This document shows positions 1 through 64,000 of a stretch of 64,000 nt of DNA, piece after piece. Location of the stretch: assembly GCA_902728285.1 (NCBI GenBank), contig CACVBU010000865.1, positions 3,425,008-3,489,007 on the forward strand, written 5' to 3'. The position numbers were made by a program, and so were the translations under genes. The DNA is from Clytia hemisphaerica (taxonomy: Eukaryota; Cnidaria; Hydrozoa; Leptothecata; Clytiidae). Within the stretch, counting starts at the first letter, position 1; each line of letters starts with the position of its first letter. Under the pieces are notes generated by a model that saw only the letters and a list, made by a program, of their open reading frames with translations, searched no databases and was not told where the DNA came from.

Positions 1-813
1 ATACATTAAAGAAATTAACTATTTTCTTTAAAGTCTTTTTGAAATTTTTGTATGTTGTATCAAATCTTCAATCGTTTTTTCTCAACTCATTTTCGCACTT
101 AACAAACGACATGAGTGGAATGAGCACGTATTGTGCTGATTCGTTTGAAACGGAAATTTGATGGGAAACATTCTAAAACGAAAAGTCGAGCTAAAAGGTC
201 TTGCTGGGTACGCCTAGTGGTTAAAGTTGAGGAACAAAAAAAGTGCCTACAACAACATATTTGCTGAACTTCGTCTACGTGGCCAAGAAGAATTTAGATC
301 TGATTTAGAACTTATCCTATCTTTTACCCCTATCTCATATTACGTTTTAAAAATTCCAAACGCTAGAAAATCCATTCATTGAAAAAATGTACAGAACTAT
401 CATGTCGGTGGCTTTGATCTCAAGAGAAGTGAAGAAAAAAACTTTAAACTCTTTACCAAAAAAATGGTAAAGAATCGCAAGAAATAATTTCTTTTTCAAG
501 AATTTATACGTCTTTATTGCTCCGGCCTAGGAGCCTTTAATTCTCTCTTCCGACGGTCAAGACATTTTTTGTTTGTTTATCTAATCCGATAATCTATTCC
601 GATTTAATAAAAACGGATTATCTGGATTTCGATAATATTGCGAAAGTATTTAGAAAAGATGGCTGCCGAAAGTGGGCTTAGCTGCAAATCTCAGTGAAAG
701 ATAGTGATCATTTTCGTCATTATTCATGATGTTTTGGACATGATTTATGAGAATTCTGATGCATACTGGTCTATAACAATGTGGAAAGACTTTGGAGAAA
801 TTTTGGCCATGAA
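1..813. other. Left edge; no gene recognised except a weak possible transposase scrap
   Basis: I see no confident gene. From about 236 to 390 on the plus strand one frame reads YNNIFAELRLRGQEEFR and continues to a stop. This faintly resembles the N-terminal part of PIF/Harbinger-type transposases (an 'ELR..D...FR' pattern before the DDE domain), but there is no catalytic domain nearby and the match is short. The RNF113A gene read on the minus strand probably runs through here as intron or continues beyond the edge. Confidence 0.25.
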
Positions 814-996
814 TAGACCTTTTTTCAAAGAGGACGTCCTGTTGAATAATTATGTAGTCCAGCCATAAAAACAATGATAGAGCCATGCATAATTACTGTA
901 TCATGTATATTGTAATAATTATGCACGGTTTTATCATTGTTTTTCTGCTGGACTACATAATTATTCAACAGGGTGGCCTCTTTGAAAAAAGGTCTA
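814..996. mobile_element. Foldback MITE, family A copy 1 (complete)
   Basis: The two halves form a nearly perfect inverted repeat. The ends are TAGACCTTTTTTCAAAGAGG and its complement ending in GGTCTA. Inside are the matching blocks TTGAATAATTATGTAGTCCAGC and AAAACAATGATA. Two more copies lie at 45729-45871 (cut short) and 51002-51448 (split by an insertion), which fixes the boundaries. It is too short to code for anything, so it is non-autonomous. Confidence 0.85.
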
Positions 997-1079
997 TTAA
1001 ATCTTGCATATGGCTAACTTCTCTAGTTTTATGGACGCACAAAACAACCACAAAACCATAATAAAACTCTGTGAAACTT

Positions 1080-1985
1080 TCAAACACACATCAATTGGAA
1101 TTCGAAAGAAATTACTAAAATTACAACATTTCAGTGCAAATTTGAAAACGATCTGAGCAGTTTTTGTGGTGTTATGTGTATGGCTGAAAATGATCCTGTT
1201 TTGTATTCGTCATTTTTTGACTGGGCGACCGTTCCTTTTGATTTTTCAAACCCGACACAGATATTTTACAAACATATCACTATGAGAATTCAATAAAGGA
1301 TACTAAAACACAATTCCTGTGTGAATTTGAACAAGATTGGAAAAAATTTCACAGTATTATGGCTGAAAATGATCGTTTTTGGACTTTGTCGTAATTTCAT
1401 GGCGACCGTTCCTTTTGATTTTTCAAACCCGACACAGATATTTTACAAACATATCACTATGAGAATTCAACAACGGATACTAAAACACAATTCCTGTGTA
1501 AATTTGAACAAGATTGGAGAAATTTTCACAGTATTATGGCTGAAAATGATCGTTTTTGGACTTTGTCGTAATTTCATCGCGGCTGGCGACCGTTCCTTTT
1601 GATTTTTCAAACCCAGCACAGATTTTATACAAACATATCACTATGAGAATTCAATAAAGGATACTAAAACACAATTCCTGTGTAAATTTGAACAAGATTG
1701 GAGAAATTTTCACAGTGTTATGGCTGAAAATGATTGTTTTTGGACTTTGTCGTAATTTCATCGCGGCTGGCGACCGTTCCTTTTGATTTTTCAAACCCAG
1801 CACAGATTTTTTACAAACATATCACTATGAGAATTCAGTAAAGGATACTAAAACACAATTCCTGTGTAAATTTGAACAAGATCGGAGAAATTTTCACAGT
1901 GTTATAACTGAAAATGATATTTTTTGGACTTTGTCGTAATTTCATTGGCTGGGGCGACCGTTCCTTTTGAAGATTTTTCAAACCC
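1080..1985 (+). repeat. Tandem satellite, 177-184 bp unit, about four clear copies
   Basis: The landmark GCGACCGTTCCTTTTGA starts at about 1225, 1402, 1586, 1770 and 1954, so the first spacing is 177 and the next three are 184. Each unit also carries TTACAAACATATCACTATGAG and ACTAAAACACAATTCCTGTG. A diverged partial unit precedes the array (about 1080-1224). The 7-bp length difference comes from an added GCGGCTG-like stretch before the landmark, so the later three units share a more recent ancestor. The 93-residue plus-strand frame here is only a reading of the repeat. Confidence 0.9.
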
Positions 1986-3073
1986 GAAACAGGTTTTTTC
2001 CAAATATACCACTACTTATTACATACACACTATTGTACCATTTTATTTGGTTTATCCTACTCTCCCCCAAGTATTATCCCAACAAAAAAATAATGCTTAG
2101 CTAAAAGCCCGTGGCCTCTAATTTAGGCTATTTTTCTCCCCGAAATTTTATCTGGACAATCAAATCAAGAACTTGGAAATATTGACTTCTAAATGTTTAT
2201 CTCATTTAGCTCCAATTTTGAACTTTTTAGTCAAGGATGAGTGGGCGGCGGTTGGGGTTGGTTCTTTAGGCAAGAAAGTGCATGTGTAATCACTTAGAAG
2301 AGCTAAACTTCCAGCTGGTTTATTTATTCGTTAAGATTATTTGTCATACTCGCTCTGCAATAGAATTATTACTTTGCTTTCTGATCTGTTCTGATTAGCA
2401 GTTTGTGGGCAACGTTCTAACACAACTAACTCAACAAGCTCATCTTTCACATCTTTTAATCTCTTAAGCCGGAGCTTCCAGCGCAGCTGGTTTATTTCCT
2501 TTAAAAGAGGGCTGTTACACTTGTAAATTTTTTAATCATAAAGACTTGATTAAAAAATTTCAGAAATTTAGAAATAAATTAATGTAATGTAACCAGGCCT
2601 TTAGAGAGGTAGTTTTTAATTACAGAATTGCAATTGGCTAAAAGATAAAAATCTTAATACCTTAAATGGATAAATTTTCGCGAGACGACTTGTTTCAAAA
2701 TAATTTAATTTTTGCGATTTATTTACGCAATCCGGCCCATTTTTCAAAATTATTTCCCTTAAGATAATACAACCCATTTTTCGAAACCGAGAAAAAATCC
2801 ATACAAGACACAAACTGTATTGAAATGCAAAACTGTTTATATTTTTCAGAAGGGCCCTTGAAAATACCAAAACTTATTTCGCATGCACGTCATAGTCATA
2901 CTGGTCAAAGCCCCTTACAGAAAAACGATGTCTTTAAAATGTCTGTCTGGTAATTTTACAATACACGGGTTTCGAATTTCATCTTGTTTTTGACTTCTCA
3001 CTTGAAAATAAATCAACCACAGTCGACTTTTTCTAATCCAATCTTCAAGGGGCCTATGAATGTTTTTCTAAAG
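1986..3073. other. Intergenic or intronic DNA, nothing recognised
   Basis: AT-rich sequence with stops in all frames. I found no coding exon, RNA gene or clear inverted repeat. It may belong to the far 3' part of the RNF113A gene on the minus strand, but no zinc-finger or RING exon could be read here. Confidence 0.5.
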
Positions 3074-3449
3074 TACACGCTTTTCTTTTTATAGGAATAG
3101 TGTACTTTGCATGAGGGTCAAGTATTCTTAAGAAATTGCAAAATTTTGGGGTGAAATATTCTTAACGTATTCTTACTTTTTTAGACTTGATTTTTTACAA
3201 ACATGAGAAATGATCAAGTTTTGGACTTTTGAATGAACATTTAGAACTAAAATTACATTTCTGCGTCAAAGTTTAAACCATAAACAAAGGAAGCAGTTTT
3301 TTTCTGTAAACCAAATACAAAATGACTGTATTCTTATCAAATTCTGTGATACTCACCCTAGAGGGAATTCTTAAGGTATTCTTACAATTTGGCCAATTTT
3401 CACCCTGATATTCTTATAGAAGATATTCTTATAAAAAAGAAAGCATGTA
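3074..3449. mobile_element. TIR element, ACACGCTTTT family D, copy 3 (long form)
   Basis: The left end is TACACGCTTTTCTTTTTATA followed by a GAATAGTGTACTTTG block. The right end is ACCCTGATATTCTTATAGAA followed by an A-rich tract and CATGTA. The same ends bound the 155-bp copies at 11732-11886 and 53382-53537. This copy is longer (376 bp), with an internal duplication of the 'ATTCTTA' blocks. Confidence 0.8.
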
Positions 3450-3454
3450 GATCA

Positions 3455-3519
3455 ATGCATTTAAGGTTCGAATTATAGAGGTTCGAATTAGAGAGGTTCG
3501 AATTAGAGAGAGTCCACTG
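3455..3519 (-). mobile_element. One end of an AATTCGAA-type element (family AA)
   Basis: Three tandem GGTTCGAATTA(T/G)AGA blocks end in GAGTCCACTGT. This matches the outer end of the elements at 6957-7428 and 8786-8949, whose termini are CAGTTGACGC...AATTCGA. Only one end is visible, so it is a fragment. Confidence 0.6.
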
Positions 3520-3540
3520 TAACAATACTAAACACGGACC

Positions 3541-3790
3541 GCTGACCTCTAATACTTGACTGGATTGGGCTTCCCAAATACTATGAAAAAAAAGTGGGCC
3601 CAGCTTAAGAGCTGACTTGTCCGTATATATATTCTGTTGTCAACAGCGGGATTCGAATGTTTTGAAATTCAGACGTTTGAAAATCTAAGACAAAAACAGA
3701 AAAAACAACATGGTGTACTAGCTGATTATAAACTGGACACACTTCCACGGGGAAATATGTGAGCAGTGTGTAAAGCGATTGTATTGTACC
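3541..3790 (+). repeat. Dispersed repeat EE, copy 1
   Basis: About 240 bp that also appears, diverged, at 36030-36270. Shared blocks include ACTTGACTGGAT, TTCGAATGTTTTGAAATT and ACGTTTGAAAATCT in the same order and orientation. No ends or target duplications could be defined. Confidence 0.65.
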
Positions 3791-4110
3791 CAAAACGTAG
3801 CAAAGATTATCAAAGACCGCTATAAAAATTATTATACAATTGCAGTAAAAAATGAAAACTGTCCACTGAACAATTTGCACTGTAAGGGTAGGGTGGAAAT
3901 TTCAGCAAATAAATTTGAAATTTCTGAAAATTCTGCCGATTTTCCTGCTCTAAAAGAATTGAGAATTTGAGAAATAATGCACTGTAAGGGTTCAATGAAT
4001 TTTCTGCTGCACTGTAAATGTTTGATTCTAAAAGCTAATTCTCGCCGCACACACCGTCAAATGGTAAAGCCATTACCTCCCCCCCCCCCCAACCGGGAAA
4101 CCAACTGACC

Positions 4111-4380
4111 AAAATTTACATTGGTCTTACAGAAAGAGACTTCAAAACACGTGAAATCGTCGGCCACACACAATCACTCAAGCATGAAAATTACAAAAAC
4201 AGCACCAAACTATACAGTCACGTTGGAGCCCCGAAAAAACATTAATCCAAAACTAAAATAATCAATCATCAGTCATGCAACAGCATGCAATGGTACGATG
4301 GTTCTATTAACACAAAAAGGAATTCTTCGACAAAAGTCGAGAGAAATTATTGTTAAGTGTAACCACATGAAATCTCACAC
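4111..4380 (+). pseudogene. GIY-YIG-like retroelement remnant
   Basis: From 4111 to 4245 one frame reads KIYIGLTERDFKTRE, then GHTQSLKHENYKNSTKL, then a stop. 'YIGLTE..FK.R...H..S..H..YKNSTELSKH' is the signature of the GIY-YIG-like segment found at the C-terminal end of some retroelement polyproteins, including Penelope-like elements and certain other retroelements. Downstream, shifted frames still give pieces resembling the usual NKR.E...KC.H tail. No reverse transcriptase is attached upstream, where a C homopolymer at about 4080-4090 intervenes. It is a decayed fragment. Confidence 0.55.
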
Positions 4381-5395
4381 CTTTATATGGTATAGAAAAT
4401 CTGTGCGTTTTTTATTTGGTTAGCTGATGACTGTTTAGAAAGAAACATGACACTCAAGAGTACTGACATGAATTTTGGACTTGATTTTTTATAATTTTTT
4501 TAAATAAGCAAAAATATTAACTTTTTCCGTTTAATTTTCTTCCCCATCTTTCATGCAATTTACAAATCACCAAGACGAATGAAAATAAAACAGCCGTAAT
4601 GACGGCTGGAAACTCCGGTAATTGTCATTTTTAAATAGCGAACCATTATGCAAACATCTTTATCTTGGTCAGCCTTTCTTAAATATATCTAATATAAAAT
4701 TCAAAAGAGTATATTGTAATATAGACATTTTTCTATTAAGAAAAACCTAGAGAAAACGCAACCAAAGCGTTTTCGGTTTGATCAAACAAATCCTTCAGAT
4801 ATTTAAACAATTCCTTCAGGAATTTACCTGCACAAAGAAAAAGTACTTTCCCCTGCAAAAAAACGTGAAAATTGAAGATTAATCAAATATCAGAAAAGTT
4901 TAAATAGCGAAGAAAATCTAGAAGAATTGAATTGGAGGAGCAACAAGAAGGACACGTCGCAAAGAGTCAACAATTGGAATGGGAAGGAAAGCAGATTGGA
5001 AAGAAACTAAAGAAGAAACATTTTATTGTACGTACGACTGTGAAAAGAAATAAGAAAAGAATCTAGGAAAAGATTAATTAAAAGTATAAGCGAACCCCAA
5101 AAATATTAACGTCTCAATTTATTGTTTGAAAGTTTGCAATATTTGAATATTTGAATTATCAGTAACAAGAAGGGTACTTGTTACAATATCCTTAGTAAGT
5201 GCGAGCGCAAACGCAAACCAAATCAGGAAATCAAACCGGAAAGATCGGGAAATCGAAGCCGACTATCGTGATAAATCGGATTTACGCACAATTACAAATG
5301 AACTGAAACACTGATTTTAAGAAACTCCTTAACCGGAGTTTAAAAATAGAATCGTAAACATCTCGGATAATAGAGACCCTTCTTTATTATTTTAC
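4381..5395. other. No gene or repeat recognised
   Basis: AT-rich DNA without a long frame. I read both strands for RNF113A downstream exons (CCCH finger and RING cysteines) and found none. Confidence 0.4.
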
Positions 5396-5554
5396 TACCT
5401 TATCGGGGAAAACTTCGTCGGGGAAAAATATTCGTCACTTGCTGGTAGTTGGTAAACGCATTAAGGCCGGGGAAAATTTTCGTCGGGGAAAAATATTCGT
5501 CACTTGGCCAAAATTTCGTCACTTTTCCCCGACGAAGTTTTCCCCGATAAGGTA
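5396..5554. mobile_element. Small foldback element with TCGTCGGGG words (scaffold ACCTTATCGG)
   Basis: The left end is TACCTTATCGGGGAAAACTT and the right end is its complement, AAGTTTTCCCCGATAAGGTA. Inside, TTCGTCGGGGAAAA and TTCGTCAC are repeated several times. The same terminal scaffold, with TTAGTCGGCC words instead, bounds the much larger element at 39426-42758. At 159 bp it cannot code for a transposase. Confidence 0.8.
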
Positions 5555-6104
5555 CCTAATCTACGTTAGAGTACGCGTTAAAATGGGGAAGGTACGACAC
5601 CAGGCAGTCTGTTGGGAATATGAAATGAAAGAGATCTTAGAAGAATAAATCGTCCACAGTTTTTAGAGTTAATGTGGATGGCCCAGGGTAATTTAGAACT
5701 TTTAGACGGTGTTTTGAATGTTGTCGTGTTTCAATGAAATTCTGAACACACCACCAAATTAACCCTTGGATTCGTGCAGACACCCGAGGTTACATAATCT
5801 CAGGAAGCCATTTATCCCCTTCTCCATTTCCCCATCTTCTCATGATTGAAGTCAATATCAAATTATATTTGCTCCTCAGAAGGCTATTTGCCATTACCCC
5901 GTTTGTTTGACCCCTTTAACTACTTTCAAACCCCCTTTTCAAATCATTTTGACTAATTTATCCAAAACCCGTTTTCAGATTTTCTCTGTTCTAATGAAAA
6001 TTAGATTTTTGTAAAGCTAGGACAGGTAGTGCCTAGACAATGTTTTCACAGGGTCCACGGCCAGCCGGCTCAGGTTTCTATTGACTAAACCGAATTATGG
6101 AAAG
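5555..6104. other. Intronic DNA, nothing recognised
   Basis: It lies downstream of RNF113A exon 3 on the minus strand and should be intron if the gene continues left. No exon could be read. Confidence 0.4.
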
Positions 6105-6175
6105 AGAAGTGAGAGGTTCGAACTGAGAACCCCTGGTCCCAGGCGCTGGCGTCTTGACCATTCGGCCATCCTTGC
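6105..6175 (-). repeat. tRNA-like sequence (SINE head or tRNA pseudogene)
   Basis: On the minus strand the sequence begins GCAAGGATGGCCGAATGG, a good pol III A box of the Leu/Ser type. About 45 bases later comes GTTCGAACC, a textbook B box. The anticodon region is a CCTGG/CCAGG hairpin with no proper seven-base loop, and the 3' side does not re-pair with GCAAGGA. It is therefore not a working tRNA. It sits 22 bases past the RNF113A exon 3 donor, on the same strand. Confidence 0.65.
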
Positions 6176-6196
6176 AACAATTTTTATAACACCTAC

Positions 6197-6365
6197 CTGA
6201 CCATTCCACTGGAGGCGTTACCAGCAGCTGTGTCTCGTTTCTCGATGTATTGTGCATACCCTGTCTGCCCTCTGTAAATTTTATCATCCTCTTTCCCACC
6301 GAGTTCTTTGTTTTGTTTTTGTGCTCGTTCGAAAATCGCTTGTGCGTCTTGTCCGAACTCCGTAT
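6197..6365 (-). CDS. RNF113A: RNF113A/CWC24-type spliceosome RING protein, exon 3
   Basis: An acceptor TTCTTTCTTTTAG precedes the exon and a GTAGGT donor follows it. Joined to exon 2, the frame reads [17 protein letters not shown], then [11 protein letters not shown], then GNASSGMVR. These match the conserved stretch of human RNF113A ([37 protein letters not shown]). The exon enters with two bases of a split codon and leaves in phase 2, so the next exon should start with one base and encode KGPIRAP. That exon, with the CCCH zinc finger and C3HC4 RING, is not visible in the remaining 6 kb. It is either beyond the left edge behind a TE-filled intron, or lost. The family acts in pre-mRNA splicing (yeast Cwc24) and, in animals, in ubiquitin signalling. 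Confidence 0.88.
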
Positions 6366-6956
6366 CTAAAAGAAAGAAAATTCATTTTCAATCTGGATGA
6401 AAAAGACAACACACGAGGTTGACAGTGGTAGTTCCCTGCCGTAAAAACGCTTACCGCGCCCATTGGTTTATCCTTCGAAGCAACACAACATCAACTAACA
6501 ACATCGACAAAGAACAAATTATACAAGCAACTAGACTTTTAAGAAATATACAAAAACAGCACTATATACATAGACGGCCTCAGATCCTTTTCACCGTCCA
6601 ATATATACATTTTCAATTTGATGATATATTTGGTGAAATAATTGAGCTATATGAAAAAATTTATACATTTATTACGTTCCTTGTTAAAGTCTTTTTTCAT
6701 TTGATTATTTTTTATCATTCTAAGGGAGTTCTTAGCCAAATAAAGATTGAATTCGAAAGTTGTAGCAAAATCTTTTGATCCGAATTTTTTATGAAAGTGG
6801 TACCCTAATTGTAGCACTGCTCAATAGCGGTGTATTGCATCGAGAGGCTAAATCTACCTTTCCTTAGTCTAGCAAACTTAGACGACTAATTCAGATATAG
6901 TAGAAATAAAGCAAAAAGTAATGGAGGAAACAAATTTTAGTCGTCTAGAAACCTTG
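6366..6956 (-). other. RNF113A intron 2, first part
   Basis: Intron sequence between exon 3 and exon 2. The 119-residue plus-strand frame at 6419-6778 shows no recognisable domain and starts opposite the intron's pyrimidine tract, so I do not treat it as a gene. Confidence 0.5.
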
Positions 6957-7428
6957 CAGTTGACGCTCTCTAATTCGACGTTCTATAGTTCGATAAGCTC
7001 GCCTTTTCGATCAAATCTTAAGAAACTCTCATAGACGACGCCCTACTATTCGACATTCTATATTTCGATAAGCTCCCGTTTTCGATGAGAATTTGAAGTC
7101 CCTTGAAAGTTTTCCACTTTCTAATCATATTTCTGGCGTGTAAAGGCCTTCATGGTTGATTTCAAATTTCGATTCTTCTAATTTTTTTGTTCGAACGTTC
7201 GAATTGAAATTTTCCAAAACGAAATTTAAAACAAAAACAGACCTTCGACTGTAAAAATGGTGTCTGACACAGACGGTCAGAAGAAAAACTCGAGTCTCGT
7301 CTATACTTTACTCACCCAGCTCTATAATTCGATATTTGCCTTGTATTTATCGAATTAGAAAGACTTAGAAAGACGTATTCGATGAAATTTGAATTCCCCT
7401 TGAAAATCGAATTAGAGAGCGTCAACTG
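6957..7428. mobile_element. Foldback element AA1 with ATTCGA words
   Basis: The ends are CAGTTGACGCTCTCTAATTC and its complement, GAATTAGAGAGCGTCAACTG, so the terminal repeats are nearly perfect. Behind both ends the words ATTCGA, TTCGATAAGCTC and GACGTTCTATA/GACATTCTATA recur. It lies in RNF113A intron 2. Relatives are at 8786-8949 (intron 1) and 3455-3519 (one end). Confidence 0.82.
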
Positions 7429-7625
7429 TATTAATCGTATTAATATTGGTTTGCTTTTGTTAATAAAAAAAATCCAGGGGGGCTTGTTCGGAAAAAATGG
7501 TTTGTTTTAATTTTATATAAATCGATTTGATTGGTTTAGAAAAACAATTGAGACGCATAAAAGGAGAAATCAGAACACATAACAATTTTCTCTCTCGAAA
7601 AATTATTCTCGATTCTTTATTATCC

Positions 7626-8170
7626 AAACAAAAGAAACGTGTCAATATTGCGATTATAATTTTTTCCCGCTCAAAAAAAATTTTCTTGAAAAAAAAATGT
7701 GTGGATTTGTTGTTAAAAAAATTGTTTTTGAGAGTGTGTTGTTGCTTGATCAAGAATGAATTCTCCTTACCTTTCGTGCGCCAATTTCTTAACGGAAGCA
7801 CCCCCGTCAGAGAAAAACTTTCTTTTGTTTTCAGAAAAAACCCTTTGTTTTCTCGCTACGTAAGTTTTTGCGTAGCTAGCCGGGGATTCTTTAAGGCCGG
7901 AATACCGGATTCTTCCAGTCGTTTATACAAACTAAATCCCGTAACAATAATCGTATTATCATATTTAACGCCTATTCATGATATGCACCATTGCAATATC
8001 TTCTGACATTACATCACAGACCAAACAGCTGATTGGTTGGAAGTGACGTACAAGTGTGACTTACAACCAATCAGCTGTTGGGTTCTTAGAAGACATTACA
8101 ATGGTGCATATCATGAATACTACTGTAATAGACGCATTATAAACGACTCCAGTCTAACTTTTCCTTGAAT
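7626..8170 (+). repeat. Dispersed repeat FF, copy 1, carrying a MITE
   Basis: Blocks such as GTGTCAATATTGC, TTTTTTCCCGCTC, GGCCGGAATACCGGATTCTT and TTATAAACGACTCCAGTC recur in order at 34901-35212. The second copy lacks part of the middle and lacks the MITE at 7975-8117. The plus- and minus-strand frames of 113-159 residues here are artefacts of this repeat. Confidence 0.8.
7975..8117. mobile_element. Foldback MITE, family B copy 1, TA target
   Basis: Terminal repeats of about 25 bp begin TTCATGATATGCACCATTGC and end in the complement. Both sides are flanked by TA. Inside, CAGCTGATTGGTTG and CAACCAATCAGCTG pair with each other. Copy 2 is at 48326-48468. The related repeat at 35170 has TATA in place of the element, which confirms the insertion point. 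Confidence 0.9.
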
Positions 8171-8308
8171 ACTTGTAATGTAGCGCCGTTGGACGTTAGG
8201 TAAAGTTTTAGCACTGCAGTGCAGTGGCTTCTTTCCCAAAGAAAACACTTCCATCAGATCTGGTGGATATAGCTTAGTCCAGGGTTTATAAAGATCTGTG
8301 CTACCTAC

Positions 8309-8458
8309 CTAATTGATAAGTAGAAGTGGCACCCATATCAGACGGTCCTTCACGTTTTCCTGAACGCGTCGATTTGTACGAGACCGAAAATTCTTCTCTC
8401 TTTTTTTCTTCTTCGTCTGAAGATACCACTGTTGTCTTTTCTGTCTCTTTGCGAAGTC
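8309..8458 (-). CDS. RNF113A: RNF113A/CWC24-type protein, exon 2
   Basis: The acceptor is CTCATTTTCAG and the donor GTAGGT. In phase with exon 1 the frame reads GLRKETEKTTVVSSDEEEKK, then EEFSVSYKSTRSGK, then GPSDMGATSTYQL. The YKSTRS.K..GP.DMGAT block is diagnostic for RNF113A (human: [24 protein letters not shown]). The acidic serine-rich stretch before it is the usual low-complexity N-terminal region. The exon starts with two bases of a split glycine codon and ends in phase 1, joining exon 3 to give Asp at the boundary. The plus-strand frame at 8326-8553 is the antisense of this exon. Confidence 0.9.
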   Translation of the reverse strand, partial: DFAKRQKRQQWYLQTKKKKREKNFRSRTNRRVQENVKDRLIWVPLLLIN

Positions 8459-8785
8459 CTGAAAATGAGAAACGTATACGCTTTTATACTAATACATTTT
8501 ACACCTCCACCAACACCAAGGAAAATCATTTTTCAAAATCTCTAGATCTTTAAGGGAGAGATGGTTACCAAGATTTTCAAAACCCCTGGTACAAACTCCT
8601 TCGCAGGGGGTACAAGAATATTGAAGAGATAAATCAAAAAAAGTCGTTTCCAGGCTTCACCGAATTCGAGTAAAAATTTAAAATATCAAAACCATTTCAA
8701 AAAATAACAATACCAATATTTGGTCGACAATACCAACTAAAATACTGGAGAATATACGAAGACATAAGTTAAGACTCAACCAACA

Positions 8786-8949
8786 CAGTTGACTCACACT
8801 AATTCGAACTCAGACTGGAAATCTTATTTGTTCGAACTGCAGAGAGATTCGAATTATAGAAAGTGTTTTAAGAGGGGTTTTCCTTGACGGGGACTGGAAA
8901 CAAGTTCGAATTATTGAAAGATTCGGATAGTAGAAGTTCAAGTTTACTG
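8786..8949. mobile_element. Foldback element AA2 with ATTCGAA words
   Basis: The left end is CAGTTGACTCACACTAATTC, followed by repeated TTCGAA words. The right end is a diverged TTCAAGTTTACTG. It belongs to the same family as 6957-7428 and lies in RNF113A intron 1, about 30 bases from the exon 1 donor. Confidence 0.65.
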
Positions 8950-8980
8950 TAATGCGAATGAAGGTTACGTAATAAAATAC

Positions 8981-9185
8981 CTGATGCTTGAACCATGACA
9001 TTCCCTTTCTTCTTTCGTTGCACTTTCACAACAGCACTTTCTTCATTTCCACTTTCGTTTTCTTCACTGCTACTCCCTTTCCTTTTTCTCATACCAGGCC
9101 CACCACCACGCCCACCGCCCTTGCGCGATTTACGAAAGAAAGTGCATGATTTTGTTGACGATTCTTTCTTCTCGTCTTCAGACAT
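8981..9185 (-). CDS. RNF113A: RNF113A/CWC24-type protein, exon 1 (start)
   Basis: The frame starts MSEDEKKESSTKSCTFFRKS, continues with a glycine- and basic-rich linker and a serine/acidic run, and ends KKKGNVMVQAS before a G|GTATTT donor. It matches the start of human RNF113A: VCTFLFKKPGRKG, an RRKR region, an acidic serine tract, then a basic NPMIQ segment. The start codon is the only in-frame ATG before the conserved CTF motif. Twenty-eight bases upstream is CACTAACAG, a good splice acceptor, so the 5' leader may be cis- or trans-spliced. The METTL1 stop codon is 475 bases upstream on the same strand. The overlapping plus-strand frame is antisense. Confidence 0.88.
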
Positions 9186-9660
9186 GGTAGGTTTTTTTTT
9201 AAATTTAATTTTTCTGTTAGTGAAAAATAAAGAAAGAAAAATATATGAATATTATAATTCAGACATTGTTTTCACAAAATGGAAATGCTCTAATAGTATA
9301 ATGTAACTGGTAATGCTATAAATGCTCTAAAAGTTTTTAAGAAAAACTGATTTAGCATTGTTTCATTGCAAAAGAATAGTCACATCCATAAGAAAAGTTA
9401 TTCTGTTGACAATAATAAAAAAAGTTCCAATAACAGAAAAAGTTCCACCACTTAGGAAGAAAAGTTGAATTATCCAAATAAAACATTCGAGCTCAACATC
9501 GAATTATCAATCAAAAAAACTAATGCAAATTTAATAATAAAAGTTTGGAAAAACACCACTTAATATTTCAATTTGCCTTGGATCATAGATATCAATTTTT
9601 AAAATATAAACTATTTAATAGGTATAAAAACATACAACAATATCAAAATACAATCAAATG
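9186..9660 (-). other. Spacer between METTL1 and RNF113A
   Basis: AT-rich spacer holding the METTL1 3' untranslated region and the RNF113A 5' region. A CACTAACAG acceptor-like site lies at 9214-9222 read on the minus strand. I see no clear AATAAA on the minus strand close to the METTL1 stop. Confidence 0.5.
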
Positions 9661-10440
9661 CTACTGTGAAGTTTGAGGATCTTTGATTCTACGAAAAATG
9701 GCTAGATATTTCTGTCCGTTATTACGTGTAACTTTTTTCCCTTCTTCGCTGCTATCTGAAAGCAACGGGACGACTGGATCCTTCTCATATTCCTCTTTAG
9801 GGATCTCTTCAAATAAAGGGTGATTTGCAAGAGATGAGTGCATCCATTTATTCAACTCTAAAACGTCTGTTATGGTGTACACAATACCACCCTCTTGTAA
9901 CAAATATGCGTATTCAGATAATAGCTCTGTACTAATGATTCGCCATTTATTTTTTCGACGTTTGAATTGAGGGTCAGGGAACAAAAAAAACAGCTTTTTC
10001 AACTGTCCTTTTTCAAAGAAATTGGTCAAATATTTCATAGCATTTGTTCTGATGATGGAAATATTTTGGTAGTCCTTAGCATGTTCCCCCTTCTGACTGC
10101 GAAGTGATAGAATTCGTTGGTTCACATAAGCTGAGACTTTGACTCTGATCTCCATTCCAAGTGACAAGGTATCTGGGTAAAGTGTACTTAAGGATACTAA
10201 TAATCCACCGTAACCACACCCAATATCTAATACTTCAACTCTCCTTTTTCCCTCTGTTTTGGATGTACCATCCTCTTCATAATAACCAGGGTAGAATGGA
10301 TGCCAGTTCATTTCTGAGGGCCTCAAAGGGTATTGGAAATCATGATCAGCTAAAGGATTCGAATGGGCCCTCTGTCGGAAAAATCTCTTCTGAGGTGCTG
10401 CAACTGTTTTACTATTTGTTGCTGTCTCCGTTTCTGTCAT
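9661..10440 (-). CDS. METTL1: tRNA (guanine-N7-)-methyltransferase, complete single exon
   Basis: The 259-residue protein is the catalytic subunit that, with WDR4, makes m7G46 in the variable loop of tRNAs using SAM (yeast Trm8). It opens the family block with [20 protein letters not shown] (residues 16-35). The SAM-binding motif I is [14 protein letters not shown] (68-81), and the acidic end of the second strand is in GMEIR (95-99). The substrate/catalytic block is [18 protein letters not shown] (151-168), then [13 protein letters not shown] (188-200), all nearly identical to human METTL1 (276 residues). No intron interrupts it. A TTATCTAG acceptor-like site lies 22 bases before the ATG. It follows DENR on the same strand after 323 bases. 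Confidence 0.96.
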
Positions 10441-10763
10441 TTTAACTATTTGTTTTGATTATCTAGATAAAAATAATCAGAAAGGTGATACCTGCTCTAA
10501 AAAAACATTACTAAAACGCCTCGACAAATTTCTGATCAATTATAACAGAAATTAGTGATAAATTTCGGGGGTTATTAAACTGTGTAACAGTAAAATTATT
10601 TTACTAGAGGAGAAGAGTTTACTTCACAAAACAAAACTCCACTTAAAATTGAAAAAGGTTTTAAAATAACAAGAAAAATGAAAAAAAGTATCATAGCTGA
10701 CAGGAATTTTTTTCAAATTCAAATATTTTTCAAATTCACAAAAAAGTCTGCAAAATGGAAATT
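10441..10763 (-). other. Spacer between DENR and METTL1
   Basis: AT-rich intergenic DNA of 323 bases. Read on the minus strand it has two acceptor-like sites (TTTTTTTAG and TTATTTTTATCTAG) near the METTL1 start. By eye there is no AATAAA hexamer on the minus strand. Confidence 0.5.
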
Positions 10764-11261
10764 TTAAGTATTATCTTCGATACAATCTTCATCGATTTGC
10801 GGCCATTTTTCTTGTAGGAAGTCACACAGGTCATACCCAACATCACCTTGTATAACAATCTCATCATCTCCAGTAACCGATGAACCACAGGAAAATTTGT
10901 TGGCAAAAGCTTTGGCGGCTTTCTTTCCATCAATTTCAAATGTAGATAGACCTTTAACAATGGTGACACATTTCTTCTTACTTCTGGTCTCCCTATTAAT
11001 GATTATCTTCTTTTCAGCAGTTTTCTTACGCGCCAATTTATTTGCTTTACCGCCTCTTGTTTGGCGCTTTTTTTTTTCTCCTTCTCCATCCACAGACAAA
11101 TCTTCTATCTTTCCCACCAACTCTTCATATAAATCAGGAATGTTGTCTCTCAACCAGGTCTTACATTTTTCAGTGTCAGGTCCATATTCACAGTACTCTG
11201 GCGGTAATGAGCAAAGACCACAATATTCAACCTCAAGAGGGTATACTACTTTCTCAGTCAT
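10764..11261 (-). CDS. DENR: Density-regulated protein, complete single exon
   Basis: The 165-residue protein is the DENR partner of MCT-1. The heterodimer promotes re-initiation and recycling of 40S subunits after upstream ORFs. The N-terminal zinc-type segment reads YCGLCSLPPEYCEYG (residues 13-27), followed by KCKTWL. The middle is a lysine-rich linker. The C-terminal SUI1/eIF1-like domain begins at about residue 97 with KCVTIVKGLSTFEIDGKKAA and continues through AFANKFSCGSSVTG and EIVIQGDVGYDLCDFL. Human DENR is 198 residues, and the shortfall is in the linker. The start is the first ATG in frame. The plus-strand frames at 10897-11326 are antisense shadows. Confidence 0.95.
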   Translation of the reverse strand: MTEKVVYPLEVEYCGLCSLPPEYCEYGPDTEKCKTWLRDNIPDLYEELVGKIEDLSVDGEGEKKKRQTRGGKANKLARKKTAEKKIIINRETRSKKKCVTIVKGLSTFEIDGKKAAKAFANKFSCGSSVTGDDEIVIQGDVGYDLCDFLQEKWPQIDEDCIEDNT

Positions 11262-11731
11262 TTTGTGTATCTTTTTACTTTAATTTTAATCTTGTAAATG
11301 AAAATGATCGACAAATTATGGAATAAATTATCAATAATTAATTTCCAAAGATTCCCCTGATTTACGGAGTATGGGTCAGATCAGGCTTACCTAAAGAAAA
11401 ACAAAGATTAAAAACCCTCATCACTGATACTGACATTGTTAAAATTTGGACACCCACTTTACTAGGTATTTTAGCATGATTGTCCAAGAGGTATAGCACA
11501 TTAGAAATAAATCTTTTATGAAGTAGTTCTCACTAAAGTGTGCAAATACATAATTATCAGTTTTATGATAAAAACGAGCCTCAAAAGTGCCAAAAATAAG
11601 AACAATAACTAATAACAATAATCCTAACCCTAAGATTGCTGAGTTTTAAATAAAATTAACGAAATAAGTACATAACCCTATACAATAAGCTATTTTCCAG
11701 TTTCTACCTTCTTGGTAGTTCTTCCATAAAA
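11262..11731. other. Upstream of DENR, promoter region presumed
   Basis: Presumed DENR 5' leader and promoter. No TATA box could be singled out from the general AT richness, and no repeat was recognised. Confidence 0.35.
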
Positions 11732-11886
11732 TACACGCTTTTTTATAAGAATAGTGTACTTTGGCTGAGGGTGAGCATTATTCCTATTTTTCTATTGTTC
11801 TAAACAATAGGCCTACTGTTAATCTAGTCTTTGAAATCTCACCCTGATATTCTTATAGAAGTCATTCTTATAAAAAAAAGCGTGTA
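11732..11886. mobile_element. TIR element, ACACGCTTTT family D, copy 1
   Basis: The ends are TACACGCTTTTTTATAAGAA and the complement ending in CGTGTA. The interior CAATAGGCCTA and the block CACCCTGATATTCTTATAGA are shared with 53382-53537, which is nearly the same length. Relatives are at 3074-3449 and 60413-60667. Confidence 0.88.
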
Positions 11887-12133
11887 CTGGATCGGAAGAA
11901 AAGTAATATAAAACAAACAAGACGACTTAAAGTCGAAAATTTTGCATAATAATTTAACAACAACGACGAAGACGCGTGAAACGTGACTACTGCAGCATTA
12001 TGTATTTTGAATAAAATTTTGAACAAAATATACACATTGTATTGTACACACATGTCGTAGATACTCTGTTTTCTTATGAAAAATCCATAATCCATTAAAA
12101 ACAAAAAGATTGCCAATATCTATCATCCCATTA
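11887..12133. other. No feature recognised
   Basis: AT-rich DNA. The 82-residue minus-strand frame starts inside the adjacent transposon end and shows no domain. Confidence 0.4.
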
Positions 12134-12320
12134 GCCAGGCAATGTCAATCGAACTGTTCGATTACCGAACCAAATCCAACAGTCATCGAACCAAGAAATT
12201 CCGGTAAAGTTCGACTAGTTTGATAGATGTTCGATGTGTTTGATTAAGCTGTTGCTTTAGCAATAACTGGAGCCATTTGAGCTACAAAAACACTGATCGA
12301 ACTTAAGTTTTTGTGGATTT

Positions 12321-12693
12321 GGTACTGTGGCAGAAAGTATCAGTTGGGACTAAGTCATTTTGTAAGATTTTGTTTCGTCTTTGAAATACTAGCAAAAATC
12401 TGTGACGGACGGGACGTTCTGTCCGTCACACATATGCCTGTCTTCCCACCACTCAATTTTTAATTAAAACTTTCTAAATTCTTGTCAATTTTATGTAAAA
12501 ATGTTACTCTATAATGGAAGTATATGCAAATCATATACTCCATTATAGAATAACACTCTTACATAAAATTGACAAGAATCTAGAAAGTCTATAAAATTAA
12601 GGGGATAGAAGACAGGCATATCTAATATTTCAAAGACGAAAGAAAGTATCAAGAATGACTTTAGTCCTGACTGATACCTTCTGCCACAGTACC
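12321..12693. mobile_element. Nested foldback element H
   Basis: The ends GGTACTGTGGCAGAAAGTAT and the complement pair over most of the 373 bp, including ATAATGGAGTATATG-type arms around the centre. The left arm has an extra small palindrome, GTGACGGACGGGACG/TGTCCGTCAC at about 12402-12430, that is missing from the right arm. It is therefore a later insertion or local expansion. Confidence 0.85.
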
Positions 12694-13030
12694 ATATCAA
12701 CTGTCCACAACAACTCTAGTCTGGAGATCCATACTCTCTATTCAAACTTACACCACAAAAGCAAAAATCCCATCAGAAGCTACTCATTGAGGGTATGGTA
12801 TTTTTGACCCAGTTTGAATTTGTGTACATTTGGTTTGAATTTAGTGCCAAAAAAGCCGTTGATAAGGCTAGCCAATCAGGGCACTTTAAATCAAAACAAT
12901 AATATCAGGTGATTTCAACAATTGTATAACAGCCAATAGAATTATGCGACCAGATTTGGCATCTACAAAAATACCCGGCTACTCTGTTATTTCTATATAA
13001 TTATTCGTTTTAACTAAATGTTATGTATAT

Positions 13031-13179
13031 GTAATCACATGATAACGAGTGCAATTCGAATATAATTGCACGAGTGATTTTTTTGCTATTAATTTTCCGA
13101 GTCCGAAAGGACGAGGAAAATTCGAAACAAAAAAATCATGAGTGCAATTTTCGAAATGCACGAGTTATTATGTGATTAC
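13031..13179. mobile_element. Nested foldback element I
   Basis: The left arm GTAATCACATGATAACGAGTGC pairs with the right arm GCACGAGTTATTATGTGATTAC. The inner arms TTTTCC.GAG / GAGGAAAA also pair. The following 350 bases carry further degenerate GTGATTAAC and ATTAATTGC words, suggesting a larger related element reaching about 13540. Confidence 0.75.
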
Positions 13180-13670
13180 GATCTAATCGCACAATGGCTT
13201 TCACTACTTTTTCCTAGTTAGGAAAGTAAATTACAGAAATTAAACCGAGAGTTTTATATTTTTATCTGCTCTCTATGTTTTTCTTTTATTGTTGTTCATA
13301 GTTTTTCTTTCTCACAAAATGAATTTCGAATGCAATTAAAACGTTCGATGCAAAAAAAGATGTAAGAAAAAACATTAAAATCAACTTTGTAAACATTGGC
13401 GCGGCATTGAAGAGTGTGATTAACGATTAATTGCTCTCTACAGGATGCAATTAACAATTAATTGCTCTCTTTGAAGGCGCACCAAATGAGAAAAAATAAC
13501 TTATTGTGTGATTAACTTCGAAATCACACGAACAGAGTAGACGGGTCTCCCAGCTACAACAACTCAAGTTCTAATACCTAACACATCTACTTCTATGGCA
13601 ATTTGTTACAGACCCATGATACAGATTTGGTGCAATTCACCCTTAATCTAACTGCGATATACCGTAACTT

Positions 13671-13877
13671 GGTCTAATGTTGACACCCCTCCTCTAATTC
13701 CGACACCCTTTTTATCAGCTGAAATTTATAGAAAGGTTGAAACTGTTTTTCTTTGCTTAGCGGTCAGAGAGGTATGATCCTTTTTCAATCAGTGATTCGA
13801 GCTTTAATATTATTCCCTTCTCTAAAGAAGGGTGTCGGAATTAGACGAAAGATGTCAATATTAGACTAACTTACGGT
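13671..13877. mobile_element. TIR element K1 (ACCGTAA..GGTCTAAT family)
   Basis: The left end is ACCGTAACTTGGTCTAATGT and the right end is ATTAGACTAACTTACGGT. Subterminal blocks CTAATTCCGACACCCTT and AAGGGTGTCGGAATTAG pair. Copies are at 59669-59873 and, split by two insertions, at 25511-26804. Confidence 0.88.
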
Positions 13878-14449
13878 AAGTAATCGAACTATAATCAAAC
13901 ATCAAACTGAAGATTTTCCGGTAAAGTTTGATTACTGTTTGATCAGGTTCGATAATCGAACACCTACTGTTCGATTTCGTTTGATGAAATTTGATGGTTC
14001 GATTACCAAAATCGGTTTGATAGGGTTCGGTTGACATCACCGCCTGGCATCGGGGAGAAAAAGCTGGAACTTTTTCTTAATCCAAACTCATTGAACACCA
14101 ATCAAACTTCATTAGATGAAAAACTGTCATCAAACTTATATATATAATCAAACTAATCAAGAAATTGTCTTATAAATTAGGCTCGGTAATCGAACAGCTA
14201 TCTTTTGATTTCGTTGGGTAGCTTGACAGTTCAATTACGAAAATGATTGCTGAATTTCAATTGACATGATTTCTAGGAAATACGTGGAAATACTTGCTAA
14301 AGCAGATTGTTTGTCGCAACTGGTTAAAATTTAACACATAACTATCTGGTGAAAAAAGGAAAAAAAAAGATCATACCTGTGCTGTTTGGAGTTTTAGTGA
14401 AGAAGAGGGTTTTATGTGTTATTGTTGTGGAAAATCTTTCTGTACTACT

Positions 14450-14671
14450 TACTGATACCCCTTTTTTACGTGTTTTTTACACTTTCCGAAAAGTGAATTT
14501 TGACTTTAAAAGCTCATAAGTAGAGAACAAATTGGTCAAATTTAAAAAGTGATAGCTCAAATTTTAAGTTAGGATATCTACTTTCTAAATATCTAAACCC
14601 TAAGCACTTTGGGACATTGGTTCGGCCTCAAGACGTCGAGAAACGTCTGAACTTTTTCGTGGGTCACCCGG
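14450..14671. mobile_element. Right half of an ACCGGGTG-type element (E3)
   Basis: TTACGTGTTTTTTACACTTT, GAAAAGTGAATTTTGACTT and the terminal CACCCGGTA match the right half of the element at 49223-49848 in order. The left half is absent. It is followed directly, at TA, by the foldback at 14674-15149. Confidence 0.75.
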
Positions 14672-14673
14672 TA

Positions 14674-15149
14674 TGTTTCCAATTTTTTTTCGGACACTTT
14701 GGTGTGATTTTCGGACAAATATGATGGTCTCAGGCAAAAATCATAGGGTTAAAAATTAATGAAAATTTTAGCTCGAGAAAACGGTGACCTGTTGTATATT
14801 TTTGGAAAGCTCTCAAAAAATTAGGATTAGAGATATATTGCAAGTATAGGTGATTTCAGTACCTAACTCAAGATATTGAGCTTCAAAAAGCGCAAAAACT
14901 GGACAAAATAGCTGTTTCTGGCTGAAAAACACGGTTTTCAAGGGTTAATATCTCGAGTTAGGCACAGAAATCACCTATACTTGCAATATATCTCTAATCT
15001 TAATTTTTTGAGAGCTTTCCAAAAATATACAACAGGTCTCCGTTTTCTCGAGCTAAAATTTTCATTAATTTTTAACCATATGATTTTTGCCTGAGACCGT
15101 CATATTTGTCCGAAAATCACACCAAAGTGTCCGAAAAAAATTGGAAACA
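14674..15149. mobile_element. Long hairpin element F, about 200-bp arms
   Basis: The left arm from TGTTTCCAATTTTTTTTCGG and the right arm ending AAATTGGAAACA pair almost base for base over about 200 bp, through GTGATTTTCGGACAAAT, TTTAGCTCGAG and AAAGCTCTCAAAAAATTA. The arms surround a loop of about 80 bp. TA flanks both ends. A transcript of this would fold into a long double-stranded RNA. Confidence 0.92.
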
Positions 15150-15256
15150 TAGTAATTTCGATTCCCCTACCCCTTAGCTTTCCAAAAATGTATAACAAGT
15201 GCTTCTAACAAAACAGTCAAGCGATTCCAAAAAATCGAACAAAATTCCCCCTACTA

Positions 15257-15711
15257 TTAGACATAATGACGTTTACTACGGTGGTGGTGTGACGAAAAAT
15301 CGAGAAAAAAATTTACTACCCAGGGTAGTTAAATACTAAAATGGATGGTATCTAAGTGTTAAATTTTGAAATATTTTTACTACCTGGGTAGTTAAAACTG
15401 GTAAAATTAATAAATTTTAGCTATTTTTGTAATTCTTTTAATTTTTTGGGGGGTCGGTAGTAAAATCTTAGACATAATGACGTTTACTACGGTGGTGGTG
15501 TGACGAAAAATCGAGAAAAAGATTTACTACCCAGGGTAGTTAAAAAGCAACCAAAAAATAGGTGGTCTCCGTGACAAATTGTCCCAAAAACCTTTACTAC
15601 CAGGGTAGTAAAATACCTCTTCCAAGAGTCTGGGTGGTGGTATGTAAAAATTCGTAAAAATCCTTTTACTACTCATACATGTCTGAGATTTTACTATCGA
15701 CCTCCCCCTGG
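15257..15711. mobile_element. GTAGTAAA-word element S with a duplicated left part
   Basis: The left end at about 15449 reads GGGGGGTCGGTAGTAAAATC and the right end is the complement of GGGGGAGGTCGATAGTAAAA, followed by CTGG. The words TTTACTAC and GGTAGTTAAA recur inside. The left part from ACATAATGACGTTTACTACG (15261) is repeated at 15472, 211 bases later. It resembles the CAGGGGGG elements at 22445-24794 and 32648-33236 in design. Confidence 0.6.
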
Positions 15712-15834
15712 TCTCCAGCCTGTTGTGAGATACATATCAGGCTATCAGGCATATTAGGCAAAAAATCAGACTTGGTCACTTTTTTGAGCATTGCCATTTT
15801 GCATCATTGTGTAAAAAATTAGGGATGAGATGGA

Positions 15835-15975
15835 GTTTTTACAAGCCCTCATTTGGTTTGGTTGGTTGTTAATCAGTAATAAAACAATTTTGTTACTTTT
15901 TCTAAAGAACGCGTTATCTTTATTACTTCAAATGACCAATTATTAAAGTATCTTATAAAAACTCCATCTCATCTG
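15835..15975. mobile_element. Small foldback with AAAAATTAGGG on both sides
   Basis: ATGAGATGGAGTTTTTACAAG at the left pairs with CTTATAAAAACTCCATCTCAT at the right. Eleven identical bases, AAAAATTAGGG, flank the element (15824-15834 and 15976-15986). They may be a target duplication, though a CTG sits between the right arm and the flank, so the exact edge is uncertain. Confidence 0.7.
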
Positions 15976-15986
15976 AAAAATTAGGG

Positions 15987-16689
15987 TGCATACCATTTAG
16001 CCAAAAACCCAAAAAAGTGAAACAGAGGGTTTAGCGAACGCATTGATTCATTTAAAAGTTTACCTAAACAGACGATCAAAGCCAACAGTCTTTTTTCTGT
16101 GTTTTCTTTGTTCGCCAACAGACTGCGCCATTTGATTTTTTGTTTTGCTAAACCATTTCTCTAACCAAGCACTACACCTTGTTCACGCTTAATGTTTTCT
16201 TCAGCTAGGCTACCATTTTGAAATTGGTTGCTGTGATTTCAGGCATTCAAATTCAAAATGGTAAGCGGAGAAGTGTAAGATCTTAGAAATCGAATTAGCA
16301 ATGCAATAGCTTCTTTGCCTAGGTAAACAAACCCAAACCATTTGCAGTTTAGTGAAACGTTTGACTTTGTTGGTTTTGAACATTAAAAGGTATGCAACCT
16401 TAGAAAAACTAATGAGCCAATCCTGAGAAAAGCTGGTAACAGACAAACAGACAAACATCAGTTATTTTATAGGACCGCCATTGTATATAGGTCCAAAAAT
16501 TACATTTTAATTGCATATTGTCTAACTAAATCCCGCCCAATCATATTAAATTTGTCCTATGATGAATATTTCAATAAATTTCTAGTTTTAATTTTAAGTG
16601 GGCGTTTTTCTAGCGCTTTATTTATAGCGCAAACTTTTGCATTTATTAATTTGCGAGATATTCTATTTATTTGCCGCACGAGTGCACTT
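15987..16689. other. No feature recognised
   Basis: AT-rich sequence between a foldback and the LINE. No coding exon or repeat end was identified. Confidence 0.4.
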
Positions 16690-18888
16690 TACAAAAGCTT
16701 ACAAAATGGTTTTTGAAAAAATCAAAAAGAAAGCCAAAAAAGATTACTATTCAAAACGCATACATAAATTTCAAGGAAATTCAAAGCAAATTTGGAACAC
16801 TATCAAGGACATAATTGGTAGAACCAAATCAACCATGCAATTTCCACAAGAATTAAAATACAAAAACCAAACTTTTCGACAAAAACCTATCATAGCTGAA
16901 AAATTAAACGATTTTTTCTCTTCAATCGGAAAAAACCTGGCATCAAAAATCCCTATTTCTAATAAGGACGTTCTATCTTATGTTGAAAATTATGATAAGA
17001 ACATGACCTCTGAACCTTTAACATTTGAAGAACTTGACCAATCTTTCAAAGCTTTACAAGCTAATAAAAGCCCAGGTATAGATGAAGTGAACATAAACGT
17101 AGTACAAAATGCATATGAGATTATAAGACCCTTTCTCTATCACATTTTCGACCTCTCTATAAAACAGGGGATTTTTCCAAATGATATGAAAATCGCAAAA
17201 GTAACACCAATTTTCAAAAGTGGCGAAAAAAACGATCCTGGAAATTACAGACCAATTTCAGTACTACCTTGTTTTTCAAAAATACTTGAAAAAATAATGT
17301 ACAACAGACTTTACGAATATTTAACTAGTAACGACATACTATACAAAAAACAATTCGGCTTTCAACGTAAACATTCTACAGAACATGCTTTACTAGGATT
17401 AATCGACGAAATTTCAGACTCCTTCGAAAGAAATGAATTCACCATTGGTGTTTTCATTGACCTATCAAAGGCTTTTGACACTGTTGACCATAACATACTG
17501 ACAGCAAAACTTGAACGATACGGAGTGACTGACAAAAACTTAGACTGGTACAAAAACTATCTGACAGGACGTAAACAATGTGTTTCATACGGTGACTCGA
17601 CTACGACAGAAAGGAAAATCGAGTGTGGTGTCCCTCAAGGATCCATACTAGGACCACTACTATTCCTCATCTACGTAAATGATCTTCATAACGCATCTAA
17701 AGTCCTTGACTGTATACTATTCGCTGACGACACAAACTTATTCTACTCCAATAAAAATATAAAAACACTTTTTGAGATTGTAAATAACGAACTAACCCTT
17801 ATAAATGAGTGGTTCATAGCCAATAAACTATCTCTAAATGCTAAAAAGACTAAATACATATTATTTTGCAAGCGAAATAAAGTCGATGACCTACCTCTGA
17901 GATTGCCATCGCTCTGCATTAATAATAGTAATATTAAACGTGTGTATGATACAACTTTCCTTGGAGTAATAATTGACGAATCATTAAACTGGAATAAACA
18001 TATATCAAGCATTGAGAATAAAATTTCTAAAAACATTGGTATCTTATACAAAGCTAAACAGGTTCTAGAAATAGAATCTTTAAAAAAACTGTACTTTGCG
18101 TTTATTCATAGTTATCTAAATTATTGTAACATTATCTGGGGCAGCACCTTCAAATCTAATCTTAAAAAACTTCATAGTAAACAAAAACATGCAATGCGAA
18201 TTATGTTTGGTGTAAAGAAATCTACTCCGATTAGTCATCGCTTTAAAGATATCGGCGCTCTTAATATTTACCAATTAAATATTCTGCAAACAATATCTTT
18301 TATGGGTAGTGTCAAAACGAACACCTGCCCAAAGTCTTTCTTAGATCAATTTCTGAAAATTTCACACAAATACCAAACAAGGTATTCAACAAACGCTTTT
18401 AAGATCCAAGGCGCGAAATTAGCCGTAAAAAGATTCTCAATCAAATACCGGGGTCCTTTCATGTGGAATAATGTGCTTAACAAAGAACTCAAAGAAACCT
18501 GCACTGAAAAATCTAAATTATGTTTCAATAAATCCGTCAAACAATATATCATGAACCTTGACATTGAAAGATATTTTTAATTCTTTTACTATAACGTCTG
18601 ATCTATTACATATATCTCTTTTTTTTTTTTTTCTCTTTTTCATATATACATATATACTCTTTAATATCTCTCAATTTTCTCGCTTTATTTAGACTGTAAA
18701 TAAATAAACTTCGCTTCAAGGGGATAGGTGAAAAGGCAGTAATGTCTTCTTCTAACTCCTGCGAATGTTTTTAGTTTAGGAATTTTTTTCCCTTATCTCT
18801 ATTTTTAGCAACATTACCGTGTACAATTTTTATATCTCTTTATCAATGCAAATACTACTACGAAAAAAAAAAAAAAAAAAAAAAAAAA
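16690..18888 (+). mobile_element. 5'-truncated LINE (jockey/CR1-like) with 26-base A tail
   Basis: The element has lost its ORF1 and endonuclease and begins within the linker before the reverse transcriptase. It keeps the whole RT frame, a 3' untranslated region with AAATAAATAAA, and an A run at 18863-18888. The uninterrupted frame and intact A tail point to a fairly recent insertion by target-primed reverse transcription. A weak repeat of ACTTTTGC/ACTTTTCG near the two ends is the only candidate target duplication. The exact 5' junction is uncertain. Confidence 0.85.
16706..18580 (+). CDS. LINE reverse transcriptase ORF (endonuclease missing)
   Basis: The frame is open from 16637, but the first ATG of LINE-like sequence is at 16706. 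It gives about 624 residues with no stop. RT motifs appear in order: KSPGIDEVN, KVTPIFKSGEKNDPGNYRPI (motif 1-2), the palm motif A FIDLSKAFDTVDH, the motif B GVPQGSILGPLLFLIYVNDL, the catalytic motif C FADDTNLF, and LGVIID in the thumb-proximal region. The spacing and motif wording fit the jockey/CR1 group of non-LTR elements. The C-terminal part (SYLNYCNIIWGSTF, then MRIMFGVKKSTPIS) is the usual connection region. It cannot cut its own target without an endonuclease. The 63-102 residue minus-strand frames inside it are antisense. Confidence 0.9.
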   Translation: MVFEKIKKKAKKDYYSKRIHKFQGNSKQIWNTIKDIIGRTKSTMQFPQELKYKNQTFRQKPIIAEKLNDFFSSIGKNLASKIPISNKDVLSYVENYDKNMTSEPLTFEELDQSFKALQANKSPGIDEVNINVVQNAYEIIRPFLYHIFDLSIKQGIFPNDMKIAKVTPIFKSGEKNDPGNYRPISVLPCFSKILEKIMYNRLYEYLTSNDILYKKQFGFQRKHSTEHALLGLIDEISDSFERNEFTIGVFIDLSKAFDTVDHNILTAKLERYGVTDKNLDWYKNYLTGRKQCVSYGDSTTTERKIECGVPQGSILGPLLFLIYVNDLHNASKVLDCILFADDTNLFYSNKNIKTLFEIVNNELTLINEWFIANKLSLNAKKTKYILFCKRNKVDDLPLRLPSLCINNSNIKRVYDTTFLGVIIDESLNWNKHISSIENKISKNIGILYKAKQVLEIESLKKLYFAFIHSYLNYCNIIWGSTFKSNLKKLHSKQKHAMRIMFGVKKSTPISHRFKDIGALNIYQLNILQTISFMGSVKTNTCPKSFLDQFLKISHKYQTRYSTNAFKIQGAKLAVKRFSIKYRGPFMWNNVLNKELKETCTEKSKLCFNKSVKQYIMNLDIERYF

Positions 18889-19880
18889 CTTTTCGTTGAC
18901 TAGTCGTAGAATACCTCTTTTTACTTGCGGAATTGATGGTAAATTTTCATCTACGTTATTTTTAAAATGAAGCACAACCTAAAAAAAACGAAACTTCAGA
19001 AAGAATTGCATATTTTCAGTGAGTAAACGATTCTGACTAGCAAAAAATTGATGTTCGGCAAATGTCTCGCATTAGGGGTTCTAGTGTTAAGCCCTAAGTC
19101 TACGTGAGATTGAAGCGTTTAGGTAAACAAAACAAAATGAGACAAAACTCGAAAAAACTGGTGTTTTGAAGCGCTTCCGTGCGATTGAAATATCACTCTT
19201 TGTGTGGGGGACGAACAACACAGGATTTCCAAGGGCAAAGATTTTCACCAAAATTTGAAATTTCTAAGGCGAGAGAAGAAAATGTATGAATTTCCAAGGC
19301 AATTGAATTAAAAAAGGCAAAAAAGAGTGAAATTTCTGATGTATTTTGTAAAAGTACATGGATTTTCATTGGAATTTCTGACCACCACTGGAAAAGAAAA
19401 ATTATTTCTGAGGCTAGAAAGAATTAAATAATGCACGTCATCCAACGGGGTTAAATTTTCTGGGATGGCCCATTCAGGCTAGCTCTAAAGCTCTAAAACA
19501 GCAGCTAATAACATGAAAATCAGAATATGATTCTTCAATGGAAATCAAAACTGTAAAGTGCACTTACAAACAAACATCAATATGTCAAATCTAACAAAAT
19601 TAATAACAGCATCATTATCCCTTTATCTTCATTCCTATCTTAGAACTTTCGCAAAAAAAGGAAAATTAGAAAAATTGTATTTTTTACTGCTCTTTTCCCA
19701 TACTGAATTTGAAAGATCTTCTATGTGGCATGTTTTTATTACAAACTTCAAAAAACTTTTTTTTGAATTTTTGTCCCGCTTTTGCAGGACTTTAGCTTAA
19801 GTGCTTGCGTGCAGCATAGGGTATACAAAGTCCAAATATGCGTTTCCCCTAATTTTTGTATGAAGAGTTAGCTCTATCAT
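18889..19880. other. No gene recognised
   Basis: AT-rich DNA. The 80-residue plus-strand frame at 19558-19800 has no recognisable motif and lies in low-complexity sequence, so I leave it out as a gene. Confidence 0.4.
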
Positions 19881-20752
19881 ATGGCACGTGAAAGCACCAG
19901 TAAATACTATCTTGTTTAAAACTAAACTATGTTGTTAAAAAGAAACTATTTTTCATTCAGCGGATACTATCTCACTTTAAAAGAAACTAAGTTCGCTTCA
20001 GGAGAAACTATCTTGTTTAAAACAAAACTATCTCATTTAAAAAGAAACTAACTCATTTAGAAAGAAACTATCTTTTTTAACGAGTTCATCGGAAACTTAC
20101 GTCCAGAAAAGACGAGTTATAGTAAACGAGTTATAAATACTGTTTTATCAAAAAATCAAAAGCTGAGTAAGGAAGAGTTGTAACTCGAGCTTAGAAGAAA
20201 AAAGCGTGCTTTTTTAAGAACTAGCCGTAGAGGCTTACCAGCCGGGACTAAAAAGGAAAAAAACAAAGGAAAATTTTGGGAATTTTACGAACGTTTGCAG
20301 GACAAATTTGACCAATTTTGATCAAATTTTCTATCTTTCAGGGAGTAAAAAGTTGAAATTTTTCTTTTTTCCAGCCCCTTAGTGGGACTGAAATTAGATT
20401 TTCTGATTTTCCAGCCCTTAGCGGGACTTTGGAAGTCCAAAAATGGTACCCTTAAGGGCGGCACATACCGTATGCCTAAGTACCCATTTTGCCTATGTAC
20501 CTGTTGCGCAAGCTAGGGGTTTCCCCTTCTTTATACTCTAAAGTCTTTTTAAATGAGATAGTTTCGTTTAAAATGAGATAGTTTTCGTTTTAAAATAAGA
20601 TAGTTTCATTTTAAATGAACTTAGTTTCTTAGGGAAATAGTATCCCCTGAATGAAACATAGTTTCTTTTTAATCGAGATAGTATTGGTTTAAAATGACAT
20701 AGTAGTTTTGTTTTAAACAAGATAGTATTTATTGCCGCTTCTGCGCGCCATA
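19881..20752. mobile_element. Foldback element T with AAACTATCTC words
   Basis: ATGGCACGTGAAAGCACC at the left pairs loosely with the complement of GGCGCGCAGAAGCGGC at the right, and TAAATACTATCTTG pairs exactly. Behind the left end AAACTATCT(C/T) words repeat every 15-35 bases (about 19905-20080). Behind the right end their complements GAGATAGTTT repeat (about 20555-20740). The centre carries CCAGCC..TAG.GGGACT pieces on both sides of a short inner palindrome. No coding capacity. Confidence 0.75.
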
Positions 20753-21357
20753 CTATATACTGATGTAGCTATGTACCGAAAACTGCTCTAACTTGGGACT
20801 ATCTGACATTACTGACAAAACATGGGACGGCAATTCGGCCACCATTTTACCGAACCTCCAAAGTCATTTGATTTCAGTTAAGGAACGGCGAATTAAAAAA
20901 TACATGATTTCTCTTTCGATTTTACAGTGAGTGAAAATACAGACCAGATATGCAACAGTCCCATGTTTCGGCCAATCGTCCCCAAGTCAAGTTAGAGCAG
21001 TTAGTTGACGGTATTATGTCTATTAAAGTCAAAATTAGTACTAGTAATCTCATGGTTATAGGGAAATTCGGGATAAATTTCCAGAGTTTAATTTTGAAAT
21101 TTAAAACATTTCGAAATTTGACTGAGGGTAATTTATCCAGAATTTCACGAAAACAAGCATGGGATTCCTGGTTAATCTCACATGGGATTCCTGGTTAATC
21201 TCATGGTTTGGATTGAAATTCTAACAATTTTGAAAAACGTCAATTTAACACTGGAAATCAATCTGAAAATTCAAAAAGAGGTCTCAAAAAAGTCATAGAA
21301 ACGCGAATCGAGTTTTAATTGGATAGTATTCCATTTACTTAAGCCTTTGAACAGTCA
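20753..21357. other. No feature recognised
   Basis: Contains a small local duplication (CATGGGATTCCTGGTTAATCTCA, copies at about 21158 and 21180) that makes an 82-residue frame. No domain was seen. Confidence 0.4.
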
Positions 21358-22426
21358 GGAACAGTCGCCCTATTAGGAGACGTCTCTTAATCAAGAGACC
21401 CGTCTCCTAATCAGGAGGTTCACGTCTCCTAATTAGGAGACGGGTGTAATTATCTTGTGAACAAAGAAACTGTGCTTAATTTAGTTGCTCCGATTGGAAA
21501 GAACACAAAAAATTTATTCCATATGGTGATTTTCAGAAAAATCCACCGGTGGAATCAATCACAATTCTAATAATCCATAAGAACCAATCAGAAGTAAGAA
21601 TCTGTCTTCTGAACAAAAGCATCTCAAAGTCAAAAAGAAAAATGGCGGACATGAAAAAAATCAAGAGGGGCTTCCTTGTAGTGCTTTATATTAGGATTGT
21701 GATCGATTGCACCGATAAATTTTGATAATTTTTTTAAAACTTTACCAATTCGAGGCTGCTCTTTCCATTAAAACTAGTTTCAAAATGCGCGGAAAAGCCT
21801 AAAGCCCAGTCTGGGAAATCCTCTCAATTGCACGCTTATGTTCCGAGGCCGTAAGCGCGCAATTGCATGGTTATCAAAATGGCAGAATTTTTAAGCGTGT
21901 AGTTACACGCTTATCGAAATTGTTCTGAAACGGGCGATAAGCGTTAAGCAAGATTGACTGGTGACGGCTTTTGCGGTAAGCGTGTAATTGCACGCTTTAA
22001 AATTTCCTATATTTTTGACACGTAATTCCTTCCGAAAGCTCTGTTGAATTTCAAAAGCCTAGGGCAGTTTTACTCAAAATTTATCGTAGAAGAAGATTCC
22101 GTAAAAATGGATTGTCCGTTAAACCATGCCTTCGCCCGAATTAGAGAATTCTGAACCCCTTGAAATCCCTAAGCAATTTCAACCGGGGCGGGAGCGGGCG
22201 TAAATTATAACCATGCAATTACGCGCTTACGCCCTCGGAACATAAGCGTGCAATTGAGAGGATTTCCCAGACTGAAGCCCTTAAATATTGAGATCAAAGT
22301 TTTATGTCTCCTTATTAGGAGACGGGTCTCCTAATCAAGCGACCCCAAGCGACCTACATGTCTCCTAATCAGGAGACGTCTCCTAATCAGGAGGCGTCTC
22401 CTAATATAATAAAAGGCGATTGTTCC
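21358..22426. mobile_element. Foldback element N with CTCCTAATCAGGAG words
   Basis: The ends GGAACAGTCGCC and GGCGATTGTTCC are inverted. Behind each lie five to seven copies of GTCTCCTAATCAGGAGAC, itself a palindrome, at about 21370-21445 and 22305-22405. Element P (21807-22274) is nested inside. Confidence 0.82.
21807..22274. mobile_element. Nested foldback element P with GCGTGTAATTGCACGC words
   Basis: CAGTCTGGGAAATCCTCTCA and its complement are perfect terminal repeats over about 45 bp, through ATTGCACGCTTATGTTCCGA. TAAGCGTGTAATTGCACGCTTA-like words recur inside in both orientations. It is flanked by AAAGCC/AAGCCC, which may be a degraded target duplication. Confidence 0.88.
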
Positions 22427-22444
22427 TAGACCTAGTATTGAAGT

Positions 22445-24794
22445 CAGGGGGGGTCAAGCAGTTAATCCAGAACATCATCTGAGTAACTGATTTTGGATGA
22501 TATTTAGGACCACCCACCCATTCTGACACTTAATCCACTCTGGATTTACTGTTTTTCAGTCACAATCTTTGTATACCACCCCCTAAAGCAGTCCACCTAA
22601 ATATTTTGACATGCATTAAGTTTTTTTAATTGATGTTGGCTAACATCAAAAAATCAAAAAATAAATCATAAATCTTGTACACCATTTTTTGAGTGATTTG
22701 CCCCTCGATCAAAACCGGAAAAATGCTATATCTCGAGATTGGAAAGGAGTTAGGAGATGGTTGACCCCTCATTGGATCGGAAATTTAATGGAGAATAAGT
22801 TGGGAGGGGTAAGAGTTGGTATAAAGAAACTTTCGAAAGTAAATATATTCGAATCATGAGGCATTTTGGGTCCGATGACGTCATCAAATCCTGAAAAATA
22901 CAATATCTCGAGTTTGAGAAGGATTTAAAGCAATGGATGACCCCTCATTGGATCGGAAATCATCTAGACACTAGAGAATCTTTTGGGTAAATAATTAATT
23001 CATTTCAGTGAAGTGAACAATATTCATCAATTTTCGATGACGTCACTTAGGTCCCAAATGACGTCACCAAACATGAAATATGCGATTTTTCAAGCTTCGA
23101 TTATTGATAAGTGGTAATATTTCGTTTTTTCGGCTTAGAATTCAAGCTTATTACCCTCTACCACCGTCCAAAGGGCTTTTGATGTACGTTCAACATCACT
23201 CTACTCGGTGTTTTGATCGGTCTCGAGTGGCAATTTTTCATTCTTTGGGCGGGATTAATTCAGTCTATAGTTAGGCTCCCTTTTACTATCTACTCCTCGG
23301 CGGGTGTGACGTCGGGTGACGGCTAACACTTTACTCTGCGTGTGCTGGTTTAAAACAAACCATTTAAATAAAAAGGTTATACAAGCTGGCAAGCAGGCTG
23401 TTCCAACTGAAATATATTTCGCAAATTGTCTACCATTTTTAATCTGTTTTAATTGGATTTTTGATTACAAAAAAAGGGGCGAATCACCCGATTTTATAAC
23501 AGCTTGAAAATTAGTGAAAACAGAATTTGTAAACAAAGCAGGAGAAAGTTAAAGCAAGACTTTGATGCAGTTTGACGTTTTAAAGACAGAAAAAGAGACA
23601 AAAGCGAGCATGAATCAGAATAAATGAATTTTACAGAATGACAGAAAATGCAGTTAGTCCACTTTTTTTTCCCAGAATTCTTTCAGAGACCACCCCTTTG
23701 GCAGTTAATCCACTCTTGGATTAACTATATTTTTCAAAATTTGAAAATGGATCACCACGGTCAAAACAGGCATAGTGTTTTGGTAGCAACTCCAGAAGAA
23801 TTTTAATTTATTTGTAAAAACCTATCTTATCTTGTAGAGCTTTGAAAAAGAAAGAAAATAAGGGGTCATAGGCCTCCAGAGGATAAGTGGTTGTAAAGAT
23901 ATTCAAATTTTAGTGTCAAAAATTTGACTAAAAATGTCAAAAAAAAGGTTAGGAAAATAGCTTGGAAAAATTCGAAAAATGTGTCAAAAAAGAAAAAAAA
24001 GAAATTTTCCAGTCATGCTTCTTCAATTTTGCATATCTCTATTTCTAGTGTAGCTAGAGACCTGAAATTTGGAGGGAGAATTCTTTGATGGTGTTAGAAT
24101 ATCATTATATAAAAATATTTGAAAAAAGAAGACATTGCATTGTTTTATTTTTGTTTTTGAAGAAAATTAGCTTGAAAAAGGTTGAAATGAGTCAAAAAAG
24201 GTGGTAGGATCCATTTTCAAGGGGCCTCTGGAAATGGAGGAACAAAAACTTATGAATAAAGAATAAGTTTTTCTGAAAGGAGAAACCCCAAATGAAAAGA
24301 AAATCCATTTCGGCAGAAATGAAAACTTTTTTTTGGGACATTCCCATGCAAAAGAAGCAAAAAAGTGAAAAAAACTACATGAAAATGAAAGATTTAGAAT
24401 TAGCGATTGTGATTTTTGAATTCCTCACCCTTTTTCTGATAACCATACAAAGTTTCAGTCTTCAAATACATTTTCCTCCGTTTCCAGACACATTTGTTCA
24501 TCGATAGTTGGAAATTTTTTTTCTCCCGTCGACAAACAATTTTCAAAATGTTGCAAAACGTTCGGCATTTTACCAATTTGCCGTCTAGCCCGTGTCCACA
24601 GTCCTATATACTGCTGGAAAGCTAAGATCACGGGCTTTCATTTAGTAAAAACCGGATCGCTTTAGCATACATAGAAAAAAAGTTCGAAGGGTTCAAAGTT
24701 CACGGAAAAATGAAACATTTGGTTTGCCGTCAACGAAAGTTGCATGACTTCTGGAGTCGCTAGTTTTGGATTAACTGCTTTTTAACCCCCCCTG
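22445..24794. mobile_element. CAGGGGGG element Q, 2.35 kb, 7-bp target duplication
   Basis: The left end reads CAGGGGGGGTCAAGCAGTTA followed by ATCCA. The right end is TGGATTAACTGCTTTTTAAC followed by seven C and TG. TTGAAGT stands on both sides (22438-22444 and 24795-24801). Inside, further GGATTA.CTG / CAGTTAATCCA words sit near both ends and at about 22530-22560 and 23650-23730. A tandem pair lies at about 22720-23060. No transposase frame is visible. The architecture matches 32648-33236. Confidence 0.88.
22720..23060 (+). repeat. Tandem pair inside element Q, about 180-bp unit
   Basis: TATATCTCGAGATTGGAAAGG...GACCCCTCATTGGATCGGAAAT recurs as AATATCTCGAGTTTGAGAAGG...GACCCCTCATTGGATCGGAAAT about 180 bases later. 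Each unit contains a GATGACGTCA.-type sequence downstream. It is not coding. Confidence 0.75.
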
Positions 24795-24801
24795 TTGAAG
24801 T

Positions 24802-25510
24802 TAGTAAGAAAGTCGAAAAAGGTGATGAATTTCCAAACGATGAAAATTTCACTTTAGCGGGAAATTACAAAATCTAGGAGGGAAATTACAAAAGCTAGGA
24901 GGGAAATTACAAGTTCGCGGGAAATTACAAATTAACGTAAGCAAAAACGTCAATCGAATTTCAATCAACCATGAGATTACAGAATGTACTCTTACTGTTG
25001 ACCTACCACAAAAACTAAAGATACTCACACATAGTTTGAACATACCAATCATACCCAAATAAATGGTGAAGGGTTAAAAGATAAACTGACAATAAGTTTG
25101 AAGTTGGATGTTTAACTTTAAAAGGAAATTGTATATATTGCATGCAATATCACTCATTGCTCTGCCTACCATTTTGAATGGAATATCCGTGCATATTTGA
25201 TTCTCTGGGTGTTCAATATAAAAATTATGGAGGTAATAATATTAAGCTTACGTACCCTCATTTCTTGTTTTATTACCTCCCTAGTGTTTTATTTAGATGA
25301 AACATTAACCTCACTCATGGCGCTCGCTGCGTTTAGCTCGCTGATTGGTGGATGAAGAACTTTTTGGTTGGTTCTTCAATTTCATTCTTGGTTGGTTGGT
25401 TCGTTGATTGATTCTGGTTGATTTAGGCTCGCTGGGGCTGCAAGGTTAATTTTCTTTCAAGCTTTCAATTCTCATTCATTTCTCTTCAGAACTTGATTCA
25501 GTGGTCTAGT
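24802..25510. other. No gene recognised; short GGGAAATTACAAA tandem
   Basis: At 24857-24930 GGGAAATTACAAA(A/G).. is repeated four times, which creates the minus-strand 69-residue frame (CNFPP repeats). The rest is AT-rich, with a GGTTGGTT-rich stretch at about 25330-25430. No domain was seen. Confidence 0.6.
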
Positions 25511-25680
25511 ACCTTAAACTTGGTCTACACCCCTCCTCCTCTAATTCCGACACCCCTTTTTTTATCAGCTGAAATTTATAGAAAGGTTGAAACTGTTTTT
25601 CATTGCTTTTAGTGGTTAGAGAGGAAGAATCCTTTTTTTAATCAGTGATTCAAGCTTTCATATTATTCCTTTCTCTAAAG

Positions 25681-25942
25681 AGGCCCCCCCAGCGGCACCC
25701 CTAATCACACCATCACGCAAAAAAAAATTCTCCATCACGCATCACGAAAATCGCTGAAATTTGTCATCACGCAAAAAATAGCGAAAAATAGCCCGAATCA
25801 CGCATCACGCCTCAAATTTTTGCCCTATCACGCATCACGCCAAAATCTTGATCACGCCATCACGCCAAAAAAAATCTCTAATCACGCCATCACGCAAGAA
25901 AAAAGTCCCAATCACGCCATCACGCAAACCGCTGGGGGGGGC
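25681..25942. mobile_element. Nested element L with CATCACGC words, 9-bp target duplication
   Basis: AGGCCCCCCCAGCGG and CCGCTGGGGGGGGC are inverted ends. Between them the word ATCACGC(C)ATCACGC repeats some fifteen times, mostly in one orientation. TCTCTAAAG stands immediately on both sides (25672-25680 and 25943-25951), a 9-bp duplication of a sequence that is single-copy in the intact K1 element. Confidence 0.85.
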
Positions 25943-25951
25943 TCTCTAAAG

Positions 25952-26775
25952 CAGTGTAGCTGGAACCTCGATATTCCAGGATTAGAAAAAGCTATACCTG
26001 TTATCTTTTTTCTTTAAAGAATCAACAAGCCATCAACATCGATAAATTACACACATTCCCTCAGAAACTTTTAAAATTATCTGCCATTATGACTTTCTTG
26101 AAGCCGTTCCAAAATTAACCAATCGGGTTAGGTATCGGAATTCCTATGGGAGTTCTTTTCCGAGATTTGTAAAATAGCTAAGTCAGCAAAAAAACTTTTC
26201 CTGGGGGTTTGAGGAATAAACAGAACTGTTATCATTCGTTTTTTATTTAACCGTATATTTAAATTTGCGCTCAAAAATACTTTAATAAATAAGTTAATAA
26301 TATTCAAATGTACTATTTTTATCTCTCAGAAAATAAACACTTACCTACAGAACGACATAGTTTATCATTTGAACTACCCCATGTTTGGACCATTCCATCA
26401 TGGGCGCAAAATAGGGCGAAAACTAAGTAATTCACCCTCAGTGCAAGATTGCCGCCTCATCTTTATTCGCCCGCACGAAAACGAGCTAGTCATTTTTTTC
26501 TCACGCGCTCAAGGGGAAAAGGAAAGTGATTGATATTCTTTGAAGAAAAAACGTCAGAGACAAACCCAAAGACCAAAAGATGTATTTTGTTGTTGAGAAT
26601 CGATCCTGTGAAGATGAAAAAATTTCTGCTATGCGTTTTTTTCGGAACGCTGAAAAACTCTAATTTCGATCTTCCTTAAAGGTAAAGAGGTTGCGAGATT
26701 TGGGCTAGCGAGGCAAAAATCGCTAAAAAACTGGTAAAATCGTAATCCTCAAAAATCGAAGTTCCAGCTTCACTG
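25952..26775. mobile_element. Nested element M with CAGTG ends, TAAAG duplication
   Basis: The left end CAGTGTAGCTGGAACCTCGA and the right end TCGAAGTTCCAGCTTCACTG are inverted repeats. TAAAG flanks both sides (25947-25951 and 26776-26780). 824 bp, with no long frame. CAGTG ends occur in several superfamilies, so I do not assign one. Confidence 0.8.
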
Positions 26776-26990
26776 TAAAGAAGGGTGTCGGAATTTTAGA
26801 CTTATAACGAAATGATAACAAACAAAAATACTTTACACACTGTATTTAAAGTTTGAAATTAAGTTGATTCTACTTAGCTCTTTGTTTTCATGTCTAACCC
26901 CCGTCTCAAAAGAAGTCCCAGAATCCCGAGATTTTTGCAGTCCCGAGGGCGTTCAAAACAAAGGTGTTTTTATTTTTCCGCCCACTTACA

Positions 26991-27937
26991 ACCAGAGTGA
27001 TCTCAATCGAACGAAATCGACGATCGAACCAGTCGAACCAAATCGACCGCAATCGACCGATTGAAATTCGATTGTCGAATGCAATCAAATCTCAATCGAA
27101 TATTAGGCGATGGGAATTTGATGTTCTGTTTACCGTCGACCGCCCGCATGCTCTTGAGCCGCCGCTCAAAAAAGTTCATTATTTTCTTCTTTTCCTGTGC
27201 CAAGCTATCCAAAACACTCAAAGTGAATCAAAAATAACATCTTCGCTAACAAAATGTGCGCCTCGAGTAAAAAACATGGTTCCAATCACGTCTGCGAATG
27301 GGGCGGGCATTTTTTTAAGCAGATGGCGGCATCAAGGGCGTTTTAGAAATTTGCGTTTTAGACGCATCTCGAACGCGTTCGAATTTTCGCGCATGTCATT
27401 TTGATTCCGAAAGTGAAAGCAGCTCGATTTCACGGTGGAATTCAACTTCGTTGGAGATTGGAAGCACTAGGTAGGAATAATGAATAATGAATAATGAAAT
27501 TTTGCCGCATCAAATATTTTTTGAAACGCGAAGGTAAACAGAACATCAAATTCCCATCGCCTTACCGCAATTTTCAGATTCAATTGCTATTCGATTGCGT
27601 TCGATTGCGTTCGATTGATGTTCGATTGCGTTAGATTGCGTTCAATTGTTGATTCATTGAACCCCGGATTGTTCATCACATAATTTCTACGGGAAATCGA
27701 ATTTAATTTCATTCGACTTGTGATGTTTGAGAGCTTGTATGTTGGAAAGCTGCAAGAATAAAGCCAGACGATCTCAACCGAACGGAATCTACGATCGAAC
27801 CAGTCGAACAACAATCGAACCAATCAAATATTACCCAGAATTTTGACGTTCGACAATCGAATTTCAATCGGTCGATTGCGTTCAATTTGGTTCAACTGGT
27901 TCGATCGTAGATTCCGTTCGATTGAGATCGTCTGGTT
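26991..27937. mobile_element. Composite foldback BB with ATCGAAC/GATTGCGTTC words
   Basis: ACCAGAGTGATCTCAATCGA at the left pairs with TCGATTGAGATCGTCTGGT-type sequence at the right. Further in, GGCGATGGGAATTTGATGTT and its complement (27106 and 27541) pair. The words CGATCGAACCAGTCGAAC and TCGATTGCGTTCGATTGCG dominate both ends. The right end from 27763 is itself a second hairpin. The 146-residue plus-strand frame at 26964-27404 is made of these words and has no known domain. Confidence 0.78.
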
Positions 27938-29039
27938 ACCAATTTTTCTTAAAAATAGGCATTTAAAATATCAAATTAAAAAATAATAGTATAAAACCTT
28001 ATTTTTTACCGTATAGTCCTTCTCCTAAAACGAACAAACAAAATTCACTAGAAAAATAAAGAAATTACAAGTGTTATCAAGCCACCCAAAATGAACTTTC
28101 ATTCGTCGCGCGTCATCAAATTGTTGTATACGTCACGATCTATTGTCAAACATTGTCCAATCCCGTAAGCGATTGAAGTGCCGTCAGTAATAATCTGAGA
28201 AGAGAACAATAACATTATGACATCTCACAAATAAATTACGCTGGGAAAGTCCGCGAGGACAACACGCGGTATTAACATTTTTCCCTCGCAAGTTTGGGGG
28301 GAAAACGAAAGTACTCTATATTTTACGTATGGGGAAGTGTAAGAAAGATTTACAAAATAGAAAAGTTTCGTTTTGGGGTAAAGAATCAGTATTGTGATTT
28401 TAAGCAAGTTTCTATTTTGCAATTTTTCTACAGAGCCAAATAAAGATTTTTTCTATTGTTCTTGCTCGATTGCCTCTAAGGATAAGTTCCGTAGTTATGA
28501 GGTAATCGAGACAAAATGTGACGAATTTGCGCGGAAACGAAATTTAACACTGTTCTAGGTTGTTGAATCATTGTTTTTTTCTGATTTTTTGCTTGAAAGT
28601 AGATAAAAGATGGCTCAAGCAGATTTTTGTAAAAAAAGAATTTTCAGCTCAAAAAATGCATCTTTATCTATGAATCACTATTAATAAGCATACAATAATG
28701 TTCTCAGCCAAATTACTGGATTTTTTGATGAGATATGTTTTTTTGCTCGCAAAGTCTTGAATATAAAAGAATATTTATGAAATTATGGTAACTTCTAAAA
28801 GTTTTTTTATAAGAAATAAACGACTAATTTTAATAGATCGTCACTATTTGTGTTCTGAATGATTGTTTAATGGTCACACTCACGTAGATATCAATTATAT
28901 AATATGTGTTAAATGCATAACCAGGTAGGTCCATAAAAGTATCACTTTATAAAAAGTATCAGTTTATTGTGGAATATAACCCAGAGGGGGGCACTCGATT
29001 TTAAAAACGACCGTACGTTCAGCCCAAAATCAGGTCTCT
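27938..29039. other. No gene recognised
   Basis: AT-rich DNA. A single ACCAGGTAGGTCC at about 28921 matches the end of the element at 36937-37795 but has no partner here. The 65-residue minus-strand frame at 28225-28422 has no domain. Confidence 0.4.
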
Positions 29040-31519
29040 AAAATCAGACCCTTACAGTCAGTTCCATCAATATTCCAAAAACATTTTGTTCAACCACCTT
29101 CACTTCAAGATAGGCCATCATAGAATGAACTTCCTAATGGTAATATTTTAGACTTTCTATTCACAAACAACACAGACACTGTATTTAATTACACATGCTC
29201 ACCTACTATTTATTCAGATCATCTTGTTGTAGATGTTACAACACATCTGAATTTTGATAATCAATTCGGAGAAACTGAAGAACGTAACTTAATAAGCAAA
29301 TTTGACCTCTACAACTTCCAAAGTGATAAAATTGACTGGGAAATTATTAACAAAGAATTAACAGAGATTAATTGGCCTCAAGAACTGGACACAAATCTAT
29401 ATGACCCAAATCGTCAATATGCCAACTTCCTTGAAAAATGTCTTCTGATTGTGAAAAAGCATTTGCCAAAGAGAAAACCTCCAAAAATTTTTCAAAGATT
29501 CCAAGAGATCGTCGTATTCTTATGAGAAAACGTAAAAGACTCTCCAAAAAGAATTTCAAAACCAATAAAACAAATCAGAAACTAATTGACATTGAACTGA
29601 TGCTACAGCAATCCCACAAAAATGAACGCGATAAAGCAGAGCTGGATGCCTCACTGAAAATCAAAAGCAATCCTAAATACTTCTACTCCTATGCAAAAAG
29701 ATTCACAAAAACTAAACCTAAAGTTGGCCCACTGAAAAATCCAACCACCAACAAATTAACAACTGACTCGCAAGAGATGGCAAACATCTTACAAAAACAA
29801 TACTGTTCAGTATTTACCACTCCCAAAACAGACTACAGTTTTCTGAATTCAAATGAGACAAAAGACTCCTCAACCCTTGAGCACATTACTTTCACAGAAG
29901 ATGATTTCATCCAACAAATTGACACTATTCCAGCCAACTCGTCAGCTGGACCAGATGGCTTGCCAGCAAAGTTTTTCAAAATGTGCAAGAAATCACTTTC
30001 TAAGCCACTTAAGATGATATGGCAAAACAACTTTGACAAAGGAATCACACCTGAAATTCTCAAAACAAGCCACATTACACCAATATTCAAGAAAGGAGAT
30101 CAAGGTTTACCAGAGAATTATCGGCCTGTTGCCCTGACATCAATTACCACTAAAATATTTTAGAAAATAGTCAGAGAGAAATTGCAAATCCACCTTGAAG
30201 AAAACAACCTATACAATCCAACACAACATGGTTTCAGACCAGGGCGATCTTGCTTGAGTCAACTATTGGCTCATGTAGAAAGACTGATATCTCACCTACA
30301 AAACAATGAAAATGTTGATGTAATCTACCTTGACTTCAGCAAGGCCTTTGATAAGGTGGACCATCACATCTTGCTACACAAGCTAAAAATCAATGGAATC
30401 AAAGGACAACTATTGAACTGGATACAATCCTTCCTTACTGAGAGATACCAAAAAGTTTCCATAAACACGTTCCTATCAGATGAAGCGAAAGTTACAAGCG
30501 GAGTTCCACAAGGCTCAGTTCTGGGCCCCCTCTTGTTTCTGGTAATGATCAGTGACATAAACGAAAAGATTAAACATTCCATCCTCTCATCTTTTGCTGA
30601 CGACACAAGACTTATGAAGGCAATATCTTGCGCTGCAGATATGAGTCTGCTTCAAGACGATCTAGACATTGTCTATAACTGGACATCCATCAACAATATG
30701 GAGCTCAATGGAAAAAAGTTTGAACACATTGCATACGGAAAAAATGAACAACTGAAAGTACACTCAGTCTACAAATCAGACGTACAGCAGCCAATCGAAA
30801 TAAAAAGTGCAGTGAAAGACCTGGGCATCCTGCTCTCAAACAACCTGTCTTATGAAATGCACATTCAAACGATCACTGACAGAGTCAAGGGTATAAGTGC
30901 CTGGATATACAGAACCTTCAAGTCCAGAGATAAATCAGTAATGATCACTCTTTGGAAGACATTGGTACTTCAACATCTGGAATACTGCTCCCAGCTATGG
31001 TCTCCTACAAAGCGATCCCTGATGCAAGAACTGGAGTATCTGCAAAAATCCTTAATAAAAGGGATCCAACTTCCACCCAATTTGAATTATTGGGAGAAGC
31101 TCAAACACCTCAATATGTACAGTCTCGAGAGAAGACGCGAAAGATACCAAATTATATATACATGGTGTATAATCGAACAACTGGTGCCAAATTTCAACTA
31201 TGGTGAAGGGGAAGGCGGTATTTATTCATATACAAACCAACGCCTGGGAAGAAAATGCCACCTCAAACCAGTGAATACAACGAACAAGAACATTTGGAAG
31301 AGCTGCCTTTCAGACACCGGTCCAAGACTATTCAATGTGTTACCAAGAAAAATACGTGACATGACCAAATGTTCCAAAAATTCCTTCAAAAAACAACTTG
31401 ATCAATTTCTGCAAGATGTTCCCGACCTGCCACTGCTCCCTGCCTATCTCCCTTACAGGATGGCTGACTCGAATTCAATTGTCGAAATGGTCAAACACCG
31501 GACCCCACGGGTTGAGTGA
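29040..31519 (+). pseudogene. LINE polyprotein pseudogene (EN fragment + RT with one stop)
   Basis: The endonuclease end reads NILDFLFTNNTDTVFN then YSDHLVVDV, the SDH motif of APE nucleases, in the frame of 29151. That frame has a TAG at 29121 and closes near 29523. The RT continues from about 29480 in another frame: ANSSAGPDGLPAKFFK, HITPIFKKGDQGLPENYRPV, then a TAG at 30161. The same frame resumes with HGFRPGRSCLSQL, motif A YLDFSKAFDKVDH, motif B SGVPQGSVLGPLLFLVMISD, motif C SFADDTRLM and the connection region to 31519. So there is one frameshift at an A-rich stretch, one stop in the endonuclease and one in the RT. Apart from these the RT is well preserved. It resembles the CR1/L2 group more than the LINE at 16.7 kb does. 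Confidence 0.87.
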
Positions 31520-31565
31520 GCAGAGAATTTGCTGAAACACATCAAAGGTAATCAAAGGTAAAGGT
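29040..31565 (+). mobile_element. CR1/L2-like LINE, endonuclease C-terminus plus reverse transcriptase, defective
   Basis: The visible part starts within the APE endonuclease and runs through the RT to a 3' tail of ATCAAAGGTAATCAAAGGTAAAGGTAA. Short 3' repeats rather than poly(A) are typical of the CR1/L2 group. The 5' half (ORF1 and most of the endonuclease) is missing, as is usual for truncated LINE copies. It ends 313 bases before the kinesin start codon, so it could influence that promoter. Confidence 0.85.
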
Positions 31566-31878
31566 AACTTTATTTTTTATGATTTTGAACGGGACACAGT
31601 ACAGATTTAGCGCAAATCGCCCAAAAGTATTCTTGTTTTTGTTCTAAAAAAATGTTCATGCTGTAAGGAAAATTACCTTCCTGTTATTACTCAAGGAAAA
31701 TGATATTATATTTTTCAAGGAAAATGATTTAAATTTAAATTCCTCAAGTAATTTTTTGATTGATACACTCTGAATTGTTTGACATCAACAGTTTAAAAAA
31801 AGATTCCTCCCCCTCCTAGTAAATTTTTATAACCACTAATGAAATCATTCCATTTTTAAGGAACTCAAAAAAAACTAT
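31566..31878 (+). promoter_or_regulatory. Presumed kinesin 5' region with an acceptor-like site
   Basis: The 313 bases between the LINE and the kinesin ATG. ATTCCATTTTTAAG ends at 31860, 18 bases before the ATG, and looks like a splice acceptor. The first exon may therefore begin at 31861 by cis- or trans-splicing. No other element was recognised. Confidence 0.35.
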
Positions 31879-32019
31879 ATGATGACAACACACGTTTGTA
31901 ATAAGAATGACAGTTCAAAGCAAAGGTTTGGTGTGGTTCGTATCAAACCTTTAGGTGCTGGTGGAGGAGGGGTGGAAACAAGTTCCGCCACAGGAAAGTC
32001 AATCATAGACTTCTCAAAG
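31879..32019 (+). CDS. Divergent kinesin, exon 1
   Basis: The exon starts ATGATG and encodes 47 residues. QRFGVVRIKPLG (residues 15-26) is the first strand of the kinesin motor domain (general form V.V..R.RP), and IIDFSK ends the exon. The donor is AAG|GTTTTT, phase 0. Joined to exons 2-7 the protein has 456 residues, short for a kinesin: the motor domain fills residues 15 to about 380 and little is left for a stalk. The first methionine is the best start because the motor strand follows at the usual distance. The 129-residue open frame continuing past the donor is intron read-through. Confidence 0.75.
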
Positions 32020-33445
32020 GTTTTTTGTGTTTTTATTTTGTTCCAGTATTGGTTTTTCAGGAAAATGATTCCCAGTTGCAGAGGAAGTGATCTTCATTAT
32101 ATTTCTGGGAATATAACCCCTGTGTGTAAGATACATCTTACACAAGGGAATTTATTTTTCAATAAAAAACATATCTTTATAATTCTAAAGGAAAATCACT
32201 TTCCTGATATCTCAAGAAATAAATGTTTTTTGCAAGACAAATTATGTTTTTGTTCTCATAGAAACTGATAGAAATGATGTTCTGAATGCTCTTTATATTT
32301 TTTTTCCAGGAAATTTTAACATAACGTCAGACTGGGTTTAGGTCGCAGAAATTAGGTTCCCTCTGAGTTTTAAGTCCCCCAAAAGATTCATAAATTTTTT
32401 TGGTAGCCCCCAGGGCTTTCTACCCTCAACACTTTTAAAAGTTTTTCAATTTCAATTTCACTTTGAAAACTACTTATGTAGTATTTTTCAAGAAAATTAC
32501 CGTTGTATTTCTCAAGGAAAATTGCCTATGTTATTCTCAAAGAAAATCTTTTGGTATTCTCAAGTAAAATTACTTTTTTGTATTTCTCAAGGAAAATTAC
32601 TCTTCTATTTCTAAAGGAAAATTATTTTTGTATTTCTCAAGGAAAACCAGGGGGGCACGCAGTTACTACAAGACATGATGTGTAGTAAGTGCTTTTTCAA
32701 CACTTTTTTTCAGGACCACCACCCTTTGCAGTTACTACACCTTGGTAGTAACTGTTTTCAGAAAAGATTTCCAGGTACCACCCCTGTTTTTGAGTGATAT
32801 CATCAAAAACATGCTCGAAATTACCCTAAATTGCGATTATTTTTCAACCTAAAGCCATTTTTGTGCTAGATTTTCTTTTAATTTACTTGGTTAACAGCTG
32901 TTGAGAACATTTTAATGATAATTAGGGAAAGCATAATTTCAAAGTTGGGTCTGAGAAAAATTTCAAATTTTTTTTCGTCCATTTATAACAAAAATATTTT
33001 TTTTAACAAAGAATTTTTTCACAAAAAAATTCATTTTTGGTGAAAAATTTTGAAAGTTCTTTAAAAAGAATTAAAATATAAGCACTTACTACACCAAAAG
33101 TGCTAGCGTTAGTGTTTGGCACCACCCCCAAACAGCAGTTACTACACTGTGTAGTAACTGTTTTCATAATACAGTACCACCACGGTAGTAAGTGTCATAC
33201 TGTCTTGTAGTAACTGCGTGCCCCCCCCCCCACCTGGGAAAACTACCTTTGTATTTCTCAAGGAGAATTACCTTTGCATTTTCTCAAGGAAAGCTTTTTT
33301 TTTTACTGGCATATTTAAAAAGTCTTACAGACCTACTTTTCCGGGACAGTTAATTGTCTTGTTGTCTGGTAGGTTTATTTTTTTCATTTTTTAATAATTT
33401 ATTACTGTATCCCTTTCATAACCTTCAGTCTTCTTTTTTTAATAG
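32020..33445 (+). other. Kinesin intron 1 with a TCAAGGAAAATTAC array and element R
   Basis: At 32490-32645 and 33238-33300 the word TTTCTCAAGGAAAATTAC repeats about every 25-30 bases. Element R (32648-33236) interrupts this array. Scattered AAGGAAAATGA words from 31670 upward suggest an older, larger array. The 60-residue frame here is an artefact of the array. Confidence 0.7.
32648..33236. mobile_element. CAGGGGGG element R, 589 bp, 7-bp target duplication
   Basis: The left end is CAGGGGGGCACGCAGTTACT followed by ACAAGAC. The right end is GTCTTGTAGTAACTGCGTGC followed by a C run and CACCTG. GGAAAAC stands on both sides (32641-32647 and 33237-33243). Inside, GCAGTTACTACA / TGTAGTAACTG words form subterminal hairpins at about 32733-32755 and 33133-33160. 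The plan is that of element Q at 22445, with a different word. It lies in kinesin intron 1. Confidence 0.9.
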
Positions 33446-33569
33446 GACCATGTTTCAGTTCGAGACCGCAAGAAATACAGTTATCCAAGCATGATTATCC
33501 CTCCTCGTATGAAACAAGATGAATTATTTGATAACTTCATGCCAAAATGTATTGATGACTTCTTTCAAG
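33446..33569 (+). CDS. Divergent kinesin, exon 2
   Basis: The acceptor is TTTTTTTAATAG and the donor CAAG|GTATCC. The 41 codons read DHVSVRDRKKYSYPSMIIPP and end CIDDFFQ, entering in phase 0 and leaving with one base. This is the region from the second strand to helix alpha-1, which in kinesins precedes the 'GYN..I.AYGQTG' strand. The usual F.FD.VF motif is replaced by YSYPSMIIPP, which is unusual. Residues 48-88 of the assembled protein. Confidence 0.78.
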
Positions 33570-33734
33570 GTATCCAAAAAAATACTGCTAAATATCAATA
33601 GATTATAACTACCAAGAAATGACATCAATGGGTCTTGATGAATGATTGTCTATCATATTACATCGTGCTGTGTCGTGTTGTGATTGTCTTTTGATTTTCC
33701 ATTTAGTGTAAAAGTTTTCTAATTTGTTTGTTAG

Positions 33735-33828
33735 GGTACAACGTGAACGTGATTGCATACGGACAGACAGGGACGGGAAAAACACACACTATGTTTGGAC
33801 CACCTGGTTGCATGAAACGTGCTGCCCG
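33735..33828 (+). CDS. Divergent kinesin, exon 3 (P-loop)
   Basis: The acceptor is TTTGTTAG and the donor GCCCG|GTAAGT. It reads [20 protein letters not shown] then [26 protein letters not shown] is the canonical kinesin strand and P-loop; GQTGTGKT spans residues 98-105 of the assembled protein. The exon uses two bases of a split glycine codon at the start and leaves two bases of an arginine codon. This exon alone identifies the gene as a kinesin. Confidence 0.93.
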
Positions 33829-34293
33829 GTAAGTTTGATTCTGGTTTTGTTTAAACAAATTAATTTTATGGGATAGTGTTAAAATGAAAGTATTTTTAAT
33901 AGAGTACAGAAATTATGATTTTATCCAATGGGAGGGACTGATTTATATATCATGATAAGATTTTGCCATCGCTTCACTATCATTGATACACTTTCCATTT
34001 CTGAAGTTTGCTGTTAGATTGACTTGATTAATCAAAACATGCATCCCGAAGTTGAATATTATATAGAATGGTTGCGCTAAATTCAGTTTTATAAACAATC
34101 TTCAACCAAAACCAAAACCTGTTAACCGTTTCTAATCAACATAATCAATTTCAACCACAGAAAAAAAAGGGACAAAACTGTGCGACAAAGGGGAAATATT
34201 TTTAAAATGTTTGTGCTAAGGAGGAAGGGCTAGATCACCTGTACATACTCTCTTTCTGTCATTTCTAGAAAAAATGGCTGATTGTCGGTAAGA

Positions 34294-34640
34294 ATTACAG
34301 TTGTTTACAGTCTGTTTGTGTAATTGGAAAATTTCCTGGATCAAGCAAAAGTTTTAATTGATCTTTATTTTCAGCGGAGAGTACAGTTTACGAAACCCAT
34401 CAAACTTATGGATTGTTCCCTCGTGGAATTTTGGAGATCTTTCAAAAAGTACATGAATGCAATAAAAATTACAGTTGTTTACAGTCTGTTTGTGTAATTG
34501 ATAAATTTTCTGGATCAAGCAAAAGTTTTAATTATTCATTATTTTCAGCGGAGAGTACAGTTACGAAACCCATCAAACTTATGGATTGTTCCCTCGTGGA
34601 ATTTTGGAGATCTTTCGAAAAGTACATGAATGCAATACAA
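34294..34640 (+). repeat. 174-bp tandem duplication containing the start of kinesin exon 4
   Basis: Unit 1 is 34294-34467 and unit 2 starts at 34468. Each carries ATTACAGTTGTTTACAGTCT, an intron 3' end with TTTTCAG, and CGGAGAGTACAGT...GAATGCAAT from the exon. Unit 1 has one extra T after CGGAGAGTACAG (34375 onward), which puts it out of frame, and the frame then meets TGA. No donor follows unit 1, so it is a decoy half-exon. The 88-residue open frame across the units is an artefact. Confidence 0.9.
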
Positions 34641-34732
34641 CTGAATCACAATCATCATCATCGAATATTTACGCGTTGACGTGCTCAGCTGTGGAACTTT
34701 GCCATATGGGAAATGAGGATATGTTTAATAAG
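34549..34732 (+). CDS. Divergent kinesin, exon 4
   Basis: The acceptor is TATTTTCAG. With exon 3 it reads RGEYSYETHQTYGLFPRGIL then EIFRKVHECN, matching the kinesin 'G..PR....IF' helix, and continues NIYALTCSAVELCHMGNEDM, where the family has the strand and 'EIYNE...DLL' segment. I end the exon at AATAAG|GTTTGT because that donor is in phase 0, as exon 5 requires. A stronger-looking donor, GATTT|GTAAGT at 34812, would add 27 residues but leave phase 2 and force exon 5 out of frame. Residues 120-181. Confidence 0.78.
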
Positions 34733-34900
34733 GTTTGTAATCTACAATCAGTGACAAAATACTTGACACAAAAGGGAAATCCAACGGGAAGTTTTGAAAC
34801 CACAATCGATTTGTAAGTGCTCTAAAGTAGGTTCGAAGGGTAGAGTTTTAACTCTGAGTTTTAACGCTAGACTTAAGACCTTTGGGCACTAACTCCAAAC

Positions 34901-35212
34901 AAAAGAAAAGTGTCAATATTGCAATTAAAATTTTTTCCCGCTCAAAAAAGATTCTTCGAAAAAATAAATGAGTGTGGATTTGTTTGTTAAAAATTCTTCA
35001 TTTGAGTTGATTTTGTTTTAAGAGTTTGTTGTTGCTTGATAAATTGTTTTCTCGCTACGCAAGTTTCTGCTTAGCTAGCCGGGGATTCTATAAGGCCGGA
35101 ACACCGGATTCTTCCAGGCGTTTATACAAACTAAAACCTGTAACAATAATCGTATTATCATATAACGCCTATACTACTGATTACACACATTATAAATGAC
35201 TCCAGTCTATAA
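34901..35212 (+). repeat. Dispersed repeat FF, copy 2 (no MITE)
   Basis: Matches 7626-8170 in order, with a deletion of the middle. At 35170-35173 TATA stands where copy 1 carries the 143-bp MITE of family B. It lies in kinesin intron 4. Confidence 0.8.
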
Positions 35213-35838
35213 GGTTTGTATTTATTTGGATTTCATCGAATTTGCTTATTGGATGTTGAAAAGTTTAAACATTGTATAAACTACAAAACAAATAAGATCA
35301 CGTGTCCAAAACAAACATAAACATGTGAAATAAATAGCCATACTGTATTAGGCTACGTCATATCTTCCTTCGTTTCGAGCGTAAAACCTCCTACTTTTCA
35401 AGAGTAAGGCCTAAAAACCTGGAGCTGTAGACTATACTGTATTTGTTCTTCGGTTTCTCGATCCCTTATTTTTATCGAAACGGAACTGCTCCTTTTTTTC
35501 TTGGAGTCCTTATATGAATTACACTGGTCTGGAAGCTTATGTTTCAACTTTTTGTTAGCTTTTTTTTTTGTTATTGATCACGTTACCAAGTAACCACTTG
35601 GGGTTGGTTTAATATTTAATCACGTGATCAAAAAGTGAGCAAAACAAACTAATTTCTCAACTCAAAATCAAGTAAGAAACAATGGGACGAAAGGCTTCCA
35701 GACCCGGTTTTTTTATACGGACAATCGGGGTCAAAATGGTGGAGAAATTTCCGAAGGCACTCTGACTATGTCGTTACGTTTGAACATGATCTGACTATCA
35801 GGATCTTTGTAAAACTTCTCCATCTTTCTTTTTGACAG

Positions 35839-35969
35839 TCTGAGAAGAGAGATTATTCGTTTGCGAACGGCTCTGGTTCCCTTGGCATCATCTTGAACAG
35901 AGACGAGAAACCACCAAGGTTGTATGGACAGAATGAATATGAAATCAAAACCTATGATGATATCTTAAG
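35839..35969 (+). CDS. Divergent kinesin, exon 5
   Basis: The acceptor is TTTCTTTTTGACAG and the donor TTAAG|GTACCA. The only open frame reads SEKRDYSFANGSGS, then LGIILNRDEKPPRLYG, then YEIKTYDDILR. The last part lines up with the kinesin strand pair and 'V.S.EEVL..L' helix before switch I. A TGA sits just before the acceptor in this frame, so the exon must start here in phase 0. Residues 182-225. Confidence 0.78.
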
Positions 35970-36029
35970 GTACCAATTCCATGTCTTCTTTGTTAATCAG
36001 GGGTAGCAAAAACATCACTAATCTCTAAC

Positions 36030-36270
36030 TACTTGACTGGATCGGTCTTTCTATGTATAAGAAGTGTGTCCAGTTTTAGAGCTGACTAATCTGCCATCTT
36101 GATTTCAATTCTGCTCGTCAACAGTTAGATTCGAATGTTTTGAAATTTGAACGTTTGAAAATCTCGGGTAAGATAGAAGACAAATAAGAGGACTAATCGA
36201 CTTAAAAGCTGGACATAATTTCACAAAGAATCTGTAAGCACAGTTAGCCTATCTAGTGTGTAAAAGAATA
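36030..36270 (+). repeat. Dispersed repeat EE, copy 2
   Basis: Diverged copy of 3541-3790 in the same orientation, within kinesin intron 5. Shared blocks are ACTTGACTGGAT, TTCGAATGTTTTGAAATT and ACGTTTGAAAATCT. Confidence 0.65.
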
Positions 36271-36590
36271 TGATATCTGTGAAAACGAGGCGAAACCAAA
36301 GTTGGCCCAGGCGGGAGAAAATTTCGATTTTGCCTCAAAAATGAAGCTACAGTGATTATTTAATAAAAGAACTTTTTATTTGAAAAAAGTGAGGCCTTGT
36401 CAAGTATGTTATGTGTTAAAAATGGTCAACTTTGTGCTTAAAGACGTATATGTGAAGGGGTGTATGCATGATGATAATAAGATTGGAAAAGTTTCGCATG
36501 AATGTAAACCACAAGCCATCAATTGAAGTGATAATGATTTGTTTATCTCTTAGAATGAAGATAATTCTCTTCTTTTGATTTCGTCACCAG

Positions 36591-36765
36591 AGTATTTGCT
36601 GCAATCGCGTCACGAAACACGGAAGGCACGTTACTAAATGATACGTCATCACGCTCACACTGTTTGGTCGCGCTGAAGTTGTGGCGATATGACGTCAGTA
36701 CTAAAATGGTGTTCAAAACACGATTTCAATTTTGTGATTTGGCAGGATCTGAAAAACTTGACAAG
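36591..36765 (+). CDS. Divergent kinesin, exon 6 (switch I and II)
   Basis: The acceptor is TCGTCACCAG and the donor GACAAG|GTATAA, phase 0. It reads VFAAIASRNTEGTLLNDTSS then RSHCLVALKLWRYDV and ends FQFCDLAGSEKLDK. NDTSSRSH (residues 241-248) is switch I with the catalytic SSRSH, and DLAGSEK (274-280) is switch II. Both keep every residue needed to sense and hydrolyse ATP. The region is therefore under selection for a working ATPase. Confidence 0.93.
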
Positions 36766-36936
36766 GTATAAAAACTATTATTAACTTATTCGCAAACGGA
36801 TTTGTATTGTATGATAAAAGGAAATATTTTGATTTTTAGGGGCTTGGTCACGAGTTTTAGCCTCAAAACGAGGCTAAAAACTTTGGAAAACTTTGATATT
36901 TTGCACACTTGTTCCTTGGCTATATATCTGGTTTTT

Positions 36937-37795
36937 GGACCTACCTCTGGGTGCCCCGGTGGAGGTCCTATGAATTAACCTGTGTATGTTCGTTCGTTCG
37001 TTCGTCCGTCCGTTCGTCTGTTACCAGCTTTTCTCGAGATTGGCTCATTAGTTTTTTCTGATTTTTGGCACAAAGGTGCAAAATGGCAATGCCCAAAATG
37101 TGACGGAGCCCGATTTTCGAAAAAAAAAAATTTCCGGCCGAAAATGGCGGAAATATGCCGGAAAAACTGGTTTTTCGGCATTTTCTCGAGATTTCATCAT
37201 TAGTTTTTTTCTGATTTTTTGCTCAAAGATGCGTAATAACAATGCCCAAAACATGGCCTAGTCCGATTTTTGAGAAAAATGGAAATATTTCCGGAAATAT
37301 GCCGGAAATCGCCGTTTTTCTGGATTTTCATTGGACTTTTTCCATATAATTGGTTGTTTTTTCATTCAAAAACATTATTAATAGCAATGCCCATCATCAA
37401 GCATGTTTCAATTTTCAATAAAATTGATTTTTGAAGCCGGAAAAATTTTAAAAGTCGCCGGAACAACCTATTTTCGCCGGAAAGACGGTATTTCTTGAAT
37501 TTCTTTATTTTTGCAGATTTTCATTGGATTTTTTCCTTATATTTCTATGTTTTTCACACAAAAACATTATTGATAACAATGCTCACCATCAAGCATGATT
37601 CAATTGTCAATAAAACTGATTTTGGCGACCAGAACTTCCTATTTATTTTTTCCCTACAATCCTTCCCTCTCCCCCCATCAACAATCATGATGAATTTATT
37701 GTGTTGTGTATTTTCGCTAAGCGCTATATTTTCTGACTGATTTTTTTTCATTTTTCTTTTCGCATTGCTATCTAACTTTCATCATCAGGTAGGTC
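36937..37795. mobile_element. GGACCTACCT-ended element in kinesin intron 6
   Basis: The left end is GGACCTACCTCTGG and the right end AGGTAGGTCC. Next to the left end is a (TTCG/TCCG)n microsatellite (36989-37020). The interior is four diverged units of about 130-190 bp built on TCATTAGTTTTTTCTGAT, ACAATGCCCA and GCCGGAA words. A lone copy of the end occurs at about 28921. The overlapping 61-81 residue frames on both strands are artefacts. Confidence 0.65.
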
Positions 37796-37844
37796 CATTC
37801 AGCATATAGCTTGTTTGTTCTGTTTTTTTTTTTGTAATTTTCAG

Positions 37845-37961
37845 TTAAAGGGCGTTGTGTTTACAATTGGGCCTACAAGTAATTTAAAAGATACTGAAAT
37901 TGAGCCAGTGCGGTTAGCACGTTCAACAGTTGATATAATAACCATAATTTCTGACGAGAAA
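37845..37961 (+). CDS. Possible cassette exon of the kinesin (uncertain)
   Basis: After TTTTGTAATTTTCAG comes an open stretch of exactly 39 codons, LKGVVFTIGPTSNLKDTEIE to TIISDEK, followed by a weak GTTCAG donor. It is phase 0 at both ends, so including it between exons 6 and 7 would keep the frame and insert 39 residues in loop 11, right after switch II. No kinesin motif is present in it, and the family does not need it. It may be chance. Confidence 0.25.
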
Positions 37962-38100
37962 GTTCAGTATTTTTGGTAAAAATACTGATCGGTTCGTAAA
38001 ATACTAACCAGACAGGGTGACCAAACTGAAATGTTGGATTTGCCGGAAAAATCTTTTCATTTTCTCTTATTTAACTCCAATATTTTGCCTTTTATATTAG

Positions 38101-38622
38101 GCACATTCAGACACCTCCATGAAGCTGCCCAACGGTGAATGGAACCATCTAGCAATCATGGGGATGTCTACAAACTTCAGTTACACAGAACTCCAACGTT
38201 GTCTCAATGATATTGCAATACAAAAGAAACAGAACAGGAAATTCAACTTTCGGGCATACGTCACAGATCTCTTATTCTTGCTTTCTGGAAGCCTCGTCGG
38301 AAATGCGATCACAGCGCTCTTCGTTTGTGTGTCTCAAGCAGAATCTAATAAAGCTGAATCGAATTACGCGTTAGATTTCGGTGAAAAGTTCTCTAAACTG
38401 GATATGAATTGCCAGAAAGTAAAAGGACGTCTTTTAGAGGATCTCCAAAAAGAGTTATTGAAATCAATCGATGATAATTGTCGACAGATAGATAGTGCTT
38501 CGACTTGGAAAAACCGGTATACTATGATGAGAAAAGCTCAAGTTCGTGATTGTGAACAAATATTGAATGTTTTGAAGAACTTTAGTGAAGAAAAAATGGG
38601 TAGTGTGAAATCAATGAACTGA
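38101..38622 (+). CDS. Divergent kinesin, exon 7 (end)
   Basis: The acceptor is CTTTTATATTAG. The 173 residues run to TGA. MGMSTNFSYTELQRCLNDIA (304-323) stands where kinesins have the alpha-4 'INKSLSALG.VI' helix. KFNFRAYVTDLLFLLSG then GNAITALFVCVSQAESNKAE (about 330-367) replaces the usual 'HIPYR.SKLT.LLQDSLGG...T..I..VSP' run: the order is recognisable but the basic loop 12 and SKLT are lost. NYALDFGEKFSKL matches 'TL.FA.R...I'. The last 80 residues are a charged helical tail. The motor may bind microtubules weakly or differently. Confidence 0.85.
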   Translation, partial: AHSDTSMKLPNGEWNHLAIMGMSTNFSYTELQRCLNDIAIQKKQNRKFNFRAYVTDLLFLLSGSLVGNAITALFVCVSQAESNKAESNYALDFGEKFSKLDMNCQKVKGRLLEDLQKELLKSIDDNCRQIDSASTWKNRYTMMRKAQVRDCEQILNVLKNFSEEKMGSVKSMN

Positions 38623-39059
38623 AGCTCATGAATTGACCTACAACGTTTGCTGACGTGTGGAATTTCAATTTGGTAGGTAATAGAAATTGACAGTCAAAAA
38701 AATAATGACTTTAGAAAATAGAACTTTTCATAGATTACGTTACGAACATCATTCGCCTCGTTTTGAAATTATTGCCATGGTAATTAACTCCCAGCGGATT
38801 TTATTAAAACATTTCCTATTCATAAAAAATCAATTAATGAGTAATGTCTCAAGAAACATAATCACCATAGTAATTGTTTGAATACGAGGCAAGTGATGTT
38901 CGCGACGTAATTTATGAATCGGCCTATACTATCTAATTCCAATCTATACTTACTATATTATCCTAAATCGTGGATAGGTGGATAGGAAAAAACATGTTCG
39001 AATGACGTTTCATTTTTATACATGTATCATATACTTTTGGTTTTATTATAAGTGTTGAC
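38623..39059. other. Kinesin 3' region; no further gene recognised
   Basis: A small inverted pair, about CGTTACGAACATCATTCGCCTCG (38740) and CGAGGCAAGTGATGTTCGCGACG (38885), bounds a foldback of about 170 bp. AT-rich otherwise. Confidence 0.5.
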
Positions 39060-39389
39060 TTGGATTTAGACGGCCCACATTTCGCCCTGTCTATTTTAAT
39101 CATGGCGAGTTATGTATCTGTGATTTTCTGGGACGGGGACGCCCAGGCTTTGATTTGGCTAGATCCTGGTGACAAGGGTAAATTAGCACTTTTACCGTCT
39201 TTGCGGGCAGAACTGCGGGTTATTCCAAATCGCTTGGCAGTTACTCCGCCGTCCTCAAAAAGGCAAATACATAAACTCTCTTATGAAATCTCAAGCAAAA
39301 ATTTCCACTACCGATGTCCTGCCTACTCTTGTCTACTCTAACAATTCGAAAAGACAGGGCAGAAAGTCGGCCGTCTAAACTAAAGCCAA
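39060..39389. mobile_element. TIR element with TTTAGACGGCC ends
   Basis: TTGGATTTAGACGGCC at the left pairs with the complement of GGCCGTCTAAACTAAAGCCAA at the right. Inner blocks CGCCCTGTCT and AGACAGGGCAGAAAG also pair. Related termini occur in the ALAS intron at about 63505-63690. The 93-residue frame inside has no domain. Confidence 0.7.
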
Positions 39390-40904
39390 TGCAAACTTCT
39401 GACATTTTTAATAATATTCTTTACCTACCTTATCGGCCAAAACTTAGTCGGTCTTAATTTTAGTCGGCCTTAATTATTAGTCGGCCCTAATTTTAGTCAC
39501 CTCGTCAAAATTTAGTCACTAAGGGCCGACTGTTAATTAAGACCGACAAAAAAATGGGCCATTTCTAAATTTACAAGCAGATGGAAAATAGACACTTTTT
39601 AATGATAATTCACAGATTTTTAATACTTATCATGGATATATTTCAAAAACAAGTAAATAATCAATAATAACAACGTACAGTGGGGCTTTCGCATGTCTTT
39701 ACACGTACGCGAACCTTGCGTGTCAGGGACTCGCAAGCGGCTTCTTTCACTATTGAAAACCTATTTATTGGCGACTCGTAGCCTCGAATTAATAGGGACA
39801 CTCAAGCTATTTAAAACAGGTCAAAAGCCTATTATAATCTGCGTGTTGAGTGTCGCAAGTCTTCTTATGTGCGAGTGCTCCTATTGTTGGACGCTTAACA
39901 GTTGCTTAAATCGTTTTATAAAAATGTATTCTGCTTAGGATGGAACTAAAAGGCTTGAAATGAAAGAAAGTAAACTTTTTCTTTTCTCCTTTTTAATTCA
40001 ATTTTACTTTTCTTTCAGTCTAAAATTTCGAAATGTAGTAAGGAAACAACGGAAACAAATGTTGTTGCTATTAAAAGAATTGAATATAGAAAATTAAATG
40101 AAATTAAATGAAACAACTAGAAATTTAATAAAAGTATTGAATTAAGACTTCCTAATCTGAATGTGACGTTATAATATACAAATACTGGATATTTTAACTA
40201 GTCTCACCTGTCCAGAAATTTATTCTGGAAGAATCGTTTTGGAAAAAAAAGTTTTAACCCTTATTTTTTCACTCTGACAACGTTAACAAAAAACACTGAT
40301 GAAACGTCAATGAAAATAGCTATCATTTTTTAGTGTCCTGAAGCTTTACCCCCCCCCCCCCGTTTAAAAAAACACTATTGGCAATACTTTGTTTATATGG
40401 TTAACGTCCATGGGTTAATGTATCGGCATTTGGCCTGGCCAACCATGTCCCAAAAGCTTTTAATACCATCAACTAGTTGATCTTATGTCATCGGTAATGT
40501 TATTTCTGAGATGATATTTCATTTCAGCCCATAGCATAGGTTTTTACATTTAATTTTTTTCTGAGTTCTTCTAATTTCATTTACTCATAAGGTTATTATT
40601 ACCCTTTGTTAACCGGTTACTTTTTCGAAGCGGGCTACATGGCTTTTTGCGCAATGCAATTGGTTCTTTTCGCATGACGACGGGCCTACATTGTCCAGAG
40701 TTGCCCGTCGTTAGGAAAATTCATTGTGACGTCACTTTTTCAAAGGAAAATGAACAATGCGTTGACATCATTTCTCTCATTTTTTATTTCTGACGTCAGA
40801 AATTATAGCAATTTTTTATTTCTTTTCGCTTGTTTTTTCTGCTTTATTTCGCTATTTTTCCTGGATAAAGCGCTAAAAATCAATCAAAGTTGAAGGAAAC
40901 GGTT

Positions 40905-41050
40905 AACAAATACAATAATGACCGGTTTTTTTCGGGCTGTACTGAAAATATTGCCCTCGGTCAACGCAACAACCTCGCAAGCTCGGTCGTTACTTGACCT
41001 CGGGCAATATTTCTCAGTACAGCCCTCACTAACCGGTCATTATTGTATTA
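40905..41050. repeat. Hairpin with ACCGGTCATTATTGTA arms
   Basis: TACAATAATGACCGGTTTTT...GGGCTGTACTGAAAATATTG pairs with CAATATTTCTCAGTACAGCCC...ACCGGTCATTATTGTA around a GCTCGGTCG centre. It is nested in element V. Confidence 0.85.
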
Positions 41051-41149
41051 TTATATATTACAGTGTTAGTCTGATATCAGGGTTCGAATTATAAATTTTA
41101 GGAGCTTCCCTATTTTTTGAGCGAAGCGAGATAAAGGAGCAAAGTAAGA

Positions 41150-42112
41150 CTTGAAGTCAGAGATTATAGACAAAGCAAAGTATAGTGAAGTTTTGAAGTA
41201 ACCAGTAGATAAAGCAATATGTAAACGAGTGAATAAAGTTGCGAGTTTATTATAAAGCAATAGATAAACGAATGAAGAAATAGCCGAGTAGATAAAGCAA
41301 TAGATAAACGAGTGAATAAAGTAGCGAAGTGGCAAGTTGATAAAGCAATAGATAAACGAATGAAGAAATAGCCGAGTAGATAAAGCATTAGATAAACGAG
41401 TGAATAAATTAGCGAAGTAGTGAGTTAATAAAGCAATAGATAAACGAATGAAGAAAGTAGCGAAGTGGCAAGTTGATAAAGCAATAGATAAACAAGTGAA
41501 TAAATTAGCGAAGTAACGAGTTTATAAAGCAATAGATAAACGAGTGAATAAATTAGCGAAGTAGTGAGTTAATAAAGCAATAGATAAACGAGTGAATAAA
41601 GTAGCGAAGTGGCAAGTCGATAAAGCAATAGATAAACGAGTGAATAAAATAGCCGAGTTTATAAAGCAATAGATAAACGGATGAAGAAAGTAGCGAACTC
41701 GCAAGTCGATAAAGTAATAGATAAACGAGTGAATAAAGTAGCGAAGTGGCGAGTTTATAAAGCAAAAGATAAACGAATGAAGAAAGTAGCGAACTCGCAA
41801 GTCGATAAAGCAATAGATAAACGAATGAATAAAGTAACGAAGTAGCAAGTCGATAAAGCAATAGATAAACGAGTGAATAAAGTAGCCGAGTAGATAAAGC
41901 AATAGATAAACGAATGAATAAAGTAACGAAGTAGCAAGTTGATAAAGCAATAGATAAACGAATGAAGAAAGCAGCGAACTCGCAAGTCGTTGAAGCAATA
42001 GATAAACGAGTGAATAAAGTAGCCAAGTAGATAAAGCAATAGATAAACGAGTGAATAAAGTAGCGAAGTAACAAGTTTATAAAGCAATAGATAAACAAAT
42101 GAAAGAATTAGC
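41150..42112. repeat. Minisatellite, about 47-bp unit, about 20 copies
   Basis: The unit is AAAGCAATAGATAAACGA(A/G)TGAA(T/G)AAA(G/T)TAGCGAAGT followed by a variable GGCAAGTTGAT / AACGAGTTTAT piece. Copies begin roughly every 42-49 bases from 41209 to 42079, with one skipped. Two unit subtypes alternate irregularly. The 74-181 residue minus-strand frames (RYFIHSFIYCFI repeats) arise only because the unit length is often a multiple of three. Confidence 0.92.
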
Positions 42113-42759
42113 AAAATAGGTGTTTTCTTATAGTTATTTAATTTTGCATTTTTAGTTAGGAAATCTTTTTGGATCGCTAAAAAATTGACTTCGCATTTTG
42201 TGAAGTGCGAAGCTATAAATTGGAAACCTGGATATTGTTTATGTTATCTCGTCTTTTGGACGCTCTTATTATTCAATAAATACATTGAAAGACTTTTCAC
42301 AAATGTTTCAGCTGTATCTTCTTTACTTAAAATAGGAGACCTTTAAATATGAAACGTCAGTAAATACTCACTCGCTTCCCCATTTATTCAAAATAAATAG
42401 CTTTGCTTTCCTATTAATCAGCGGTTGAATAGCACGTACCTATTATACTAAACTAAATAGGCCTTTTATAAAAGGTACGAGTTGAGTGTTGGGAGGGAAA
42501 TCAAAAGCACTCGCATTGAACGAGTCTGAATAAATTGGATTTCGAACACCTATACATTATGTACTCGCAACGCGCGAGCCTCGCGCACACGTAAAGACAT
42601 GCGAAACCCCCACTGTATCAGACGTTTGTACAATCTATTGGCTACAGAACTATTTCTCATTAACGATCAAACGGCCCAACGGCCCAACAGCCCAAATTTT
42701 TAGTCGATCCTAATTTTAGTCACCAAACCAAAATTTAGTTACTTAAGGCTGATAAAGTA

Positions 42760-42913
42760 ATAGACGATTTCGGATTTAGATAAATGCAATGCATTCTGGT
42801 TTCTAGGGACTCTCAAAGGAATTATAATTTATTATAATTGATCTATTATAATTCTTTTGAGAGTCCCTAGAAACCAGAATACATTGCATTTATCTAAATC
42901 CGATATCGTCTAT
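42760..42913. mobile_element. Foldback MITE, family J copy 1, TA target
   Basis: Ends TAGACGATTTCGG and CCGATATCGTCTA. The arms through TTTAGATAAATGCAATGCAT and TTCTGGTTTCTAGGGACTCT pair over about 70 bp. It shares only the outer 13-15 bases with copy 2 (54153-54308), and the interiors are different. It lies directly at the end of element U. Confidence 0.85.
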
Positions 42914-42964
42914 TAGAAATTATTGTAATTGTAAATTATTTTGGTTTTGATTATTGAGTGACTA

Positions 42965-43312
42965 GGGGGGCCGTCCACAAAGTACTTACGCACTAAGGTG
43001 GGAAAATGAACGTACGTCAAAGGAAAATGTACGTACATAGAGAAAAAATTTTCATAGCCCTTTTTTGCTTGTTTTTTGTCGACTTTTGCGCTTCTTTATA
43101 CGCATCAAGGAAAAAGAAAAAGTTTCTTAAGTTCATGTATGAGATAAACGTCCGAATCAAACGATTTGAATTCGAAATTTTCTTCAATCGAGGGGGGGTT
43201 GAATGAAAAAGTACGTACCCCCTGGGGTATTAGCCATTTGCGTACGCTTGCGTACAGGGGAGGTACTCGATTTTCGAAATTTTAGTGCGTACGTACTATG
43301 TGAACGACCCCT
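42965..43312. mobile_element. TIR element with GGGGCCGTCCACAAAGTAC ends
   Basis: The left end GGGGGGCCGTCCACAAAGTA...CGCACTAA pairs with the right end TTAGTGCGTACGTACTATGTGAACGACCCC. ACGTAC words recur inside (43013, 43028, 43208, 43243). The termini resemble the widespread invertebrate GGGG.CGTCCA.AAA.TACGT type. The plus-strand 66-99 residue frames start inside it and have no domain. Confidence 0.8.
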
Positions 43313-44179
43313 TAGTGTACTTTTCTGTTTATCTGTGTTTATACCGTATAACGGGGTCAAAGTTCTCTTTTTGTATTGGCCTCTTGCTCACTGTAATTTT
43401 TTAATGAAAAACGCGTGGCAATCATTAAATTATTTTGGGCGCTCTATGTGGAAAACTATAGCGTTCAAAGTACTATACGTGATAGTAATAAGGGGGAAAT
43501 AAAATGACCGTCTTAAATGAGAGAAATGGTTGAATGAAAGTTTTTAAATTGTAAATTTATATTTTTATATTGATTTAAAATTTTGTATCTACATATTATT
43601 TCACCAGTGTTTATTGCATGTTTATTTAAAGAGATAATTTATGATGAGAAATCAAATAGAAAATATCGATCCCTAGAAATCTATCCAGACTCGGGTTTTT
43701 GTTATCGTACAATTATTCTTATAGAAATGACTTAAAAAACTTTCTGTATCGAAAATATTTTGTACAAATCATTGAGTTTTGAAGACTGAATGAAAGCAAC
43801 CAGCGAGGCTTTTCCGATGTGTTCCGAGAGTTATGTTTCAGCTAGAAATTTTGATCTGTGTTGATTAGGGCTGCGAAAATCAATCAGCTAGAAATGATGA
43901 TGTGTTCTTGCAAGGGGTATAATCAACTTGTTCTTATTTTTAGGTAACCCTACTGACCCTAGAAAGTTTCAGAATACATTATTCGTTGAAAAACTATATT
44001 TTACAATATCTTGGCAAAAAGTTTTTCCTAGATTTCAAAATCAAAACACATCCAACTATATAAAGTTATAATAAGTTTAGTGAGACGACAAAGGTTTCCT
44101 AGAAATCAGAGCACATCTTTTGTATAGAAAATTGAAAGGTTATAACGTGTGGTCTCCTAGAAAATGATGATGCGTGTTT
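43313..44179. other. No feature recognised
   Basis: AT-rich, non-coding by eye on both strands. Confidence 0.4.
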
Positions 44180-44189
44180 CTAAAAAATT

Positions 44190-44430
44190 GCTTCTGACCG
44201 AAAGAGAAGTAGTTTGAATGGCAGACCTCTACAAAACCACAGGTAGTATAGCATATGTACTATAAGTAGCACGAATTCGTTAGAGGATGCAAAGCAGCCT
44301 AAAGGAGAAGGAAGGAATAGGGAAATCTCAATCGAGTACTCGGGTAGTCTGAATTGCAGACCTCTACAAAACCCCAGGTAGTATAAGGAGCACGAATCCG
44401 CTAGTAGATGCCAGTAGCCTAAGTACTCGG
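44190..44430 (+). repeat. Imperfect tandem pair, about 130-bp unit
   Basis: GCAGACCTCTACAAAACC.CAGGTAGTATA...AGCACGAAT(T/C)CG occurs at about 44221 and again at about 44354, with GTAGTTTGAATG / GTAGTCTGAATT before each. It creates the 87-residue minus-strand frame; no known protein is seen. Confidence 0.7.
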
Positions 44431-44640
44431 AGGTTTTAGCCATCTGCTCATCCTCTAGCGAAAAAAGTTTCTTATAGAAAGATAGGAGATATATCTATAG
44501 ATAGAGGTTTGCGAATCAAACTAGGCCATACGCTCTTACCTTTCTAGGACGCCTTGGCGCCGTGTCCCACGTTCTCGGCCCAAAATCAAAAAAGTTGCCG
44601 AATTGCATAAGATTTTTCTCAAAATGGTCGAAACGCTGAA

Positions 44641-45016
44641 GGCTTCTTCATAAAGACGAAAGACATGTATCTATTTTTCGGATCCGGTATGCGGGAATAG
44701 TGTCAGGACCTGCAGGCGACCTAGTAGGGTTGGGTATGGGTGTGGTTTGGGTGTGGTTACGTATCAGATTGGCTAGGAATTGGGTTATTATCAGTTAGGG
44801 TTAGGGTTGGAGCTCGAAACAAGCACTCTTTTGTGATTTTCTCTTAATACAGTCTGGTCTGCAGTTTGTATAATATAAATAGCCGTCAAAAGCGCTCAGT
44901 AAGTTAGAAAACATAGAAAATAACTCACAAAGAACCAGAAAGTCAGAAAACTACGAATAAGAGACTGGAAAGTACGAAATAAGTCCAGATCTGTCTTTCG
45001 TCTTTGTGAAGAAGCC
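44641..45016. mobile_element. TIR element with GGCTTCTTCATAAAGACGAAAGAC ends
   Basis: The left 24 bases are complementary to the right end TGTCTTTCGTCTTTGTGAAGAAGCC. 376 bp, non-coding. It contains TTAGGGTTAGGG at about 44805, too short to count as telomeric. Confidence 0.75.
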
Positions 45017-45502
45017 ACGACCGAACAAACTATGTGCACAGAGCAGTAGAGTAAGAGTAAATGTTAGCATGAATTATGTTTGTTATATAAAACTGATTAA
45101 ACTTTAAATATACATAGAACTCTCTCTGAACAAAGAGTGTGTTCAGCTTATCAGACTTAACTTAGTTATTAGTGTGTGTGTGTGTGTGTACAGCCTACAA
45201 CTAGCTACCTGGCTAGTAATAGGCGATTCCATTATACAGGCAGGGGTATACAACCTTTTAATGTTTTCCAGAGGGGGGTCTGAGCCTTGATTTTTCTATT
45301 TTTCAAGGGGTTTTTTGTTCATTTTTCAGATTTTCCAAGGGGGTTTGTTGTGGGCAGTTCCAGAAAAAAACCATTACCCCCCCCCCTTTGGACGGCAGGG
45401 TTTTTTGGGTTTTTTCCGCTGTGCTGACGGAAAAAAAGTCCACCCGTTAAAGGTTTCCATCCAGAGCAGATTATTATTGCAATTATTGCTCTTTTCAGAA
45501 AC

Positions 45503-45712
45503 TGAGTGTGTGGGGTGAGTGTAGTGAGTGGGGTGAGTTTAGTGAGAACATAGAGATTAGCTATAAAGTACTGAGTGAGTGTAGTGAGTATACTGAGTGA
45601 GTGGGGTGAGTGTAGTGAGTGGGGTGAGTGTAGTGAGTGGGGTGAGTTTAGTGAGAACATTGAGTGTAGTGAGAGCATGGAGATTAGCTAAACTGAGTGA
45701 GTGTAGTGTAGT
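45503..45712 (+). repeat. GTGAGTGTAGTGAGTGGG minisatellite
   Basis: The words GTGAGTGTAGTGA, GTGGGGTGAGT and GTGAGAACAT(A/T)GAG repeat irregularly for 210 bp. The minus-strand 119-residue frame with HSPHSLHS repeats is the reading of this array. Confidence 0.88.
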
Positions 45713-45728
45713 TATAGTAATGTGTGTA

Positions 45729-45871
45729 TAGACCTTTTTTCAAAGAGGACGCCCTGTTGAATAATTATGTAGTCCAGCTATAAAAACAATGATAGAGCCA
45801 TGCATAATCACTGTTTCATGCATATTGTAATAATTATGCAAGGTTTTATCATTGTTTTTCTGCTGGACTAC
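45729..45871. mobile_element. Foldback MITE, family A copy 2 (right end missing)
   Basis: Matches 814-996 from TAGACCTTTTTTCAAAGAGG to CTGCTGGACTAC. It stops where the CGCGAAAATT element begins, losing the last ~45 bases. Confidence 0.85.
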
Positions 45872-45877
45872 CTTATT

Positions 45878-46106
45878 GGAACTAATTTTCGCGGGTTTTA
45901 ATTTTAGCGTTTTTCGCGGTTTTTCGTCAAAATCGCGAAAATTTGATCCCGCGAAAATTTTTGAGAGTTGAAAACCGCGAAAATTAATTCCCGCGAAATT
46001 CAATTTTTTCCAATTTTATCGAAAAATTTGAAAAATCCCTAGGAAAATGGAAGAAATTTGTCCAGAAAAGGGCAAAACCGCGAAAATTAAAACCCGCGAA
46101 AATTCC
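45878..46106. mobile_element. Foldback element with CGCGAAAATT words
   Basis: GGAACTAATTTTCGCGGGTT and its complement AACCCGCGAAAATTCC bound 229 bp in which CGCGAAAATT / AATTTTCGCG / CGCGGTTTT words recur about ten times. It breaks into MITE A copy 2. Confidence 0.8.
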
Positions 46107-46287
46107 AGAAAGGAAAAAACCACCTTTTCAAAGAATCGCCTCCTTACACCACGCCAGCAAGAAATAATTTTCGGAAGCACCAAAATCGCGCCAAAAATGG
46201 TGGATGAAATCTAGTCTTCCGTGTGGCGGGGCGTGAGGAGTTTTGCTGGCGCGGTCTGAAAATTGGCCCGATGACTGTTAAACTTTA

Positions 46288-47233
46288 GCCTATCGCTAAT
46301 GAGCTGGAAATGATAGCTAAAAACAAATTTTACCAATGAAAAGCTGAAACCCTTAGCTTTCCAACCATATATGGTAGCCCTGATAAAAATTTCAGGAAAG
46401 TGCCGAAAAATCGAAATTTCTTCTTTTTTCTCGATTTAAAGACGGCCCGTAGATTATCGAAAAGGCTACCACGTGACAAACTAAAGTACTATCTTTCCCG
46501 CGTTTTATAAAAAAAAACGCGAGTCTATAACTAAAGTCTATTCACGATAAGTGTGCACTCTTTTTTCTTTTACCTATAACTTTTGAAGGAATTCTCCAAT
46601 CTTTATAAATTTGGTATCATTGGAAAGATATTAGTGAGTGGAACAATTTGAAATAAAAAAATCGTTAAAAAGATTCTAAAAATGAAGATGAAAATGTAGA
46701 AGAAAAAAAGGAAGATCTTGTAGAAAAGTGCTATAACTTTCATTTTCACTGGATTTTCTCCTTGATCTTAGGAGATCATCACTGTGAAGAAATTTTATTA
46801 AAATATTTATTCAATATAAAGTTATGATACAAAGTTAATAAGTGATTGACCCCAAAAAACAGCAAAAAACTGCAGAAAACAGCGTTTTTAGACGTCAATC
46901 GCGTTATAAATTTGTTTGATATCTTTTGACTGAATGATTATTTTTGAGAATTTTTTTCGCAGTGATGACGTTCGATGATCAAGAATTCACTTCAGTGAAA
47001 ATGATAGTTATAGCACTTTTCAAAAAGATCTTCATTTTTTTCATCTTCATTTTCATCTTCATTTTTAGAATTTTTTTAAAGATATTTTTATTTCAAATTG
47101 TTCCACTCACTAATATCTTTCCAATGATACCAAATTTATAAAGATTGAAGAATTCCTTCAAAAGTTATAAGTAAAAGAAAAAAGAGTGCACACTTATCGT
47201 GAATAGACTTTAATCCAGCTCATTAGCGATAGG
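46288..47233. mobile_element. Large inverted-repeat element Z1, 0.95 kb
   Basis: The outer pair AGCCTATCGCTAATGAGCTGG / CCAGCTCATTAGCGATAGG is followed by a second, longer pair. That pair begins AAAGTCTATTCACGATAAGT (46526) and ends ACTTATCGTGAATAGACTTT (47210), and pairs through GTGGAACAATTTGAAATAAA, with mismatches, for about 200 bp. The left side has ~220 extra bases between the two pairs, suggesting a deletion on the right or an insertion on the left. Confidence 0.85.
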
Positions 47234-48159
47234 CATTTGAAAAATGGTGGTCAAGGTAGACGGTGGTGCCACGAATTCCGAGTCGCCATTTTTTCACCTT
47301 GATGTCTAATAAATGGTATATCTTTTTATTGAAGGTAGGTAATGGGATGGGGTTTTTTTCTTTGTTTTCTCTGATAAATTCTGAGTATTTAAAAAAAAAG
47401 AATGAACAAGTTTGGAGTTGTTTAAGGATAAGTTATGATGGATGGAATGTTCTAATTTTGATTTTCGACTTTCTCCACGCAAAAAATCCTGACGAGTGCG
47501 CACCCTAGTGTAATATGCACGGTAGTTCTGGACATGTTGGCCATACATGTATTTATCATGCACCAGCTCCTTTCCAATTATTGCCGTTTTTTTGCAAATA
47601 AAAGTTGATTTTATTAGCTATTATTATCCATATAGCGGTCATTAATTAAGCCATTAAAGGTTCAATTGCAAGGTGTTAAAAATTTGTTGAAGACATTGCA
47701 TTGAAGCAAAAAGAATTGGTTGACGCTAAAAAAAACGTTGTTCGAATGTCCGATATGGATAATAATAGTAATAGCGTTAAGTTTTCGTTCGTTGTTGTCC
47801 TTAATTCTGCCCTTGCAATTTGATTATTAGCCCTCTAGTGCCATTTGCGCCCGACGCGCCAAATGACACTATCGGGCGAACAATCAAACCAGGCGGGCAG
47901 AAAATAACAACAACGACCTCAAACTGAACGCTATTGTTATATTGAACACGTGGTATTTGACACCCTTGCGATATGTAGGCCCACTGTGCCTTGTTTAGTT
48001 TTGTTTTCAACTGGTTTTTGTTGGAAATGCAGATAGCAAAATCGAGTCATATGTAAACAAATTTACAACGTGGGTTTTGTTATCTCTTTCTGGCTGTGTT
48101 TCGGCATCAATGCAGGATCTTTTAACTTATTATTTTAGAACTTTTCGGCATAATTGTAG
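47234..48159. other. No gene recognised
   Basis: Two inverted pairs can be seen: around ATTATTATCCATAT / ATATGGATAATAATAG (47620 and 47752) and CCCTCTAGTGCCATTTG / CAAATGACACTATCGGG (47831 and 47860). The 69-85 residue minus-strand frames show no domain. Confidence 0.5.
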
Positions 48160-49210
48160 TTGAGTCTCGACACGGGATTGTAATTCAATCCCGACGAAAT
48201 TTTTAAGAATTTTCGTTAAAAAAGAACAAAAATGGTGGGACTGAACTGCAAGTATTATATATAGTAATTGGCGGGACTAAACTGCACGTATATATATAGT
48301 AATTAGCGGCACTGAACTGCAAGTATTCATGATATGCACCACTGCAATGTCTTCCATTCCACCCAGTAGCTGATTGGTTGAAAGTGACGTATTGACTGAT
48401 TTTACGTCACTTACAACCAATGAGCTATTGGGTGGAATGGAAGACATTGCAGTGGTGCATATCATGAATATATATAGTAATTGGCGGGACTAAACTGCAA
48501 GTATATATATATAGTAATTGGCGGGACTGAACTGCAAGTATATATATAGTAATTGGCGGGACTGAACTGCAAGTATATATATAGTACTTGGCGGGACTGA
48601 ACTGCAAGTATATATAGTATTTGGCGGGACTGAACTACAAGTATATATATAGTATTTGGCGGGAATAATTTTCCTTTTATTAGTTTAGTCCCTTTAAAAG
48701 AAGGATCGGCGGCTTGAACTTTGAAAACAGGGACAAACGGGGCTGATTATAAATGATACGCACTAATTATAAATAATACGCACTAATTATAAGGCTTTTA
48801 ATTATTTGTCGGGGCTGAAATTCAGTCCCGCCATTAAATTATTGGGACTGAAATACAGTCCCGTCAAGTATTTGGCGGGACTAAACTGCAAGTATATATA
48901 TAGTACTTGGCGGGACTAAACTGCAAGTATATATATAGTACTTGGCGGGACTGAACTGCAAGTATATATATAGTATTTGGCGGGACTGAACTGCAAGTAT
49001 ATATATAGTAACTGAACAATAATTTTCCTTTTAATAGTTTAGTCCCTTTAAAAGAAGGATTGGCGGATTGAACTTTGAAAACAGGGAAGAACGGGGCTAA
49101 TTATAAATAATACGCACTAATTAGTATTTGTCAGGGCTGAAATTCAGTCTCGCCATTAAATCATCGGGACTGAAATACAGTCCCGCCAAGTATTTGGCGG
49201 GACTAAACTG
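48160..49210 (+). repeat. GGCGGGACTGAACTGCAAGTATATATATAGTA array with a higher-order repeat
   Basis: A unit of about 33-38 bp, (T)TGGCGGGACTGAACTGCAAG followed by (TA)n GTA, repeats about fifteen times. A 110-bp block (AATAATTTTCCTTTTA, GTCCCTTTAAAAGAAGGAT, GGGGCT.ATTATAAAT) recurs at about 48664 and 49020, giving a higher-order period near 357. ATTCAGTCCCG / CGGGACTGAA words in both orientations link it to the word-built foldbacks. A MITE (48326-48468) and an E element (49223-49848) are inserted in it. Confidence 0.88.
48326..48468. mobile_element. Foldback MITE, family B copy 2, in the 48-kb array
   Basis: TTCATGATATGCACCACTGC and its complement, flanked by TA. The interior AGCTGATTGGTTG / CAACCAATGAGCT and ACGTCACTT match copy 1 at 7975. 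The surrounding array shows the undisturbed CAAGTATATATA target many times. Confidence 0.9.
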
Positions 49211-49222
49211 CAAGTATATATA

Positions 49223-49848
49223 CCGGGTGCCTCAGAAAAAACTTTGGACGTTTGGCGAGCCACTGAGGCCGAACAAAGTCTTGTTTAGACTCAAAACCAC
49301 TTTTATTAGAAAGAGGACATGCTAACTTAAATTTTGTGGTATAACTTTTTAAGTTTGGTCAAGTAGTTGTCAAGTTATAAGCTTTTGAAGTCAAAATTCA
49401 CTTTTCGAAAAGTGTAAAAAACACGTAAAAAAAGGTGTATTAAATTTATGCAAATAATGAAAAAATAGCTCAGTATTTGACTTATTTAACGACTTTTACG
49501 ACATAATTAATTGTTAAAATACTTTTAAAAGCAGTTTTCGTTTACAACATAGTCAGTTTTTAGTAAATAGTCAGTTTTTAGAAATATTTGAAAAAAATTC
49601 TTATCGAAAACGCTTAAAAATGCTTAATTTAATACCCTTTCATTACGTGTTTTTCACACTTTTTGAAAAGTGAATTTTAACTTCAAAAGCTTATAACTTG
49701 ACAACTACTTGACCAAACTTAAAAAGTTATACCGCAAAATTTAAGTTAGACTATCCTCTTTCTAATAAAAATGGTTTTGAGTTCAAAAAAGACTTTGCTT
49801 GGCCTCAGTGGCTCGCCAAACGTCCAAAGATTTTTCTGAGGCACCCGG
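49223..49848. mobile_element. ACCGGGTG element E1, 626 bp, TA target
   Basis: CCGGGTGCCTCAGAAAAAAC and its complement, with about 230-bp arms through TTTGGCGAGCCACTGAGGCC and AAAAGTGAATTTTGACTTC. TATA stands on the left and TATAG on the right, both part of the array it entered. E2 (58309-59137) and the half copy at 14450-14671 share the CCGGGTG end. Confidence 0.9.
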
Positions 49849-49894
49849 TATAGTAACTGAACAATAATTTTCGGGTTATTTAGGGGTTATTTAT

Positions 49895-50335
49895 AAAGAA
49901 CGGAAGATACACTATTATATCTTATAGTCCATACCCAAGTATTGTCCGTTCTTTAAATGCATTATACAAAGGGGTTATTTTAAAGAACGAAGAATGCACT
50001 ATTATATCTTATTGTCCATACCCAAGTATTTTCCGTTCTTTAAAGGCATTATACAAAAGGGTTATTTTAAAGAACGCAGAATACACTATTATATCTTACA
50101 GTCCATACCCAAGTATTGTCCGTTCTTTATTAAAAGCATTATACAAAGGGGTTATTTTAAAGAACGAAGAATACACTATTATATCTTATAGTCCATACCC
50201 AAGTATTGTCCGTTCTTTAAAAGCATTATACAAAGGGGTTATTTTAAAGAACGGAAGATACACTATTATATCTTATAGGCCATACCCAAGTATTGTCCAC
50301 TCTTTAAAAGCATTATCAAATTTCTTTCCAATTTT
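49895..50335 (+). repeat. Tandem repeat, 87-90 bp unit, five copies
   Basis: AAAGAACG starts at 49895, 49982, 50069, 50159 and 50246. Each unit reads AAAGAACG.AGA(A/T)ACACTATTATATCTTA, CCATACCCAAGTATTGTCCG and TTCTTTAAA.GCATTATAC. The head AAAGAACGGA and the late TCCGTTCTTT are inverted to each other, so every unit can fold into a hairpin. Confidence 0.92.
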
Positions 50336-51001
50336 TTTTACAAATAAGATCATTAATTTAGATCTGAAAAAATCAGTTCCCCGGAGGACTCAAGTGCAAT
50401 TATGCCAACTTTTCATGTTATAGAGCAACGAAAAATTGAAAAAATCACTTTTAGAAATCCGAAAAACCTTTTTCTCAATGCAATTTTACTATTTTCAAAC
50501 ACCTCTGACATCTTTGCCCTTAAAAGGACAACACATTTTGCTGATTCAGCATTTCATCGTTAAAAAAATTGCAGTTTTCAGCAATAATTTCCGAAACGAG
50601 CAATAATTGCGGTTTTTATCTTAAACACCCGACTGGCAGAGGGTTCTCTCCTCATAAACTGATATCAAATATACCTTGAGATCGGGTAACTTTCATCAAT
50701 GGAGGCTAACATGCATAGCCCTCAAATGAATGACCTGGCTCTGGTCATTGTGAATTGTGAAATACTAAGTTAAATCAAAACAAAAATGGTAAAGTATTTT
50801 TTTTTTTTTAATTTTTTGGAAAGATAATTTTATCAGCTTTCAAATGTGTGGTAGAGTCAATTTTTTCGTCATGGGGAAAAAAAGTTACAGACAAAAGAGT
50901 GACACTGACAGGTGGTAAAAATCAAAAATACCGACAATGAGTTTTTAACGATTTTCAAAAATCTTCCATAAGTAGGATTGAAACAAGGTACAGCCTTCAA
51001 A
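50336..51001. other. No feature recognised
   Basis: AT-rich, non-coding by eye. Confidence 0.4.
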
Positions 51002-51448
51002 TAGACCTTTTTTTAAAGAGGCCACCCTGTTGAATAATTACGTAGTCCAGCAGAAAAACAATGATATAGCCATGCATAATTATTACAATATGCATGATAC
51101 AGTAATTATGCATGACTGTATCATTGTTTTTATGCTGGACTCCTTAATTATTCAACAGGGTTGCCTCTTCATAGAATGTACCCCCCCCCCTGAGCTTAGG
51201 GGGGGGGGCTAAACCATTATTGCTTGATTGGGGGCTGTATTTTTCAAAAAATACTGGGGGCTAGAAAATCTATGCTGTGGGGAAGGTTTTGTCCCTCTTG
51301 AAAAATTTATCAAGAATTTCCATACAAAATTTCTTTGATGTTTTGCTTTGTGAAGGTGGGGGCTGTGTTTCTAGAATTTAGCCCCCCCCCTGAAATATGC
51401 TGGGGGCTAGACCCCTCTGCACACTATGCTCTTTAAAAAAAAGGTCTA
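51002..51448. mobile_element. Foldback MITE, family A copy 3, split by an insertion
   Basis: The MITE runs from TAGACCTTTTTTTAAAGAGG to GCCTCTT (51169) and resumes at CTCTTTAAAAAAAAGGTCTA (51429-51448). Joined, it matches 814-996 closely. The 259 bp between are a separate element. Confidence 0.88.
51170..51428. mobile_element. Nested element with GGGGGCTA words, CTCTT duplication
   Basis: CATAGAATGTA and TGCACACTATG are imperfect inverted ends. CTCTT is present on both sides (51165-51169 and 51429-51433). Inside, GGGGGCTA / TAGCCCCC words occur six times in both orientations, beside C and G runs at 51181-51210. Confidence 0.78.
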
Positions 51449-51451
51449 TTT

Positions 51452-52417
51452 CAGTGGAAACAAGAATGCGTGTAACTTTTGATAGTCCGATATAATTTCG
51501 AAATTTTTTTTTGCTTGTTTTATAACAAAAGAGCTATATTTGCATGTTTTTTTGGTTGAAAAATTTGCAATATTTAGTGGTTAAATTTACAATTGCAAAA
51601 ATTGCTTTTTTTCTACTTATACTACAACCTTATCATTTTTACACAAGTGGTAGTTCAACCGTAGGTTAAGAAGGATGTGAAATTTCAAGGCAAACGGAAA
51701 AGTCCTTCAGAAGATATTGGACCCAAAATACCCCTTGGTAGCACTTTTCTGTGAAACATCAAATCTCCAAATTTTTAATAAAAACGGGGGTAGTGATGAT
51801 AAAACAGTTTTTCAATCATAGCACATTTTACGATCTTTTTACGATAATGACCTCATGTAGTGTTTTGGGAATTAGCAAAGTTCTTTAAATTACTTAAAAA
51901 TAATAAAGGCAATATAAGTTCAATATGCTTATTGTTTCAACAAAACAATCACACTGTGATTTCACTTCTTTTCAAAATAATCAATGATACTAATAGTACC
52001 AATGCATCAGCACTTTAAACACTTTCCAACTTTAAATTGCACTGTTCAAAAAAAGGTAAAAAAGGTAACATAACCCCCGTTTTTAGTAAAAATTTTAGAG
52101 ATATGATATTTAACAGAAAAGTGCTAGCAAGAGGTATATCGGGTCCCATATCTTCCGAAGGACTTTTCTGTTTGCCTTGAAGTTTGACAGTTTTCTTAAC
52201 CTAAGGTTGAACTGCCACTGGTGTAAAAATGACCGTTGTAGCGTATGTAGAAAAAAAGCTAATTTTTTTGTAATCGCAAATTTAACCGCTAAAAATCGCG
52301 AATTTTTCAGCCAAAAATACATTTAAATATAGCGCTTTTGATTTTCTAAAACAAGCAAAAAAAATTTTTGCAATTATATTTGACTATCAAAAGTTACATG
52401 CATTTTTGTTTCCACTG
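51452..52417. mobile_element. Large inverted-repeat element Z2 with CAGTGGAAACA ends, 0.97 kb
   Basis: CAGTGGAAACAAGAATGCGT and the right end ATGCATTTTTGTTTCCACTG pair. The arms continue with mismatches for about 330 bp, through GTAACTTTTGATAGTC, CAAGGCAAACGGAAAAGTCC and CGGGGGTA, around a 250-bp centre. It abuts the end of MITE A copy 3. No coding frame. Confidence 0.88.
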
Positions 52418-53381
52418 CCTATTATATCTGGATAAACTTTAAAGACTTAGGAAATCCAAAAAATGTCAAAATTGACGATGATGTCATCAAAAATGACAAA
52501 AATTGACCAAAATGACCAAAAATGACATTGTAGGGTTTCTATATATCCACATCACGAAGATTCTTTGGATTTTACTTTCACATTGTGAATGTTGTAAGTA
52601 TTTGTCTATACCACATTGTATGTTATTAATCAAGATTTAGTATTTTTGCTAACCAATCTGATAAGATTTTTTTTTATACTTATGTTACATATAACTTTTT
52701 AATTCTAATTGAAGATAATATTTATTTATTTATTTATATTTATAAATTAAATATACCAGTGGATACCCCTTAAAACCTACAACAAAAAAAGGTACCCCCT
52801 ATATCCTGATAGAGAAAACAGTAAGGGCTGAAACTTTTTCTGGTGAGTCTAGGCTACCAATGAATTTCTTCCCTACTATACGTATGGTGTTTTGTAAAAG
52901 CTGCTAAGAAAATTTTGATTGCTTTGTGAAAAAATGTAGTTTTAGTTATTCACCCCTTAAAACCTACAAAATGATTTTCTTGAATAACTTTTTATAAAGT
53001 AGTCCTTTTTGGTTTCAAATTTTGAACAGTGATTCACTGCAAAGTTATTTATGCTACAATTAGATCATTGGTACCTAAATATTTTAAAAACTGTACGTTA
53101 TAAAATCAGAATACACCTTAAAACCTACACTATTACACCTTAAAATAAAACCTACAAACATTGAACCCCTTGCTCACACCCTAATGAAACTGTGAAATTG
53201 CAATTCAGATGCTGAATCGTGATTAAATTGATCAAATACTTGCTAGAAATCTATTCCCAAACAATATTTATATTTTTTAGGATTTCATGCCCATAATGCA
53301 CAAAATTTGCGCCTGGTTTTTGTCAAAAAACGGCTTTGAAGGATCAAAACGTTTATTCAATTCATTTTTGACGTATGTTAC

Positions 53382-53537
53382 TACACGCTTTTTTTTTATA
53401 AGAATAGTGTACTTTGGTTGAGAGTGAGCATTATTCTTATTTTTCTATTGTTTTAAACAATAGGCCTATTGTTTTAAACCCGAAATCTCACCCTGATATT
53501 CTTATAGAAGTTATTCTTATAAAAGAAAAAGCGTGTA
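53382..53537. mobile_element. TIR element, ACACGCTTTT family D, copy 2
   Basis: The ends TACACGC and GCGTGTA, the interior CAATAGGCCTATTG and CACCCTGATATTCTTATAGA match 11732-11886 almost throughout. Confidence 0.9.
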
Positions 53538-54152
53538 ATGTTTTTCTAAATCACCATCAAATTTGTGACATTTTGGTATGCAATATGACCATGTTTTGTG
53601 AAAGTCGATTTTCATATTTTATTGGCCACTTCCATGAATGAGCTTTTTTTTAATAGAACTTTTACGACCTTAAATTCAATTGCATGATCTCTAGGTCCGA
53701 AAAATTTGATTTTTCGGAGGGGGTTTTTGATAAAATTTTGAATAACTTCAAAATTTACAACACTTGGCGATAATCAAAATTCTTGAAATTAGGGATTTTA
53801 TGAAAGTACCTATATATATAAGAGGTTGTAAAAAAGTGAATTATACAGAATTATACAGAGTCTGTTAAATGACGCGCCTTCCATTTATTGACGCGCCCAC
53901 GCGCCTTACGCGTCCACGCGCCTCACTTGCCCACGCGCCTCATGCACATTTAAGTTTTGACGCGCCTTATTATCGACGCGCCCTAAATTTTTGACGCGCC
54001 TTACGCACCTTATTACCGACGCGCCCTATTAATTTTTGATGTAATTAGTTCTTTTAAAGCAACGAAGGAATTGTGTTTAACATCAGCATATTTATTTTTC
54101 TTATAAGCATCGTCTTTATAAGAAACCAATCAATAACTTTTGATTTGAGGCA

Positions 54153-54308
54153 ATAGACGATATCGGCTTTCCGAATTCTCCCCGAATGATTACCCATGAT
54201 GCATTGCGCAAAAGAATTCACAGACGATATTAACTTTCCATGAATTTTTTTGCGCAATGCATCATGGGTAATCATTCGGGGAGAATTCGGAAAGCCGATA
54301 TCGTCTAT
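54153..54308. mobile_element. Foldback MITE, family J copy 2, inside one arm of Y
   Basis: TAGACGATATCGGCTTTCCG and its complement; arms of about 65 bp through GAATTCTCCCCGAATGATTA and ATGCATTGCGCAAAA. The opposite arm of Y (about 56270-56285) reads straight through AGGGGATTAGGC on its complement, so it preserves the empty site. Confidence 0.92.
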
Positions 54309-54859
54309 TAGGCTTTCGGTAATTAGGAAAAAAAATTCAAAAATTTTGTTAATAATATGAGGGAAAAATAAATCAGACAAATTAATTTGGAAATAAATGC
54401 TACTTGACAAAGTTTACCATGCATCTTTAAATCAATAGTTTTAAAAGTATGCTTACGCACCAGCCCTATCTGATCAATAATAATGTAATGCCTATGTATG
54501 CCTCTATAACATTCTTCAAAAAGAAGTAAACTATTTTTGATAAAAGCCTCGGTATCACATAATTATTGAAAAATTGGAATTATAGGAGATTCAGATTGAA
54601 GGAAACCAATTGAAAGTTTTGTTACGAAAATGATGCTTGTAAAAACAAGTATGCTCACAGTATGCAGGGATACTACATAACTTGGACCCCCCAATATGGA
54701 CCCCAAAATGGACCCCATTATGGACCCCAATATGGCCCCCTCAAAAATGGCAGGCAAAGCATTTTGGGTAATTTCCCAGTATTAGAGTTAGTTATTAGTA
54801 GTCATTACACTTAAAAATCACTTTTTTGTAAGCACGTGGTGTTTTGACAAAATGCTGAC

Positions 54860-55620
54860 ACCCTCTTGACATATTTGACAAAAATATTGACAAAATCATA
54901 AAATATGATGCCTAAGGCGAGACCAATTTAATTTGTTATTCTACGGGCAGATCGTTAGCAAAATATGGGTCGGTCGGTCGGTAAAATAAGAATAAATTTT
55001 TCATTTATCAGGGTTGGTAAGGTACCGAAAATGTTTTCCCAAAAATATCTGGTTCAAAAATTCACTTTTTTTATCTTCGATGAAGATCATAATAAAATCT
55101 TAGTGTATGGAATGCTTGATTTTCTAAATTTTTTAATTTCTTGAATTAATTTTCAGCTTTATTCAAATTTGATTCTTACAAATAAGTAGTGTGTAAAATA
55201 TATTGTAGTGGAAATTCAATATTATTATTTTTTTGATTTTAGCAAAAATAGGGTCGGTCGGGCCCGTAGAACAACAAATCTCGCCTAACTAGACAATAAC
55301 ACAAAAAATATTTATTATACTGAATGTGATGTGGATAGGGTGAGTGGATATAAAATGGCACCAATCAGAAGCTTGTGAGGTTCCTAAGAGAGTGATTTTA
55401 GAAGGATGAAACTAATTAATTATTCAATTGTGATTTTAATGACTGAATGACGCTTTTTGACAAAAATACTAACATAATCATAAAATATGATGCCTATCAA
55501 GACAAAAATACCAAAAATATTCATCATACCGAATGTGATTATAGCAATGTGGCTGGATATAAAATTACCCCAATCAGAAGCTTGTGAGTTCTCTGAGAGG
55601 GCAGTTTTAGAGCGATACAC
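54860..55620 (+). repeat. Imperfect tandem pair in the centre of Y
   Basis: AAATATTGACAAAATCATAAAATATGATGCCTA with ATACTGAATGTGAT, GATATAAAATGGCACCAATCA and GAAGCTTGTGAG (copy 1, split over 54885-55415) recurs as copy 2 at 55455-55615. A 375-bp element separates the two parts of copy 1. Confidence 0.82.
54913..55287. mobile_element. Nested TIR element with GGCGAGA..TTCTACGGGC ends
   Basis: The left GGCGAGACCAATTTAATTTG...TTCTACGGGC pairs with the right GCCCGTAGAACAACAAATCTCGCC. TA flanks both sides. (GGTC)n words stand near each inner end (GGGTCGGTCGGTCGG at 54967; GGGTCGGTCGGG at 55251). Tandem copy 2 at 55490 lacks it (ATGCCTATCAAG). Confidence 0.85.
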
Positions 55621-57353
55621 AAAAGGCTTGAGTTACATTATAGCCGAGTTATTCCGAGTTATTTGAGCTGAACAGGCTCAAAAATGATGTTCCTTAGTTT
55701 ATCTTTAGTTGAAACCTCATCAGCTATCTTTCTATTTTTAAGAAGTAACTTAATGAGTGATATTGTGAAATGTATTCGAGTTATTCGAGTTGTAACTTGG
55801 CTTCAAAAATCTTAATTTATATGGCTTATTGATCTTTAAAAACTCGTTTTAAGAGTAGATCAATAGTTCTTTAGACTTAACCCTGACTTAACGAAGAAGC
55901 TGAAGTAAATATATAAGTCTAGAAAGACTTTAGCGTTTGATCAACTCGTATAACTCGGACTAATCTTTAAAATATTTATCATTACTCGATATCATGTTGT
56001 AAGATGAAATGTATATCTATTGACATGAACCGGAAGCTTTGAGAGCTGGTTTTGATATTTCCCGCCATTTTTAAGGGGGTTCATATTGGGGTCCATAATG
56101 GGGTCCATTTTGGGGTCCATATTGGGGGTCCAAGTTATGTAGTATTCCCAGTATGCACAACATATTTGATTTATGAAAAAAGTTATTACCGAAAGCCAAA
56201 TTCCCTTAAATCATTTTGTTTGATTGATTGGTTTTTTATAACAAGAATACTAATTACTGAAAGCCTAATCCCCTCAAATCAAAAGTTATTGATTGGTTTC
56301 TTATAAAGAAGATGCTTATAAGAAAAATAAATATGCTGACGTTACACACAATTCCTTCCTTCCTTTAAAAGAACTAATTACATCAAAAATTAAAAGGGCG
56401 TGTCGGTAATAAGGCGCGTAAGGCGCGTCAAAAATTTAGGGCGCACCAATAATAAGGCGCGTCAAAACTTAAAGGCGCGTGGACGCGTAAGGCGCGTGGG
56501 CGCATCATTAAATGGTGGGCGCGTAAGGCGCGTCATTTAACAGACTCAATTATACAATATTAAATTAAGTTTGGTAGTTAAGGGCTCTGACCGTAGTGAA
56601 TTTTTCATAATTGCTGTGTTTAAAATGTGTTTTCTGACTGATGTAACCAACAAAACTATTGCATGTTATACATAGACAAACTATTCCTGAATCTGAAAAT
56701 TCAAAAATTGCATTGAAAAAATTTGATGAAGAAGAAAATGAAGACTTTTGCGAGGAAGAGTATTTCAACTTTATAAAGCTTAGTTTCGGCGAAGAAAAAA
56801 CATTTTGAAAAAATTTTTGCAGTAGATGGTGTATCTTTTACCGAACAATAAAAATTTTTGTGGAAAATTTTTGTAAATGCTTCTTTGTTTCAAGATCTTC
56901 AAAATAGTGGTTTTTCATCAATTTTTCATCTGGATTTTGCTTAAAAAACAGTCATAACTTTTGACACATCTTTTTAGAAAAGTTTTCCGCAAAATTTAAA
57001 ATAGTTCAATTCTTTGCGGACAGTTTGAAAAAAGTTCGAAACAAAAAGATTAATTACCCATTAAAACTTAGCACTTTTTATAAAGGAAGGTGATGCAACA
57101 TATTATTAGCGTCTTTTCAAAGTTCATAACGCCATTTTTGCAATTAAGTTCTTAATCACTCTTAAGGGATTTGATTAAAAAGCAATTTATAAAGGCAATT
57201 CTTTGTTAAAAGTGTTAAAGAATCTAAAATATAACTTTTATGTTCAGATACTAAAATCAATTTTCTGACTATGATCAGAGCCCTTATTAAGAGAGCCTAA
57301 AGTGCAACTTTGTAGGTTTCAAGGGGTATGTGGTTTTAAGGGGTATCCACTGG

Positions 57354-58308
57354 TAACGTTGAAAATTTAGTGACTAGATTTTTTCCGAACTACCACATTT
57401 AGCCATTTCTTAATTATTTGAATGAATTTGGATTAGTTTCCAGTCATATCAATTTTCTTTACAGAGGTCATTATCGGCTTATGATAGCTGCAAAATTTTC
57501 AAATTTCCAACCTTGATGGGTCTGGATGGGTCAGAGCCTTTTCTATTTAAATCGACTTTCTATTTTCCGACCCGCATTTTCAAAAACCTTACGTTGGAAA
57601 TCACGGTTTTCTTACTGGAAATTGACAATTTCGCAACTTGAAAGATATAAGATATCCAAACTTTCAAATATTTTTGATAATGTCTAGGATATCAACTTTT
57701 TCCGACCCGCATTTTCGAAATGCTTACATTGGAAATCACGGTTGAATCACAGAAAAGACAATTGCTTTTTATAATATCATAAACATATAAATGATTGGAT
57801 GTCTATCTTCTACGGTCTCTTCGAAGGGAGCTTGCTGCCTATATTTCTTTGTATTACTTAGCTAAAAGGATTGATAGAGCTTGAACATTACTTAAAGATA
57901 ACAAAAGAATTATTCTCTATTTTTTTCATAAGTTTTCAATGCACAATTTCAACTGTGTGTATACTTTCGAATCACTTTTGACACTCTAATAATTTGAAAT
58001 GTTGTACAATAGGAATATCAAAGTTTGAATAAAAAACTATTATAGAATATAAATAACGTATAGAATTATTCAAAGCTTTTATTTATGTTAAAATTTAGAA
58101 ATATTAGCCTGAATTTTGCCTCTGTTATCTTTGTTATGATATATGAGACTTTTGTCAAAGTTTTGACGCTGTAACAAGGTATTCCAAAGAGGTATATCAG
58201 ATAATGTATCATTTGTAATATAATAGTAACATTTCCTTTTTTTTACCCTAATTCTAAAAGCTGCAAGTTGATGGTATTACATAATTAAAATGCTATTTCA
58301 TAGTTATA
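57354..58308. other. No gene; small tandem pair
   Basis: CCGACCCGCATTTTC.AAA..CTTAC.TTGGAAATCACGGTT occurs at about 57566 and 57701. Otherwise AT-rich with no frame of note. Confidence 0.5.
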
Positions 58309-59137
58309 CCGGGTGCGCCACAAAAAAGTTTCTCTCTTTGAAACTAATTTTCTCGAAATCTAAAATTTTTAAAAGAACCATTCCTATCCCATTGGAAAGA
58401 AGAAAAATAAACTTAAATTTTGATGCCTCATTTATTAAATTTGGTTCATTAGATCGAAAGTTATGCTCAATCGAATAAAAAAGTTACCTTCTGAAAGTGC
58501 TCAAAAACGTTAAAAATTGACCTATCAAATTAAACAGAAGCATAATTACATGATGCATCAGTATTTTCGTTTTAGTCATCAAAAATGATAATTGGTTGTC
58601 TAAATGACCTTTTGTTATACAAAGTAAGGTTGAATTACATTAAAAGGAAGAAAATTTGTCGAAAAAAGCCAAAAAATCTTGTAAAATTCAGAAAAATACA
58701 TAAAATATGGGTTTCGAGATACATCCAGCCTTACATAGACTTTATCCAGTCTACAACCAAAAATCTGAAGGAAATCTCGGTAAAAGTAAATTAAAATGAT
58801 TATGATGAAGATTTTCAACCCTTTTGACCCATCAGTTTAAAATTTATGTGTTTAATTACTGAAAAATGTTCTTAATCATGTAAAGCCTATTGCGATTGTT
58901 AGTTTTAAAATAAAATTTTGATAGGTCGATTTTTAACGGTTTAGGGCACTTTCTGAAAGTAACTTTTTTATTCAATTGAGCATAACTTTTGATCTAATGA
59001 ACCGAATTTATTAAATGACCCATCAAAATTTAAGTTTATCTTTCTTCTTTCCAATGGAATAGGAATGATTCGTTTAAAATTTTTCGATTTCGAGAAATTC
59101 AGTTTCAAAGAGAGAAACTTTTTTGTGGCGCACCCGG
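58309..59137. mobile_element. ACCGGGTG element E2, 829 bp, TA target
   Basis: CCGGGTGCGCCACAAAAAAG and its complement. The arms pair for about 250 bp through TTTCTCTCTTTGAAACT, TTTCTCGAAATCTAAAA and AAAGTTATGCTCAATCGAAT. TA stands outside both ends. It has the same outer CCGGGTG(C) as E1 but different arms. The 62-67 residue frames on both strands are mirror readings of the arms. Confidence 0.92.
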
Positions 59138-59668
59138 TAGCTTTATAATAGTTGTCTGACCACATTGATTATATTGTATTGAAATTCATTACTTACATTC
59201 ATTACAATTCATTAATCATTATTTCTGTATCACAAGAGTTTTAGAGAGAGACATGTTTGATTCCTCTCTGTTCATTCTCTTGTTTAAGAAAGAATCTTTT
59301 TTTAAAAGGGAAGCATTATATCTTGCAAATCATGACTTTCTGATGTATTGTTGACACTTCTGTCGTGTCTATTTTGTAATTAAAAATTTTGCAATGTCAT
59401 AATTAGTAGGCATTTGGCTGGATTGCACAGTTTGCTGATTGAAATGAAAAAGGAAAGAAATTTAGTTTCTGAGGGCGTTTGTAATGTGCTTGCATGTTTC
59501 GAAGATTATTTTTACTTCTTTGTCAAACTTGATGATCTTATACAAGGATAAAGTTTGGCCAAAAATTATTAGTTGTTAGGAAAGTTAATAAAGAAAGTCT
59601 TTTTATTTTGTCTTGGTCAGTTTACCATCTAGTTTACTTTGTGAGTACCATCCTCCTCTTTCTGAACA
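59138..59668. other. No feature recognised
   Basis: AT-rich; nothing coding seen. Confidence 0.4.
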
Positions 59669-59873
59669 TACCGTAAGATGGTCTAATGTCGACATCCGTC
59701 TTCTAATTTCGACACCCTTCTTTAGAGATAGGAACAATAGAAACTGAGGAAGGTCAGAATCGCTGATTGACTTTCATTAGCGCAATGAGAGGAAAAAATC
59801 TTTAGTCTATCAGTGATTTCGACCTTCCTATTATTCATATCTATAAAGAAGGGTGTCGAAATTAGAAGACGGT
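59669..59873. mobile_element. TIR element K2 (ACCGTAA..GGTCTAAT family)
   Basis: ACCGTAAGATGGTCTAATGT at the left, and GAAGGGTGTCGAAATTAGAA then GACGGTA at the right. The centre TAATTTCGACACCCTTCTTTAGAGATAG pairs with the right side. It matches 13671-13877 in plan and length. Confidence 0.83.
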
Positions 59874-60412
59874 AGTCACTATCGTGGTTTCATGTGTCTA
59901 TTTTTTCAAGCTTCAGCTTTGAGCAAATCAAATCTTTCGATTTCTTTGGTACACTGGTATTGTGGAAAGTGCAATGAGATAGTATAGGGTACAACAAAAC
60001 CCAAAATAGCAGTCACTGCAGGTCACTGGGTACATTTAATTCTACGTATTATATTTATTATTCATTTTGACGGTTTAAAAATTGTTGTCTCATTCAAGGA
60101 AACTTCACTTGTACCTCCCACGTTTTCAAATATTTGAAAAAGCATGTTTGATCTAACCATGCTTGTGAAAGTTGGCATAATGGCAATTCATTTATATTCT
60201 ACTTTCTAGACATTTGTAAATAACAACAGTCTCCAAAAGCCAAGTAGGTTTTATCAAGTTCACTTCGAAGCAATGCATGTTTAAACTGAGATGATTTTGA
60301 TGTGGCTGGAATGTATTGTATGTATTCGTGAATTTCCTCATGTGAAAAGCTTGATTCTTAAAGTTGCAAGAGGAAGACAAAATTGATATCACAGACACAC
60401 ACACACACGCCA
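59874..60412. other. Upstream of ALAS; (CA)n run at 60398
   Basis: Short ACACACAC stretch at about 60392-60408. No exon was recognised. Confidence 0.4.
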
Positions 60413-60667
60413 TACACGTTTGATTTTTTATAAGAACATCCAGAATTTCTGAAACCTTAGATATTCTTAACTTTTTGAGTTTTAAAGCCTAAAAATGTTC
60501 TTAACATGTTCATATTTTGACCATTTTGCGAGTATTTTTGTCCATTTTCCTAAGAAATCGGGTGTTTTTGATTCCACAAAGCCTTAAAATGTTCTTAACT
60601 TGTTCTTAAGATTTTGGCCATCGAAGCCTTTTGTTCTTATATAGTTTGTCCTTATAAAAGACGTGTA
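60413..60667. mobile_element. TIR element, ACACG family D, copy 4 (diverged)
   Basis: TACACGTTTGATTTTTTATAAGAAC at the left, and TTCTTATATAG..TCCTTATAAAAGACGTGTA at the right. It has the ATAAGAA and TTCTTAA words of the family but a different interior, closest to the long form at 3074. Confidence 0.65.
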
Positions 60668-61178
60668 TTGGACTTGTGTGGTCCGACGAGTCAAGAACAC
60701 TCGTGAGAATTGTGAGAGTTGCACAATTTGTTATTGAATTAGTAATCTACCAAGTTATGAATTGTAATCTATTAAATCCATCTTTTCTTTTTAATGAATG
60801 ATCCTATTATTCAATTATCATTCTTTCTTTAAGTTATATAAATATTGTTTCGGACAGTGTAGTAAAGCCACTTTGAAGACAGAGGTTCTATGGTTTGGTT
60901 GTGGACTGTTCAGTCTATTGATATTTTTCTGGCGACTCTGAAATTCACATTTCTGGAAACTGGATTGTTCAGTATTAGGCCTTGTAACAAAAAAGAATGT
61001 TGGAAGTATCATCGTGAAAAACCTTATTGTAATTTTAAATGAAGTTTGTACGGAGAGTCATTCATTAATCAACTTTTCTAATATCTTTTAGAACTAAAAA
61101 AACAACATCGATCACAATAACAACAAATGAAGACAAAAGAACGTTGATCGTTCGACACGTTCAAAACACATTCAAAAC
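60668..61178 (+). promoter_or_regulatory. Presumed ALAS 5' region
   Basis: ATATCTTTTAG ends at 61091, 87 bases before the ATG, and looks like a splice acceptor for a leader exon. From there to the ATG the leader is A- and C-rich. I looked for an iron-responsive element (CAGTGN loop on a stem) and see none. Confidence 0.35.
61127..61147 (+). other. Short upstream ORF in the ALAS leader
   Basis: ATGAAGACAAAAGAACGTTG followed by A: six codons and a stop, ending 31 bases before the ALAS start. If the leader begins at 61092 the ribosome meets this ATG first, so it could reduce translation or make it depend on re-initiation. Confidence 0.45.
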
Positions 61179-61335
61179 ATGTCCACGTTGAGCACGAAAT
61201 GTATCTTCTTGAAAAAACCTTTAGAAACGATGATGATGGCGCAGACACACCGTTCATTGTTTGTGGACGCTACTCTCAAATGTCCTGTCATGTCCAGCAT
61301 GCTGGCGAAGAAAAATGATCACTCAAATTTGAAAG
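61179..61335 (+). CDS. ALAS1: 5-aminolevulinate synthase, exon 1 (presequence and first CP motif)
   Basis: ALAS condenses glycine and succinyl-CoA, with pyridoxal phosphate, in the mitochondrial matrix: the first and rate-limiting step of animal heme synthesis. The frame starts MSTLSTKCIFLKKPLETMMM, basic and lacking acids at first, as in a matrix presequence. It continues LFVDATLKCPVMSSMLAKK, whose KCPVMS is a heme-regulatory CP motif, and ends DHSNLKG in phase 1. Exon 2 follows in phase with a second CP motif, and the conserved core appears before the window ends, so the identification rests on all three. ALAS1 versus ALAS2 cannot be told; invertebrates usually have one gene. Confidence 0.85.
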
Positions 61336-62937
61336 GTATTTTGCTTATTTTCTAAACATGATTAGAACCACCGACTTTCTGTCTTCTCTCCGCTCCATCT
61401 TATTGGCTCTTTCTGGCTCTTTTAACACCGGTCCTAAGTTAACGCCAGCCTCTCATACTGCCACTGTCCAATTTGCAGCTTAGGCCGCTAAAAGGGGCCT
61501 TCAAAGTAAATGTTGATATGAATTGGCATGAATAGGGTCGAAACTGAGCTACTTATGTAGGGCTTAAATCTACCCTTACAATATTGGAACCGGATTTGTC
61601 TTTTAATGTGTATGTCAGATGGAAATGGTTATTTGGTGTGTGGCATTGGGTCGATGGATGTGTACTAAGTGGCAGTTTTTACACTAGGCTTGGATAGTGG
61701 TAGTATTCGAGCATTTGCTTTGAACTATTTCCATCGATGATCTTTACTATTGATTTTGTCATATATGTTTTTTCTTTGGATTGATTTGCTAGTTTTGGGT
61801 TCAGTTATTAAACTTTTTCTTTTGTAAAGGTAGTTTTTGGCCTTCATTAACAACTCTGTACTGCTTTCTTCACATTAAAAATGTCGTTCTTCGGTTCGTA
61901 AACTGTTGAACGGTTTAAATTGAAAATCGATGTTTTCGTTTAATTTTCTCCTGCGCCTCTCCTCTTGATTGGAGTAAAATAGCAAGGTGTGTTTGATTAT
62001 GTTTCTTTCCTTAAATGTCGATAGAAAGCCGATGAATTTCATGCCATTGCTGAGGTTGTTAAATAGATTTAATTGATTAAAAGTTAATCTTTTTAATACC
62101 GATGTGATAATGAAATTCTGTACACGCTTGTTACTCAGCACTTTTTTAATTCTGCGCTGAGGTAATTACTGGAATTTAACTACGGATTATTGTTTAATGC
62201 ATTCAACTATAAATTTGAATATAAATAAAACCATATATAAAACACCTGAAAACACTCCTATAACAATCATATAACTCTAACTCCGGAGGCTTTCCCTACT
62301 TTTGACAACGCATTTCGTGCCAAACTTTGACATGATGCAATGACAAACTATATTTCATTTAGTATATCTTTTTATCAACATCATCCCATTATCTCTCATA
62401 TATTCTCTCACTCGCAACTCTCCGTCTTTCACGTTTTGATAAGAATGTGTGGAATGTCTTTCGATCTTCAACGCTGAACACCACATGGTGATAGAAATGT
62501 ATTGAAAATATCACGTGGTTCTTTATTCAGACATTTCTCATCAGATTTAGATATCTGGCCCAAAGTATTACAAATGCAAGGGTTTCAAATTAAACTACGC
62601 ACGAGAAAAAAATATCAAGCATGTTTTTATTTATCCAAAAAATGTTTTTCTATTTTTAAATTCAATAAAAGTAATAAGATTATACACTTGCCTCATACAT
62701 GTTTTTGGCTGATATAGTGACCCTTACAGTATGCCAAAAATGGAAAAAAATGAGCTAAAATTGCTTGTCGCACGGCCACTTACTGTTTTGTTTACTTGAT
62801 TTTTTTTCGTGCAAATTTCATGAGATCAAAGTAAAAGCTACACAAATATCTAATTCGAAACCCGTGTATTATTGGAAAGTACTAATTATTTCGTTTCTCG
62901 TTACAAAACGTCCCTAAATTCAATCCTTTATTTGCAG
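61336..62937 (+). other. ALAS intron 1
   Basis: 1.6 kb, GTATTT to TTTATTTGCAG. No repeat with clear ends was seen. The minus-strand 88-residue and plus-strand 71-residue frames in it have no domain. Confidence 0.7.
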
Positions 62938-63150
62938 GTCAATGTCCATTCAGCCAAGATTCAGTCCTTCAAACGTTAACAAAGGGCGTCAATCGATTCT
63001 TCCACACTTCACAACACGATAATGCATCTAAAAACAACCCTCCGCCCATAAACACTAAAGATACACCGCCCTCAGAAGAAGGGCGTATTTTCAATGAAGA
63101 AATTGGAAAGCCTGCAACAGGACAAGGGAATCATCTCAATATTTTAGAAG
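62938..63150 (+). CDS. ALAS1: 5-aminolevulinate synthase, exon 2 (second CP motif)
   Basis: The acceptor is TTATTTGCAG and the donor GAAG|GTTTTT. In phase with exon 1 it reads QCPFSQDSVLQTLTKGVNRF, then a polar linker rich in N, P, K and T, and GNHLNILEG at the end. QCPF is the second heme-regulatory motif; vertebrate ALAS1 has CPFL in the matching place (KCPFLAAQ). The linker is poorly conserved in all species. The exon enters with two bases and leaves in phase 1. Confidence 0.85.
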
Positions 63151-63799
63151 GTTTTTATCTTATTTTCTTTATATTAGTAGGGGGCTAAGACTGGGGTGCC
63201 GTGACATCTTTTTTTTACCTAACCGTTTTACCGTTTTCAATCTGTAAGGGAAAATAAGGGGTAGAAAAATAGCTTATTTTCAAAAGTCAAAACATACGAA
63301 AATGATTGGTACCATCTGATAGTGACAGAGCATGAAATTAAAAAAAAATTGTATTACAACAACTCCCTGACTTAAACAGACAAAGAAATACAGCCGCTTT
63401 AAGACCAACTAACTGTTTACTGTGATTTGTCACGGGACCCCAGGCTTGGTCCCTACTATATGACTTGCGCATTCAAAATGCCAAGACTAGTAAGTATAGT
63501 ATAGACAGCCCCCTTTTTGACTGCCTATTCTAATTTTGGGCAGAAAGTTGGCTGCCTAAAGTCAATACATTGCCTTCATCGATGTCAATGCAATGATTTC
63601 TTTCAATATCTTTCGAGCAAAGATTTTAACTCTCAACTTTCTGCACACTTTTTGCTCAGAAAGTCGACCGTCTAAACTAGAGCTATTCCCTTATGCTCCA
63701 AAGGTTTGAAGTAATAAAAAGTTAATATAGCTTAAACCACATCTCGATAAACGAACATCTTAATAGTAATATAAATTTTTTGATGATTCCCCACCTAAG
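63151..63799 (+). other. ALAS intron 2 with a TTTAGACGG-type element fragment
   Basis: At about 63505-63690 AGACAGCCCCC..., GGGCAGAAAGTTGGCTGCC and GTCGACCGTCTAAACTAGAG resemble the termini of the element at 39060-39389. The rest is AT-rich. Confidence 0.6.
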
Positions 63800-64000
63800 A
63801 TATTTATAAGGATCCAATTTTTTTTTGGCATTGCAGTTCATTCTTTCTCAGATATTCACCATGTGCCGCACAAAACCGCACAAACGCCCAAACGCCTCCA
63901 CATCAAATAACAACGGAACTGAATAAGCAACATTTTAAATACGAGCAACATTTCAATCGAATGATCGAAGCGAAGAAAACCGATCATTCTTACCGCATTT
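63800..64000 (+). CDS. ALAS1: 5-aminolevulinate synthase, exon 3 (start of core), cut by the window edge
   Basis: The frame reads QTPPHQITTELNKQHFKYEQ then HFNRMIEAKKTDHSYRI to the edge. The last part matches the start of the ALAS core (human: [24 protein letters not shown]), which settles the gene. The exon start is uncertain. The strongest acceptors, TTTGGCATTGCAG (63836) and TTTCTCAG (63851), both join exon 2 out of frame and give a stop within about 25 codons. A weaker acceptor, CCCCACCTAAG at 63799, keeps the frame and adds DIYKDPIFFWHCSS. I use 63800 for that reason. The alternatives are a missed small exon or a one-base error in the T run at 63820. Confidence 0.75.

Follow-up and report, generated by a model that had tools for sequence, protein, structure and literature searches.

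Transposon ends that carry multiplied transposase-binding sites are already known. In Ac/Ds, a short motif is reportedly repeated in both ends and read by the transposase, and the left and right ends are unlike each other. According to the excerpts cited here, the Herves transposase binds a motif that is repeated in its own ends, with single-base variants competing less (PMC3143072), and the BED domains of Hermes engage subterminal repeats in an asymmetric manner (PMC10368747). The elements described below resemble these hAT elements, as the same excerpts portray them, in that two unlike ends both carry a repeated short motif, which in Herves and Hermes is read by the transposase (PMC3143072, PMC10368747). 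They differ in that several superfamilies are involved within one genome, that sister families have a common tip and different words, and that target site duplications (TSDs) are 7, 9, or 5 bp or TA.

Galileo, a foldback element of the P superfamily, can be compared with our 7-bp group (elements E and F). In the portion of the report cited, it has long, internally repeated ends, 7-bp target duplications, and secondary binding sites in tandem repeats, but the repeats of its F subfamily are tandem units of ~210 bp, in contrast to the 10-bp words in both orientations here (PMC3573991). Other P elements (Drosophila, zebrafish, Anopheles) have 8-bp TSDs in the excerpts cited (PMC7776569, PMC10983969, PMC1562414). 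The excerpt on the zebrafish P-element THAP9 reports that related transposases prefer different DNA sites, and end-wide concerted change is not described in it (PMC10983969). Tetris and Mutator-type foldbacks are portrayed in part of their report as modular, with target duplications of 8-10 bp, similar to the 9 bp of two of our elements (I and 54667–56148), and differ in having 220-bp repeats (PMC4079207). Coral CMITEs are likewise cnidarian MITE families related through a common part; in the passages cited their interior is more conserved than their TIRs, whereas our elements conserve the tip and vary in the word (PMC2872659). End-wide replacement of a word on a fixed tip was undescribed in the titles and abstracts of the open-access literature that we surveyed. 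Such a replacement bears on an unsolved problem, namely how a transposase can shift to a new recognition site that is present in many copies, all of which have to follow.

Elements with repeated words in the window

The window (the 64-kb stretch of DNA analysed here) contains inverted-repeat elements with a short repeated word behind their ends, as the original prediction had proposed for 13 places. We compared the commonest 8-mer inside a single arm with 200 dinucleotide shuffles (two arms per element, nominal p) and found an 8-mer repeated above shuffles (p≤0.005, at least one arm) at 8 of the 13 nominated places versus 1 of 18 other inverted-repeat elements, 54667–56148 (word CCCCAATATGGA), which had not been nominated. 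The 10-mer version of the test gave 7 of 13 versus 2 of 18. The eight places were 5397–5553, 19877–20755, 21357–22427, 21807–22274, 32648–33236, 39427–39560 (one end), 45870–46114, and 53858–56547, and inspection of the sequence placed the words immediately internal to the inverted ends, mostly in both orientations. The proposal was weak at several other places in the window alone (k=8, best arm): 6957 (p 0.025), 26990 (p 0.08), 51170 (p 0.30), and 12134 (p 0.115). At 12134, the inverted-repeat search of the window gave no inverted pair. At 22445, p was 0.025 (k=8), but for another word than the nominated one.

The signal is the clustering of words at a fixed spacing behind a scaffold, rather than genome-wide word abundance. 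A raw genome-wide count of GTAGTAACTG gave 1,939 matches versus 2,262 for the reversed control, with no excess. Rfam and tRNA scans of the window gave zero matches. The features are as follows (strand given where one is assigned).

3464–3520, minus strand: one end of a possible sister of element A; CAGTGGACTCTCTCTAATTCGAACC, TMTAATTCGAACC three times
5397–5553: element on the ACCTTATCGG scaffold, words TTCGTCGGGG / TTCGTCAC, TA target (flanks T...A); C in 6 of 6 T-x-GTC words
6957–7428: element A; CAGTTGACGCTCTCTAATTCGA tip, core TCTAATTCGA with unlike tails; flanks TA on the right, TG on the left; word enrichment weak
13660–13878: TACCGTAA element, words TCTAATTCCGACACCC (by eye, not above shuffles)
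19877–20755: element C; TATAGTATGGCGCGC end, 20-bp array word AAACTATCTCATTTAAAAAG; possible TA target (2-bp match, weak)
21357–22427: element D; short AGGAACARTCGCC ends, word CTCCTAATCAGGAG; a scan of the flanks for a TSD was negative
21807–22274: element J, nested in D; CAGTCTGGG tip, word AATTGCACGC, 5-bp TSD AAGCC
22445–24794: element E; tip as in F, word CAGTTAATCC, 7-bp TSD TTGAAGT, from which the right end was placed at 24794; ATCC in 4 of 9 words
26990–27937: element B; CCAGACGATCTCAATCGAAC ends, word CAATCGAAC, enrichment marginal (p 0.08); hairpin relative inside at 27764–27935
32648–33236: element F; CAGGGGGG tip, word CAGTTACTAC / CACTTACTAC in nine copies, 7-bp TSD GGAAAAC
39427–39560, plus strand: one end of a sister family on the scaffold of 5397–5553, word TTAGTCGGCC; no right end found for the window copy; family also in loci L048–L069
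45870–46114: third family on the scaffold of 5397–5553 (ACCTTATTGG), word TTTTCGCGGG; right end imperfect
51170–51428: element K; CATAG tip, word GGGGGCTA (no excess over shuffles in single arms), 5-bp TSD CTCTT; inserted into a palindromic MITE at 51000–51450
53858–56547: element I; GAGTCTGTTAAAT tip, word GACGCGCC, 9-bp TSD AATTATACA; scaffold matches also elsewhere in the genome
54667–56148: element nested in I; GGGATACTACATAACTTGG tip, word CCCCAATATGGA, 9-bp TSD CAGTATGCA
59670–59877: relative of 13660–13878, words TCTAATTTCGACACCC (not above shuffles)
Sister-family word pairs: CAGTTACTAC / CAGTTAGTAC and TTCGTCGGGG / TTAGTCGGCC

A truncated palindromic MITE at about 45743–45877 adjoins the element at 45870–46114.

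The elements are cut-and-paste DNA transposons of several superfamilies, mostly non-autonomous as far as seen. They had been proposed to form one class. Because there are four target-duplication classes (TA, 5, 7, and 9 bp), a single superfamily is ruled out, and we conclude that several superfamilies have a convergent plan. We also rejected the reading that the words are satellites merely abutting the elements, since, where tested, the words are enclosed by the target duplications and travel with the elements.

Element F, at 589 bp, has the features of a MITE (less than ~600 bp, inverted ends, a TSD of constant length, many near-identical copies): among 40 places scored of 631 candidates, 39 were other near-full-length copies at 96-98% identity, and the TSD was exactly 7 bp in 23 of 24 copies parsed from 30 loci (6 were not parsed by the regular expression). 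In the CAGGGG / CAGTTA group, a 7-bp TSD was found in F, in E, and in each of six paired copies from other families, within the 7-8 bp of the P superfamily, a length not exclusive to P. In the ACCTTATYGG group, 19 of 20 elements were preceded by T and followed by A, as are Tc1/mariner elements (including pogo). Mutator elements (MULEs) have TSDs of about 9 bp (8-11), and the 9-bp TSDs of I and 54667–56148 agree with this. The TSD of hAT elements is 8 bp; that of J is 5 bp (one copy).

Concerted word changes on fixed scaffolds

Insertion units bounded by target duplications have common tips and family-specific words, and the words differ between families in place and in concert. We searched the wider genome (417 Mb) for CAGGGGG-N5-GCAGTTA[not C], a scaffold that window elements E and F had led us to predict, and found 83 matches (reversed control 0). 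Of these, 35 are one sequence, leaving 48; the 35 may be a single insertion copied inside another repeat, because six of its loci have nearly the same left flank. The words on this scaffold in genome loci are CAGTTA followed by CTAC, ATCC, GTAC, ATAC, or CTCC.

The clearest of four family comparisons was that of F with L088, the others showing partial change. In the aligned ends, 8 of 8 word copies, spread over both strands and both ends, had C replaced by G at position 7, whereas position 9 was unchanged in 8 of 8; the spacers were alignable. In five elements, one per word, 20 of 34 internal words were identical to the terminal word of their element (shuffle mean 4.67; 0 of 100,000 shuffles). 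The 31 word copies in these elements carried family information at positions 7 (1.07 bits) and 9 (0.66 bits; 0 of 5,000 shuffles each) and none at position 3. The concert was incomplete: matching internal words were 3 of 7 in L082, 2 of 6 in L084, and 2 of 7 in E, and the left terminal word of L084 (TTAT) was unlike the right one.

The ACCTTATYGG (TA) scaffold carries TTCGTCGGGG, TTAGTCGGCC, TTTTCGCGGG, and other words. A pattern covering TTCGTCGGGG and its sister word had 2,084 genome matches at ≤1 mismatch (reversed control 0), and the third-family end (ACCTTATTGG) was common among 100 places listed of 841 further scaffold matches (control 0). Nine TTAGTCGGCC elements had A as the x of T-x-GTC in 77 of their 79 words, and ten TTCGTCGGGG elements had C there in 54 of 58; no mixed combination occurred in 35 ends. 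Between the 3' ends of the families, C was replaced by A in 4 of 4 word copies. A third scaffold, GAGTCTGTTAAAT, had the same pattern of tip and word, more weakly. The scaffold of J had 372 genome matches (control 0), and J-type ends show mainly one word. Element A has three word copies with three different tails. CpG decay was rejected as the origin of the word differences because the families are told apart by transversions (C>A, GG>CC, C>G); changes of CpG type are scatter between copies.

Possible origins of the word differences

We think it probable, from comparison of the sequences, that the words are transposase-binding sites that changed in concert as transposase specificity diverged. 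Each end has two parts, a short fixed tip that the transposase would cut and then several word copies in both orientations, which the DNA-binding domain of the transposase would recognise. Sister families retain tip and layout but differ in one or two letters of the word, a difference found in most or all of its copies. Most likely, a variant transposase whose recognition had changed spread copies with matching words, so that each family would become keyed to its own enzyme. The original prediction had offered fast co-evolution of ends and transposases, or spreading of words by slippage or conversion. Of the first, the co-evolution has some support at the DNA level, where the same substitution is at corresponding word copies, completely in one comparison and partially in others.

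The second could act neutrally: gene conversion over short tracts, or slippage inside one end, would homogenise words by chance spread, with the transposase unchanged. Slippage fits the varying word arrays of the TA elements (20 elements, 77-410 bp, 3-14 words counted in each), the incomplete concert in L082, L084, and E would fit as well, and part of the Galileo report proposes recombination and conversion between long TIRs (PMC3573991). However, the changes between families are in place, in both orientations and both ends, in copies up to about 550 bp apart whose alignable spacers keep their own differences, and the same two word positions (7 and 9) vary across families. We consider this explanation unlikely, and selection rather than conversion presumably fixed the word changes. 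Independent founding, in which a common tip was joined to unrelated interiors and the words are interior sequence amplified afterwards, would fit the lengths of F, E, and L088 (589, 2,350, and 504 bp). It is quite improbable overall, and for the CAGGGG and TA groups it can already be called unlikely: the first 100-150 bp of families align well past the tip, including a common GGTGGTG/ACCACC motif and two unlike end types. A host protein (a regulator or silencing factor) that binds the words in place of a transposase, with the changes as escape from it, has the slimmest chance. Nothing specific favours it; the genome has at least 142 THAP-domain matches, most not shown to be transposases. The words start directly behind the tip, like the hAT transposase sites in the excerpts cited (PMC3143072, PMC10368747).

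If transposase recognition did change with the words, families may speciate by re-keying, a broader proposal that we make tentatively: with tip and layout fixed, a 10-bp address word would be altered at one or two positions wherever it occurs in the two ends, leaving many transposon-transposase pairs mutually orthogonal on a single catalytic platform, in more than one superfamily in parallel. Within this one genome the same tips can be seen in their states before and after the change, in two scaffold groups that are well supported and a third that is weaker. The re-keying step can be tested directly, since only a small, known set of base pairs is altered, and, if true, it would give sets of non-cross-reacting transposon ends. 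Repeat annotation calls for caution, as sister families can hide behind different words.

Search for transposases

Full-length relatives carrying a transposase had been suggested as a check on the words, and our domain searches linked none to any scaffold. Profile matches in the genome (THAP 142, P RNase H 150, DDE_1 77, hAT dimer PF05699 99, MULE PF10551 91) were compared by eye with the lists of ends: 83 CAGGGG ends, the first 100 places listed for each of two TA-scaffold searches (2,084 and 841 matches), 100 listed places of the 372 J-type matches, and the I-type pairs. No THAP match was within 10 kb of the 83 CAGGGG ends, and the nearest P-type RNase H match was 7.2 kb away; these distances are about those expected by chance. 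Around eight THAP loci of about 3.2 kb we found no inverted repeats, although the real ends may lie outside, and no CAGTTA words. No DDE_1 match was inside the listed ACCTTATYGG end pairs, and no MULE match was in the I-type pairs C773:67651-72359 or C831:392918-395016, which may be non-autonomous. The long J-type pairs among the listed places, which may also be non-autonomous, had no hAT, THAP, DDE_1, P RNase H, or MULE match. J-type end pairs separated by 2-8 kb include C129:1703557-1706922, C130:270462-273199, C169:42968-46034, and C177:86590-90174.

Domain and end nearly coincided in three cases (C691 MULE, C18 MULE, and a weak DDE_1 fragment in C643), versus a roughly estimated ~0.5 expected, and these are leads only because mobile elements cluster. 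The C691 match is about 1 kb inside one CAGGGG end (C691:912633), near chance level given the number of tests. Open reading frames inside seven CAGGGG ends that lacked a partner, inspected by eye, gave no recognisable transposase. The interior of L083 reads by eye like reverse transcriptase.

Word elements in the window and their borders

Self-comparison of the window (64 kb, 34.5% GC; C594:3425008-3489007 of the 417-Mb, 951-contig assembly G000) gave 44 inverted pairs no more than 6 kb apart, some elements appearing as several pairs. The original prediction was that at least ten inverted-repeat elements in it share a plan in which a short word is repeated behind each end. We compared the commonest 8-mer per arm with 200 dinucleotide shuffles at 13 nominated places and in 18 other inverted-repeat elements. 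It exceeded shuffles at 8 of the 13 places and at 1 of the 18 others (p≤0.005), making the word plan real but not universal among inverted-repeat elements. With 10-mers the counts were 7/13 and 2/18, the latter being 54667-56148, which is an additional word element, and 46532-47212, which carries a simple AAAATGAAGA. Words in the remaining inverted-repeat elements, mostly near-perfect palindromes, were not above shuffles; these elements include 13660 and 59696, whose words are identified by eye only. Self-comparison found no inverted pair at the nominated place 12134.

Several element borders were fixed by target-site duplications (TSDs).

TSDs of elements in the window
21807-22274, element J, nested in D: AAGCC, 5 bp
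51170-51428, element K: CTCTT, 5 bp
51451-52418: CTATT, 5 bp
22445-24794, element E: TTGAAGT, 7 bp
32648-33236, element F: GGAAAAC, 7 bp
53858-56547, element I: AATTATACA, 9 bp
54667-56148, nested in I: CAGTATGCA, 9 bp

A TSD scan of the borders of D (21357-22427) found none, and A (6957-7428), B (26990-27937), C (19877-20755) and G (45870-46114) had no convincing TSD, their flanks matching over just 2-4 bp when the borders were shifted. K is inserted in a palindromic MITE that has an uninterrupted relative at 812-998. Two of the three window copies of this MITE family, AATAGACCTTTTTT (812-998, 45743-45877 and 51000-51450), are broken by, or adjoin, word elements (G and K).

Concerted words on the 7-bp TSD scaffold

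E and F (scaffold group 1) have a common tip, CAGGGGGG-nnAn-GCAGTTA, after which their sequences diverge. We predicted other words on this tip, and CAGGGGG-N5-GCAGTTA with any next base except C had 83 matches in the assembly (reversed control, 0). Thirty-five of these are one sequence, CAGGGGGATCAAGCAGTTAG, leaving 48; because the left flank was nearly identical in all six such loci examined, the 35 may be a single old insertion transported within another repeat. Both ends were present in 6 of 16 group 1 loci, all six with an exact 7-bp TSD, three of them one family. Among 30 F loci, 23 of the 24 that could be parsed had a 7-bp TSD (6 unparsed).

Word tails in five group 1 families (L-numbers, loci elsewhere in the assembly)
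F: CTAC, 9/9 words
L088: GTAC, 8/9 words
L082: ATAC, 5/9 words
L084: CTCC, 3/8 words
E: ATCC, 4/9 words

With terminal copies set aside in all five elements, 20 of 34 internal words were identical to their own terminal word versus 4.67 expected (0/100,000 shuffles); locus L091 and one-ended loci were left out, and L084 was referred to its right terminal word, its left being TTAT. In 31 internal words, one of them in fact an L088 terminal copy, word position 7 carried 1.07 bits of family information and position 9 carried 0.66 bits (0/5,000 shuffles each), with none at position 3 (p 0.90). The selection left positions 7 and 9 unconstrained, sameness at other positions being partly imposed by the search mask.

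We aligned the ends of F pairwise with those of the other four families. L088 differed from F at 76 of 270 aligned columns, with C>G at position 7 in 8/8 word copies (four at each end, both strands) and position 9 unchanged. At one end of L082, position 7 was C>A in three copies and C>G in the remaining one; of the four copies at its opposite end, two aligned well, one with C>A and one with C>G, and the other two aligned poorly. L084 changed mainly at position 9 (A>C in 5/7 copies that aligned) and sporadically at position 7, and E, compared at one end, had C>A at position 7 in 3/4 copies. Spacers remain alignable between families, indicating that the word arrays were not simply regrown from a single copy.

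Group 1 ends are of two types, one reading ..TTAxTACCGTGGTGG and the other having its second word inverted, with ACCACCACC after it. By eye, 5/6 two-ended elements have one of each; the right end of E matches neither. Published work describes left-right asymmetry in Hermes (PMC10368747) and Herves (PMC3143072), as well as in P elements.

The data show that word elements are insertion units, that tips are shared between families and that words changed in concert. The Herves work identifies subterminal repeats as transposase sites for which single-base variants compete less well (PMC3143072), and that on zebrafish THAP9 and Drosophila P transposase describes differing site preferences (PMC10983969). 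Each word would be a putative site of its own family's transposase, and families would have separated when transposase recognition changed. The main rival is that neutral short-tract conversion within ends made the words alike.

Words on other scaffolds

Group 2 has a TA target: ACCTTATCGG-NN-AAAA-N-TT-N-GTCGG, allowing ≤1 mismatch, had 2,084 matches (control, 0), and 19 of 20 elements had T before and A after them. In T-x-GTC, x was A in 77/79 words of nine TTAGTCGGCC elements and C in 54/58 words of ten TTCGTCGGGG elements; the twentieth (L006) had mixed x and a third end type. No mixing of the GG/C and CC/A combinations occurred across 35 ends. Comparing 3' ends between the two families, represented by 5 and 4 copies, gave a gap-free alignment of ~62 columns; seven of its 13 differences fall at these word positions and the other six outside them. 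When the comparison covers 76 bp, with the last word copy shifted by one base, C>A occurred in 4/4 word copies and GG to CC in 3/3 pairs. Omitting both choices from the pattern gave 841 matches (control, 0); the 100 listed included two common further ends, AAAAAAATGTCGG and CTAATTTTCGCGG (the latter the window's CGCGAAAATT family), a few other ends and some variant forms of both families above. Elements had 3-14 counted words within 77-410 bp, so word copy number is fluid within families.

The case for sister words on one scaffold is weaker for group 3 (9-bp TSD). GAGTCTGTTAAAT, restricted to a pyrimidine at base 26 and so excluding both ends in the window itself, had 47 matches (control, 8). 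Fourteen continue GACGCGCC and three continue TGCGCGCC exactly, with six more as close variants of the latter; a further 14, a CATA..AATAGT group, may be unrelated. The J scaffold had 372 matches (control, 0). Among the 100 listed, roughly two in three shared one identical continuation and most others resembled its variants, making J mainly a single-word family. A, 3464 and 13660/59670 have a common TCTAATT-CGA core with different tails, and the three word copies of A have three different tails, giving no support for concerted words in this group.

Candidate transposases and other sequences

Domain searches of the assembly gave at least 142 matches to THAP, 150 to P RNase H, 77 to DDE_1, 99 to hAT and 91 to MULE. 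Comparing these by eye with lists of scaffold ends gave no firm transposase-scaffold pairing. The P-element site is AT(C/A)CACTTAA, which resembles the CACTTA/CAGTTA core of group 1 words. This likeness and a 7-bp TSD, as in Galileo, make the P superfamily a first guess for group 1. We do not claim membership, because TSDs of 8 bp are described for P elements in Drosophila, zebrafish and Anopheles (PMC7776569, PMC10983969, PMC1562414), and none of the 83 listed CAGGGGG-N5-GCAGTTA ends has a P or THAP gene close behind it.

Six P-type RNase H matches on one strand at C870:32974-47261, spaced ~2.8 kb with two stops each, form a tandem array of P-like genes. Nine pogo-type DDE_1 frames (509-511 aa; contigs C652, C669, C882, C112, C195, C197, C202, C256 and C460), equal in score and free of stops, suggest recent spread.

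The window also contains METTL1-type and DENR-type frames, a kinesin-type frame scoring under the curated cut-off, and two reverse transcriptase frames, together indicating an animal genome. Tandem arrays of 184-bp and 48-bp units lie at 1224-2014 and 41196-42103. Another, at 48233-49010 (35-bp unit, TGGCGGGACTGAACTGCAAGTATATATA), has a hairpin inside it at 48324-48470 and an inverted variant array nearby. Elsewhere, at loci L062/L063 (C8 near 173295), RPRPG-RR repeats in a frame of 250 aa suggest a hydrozoan cnidarian host and resemble an RPRPamide neuropeptide precursor.
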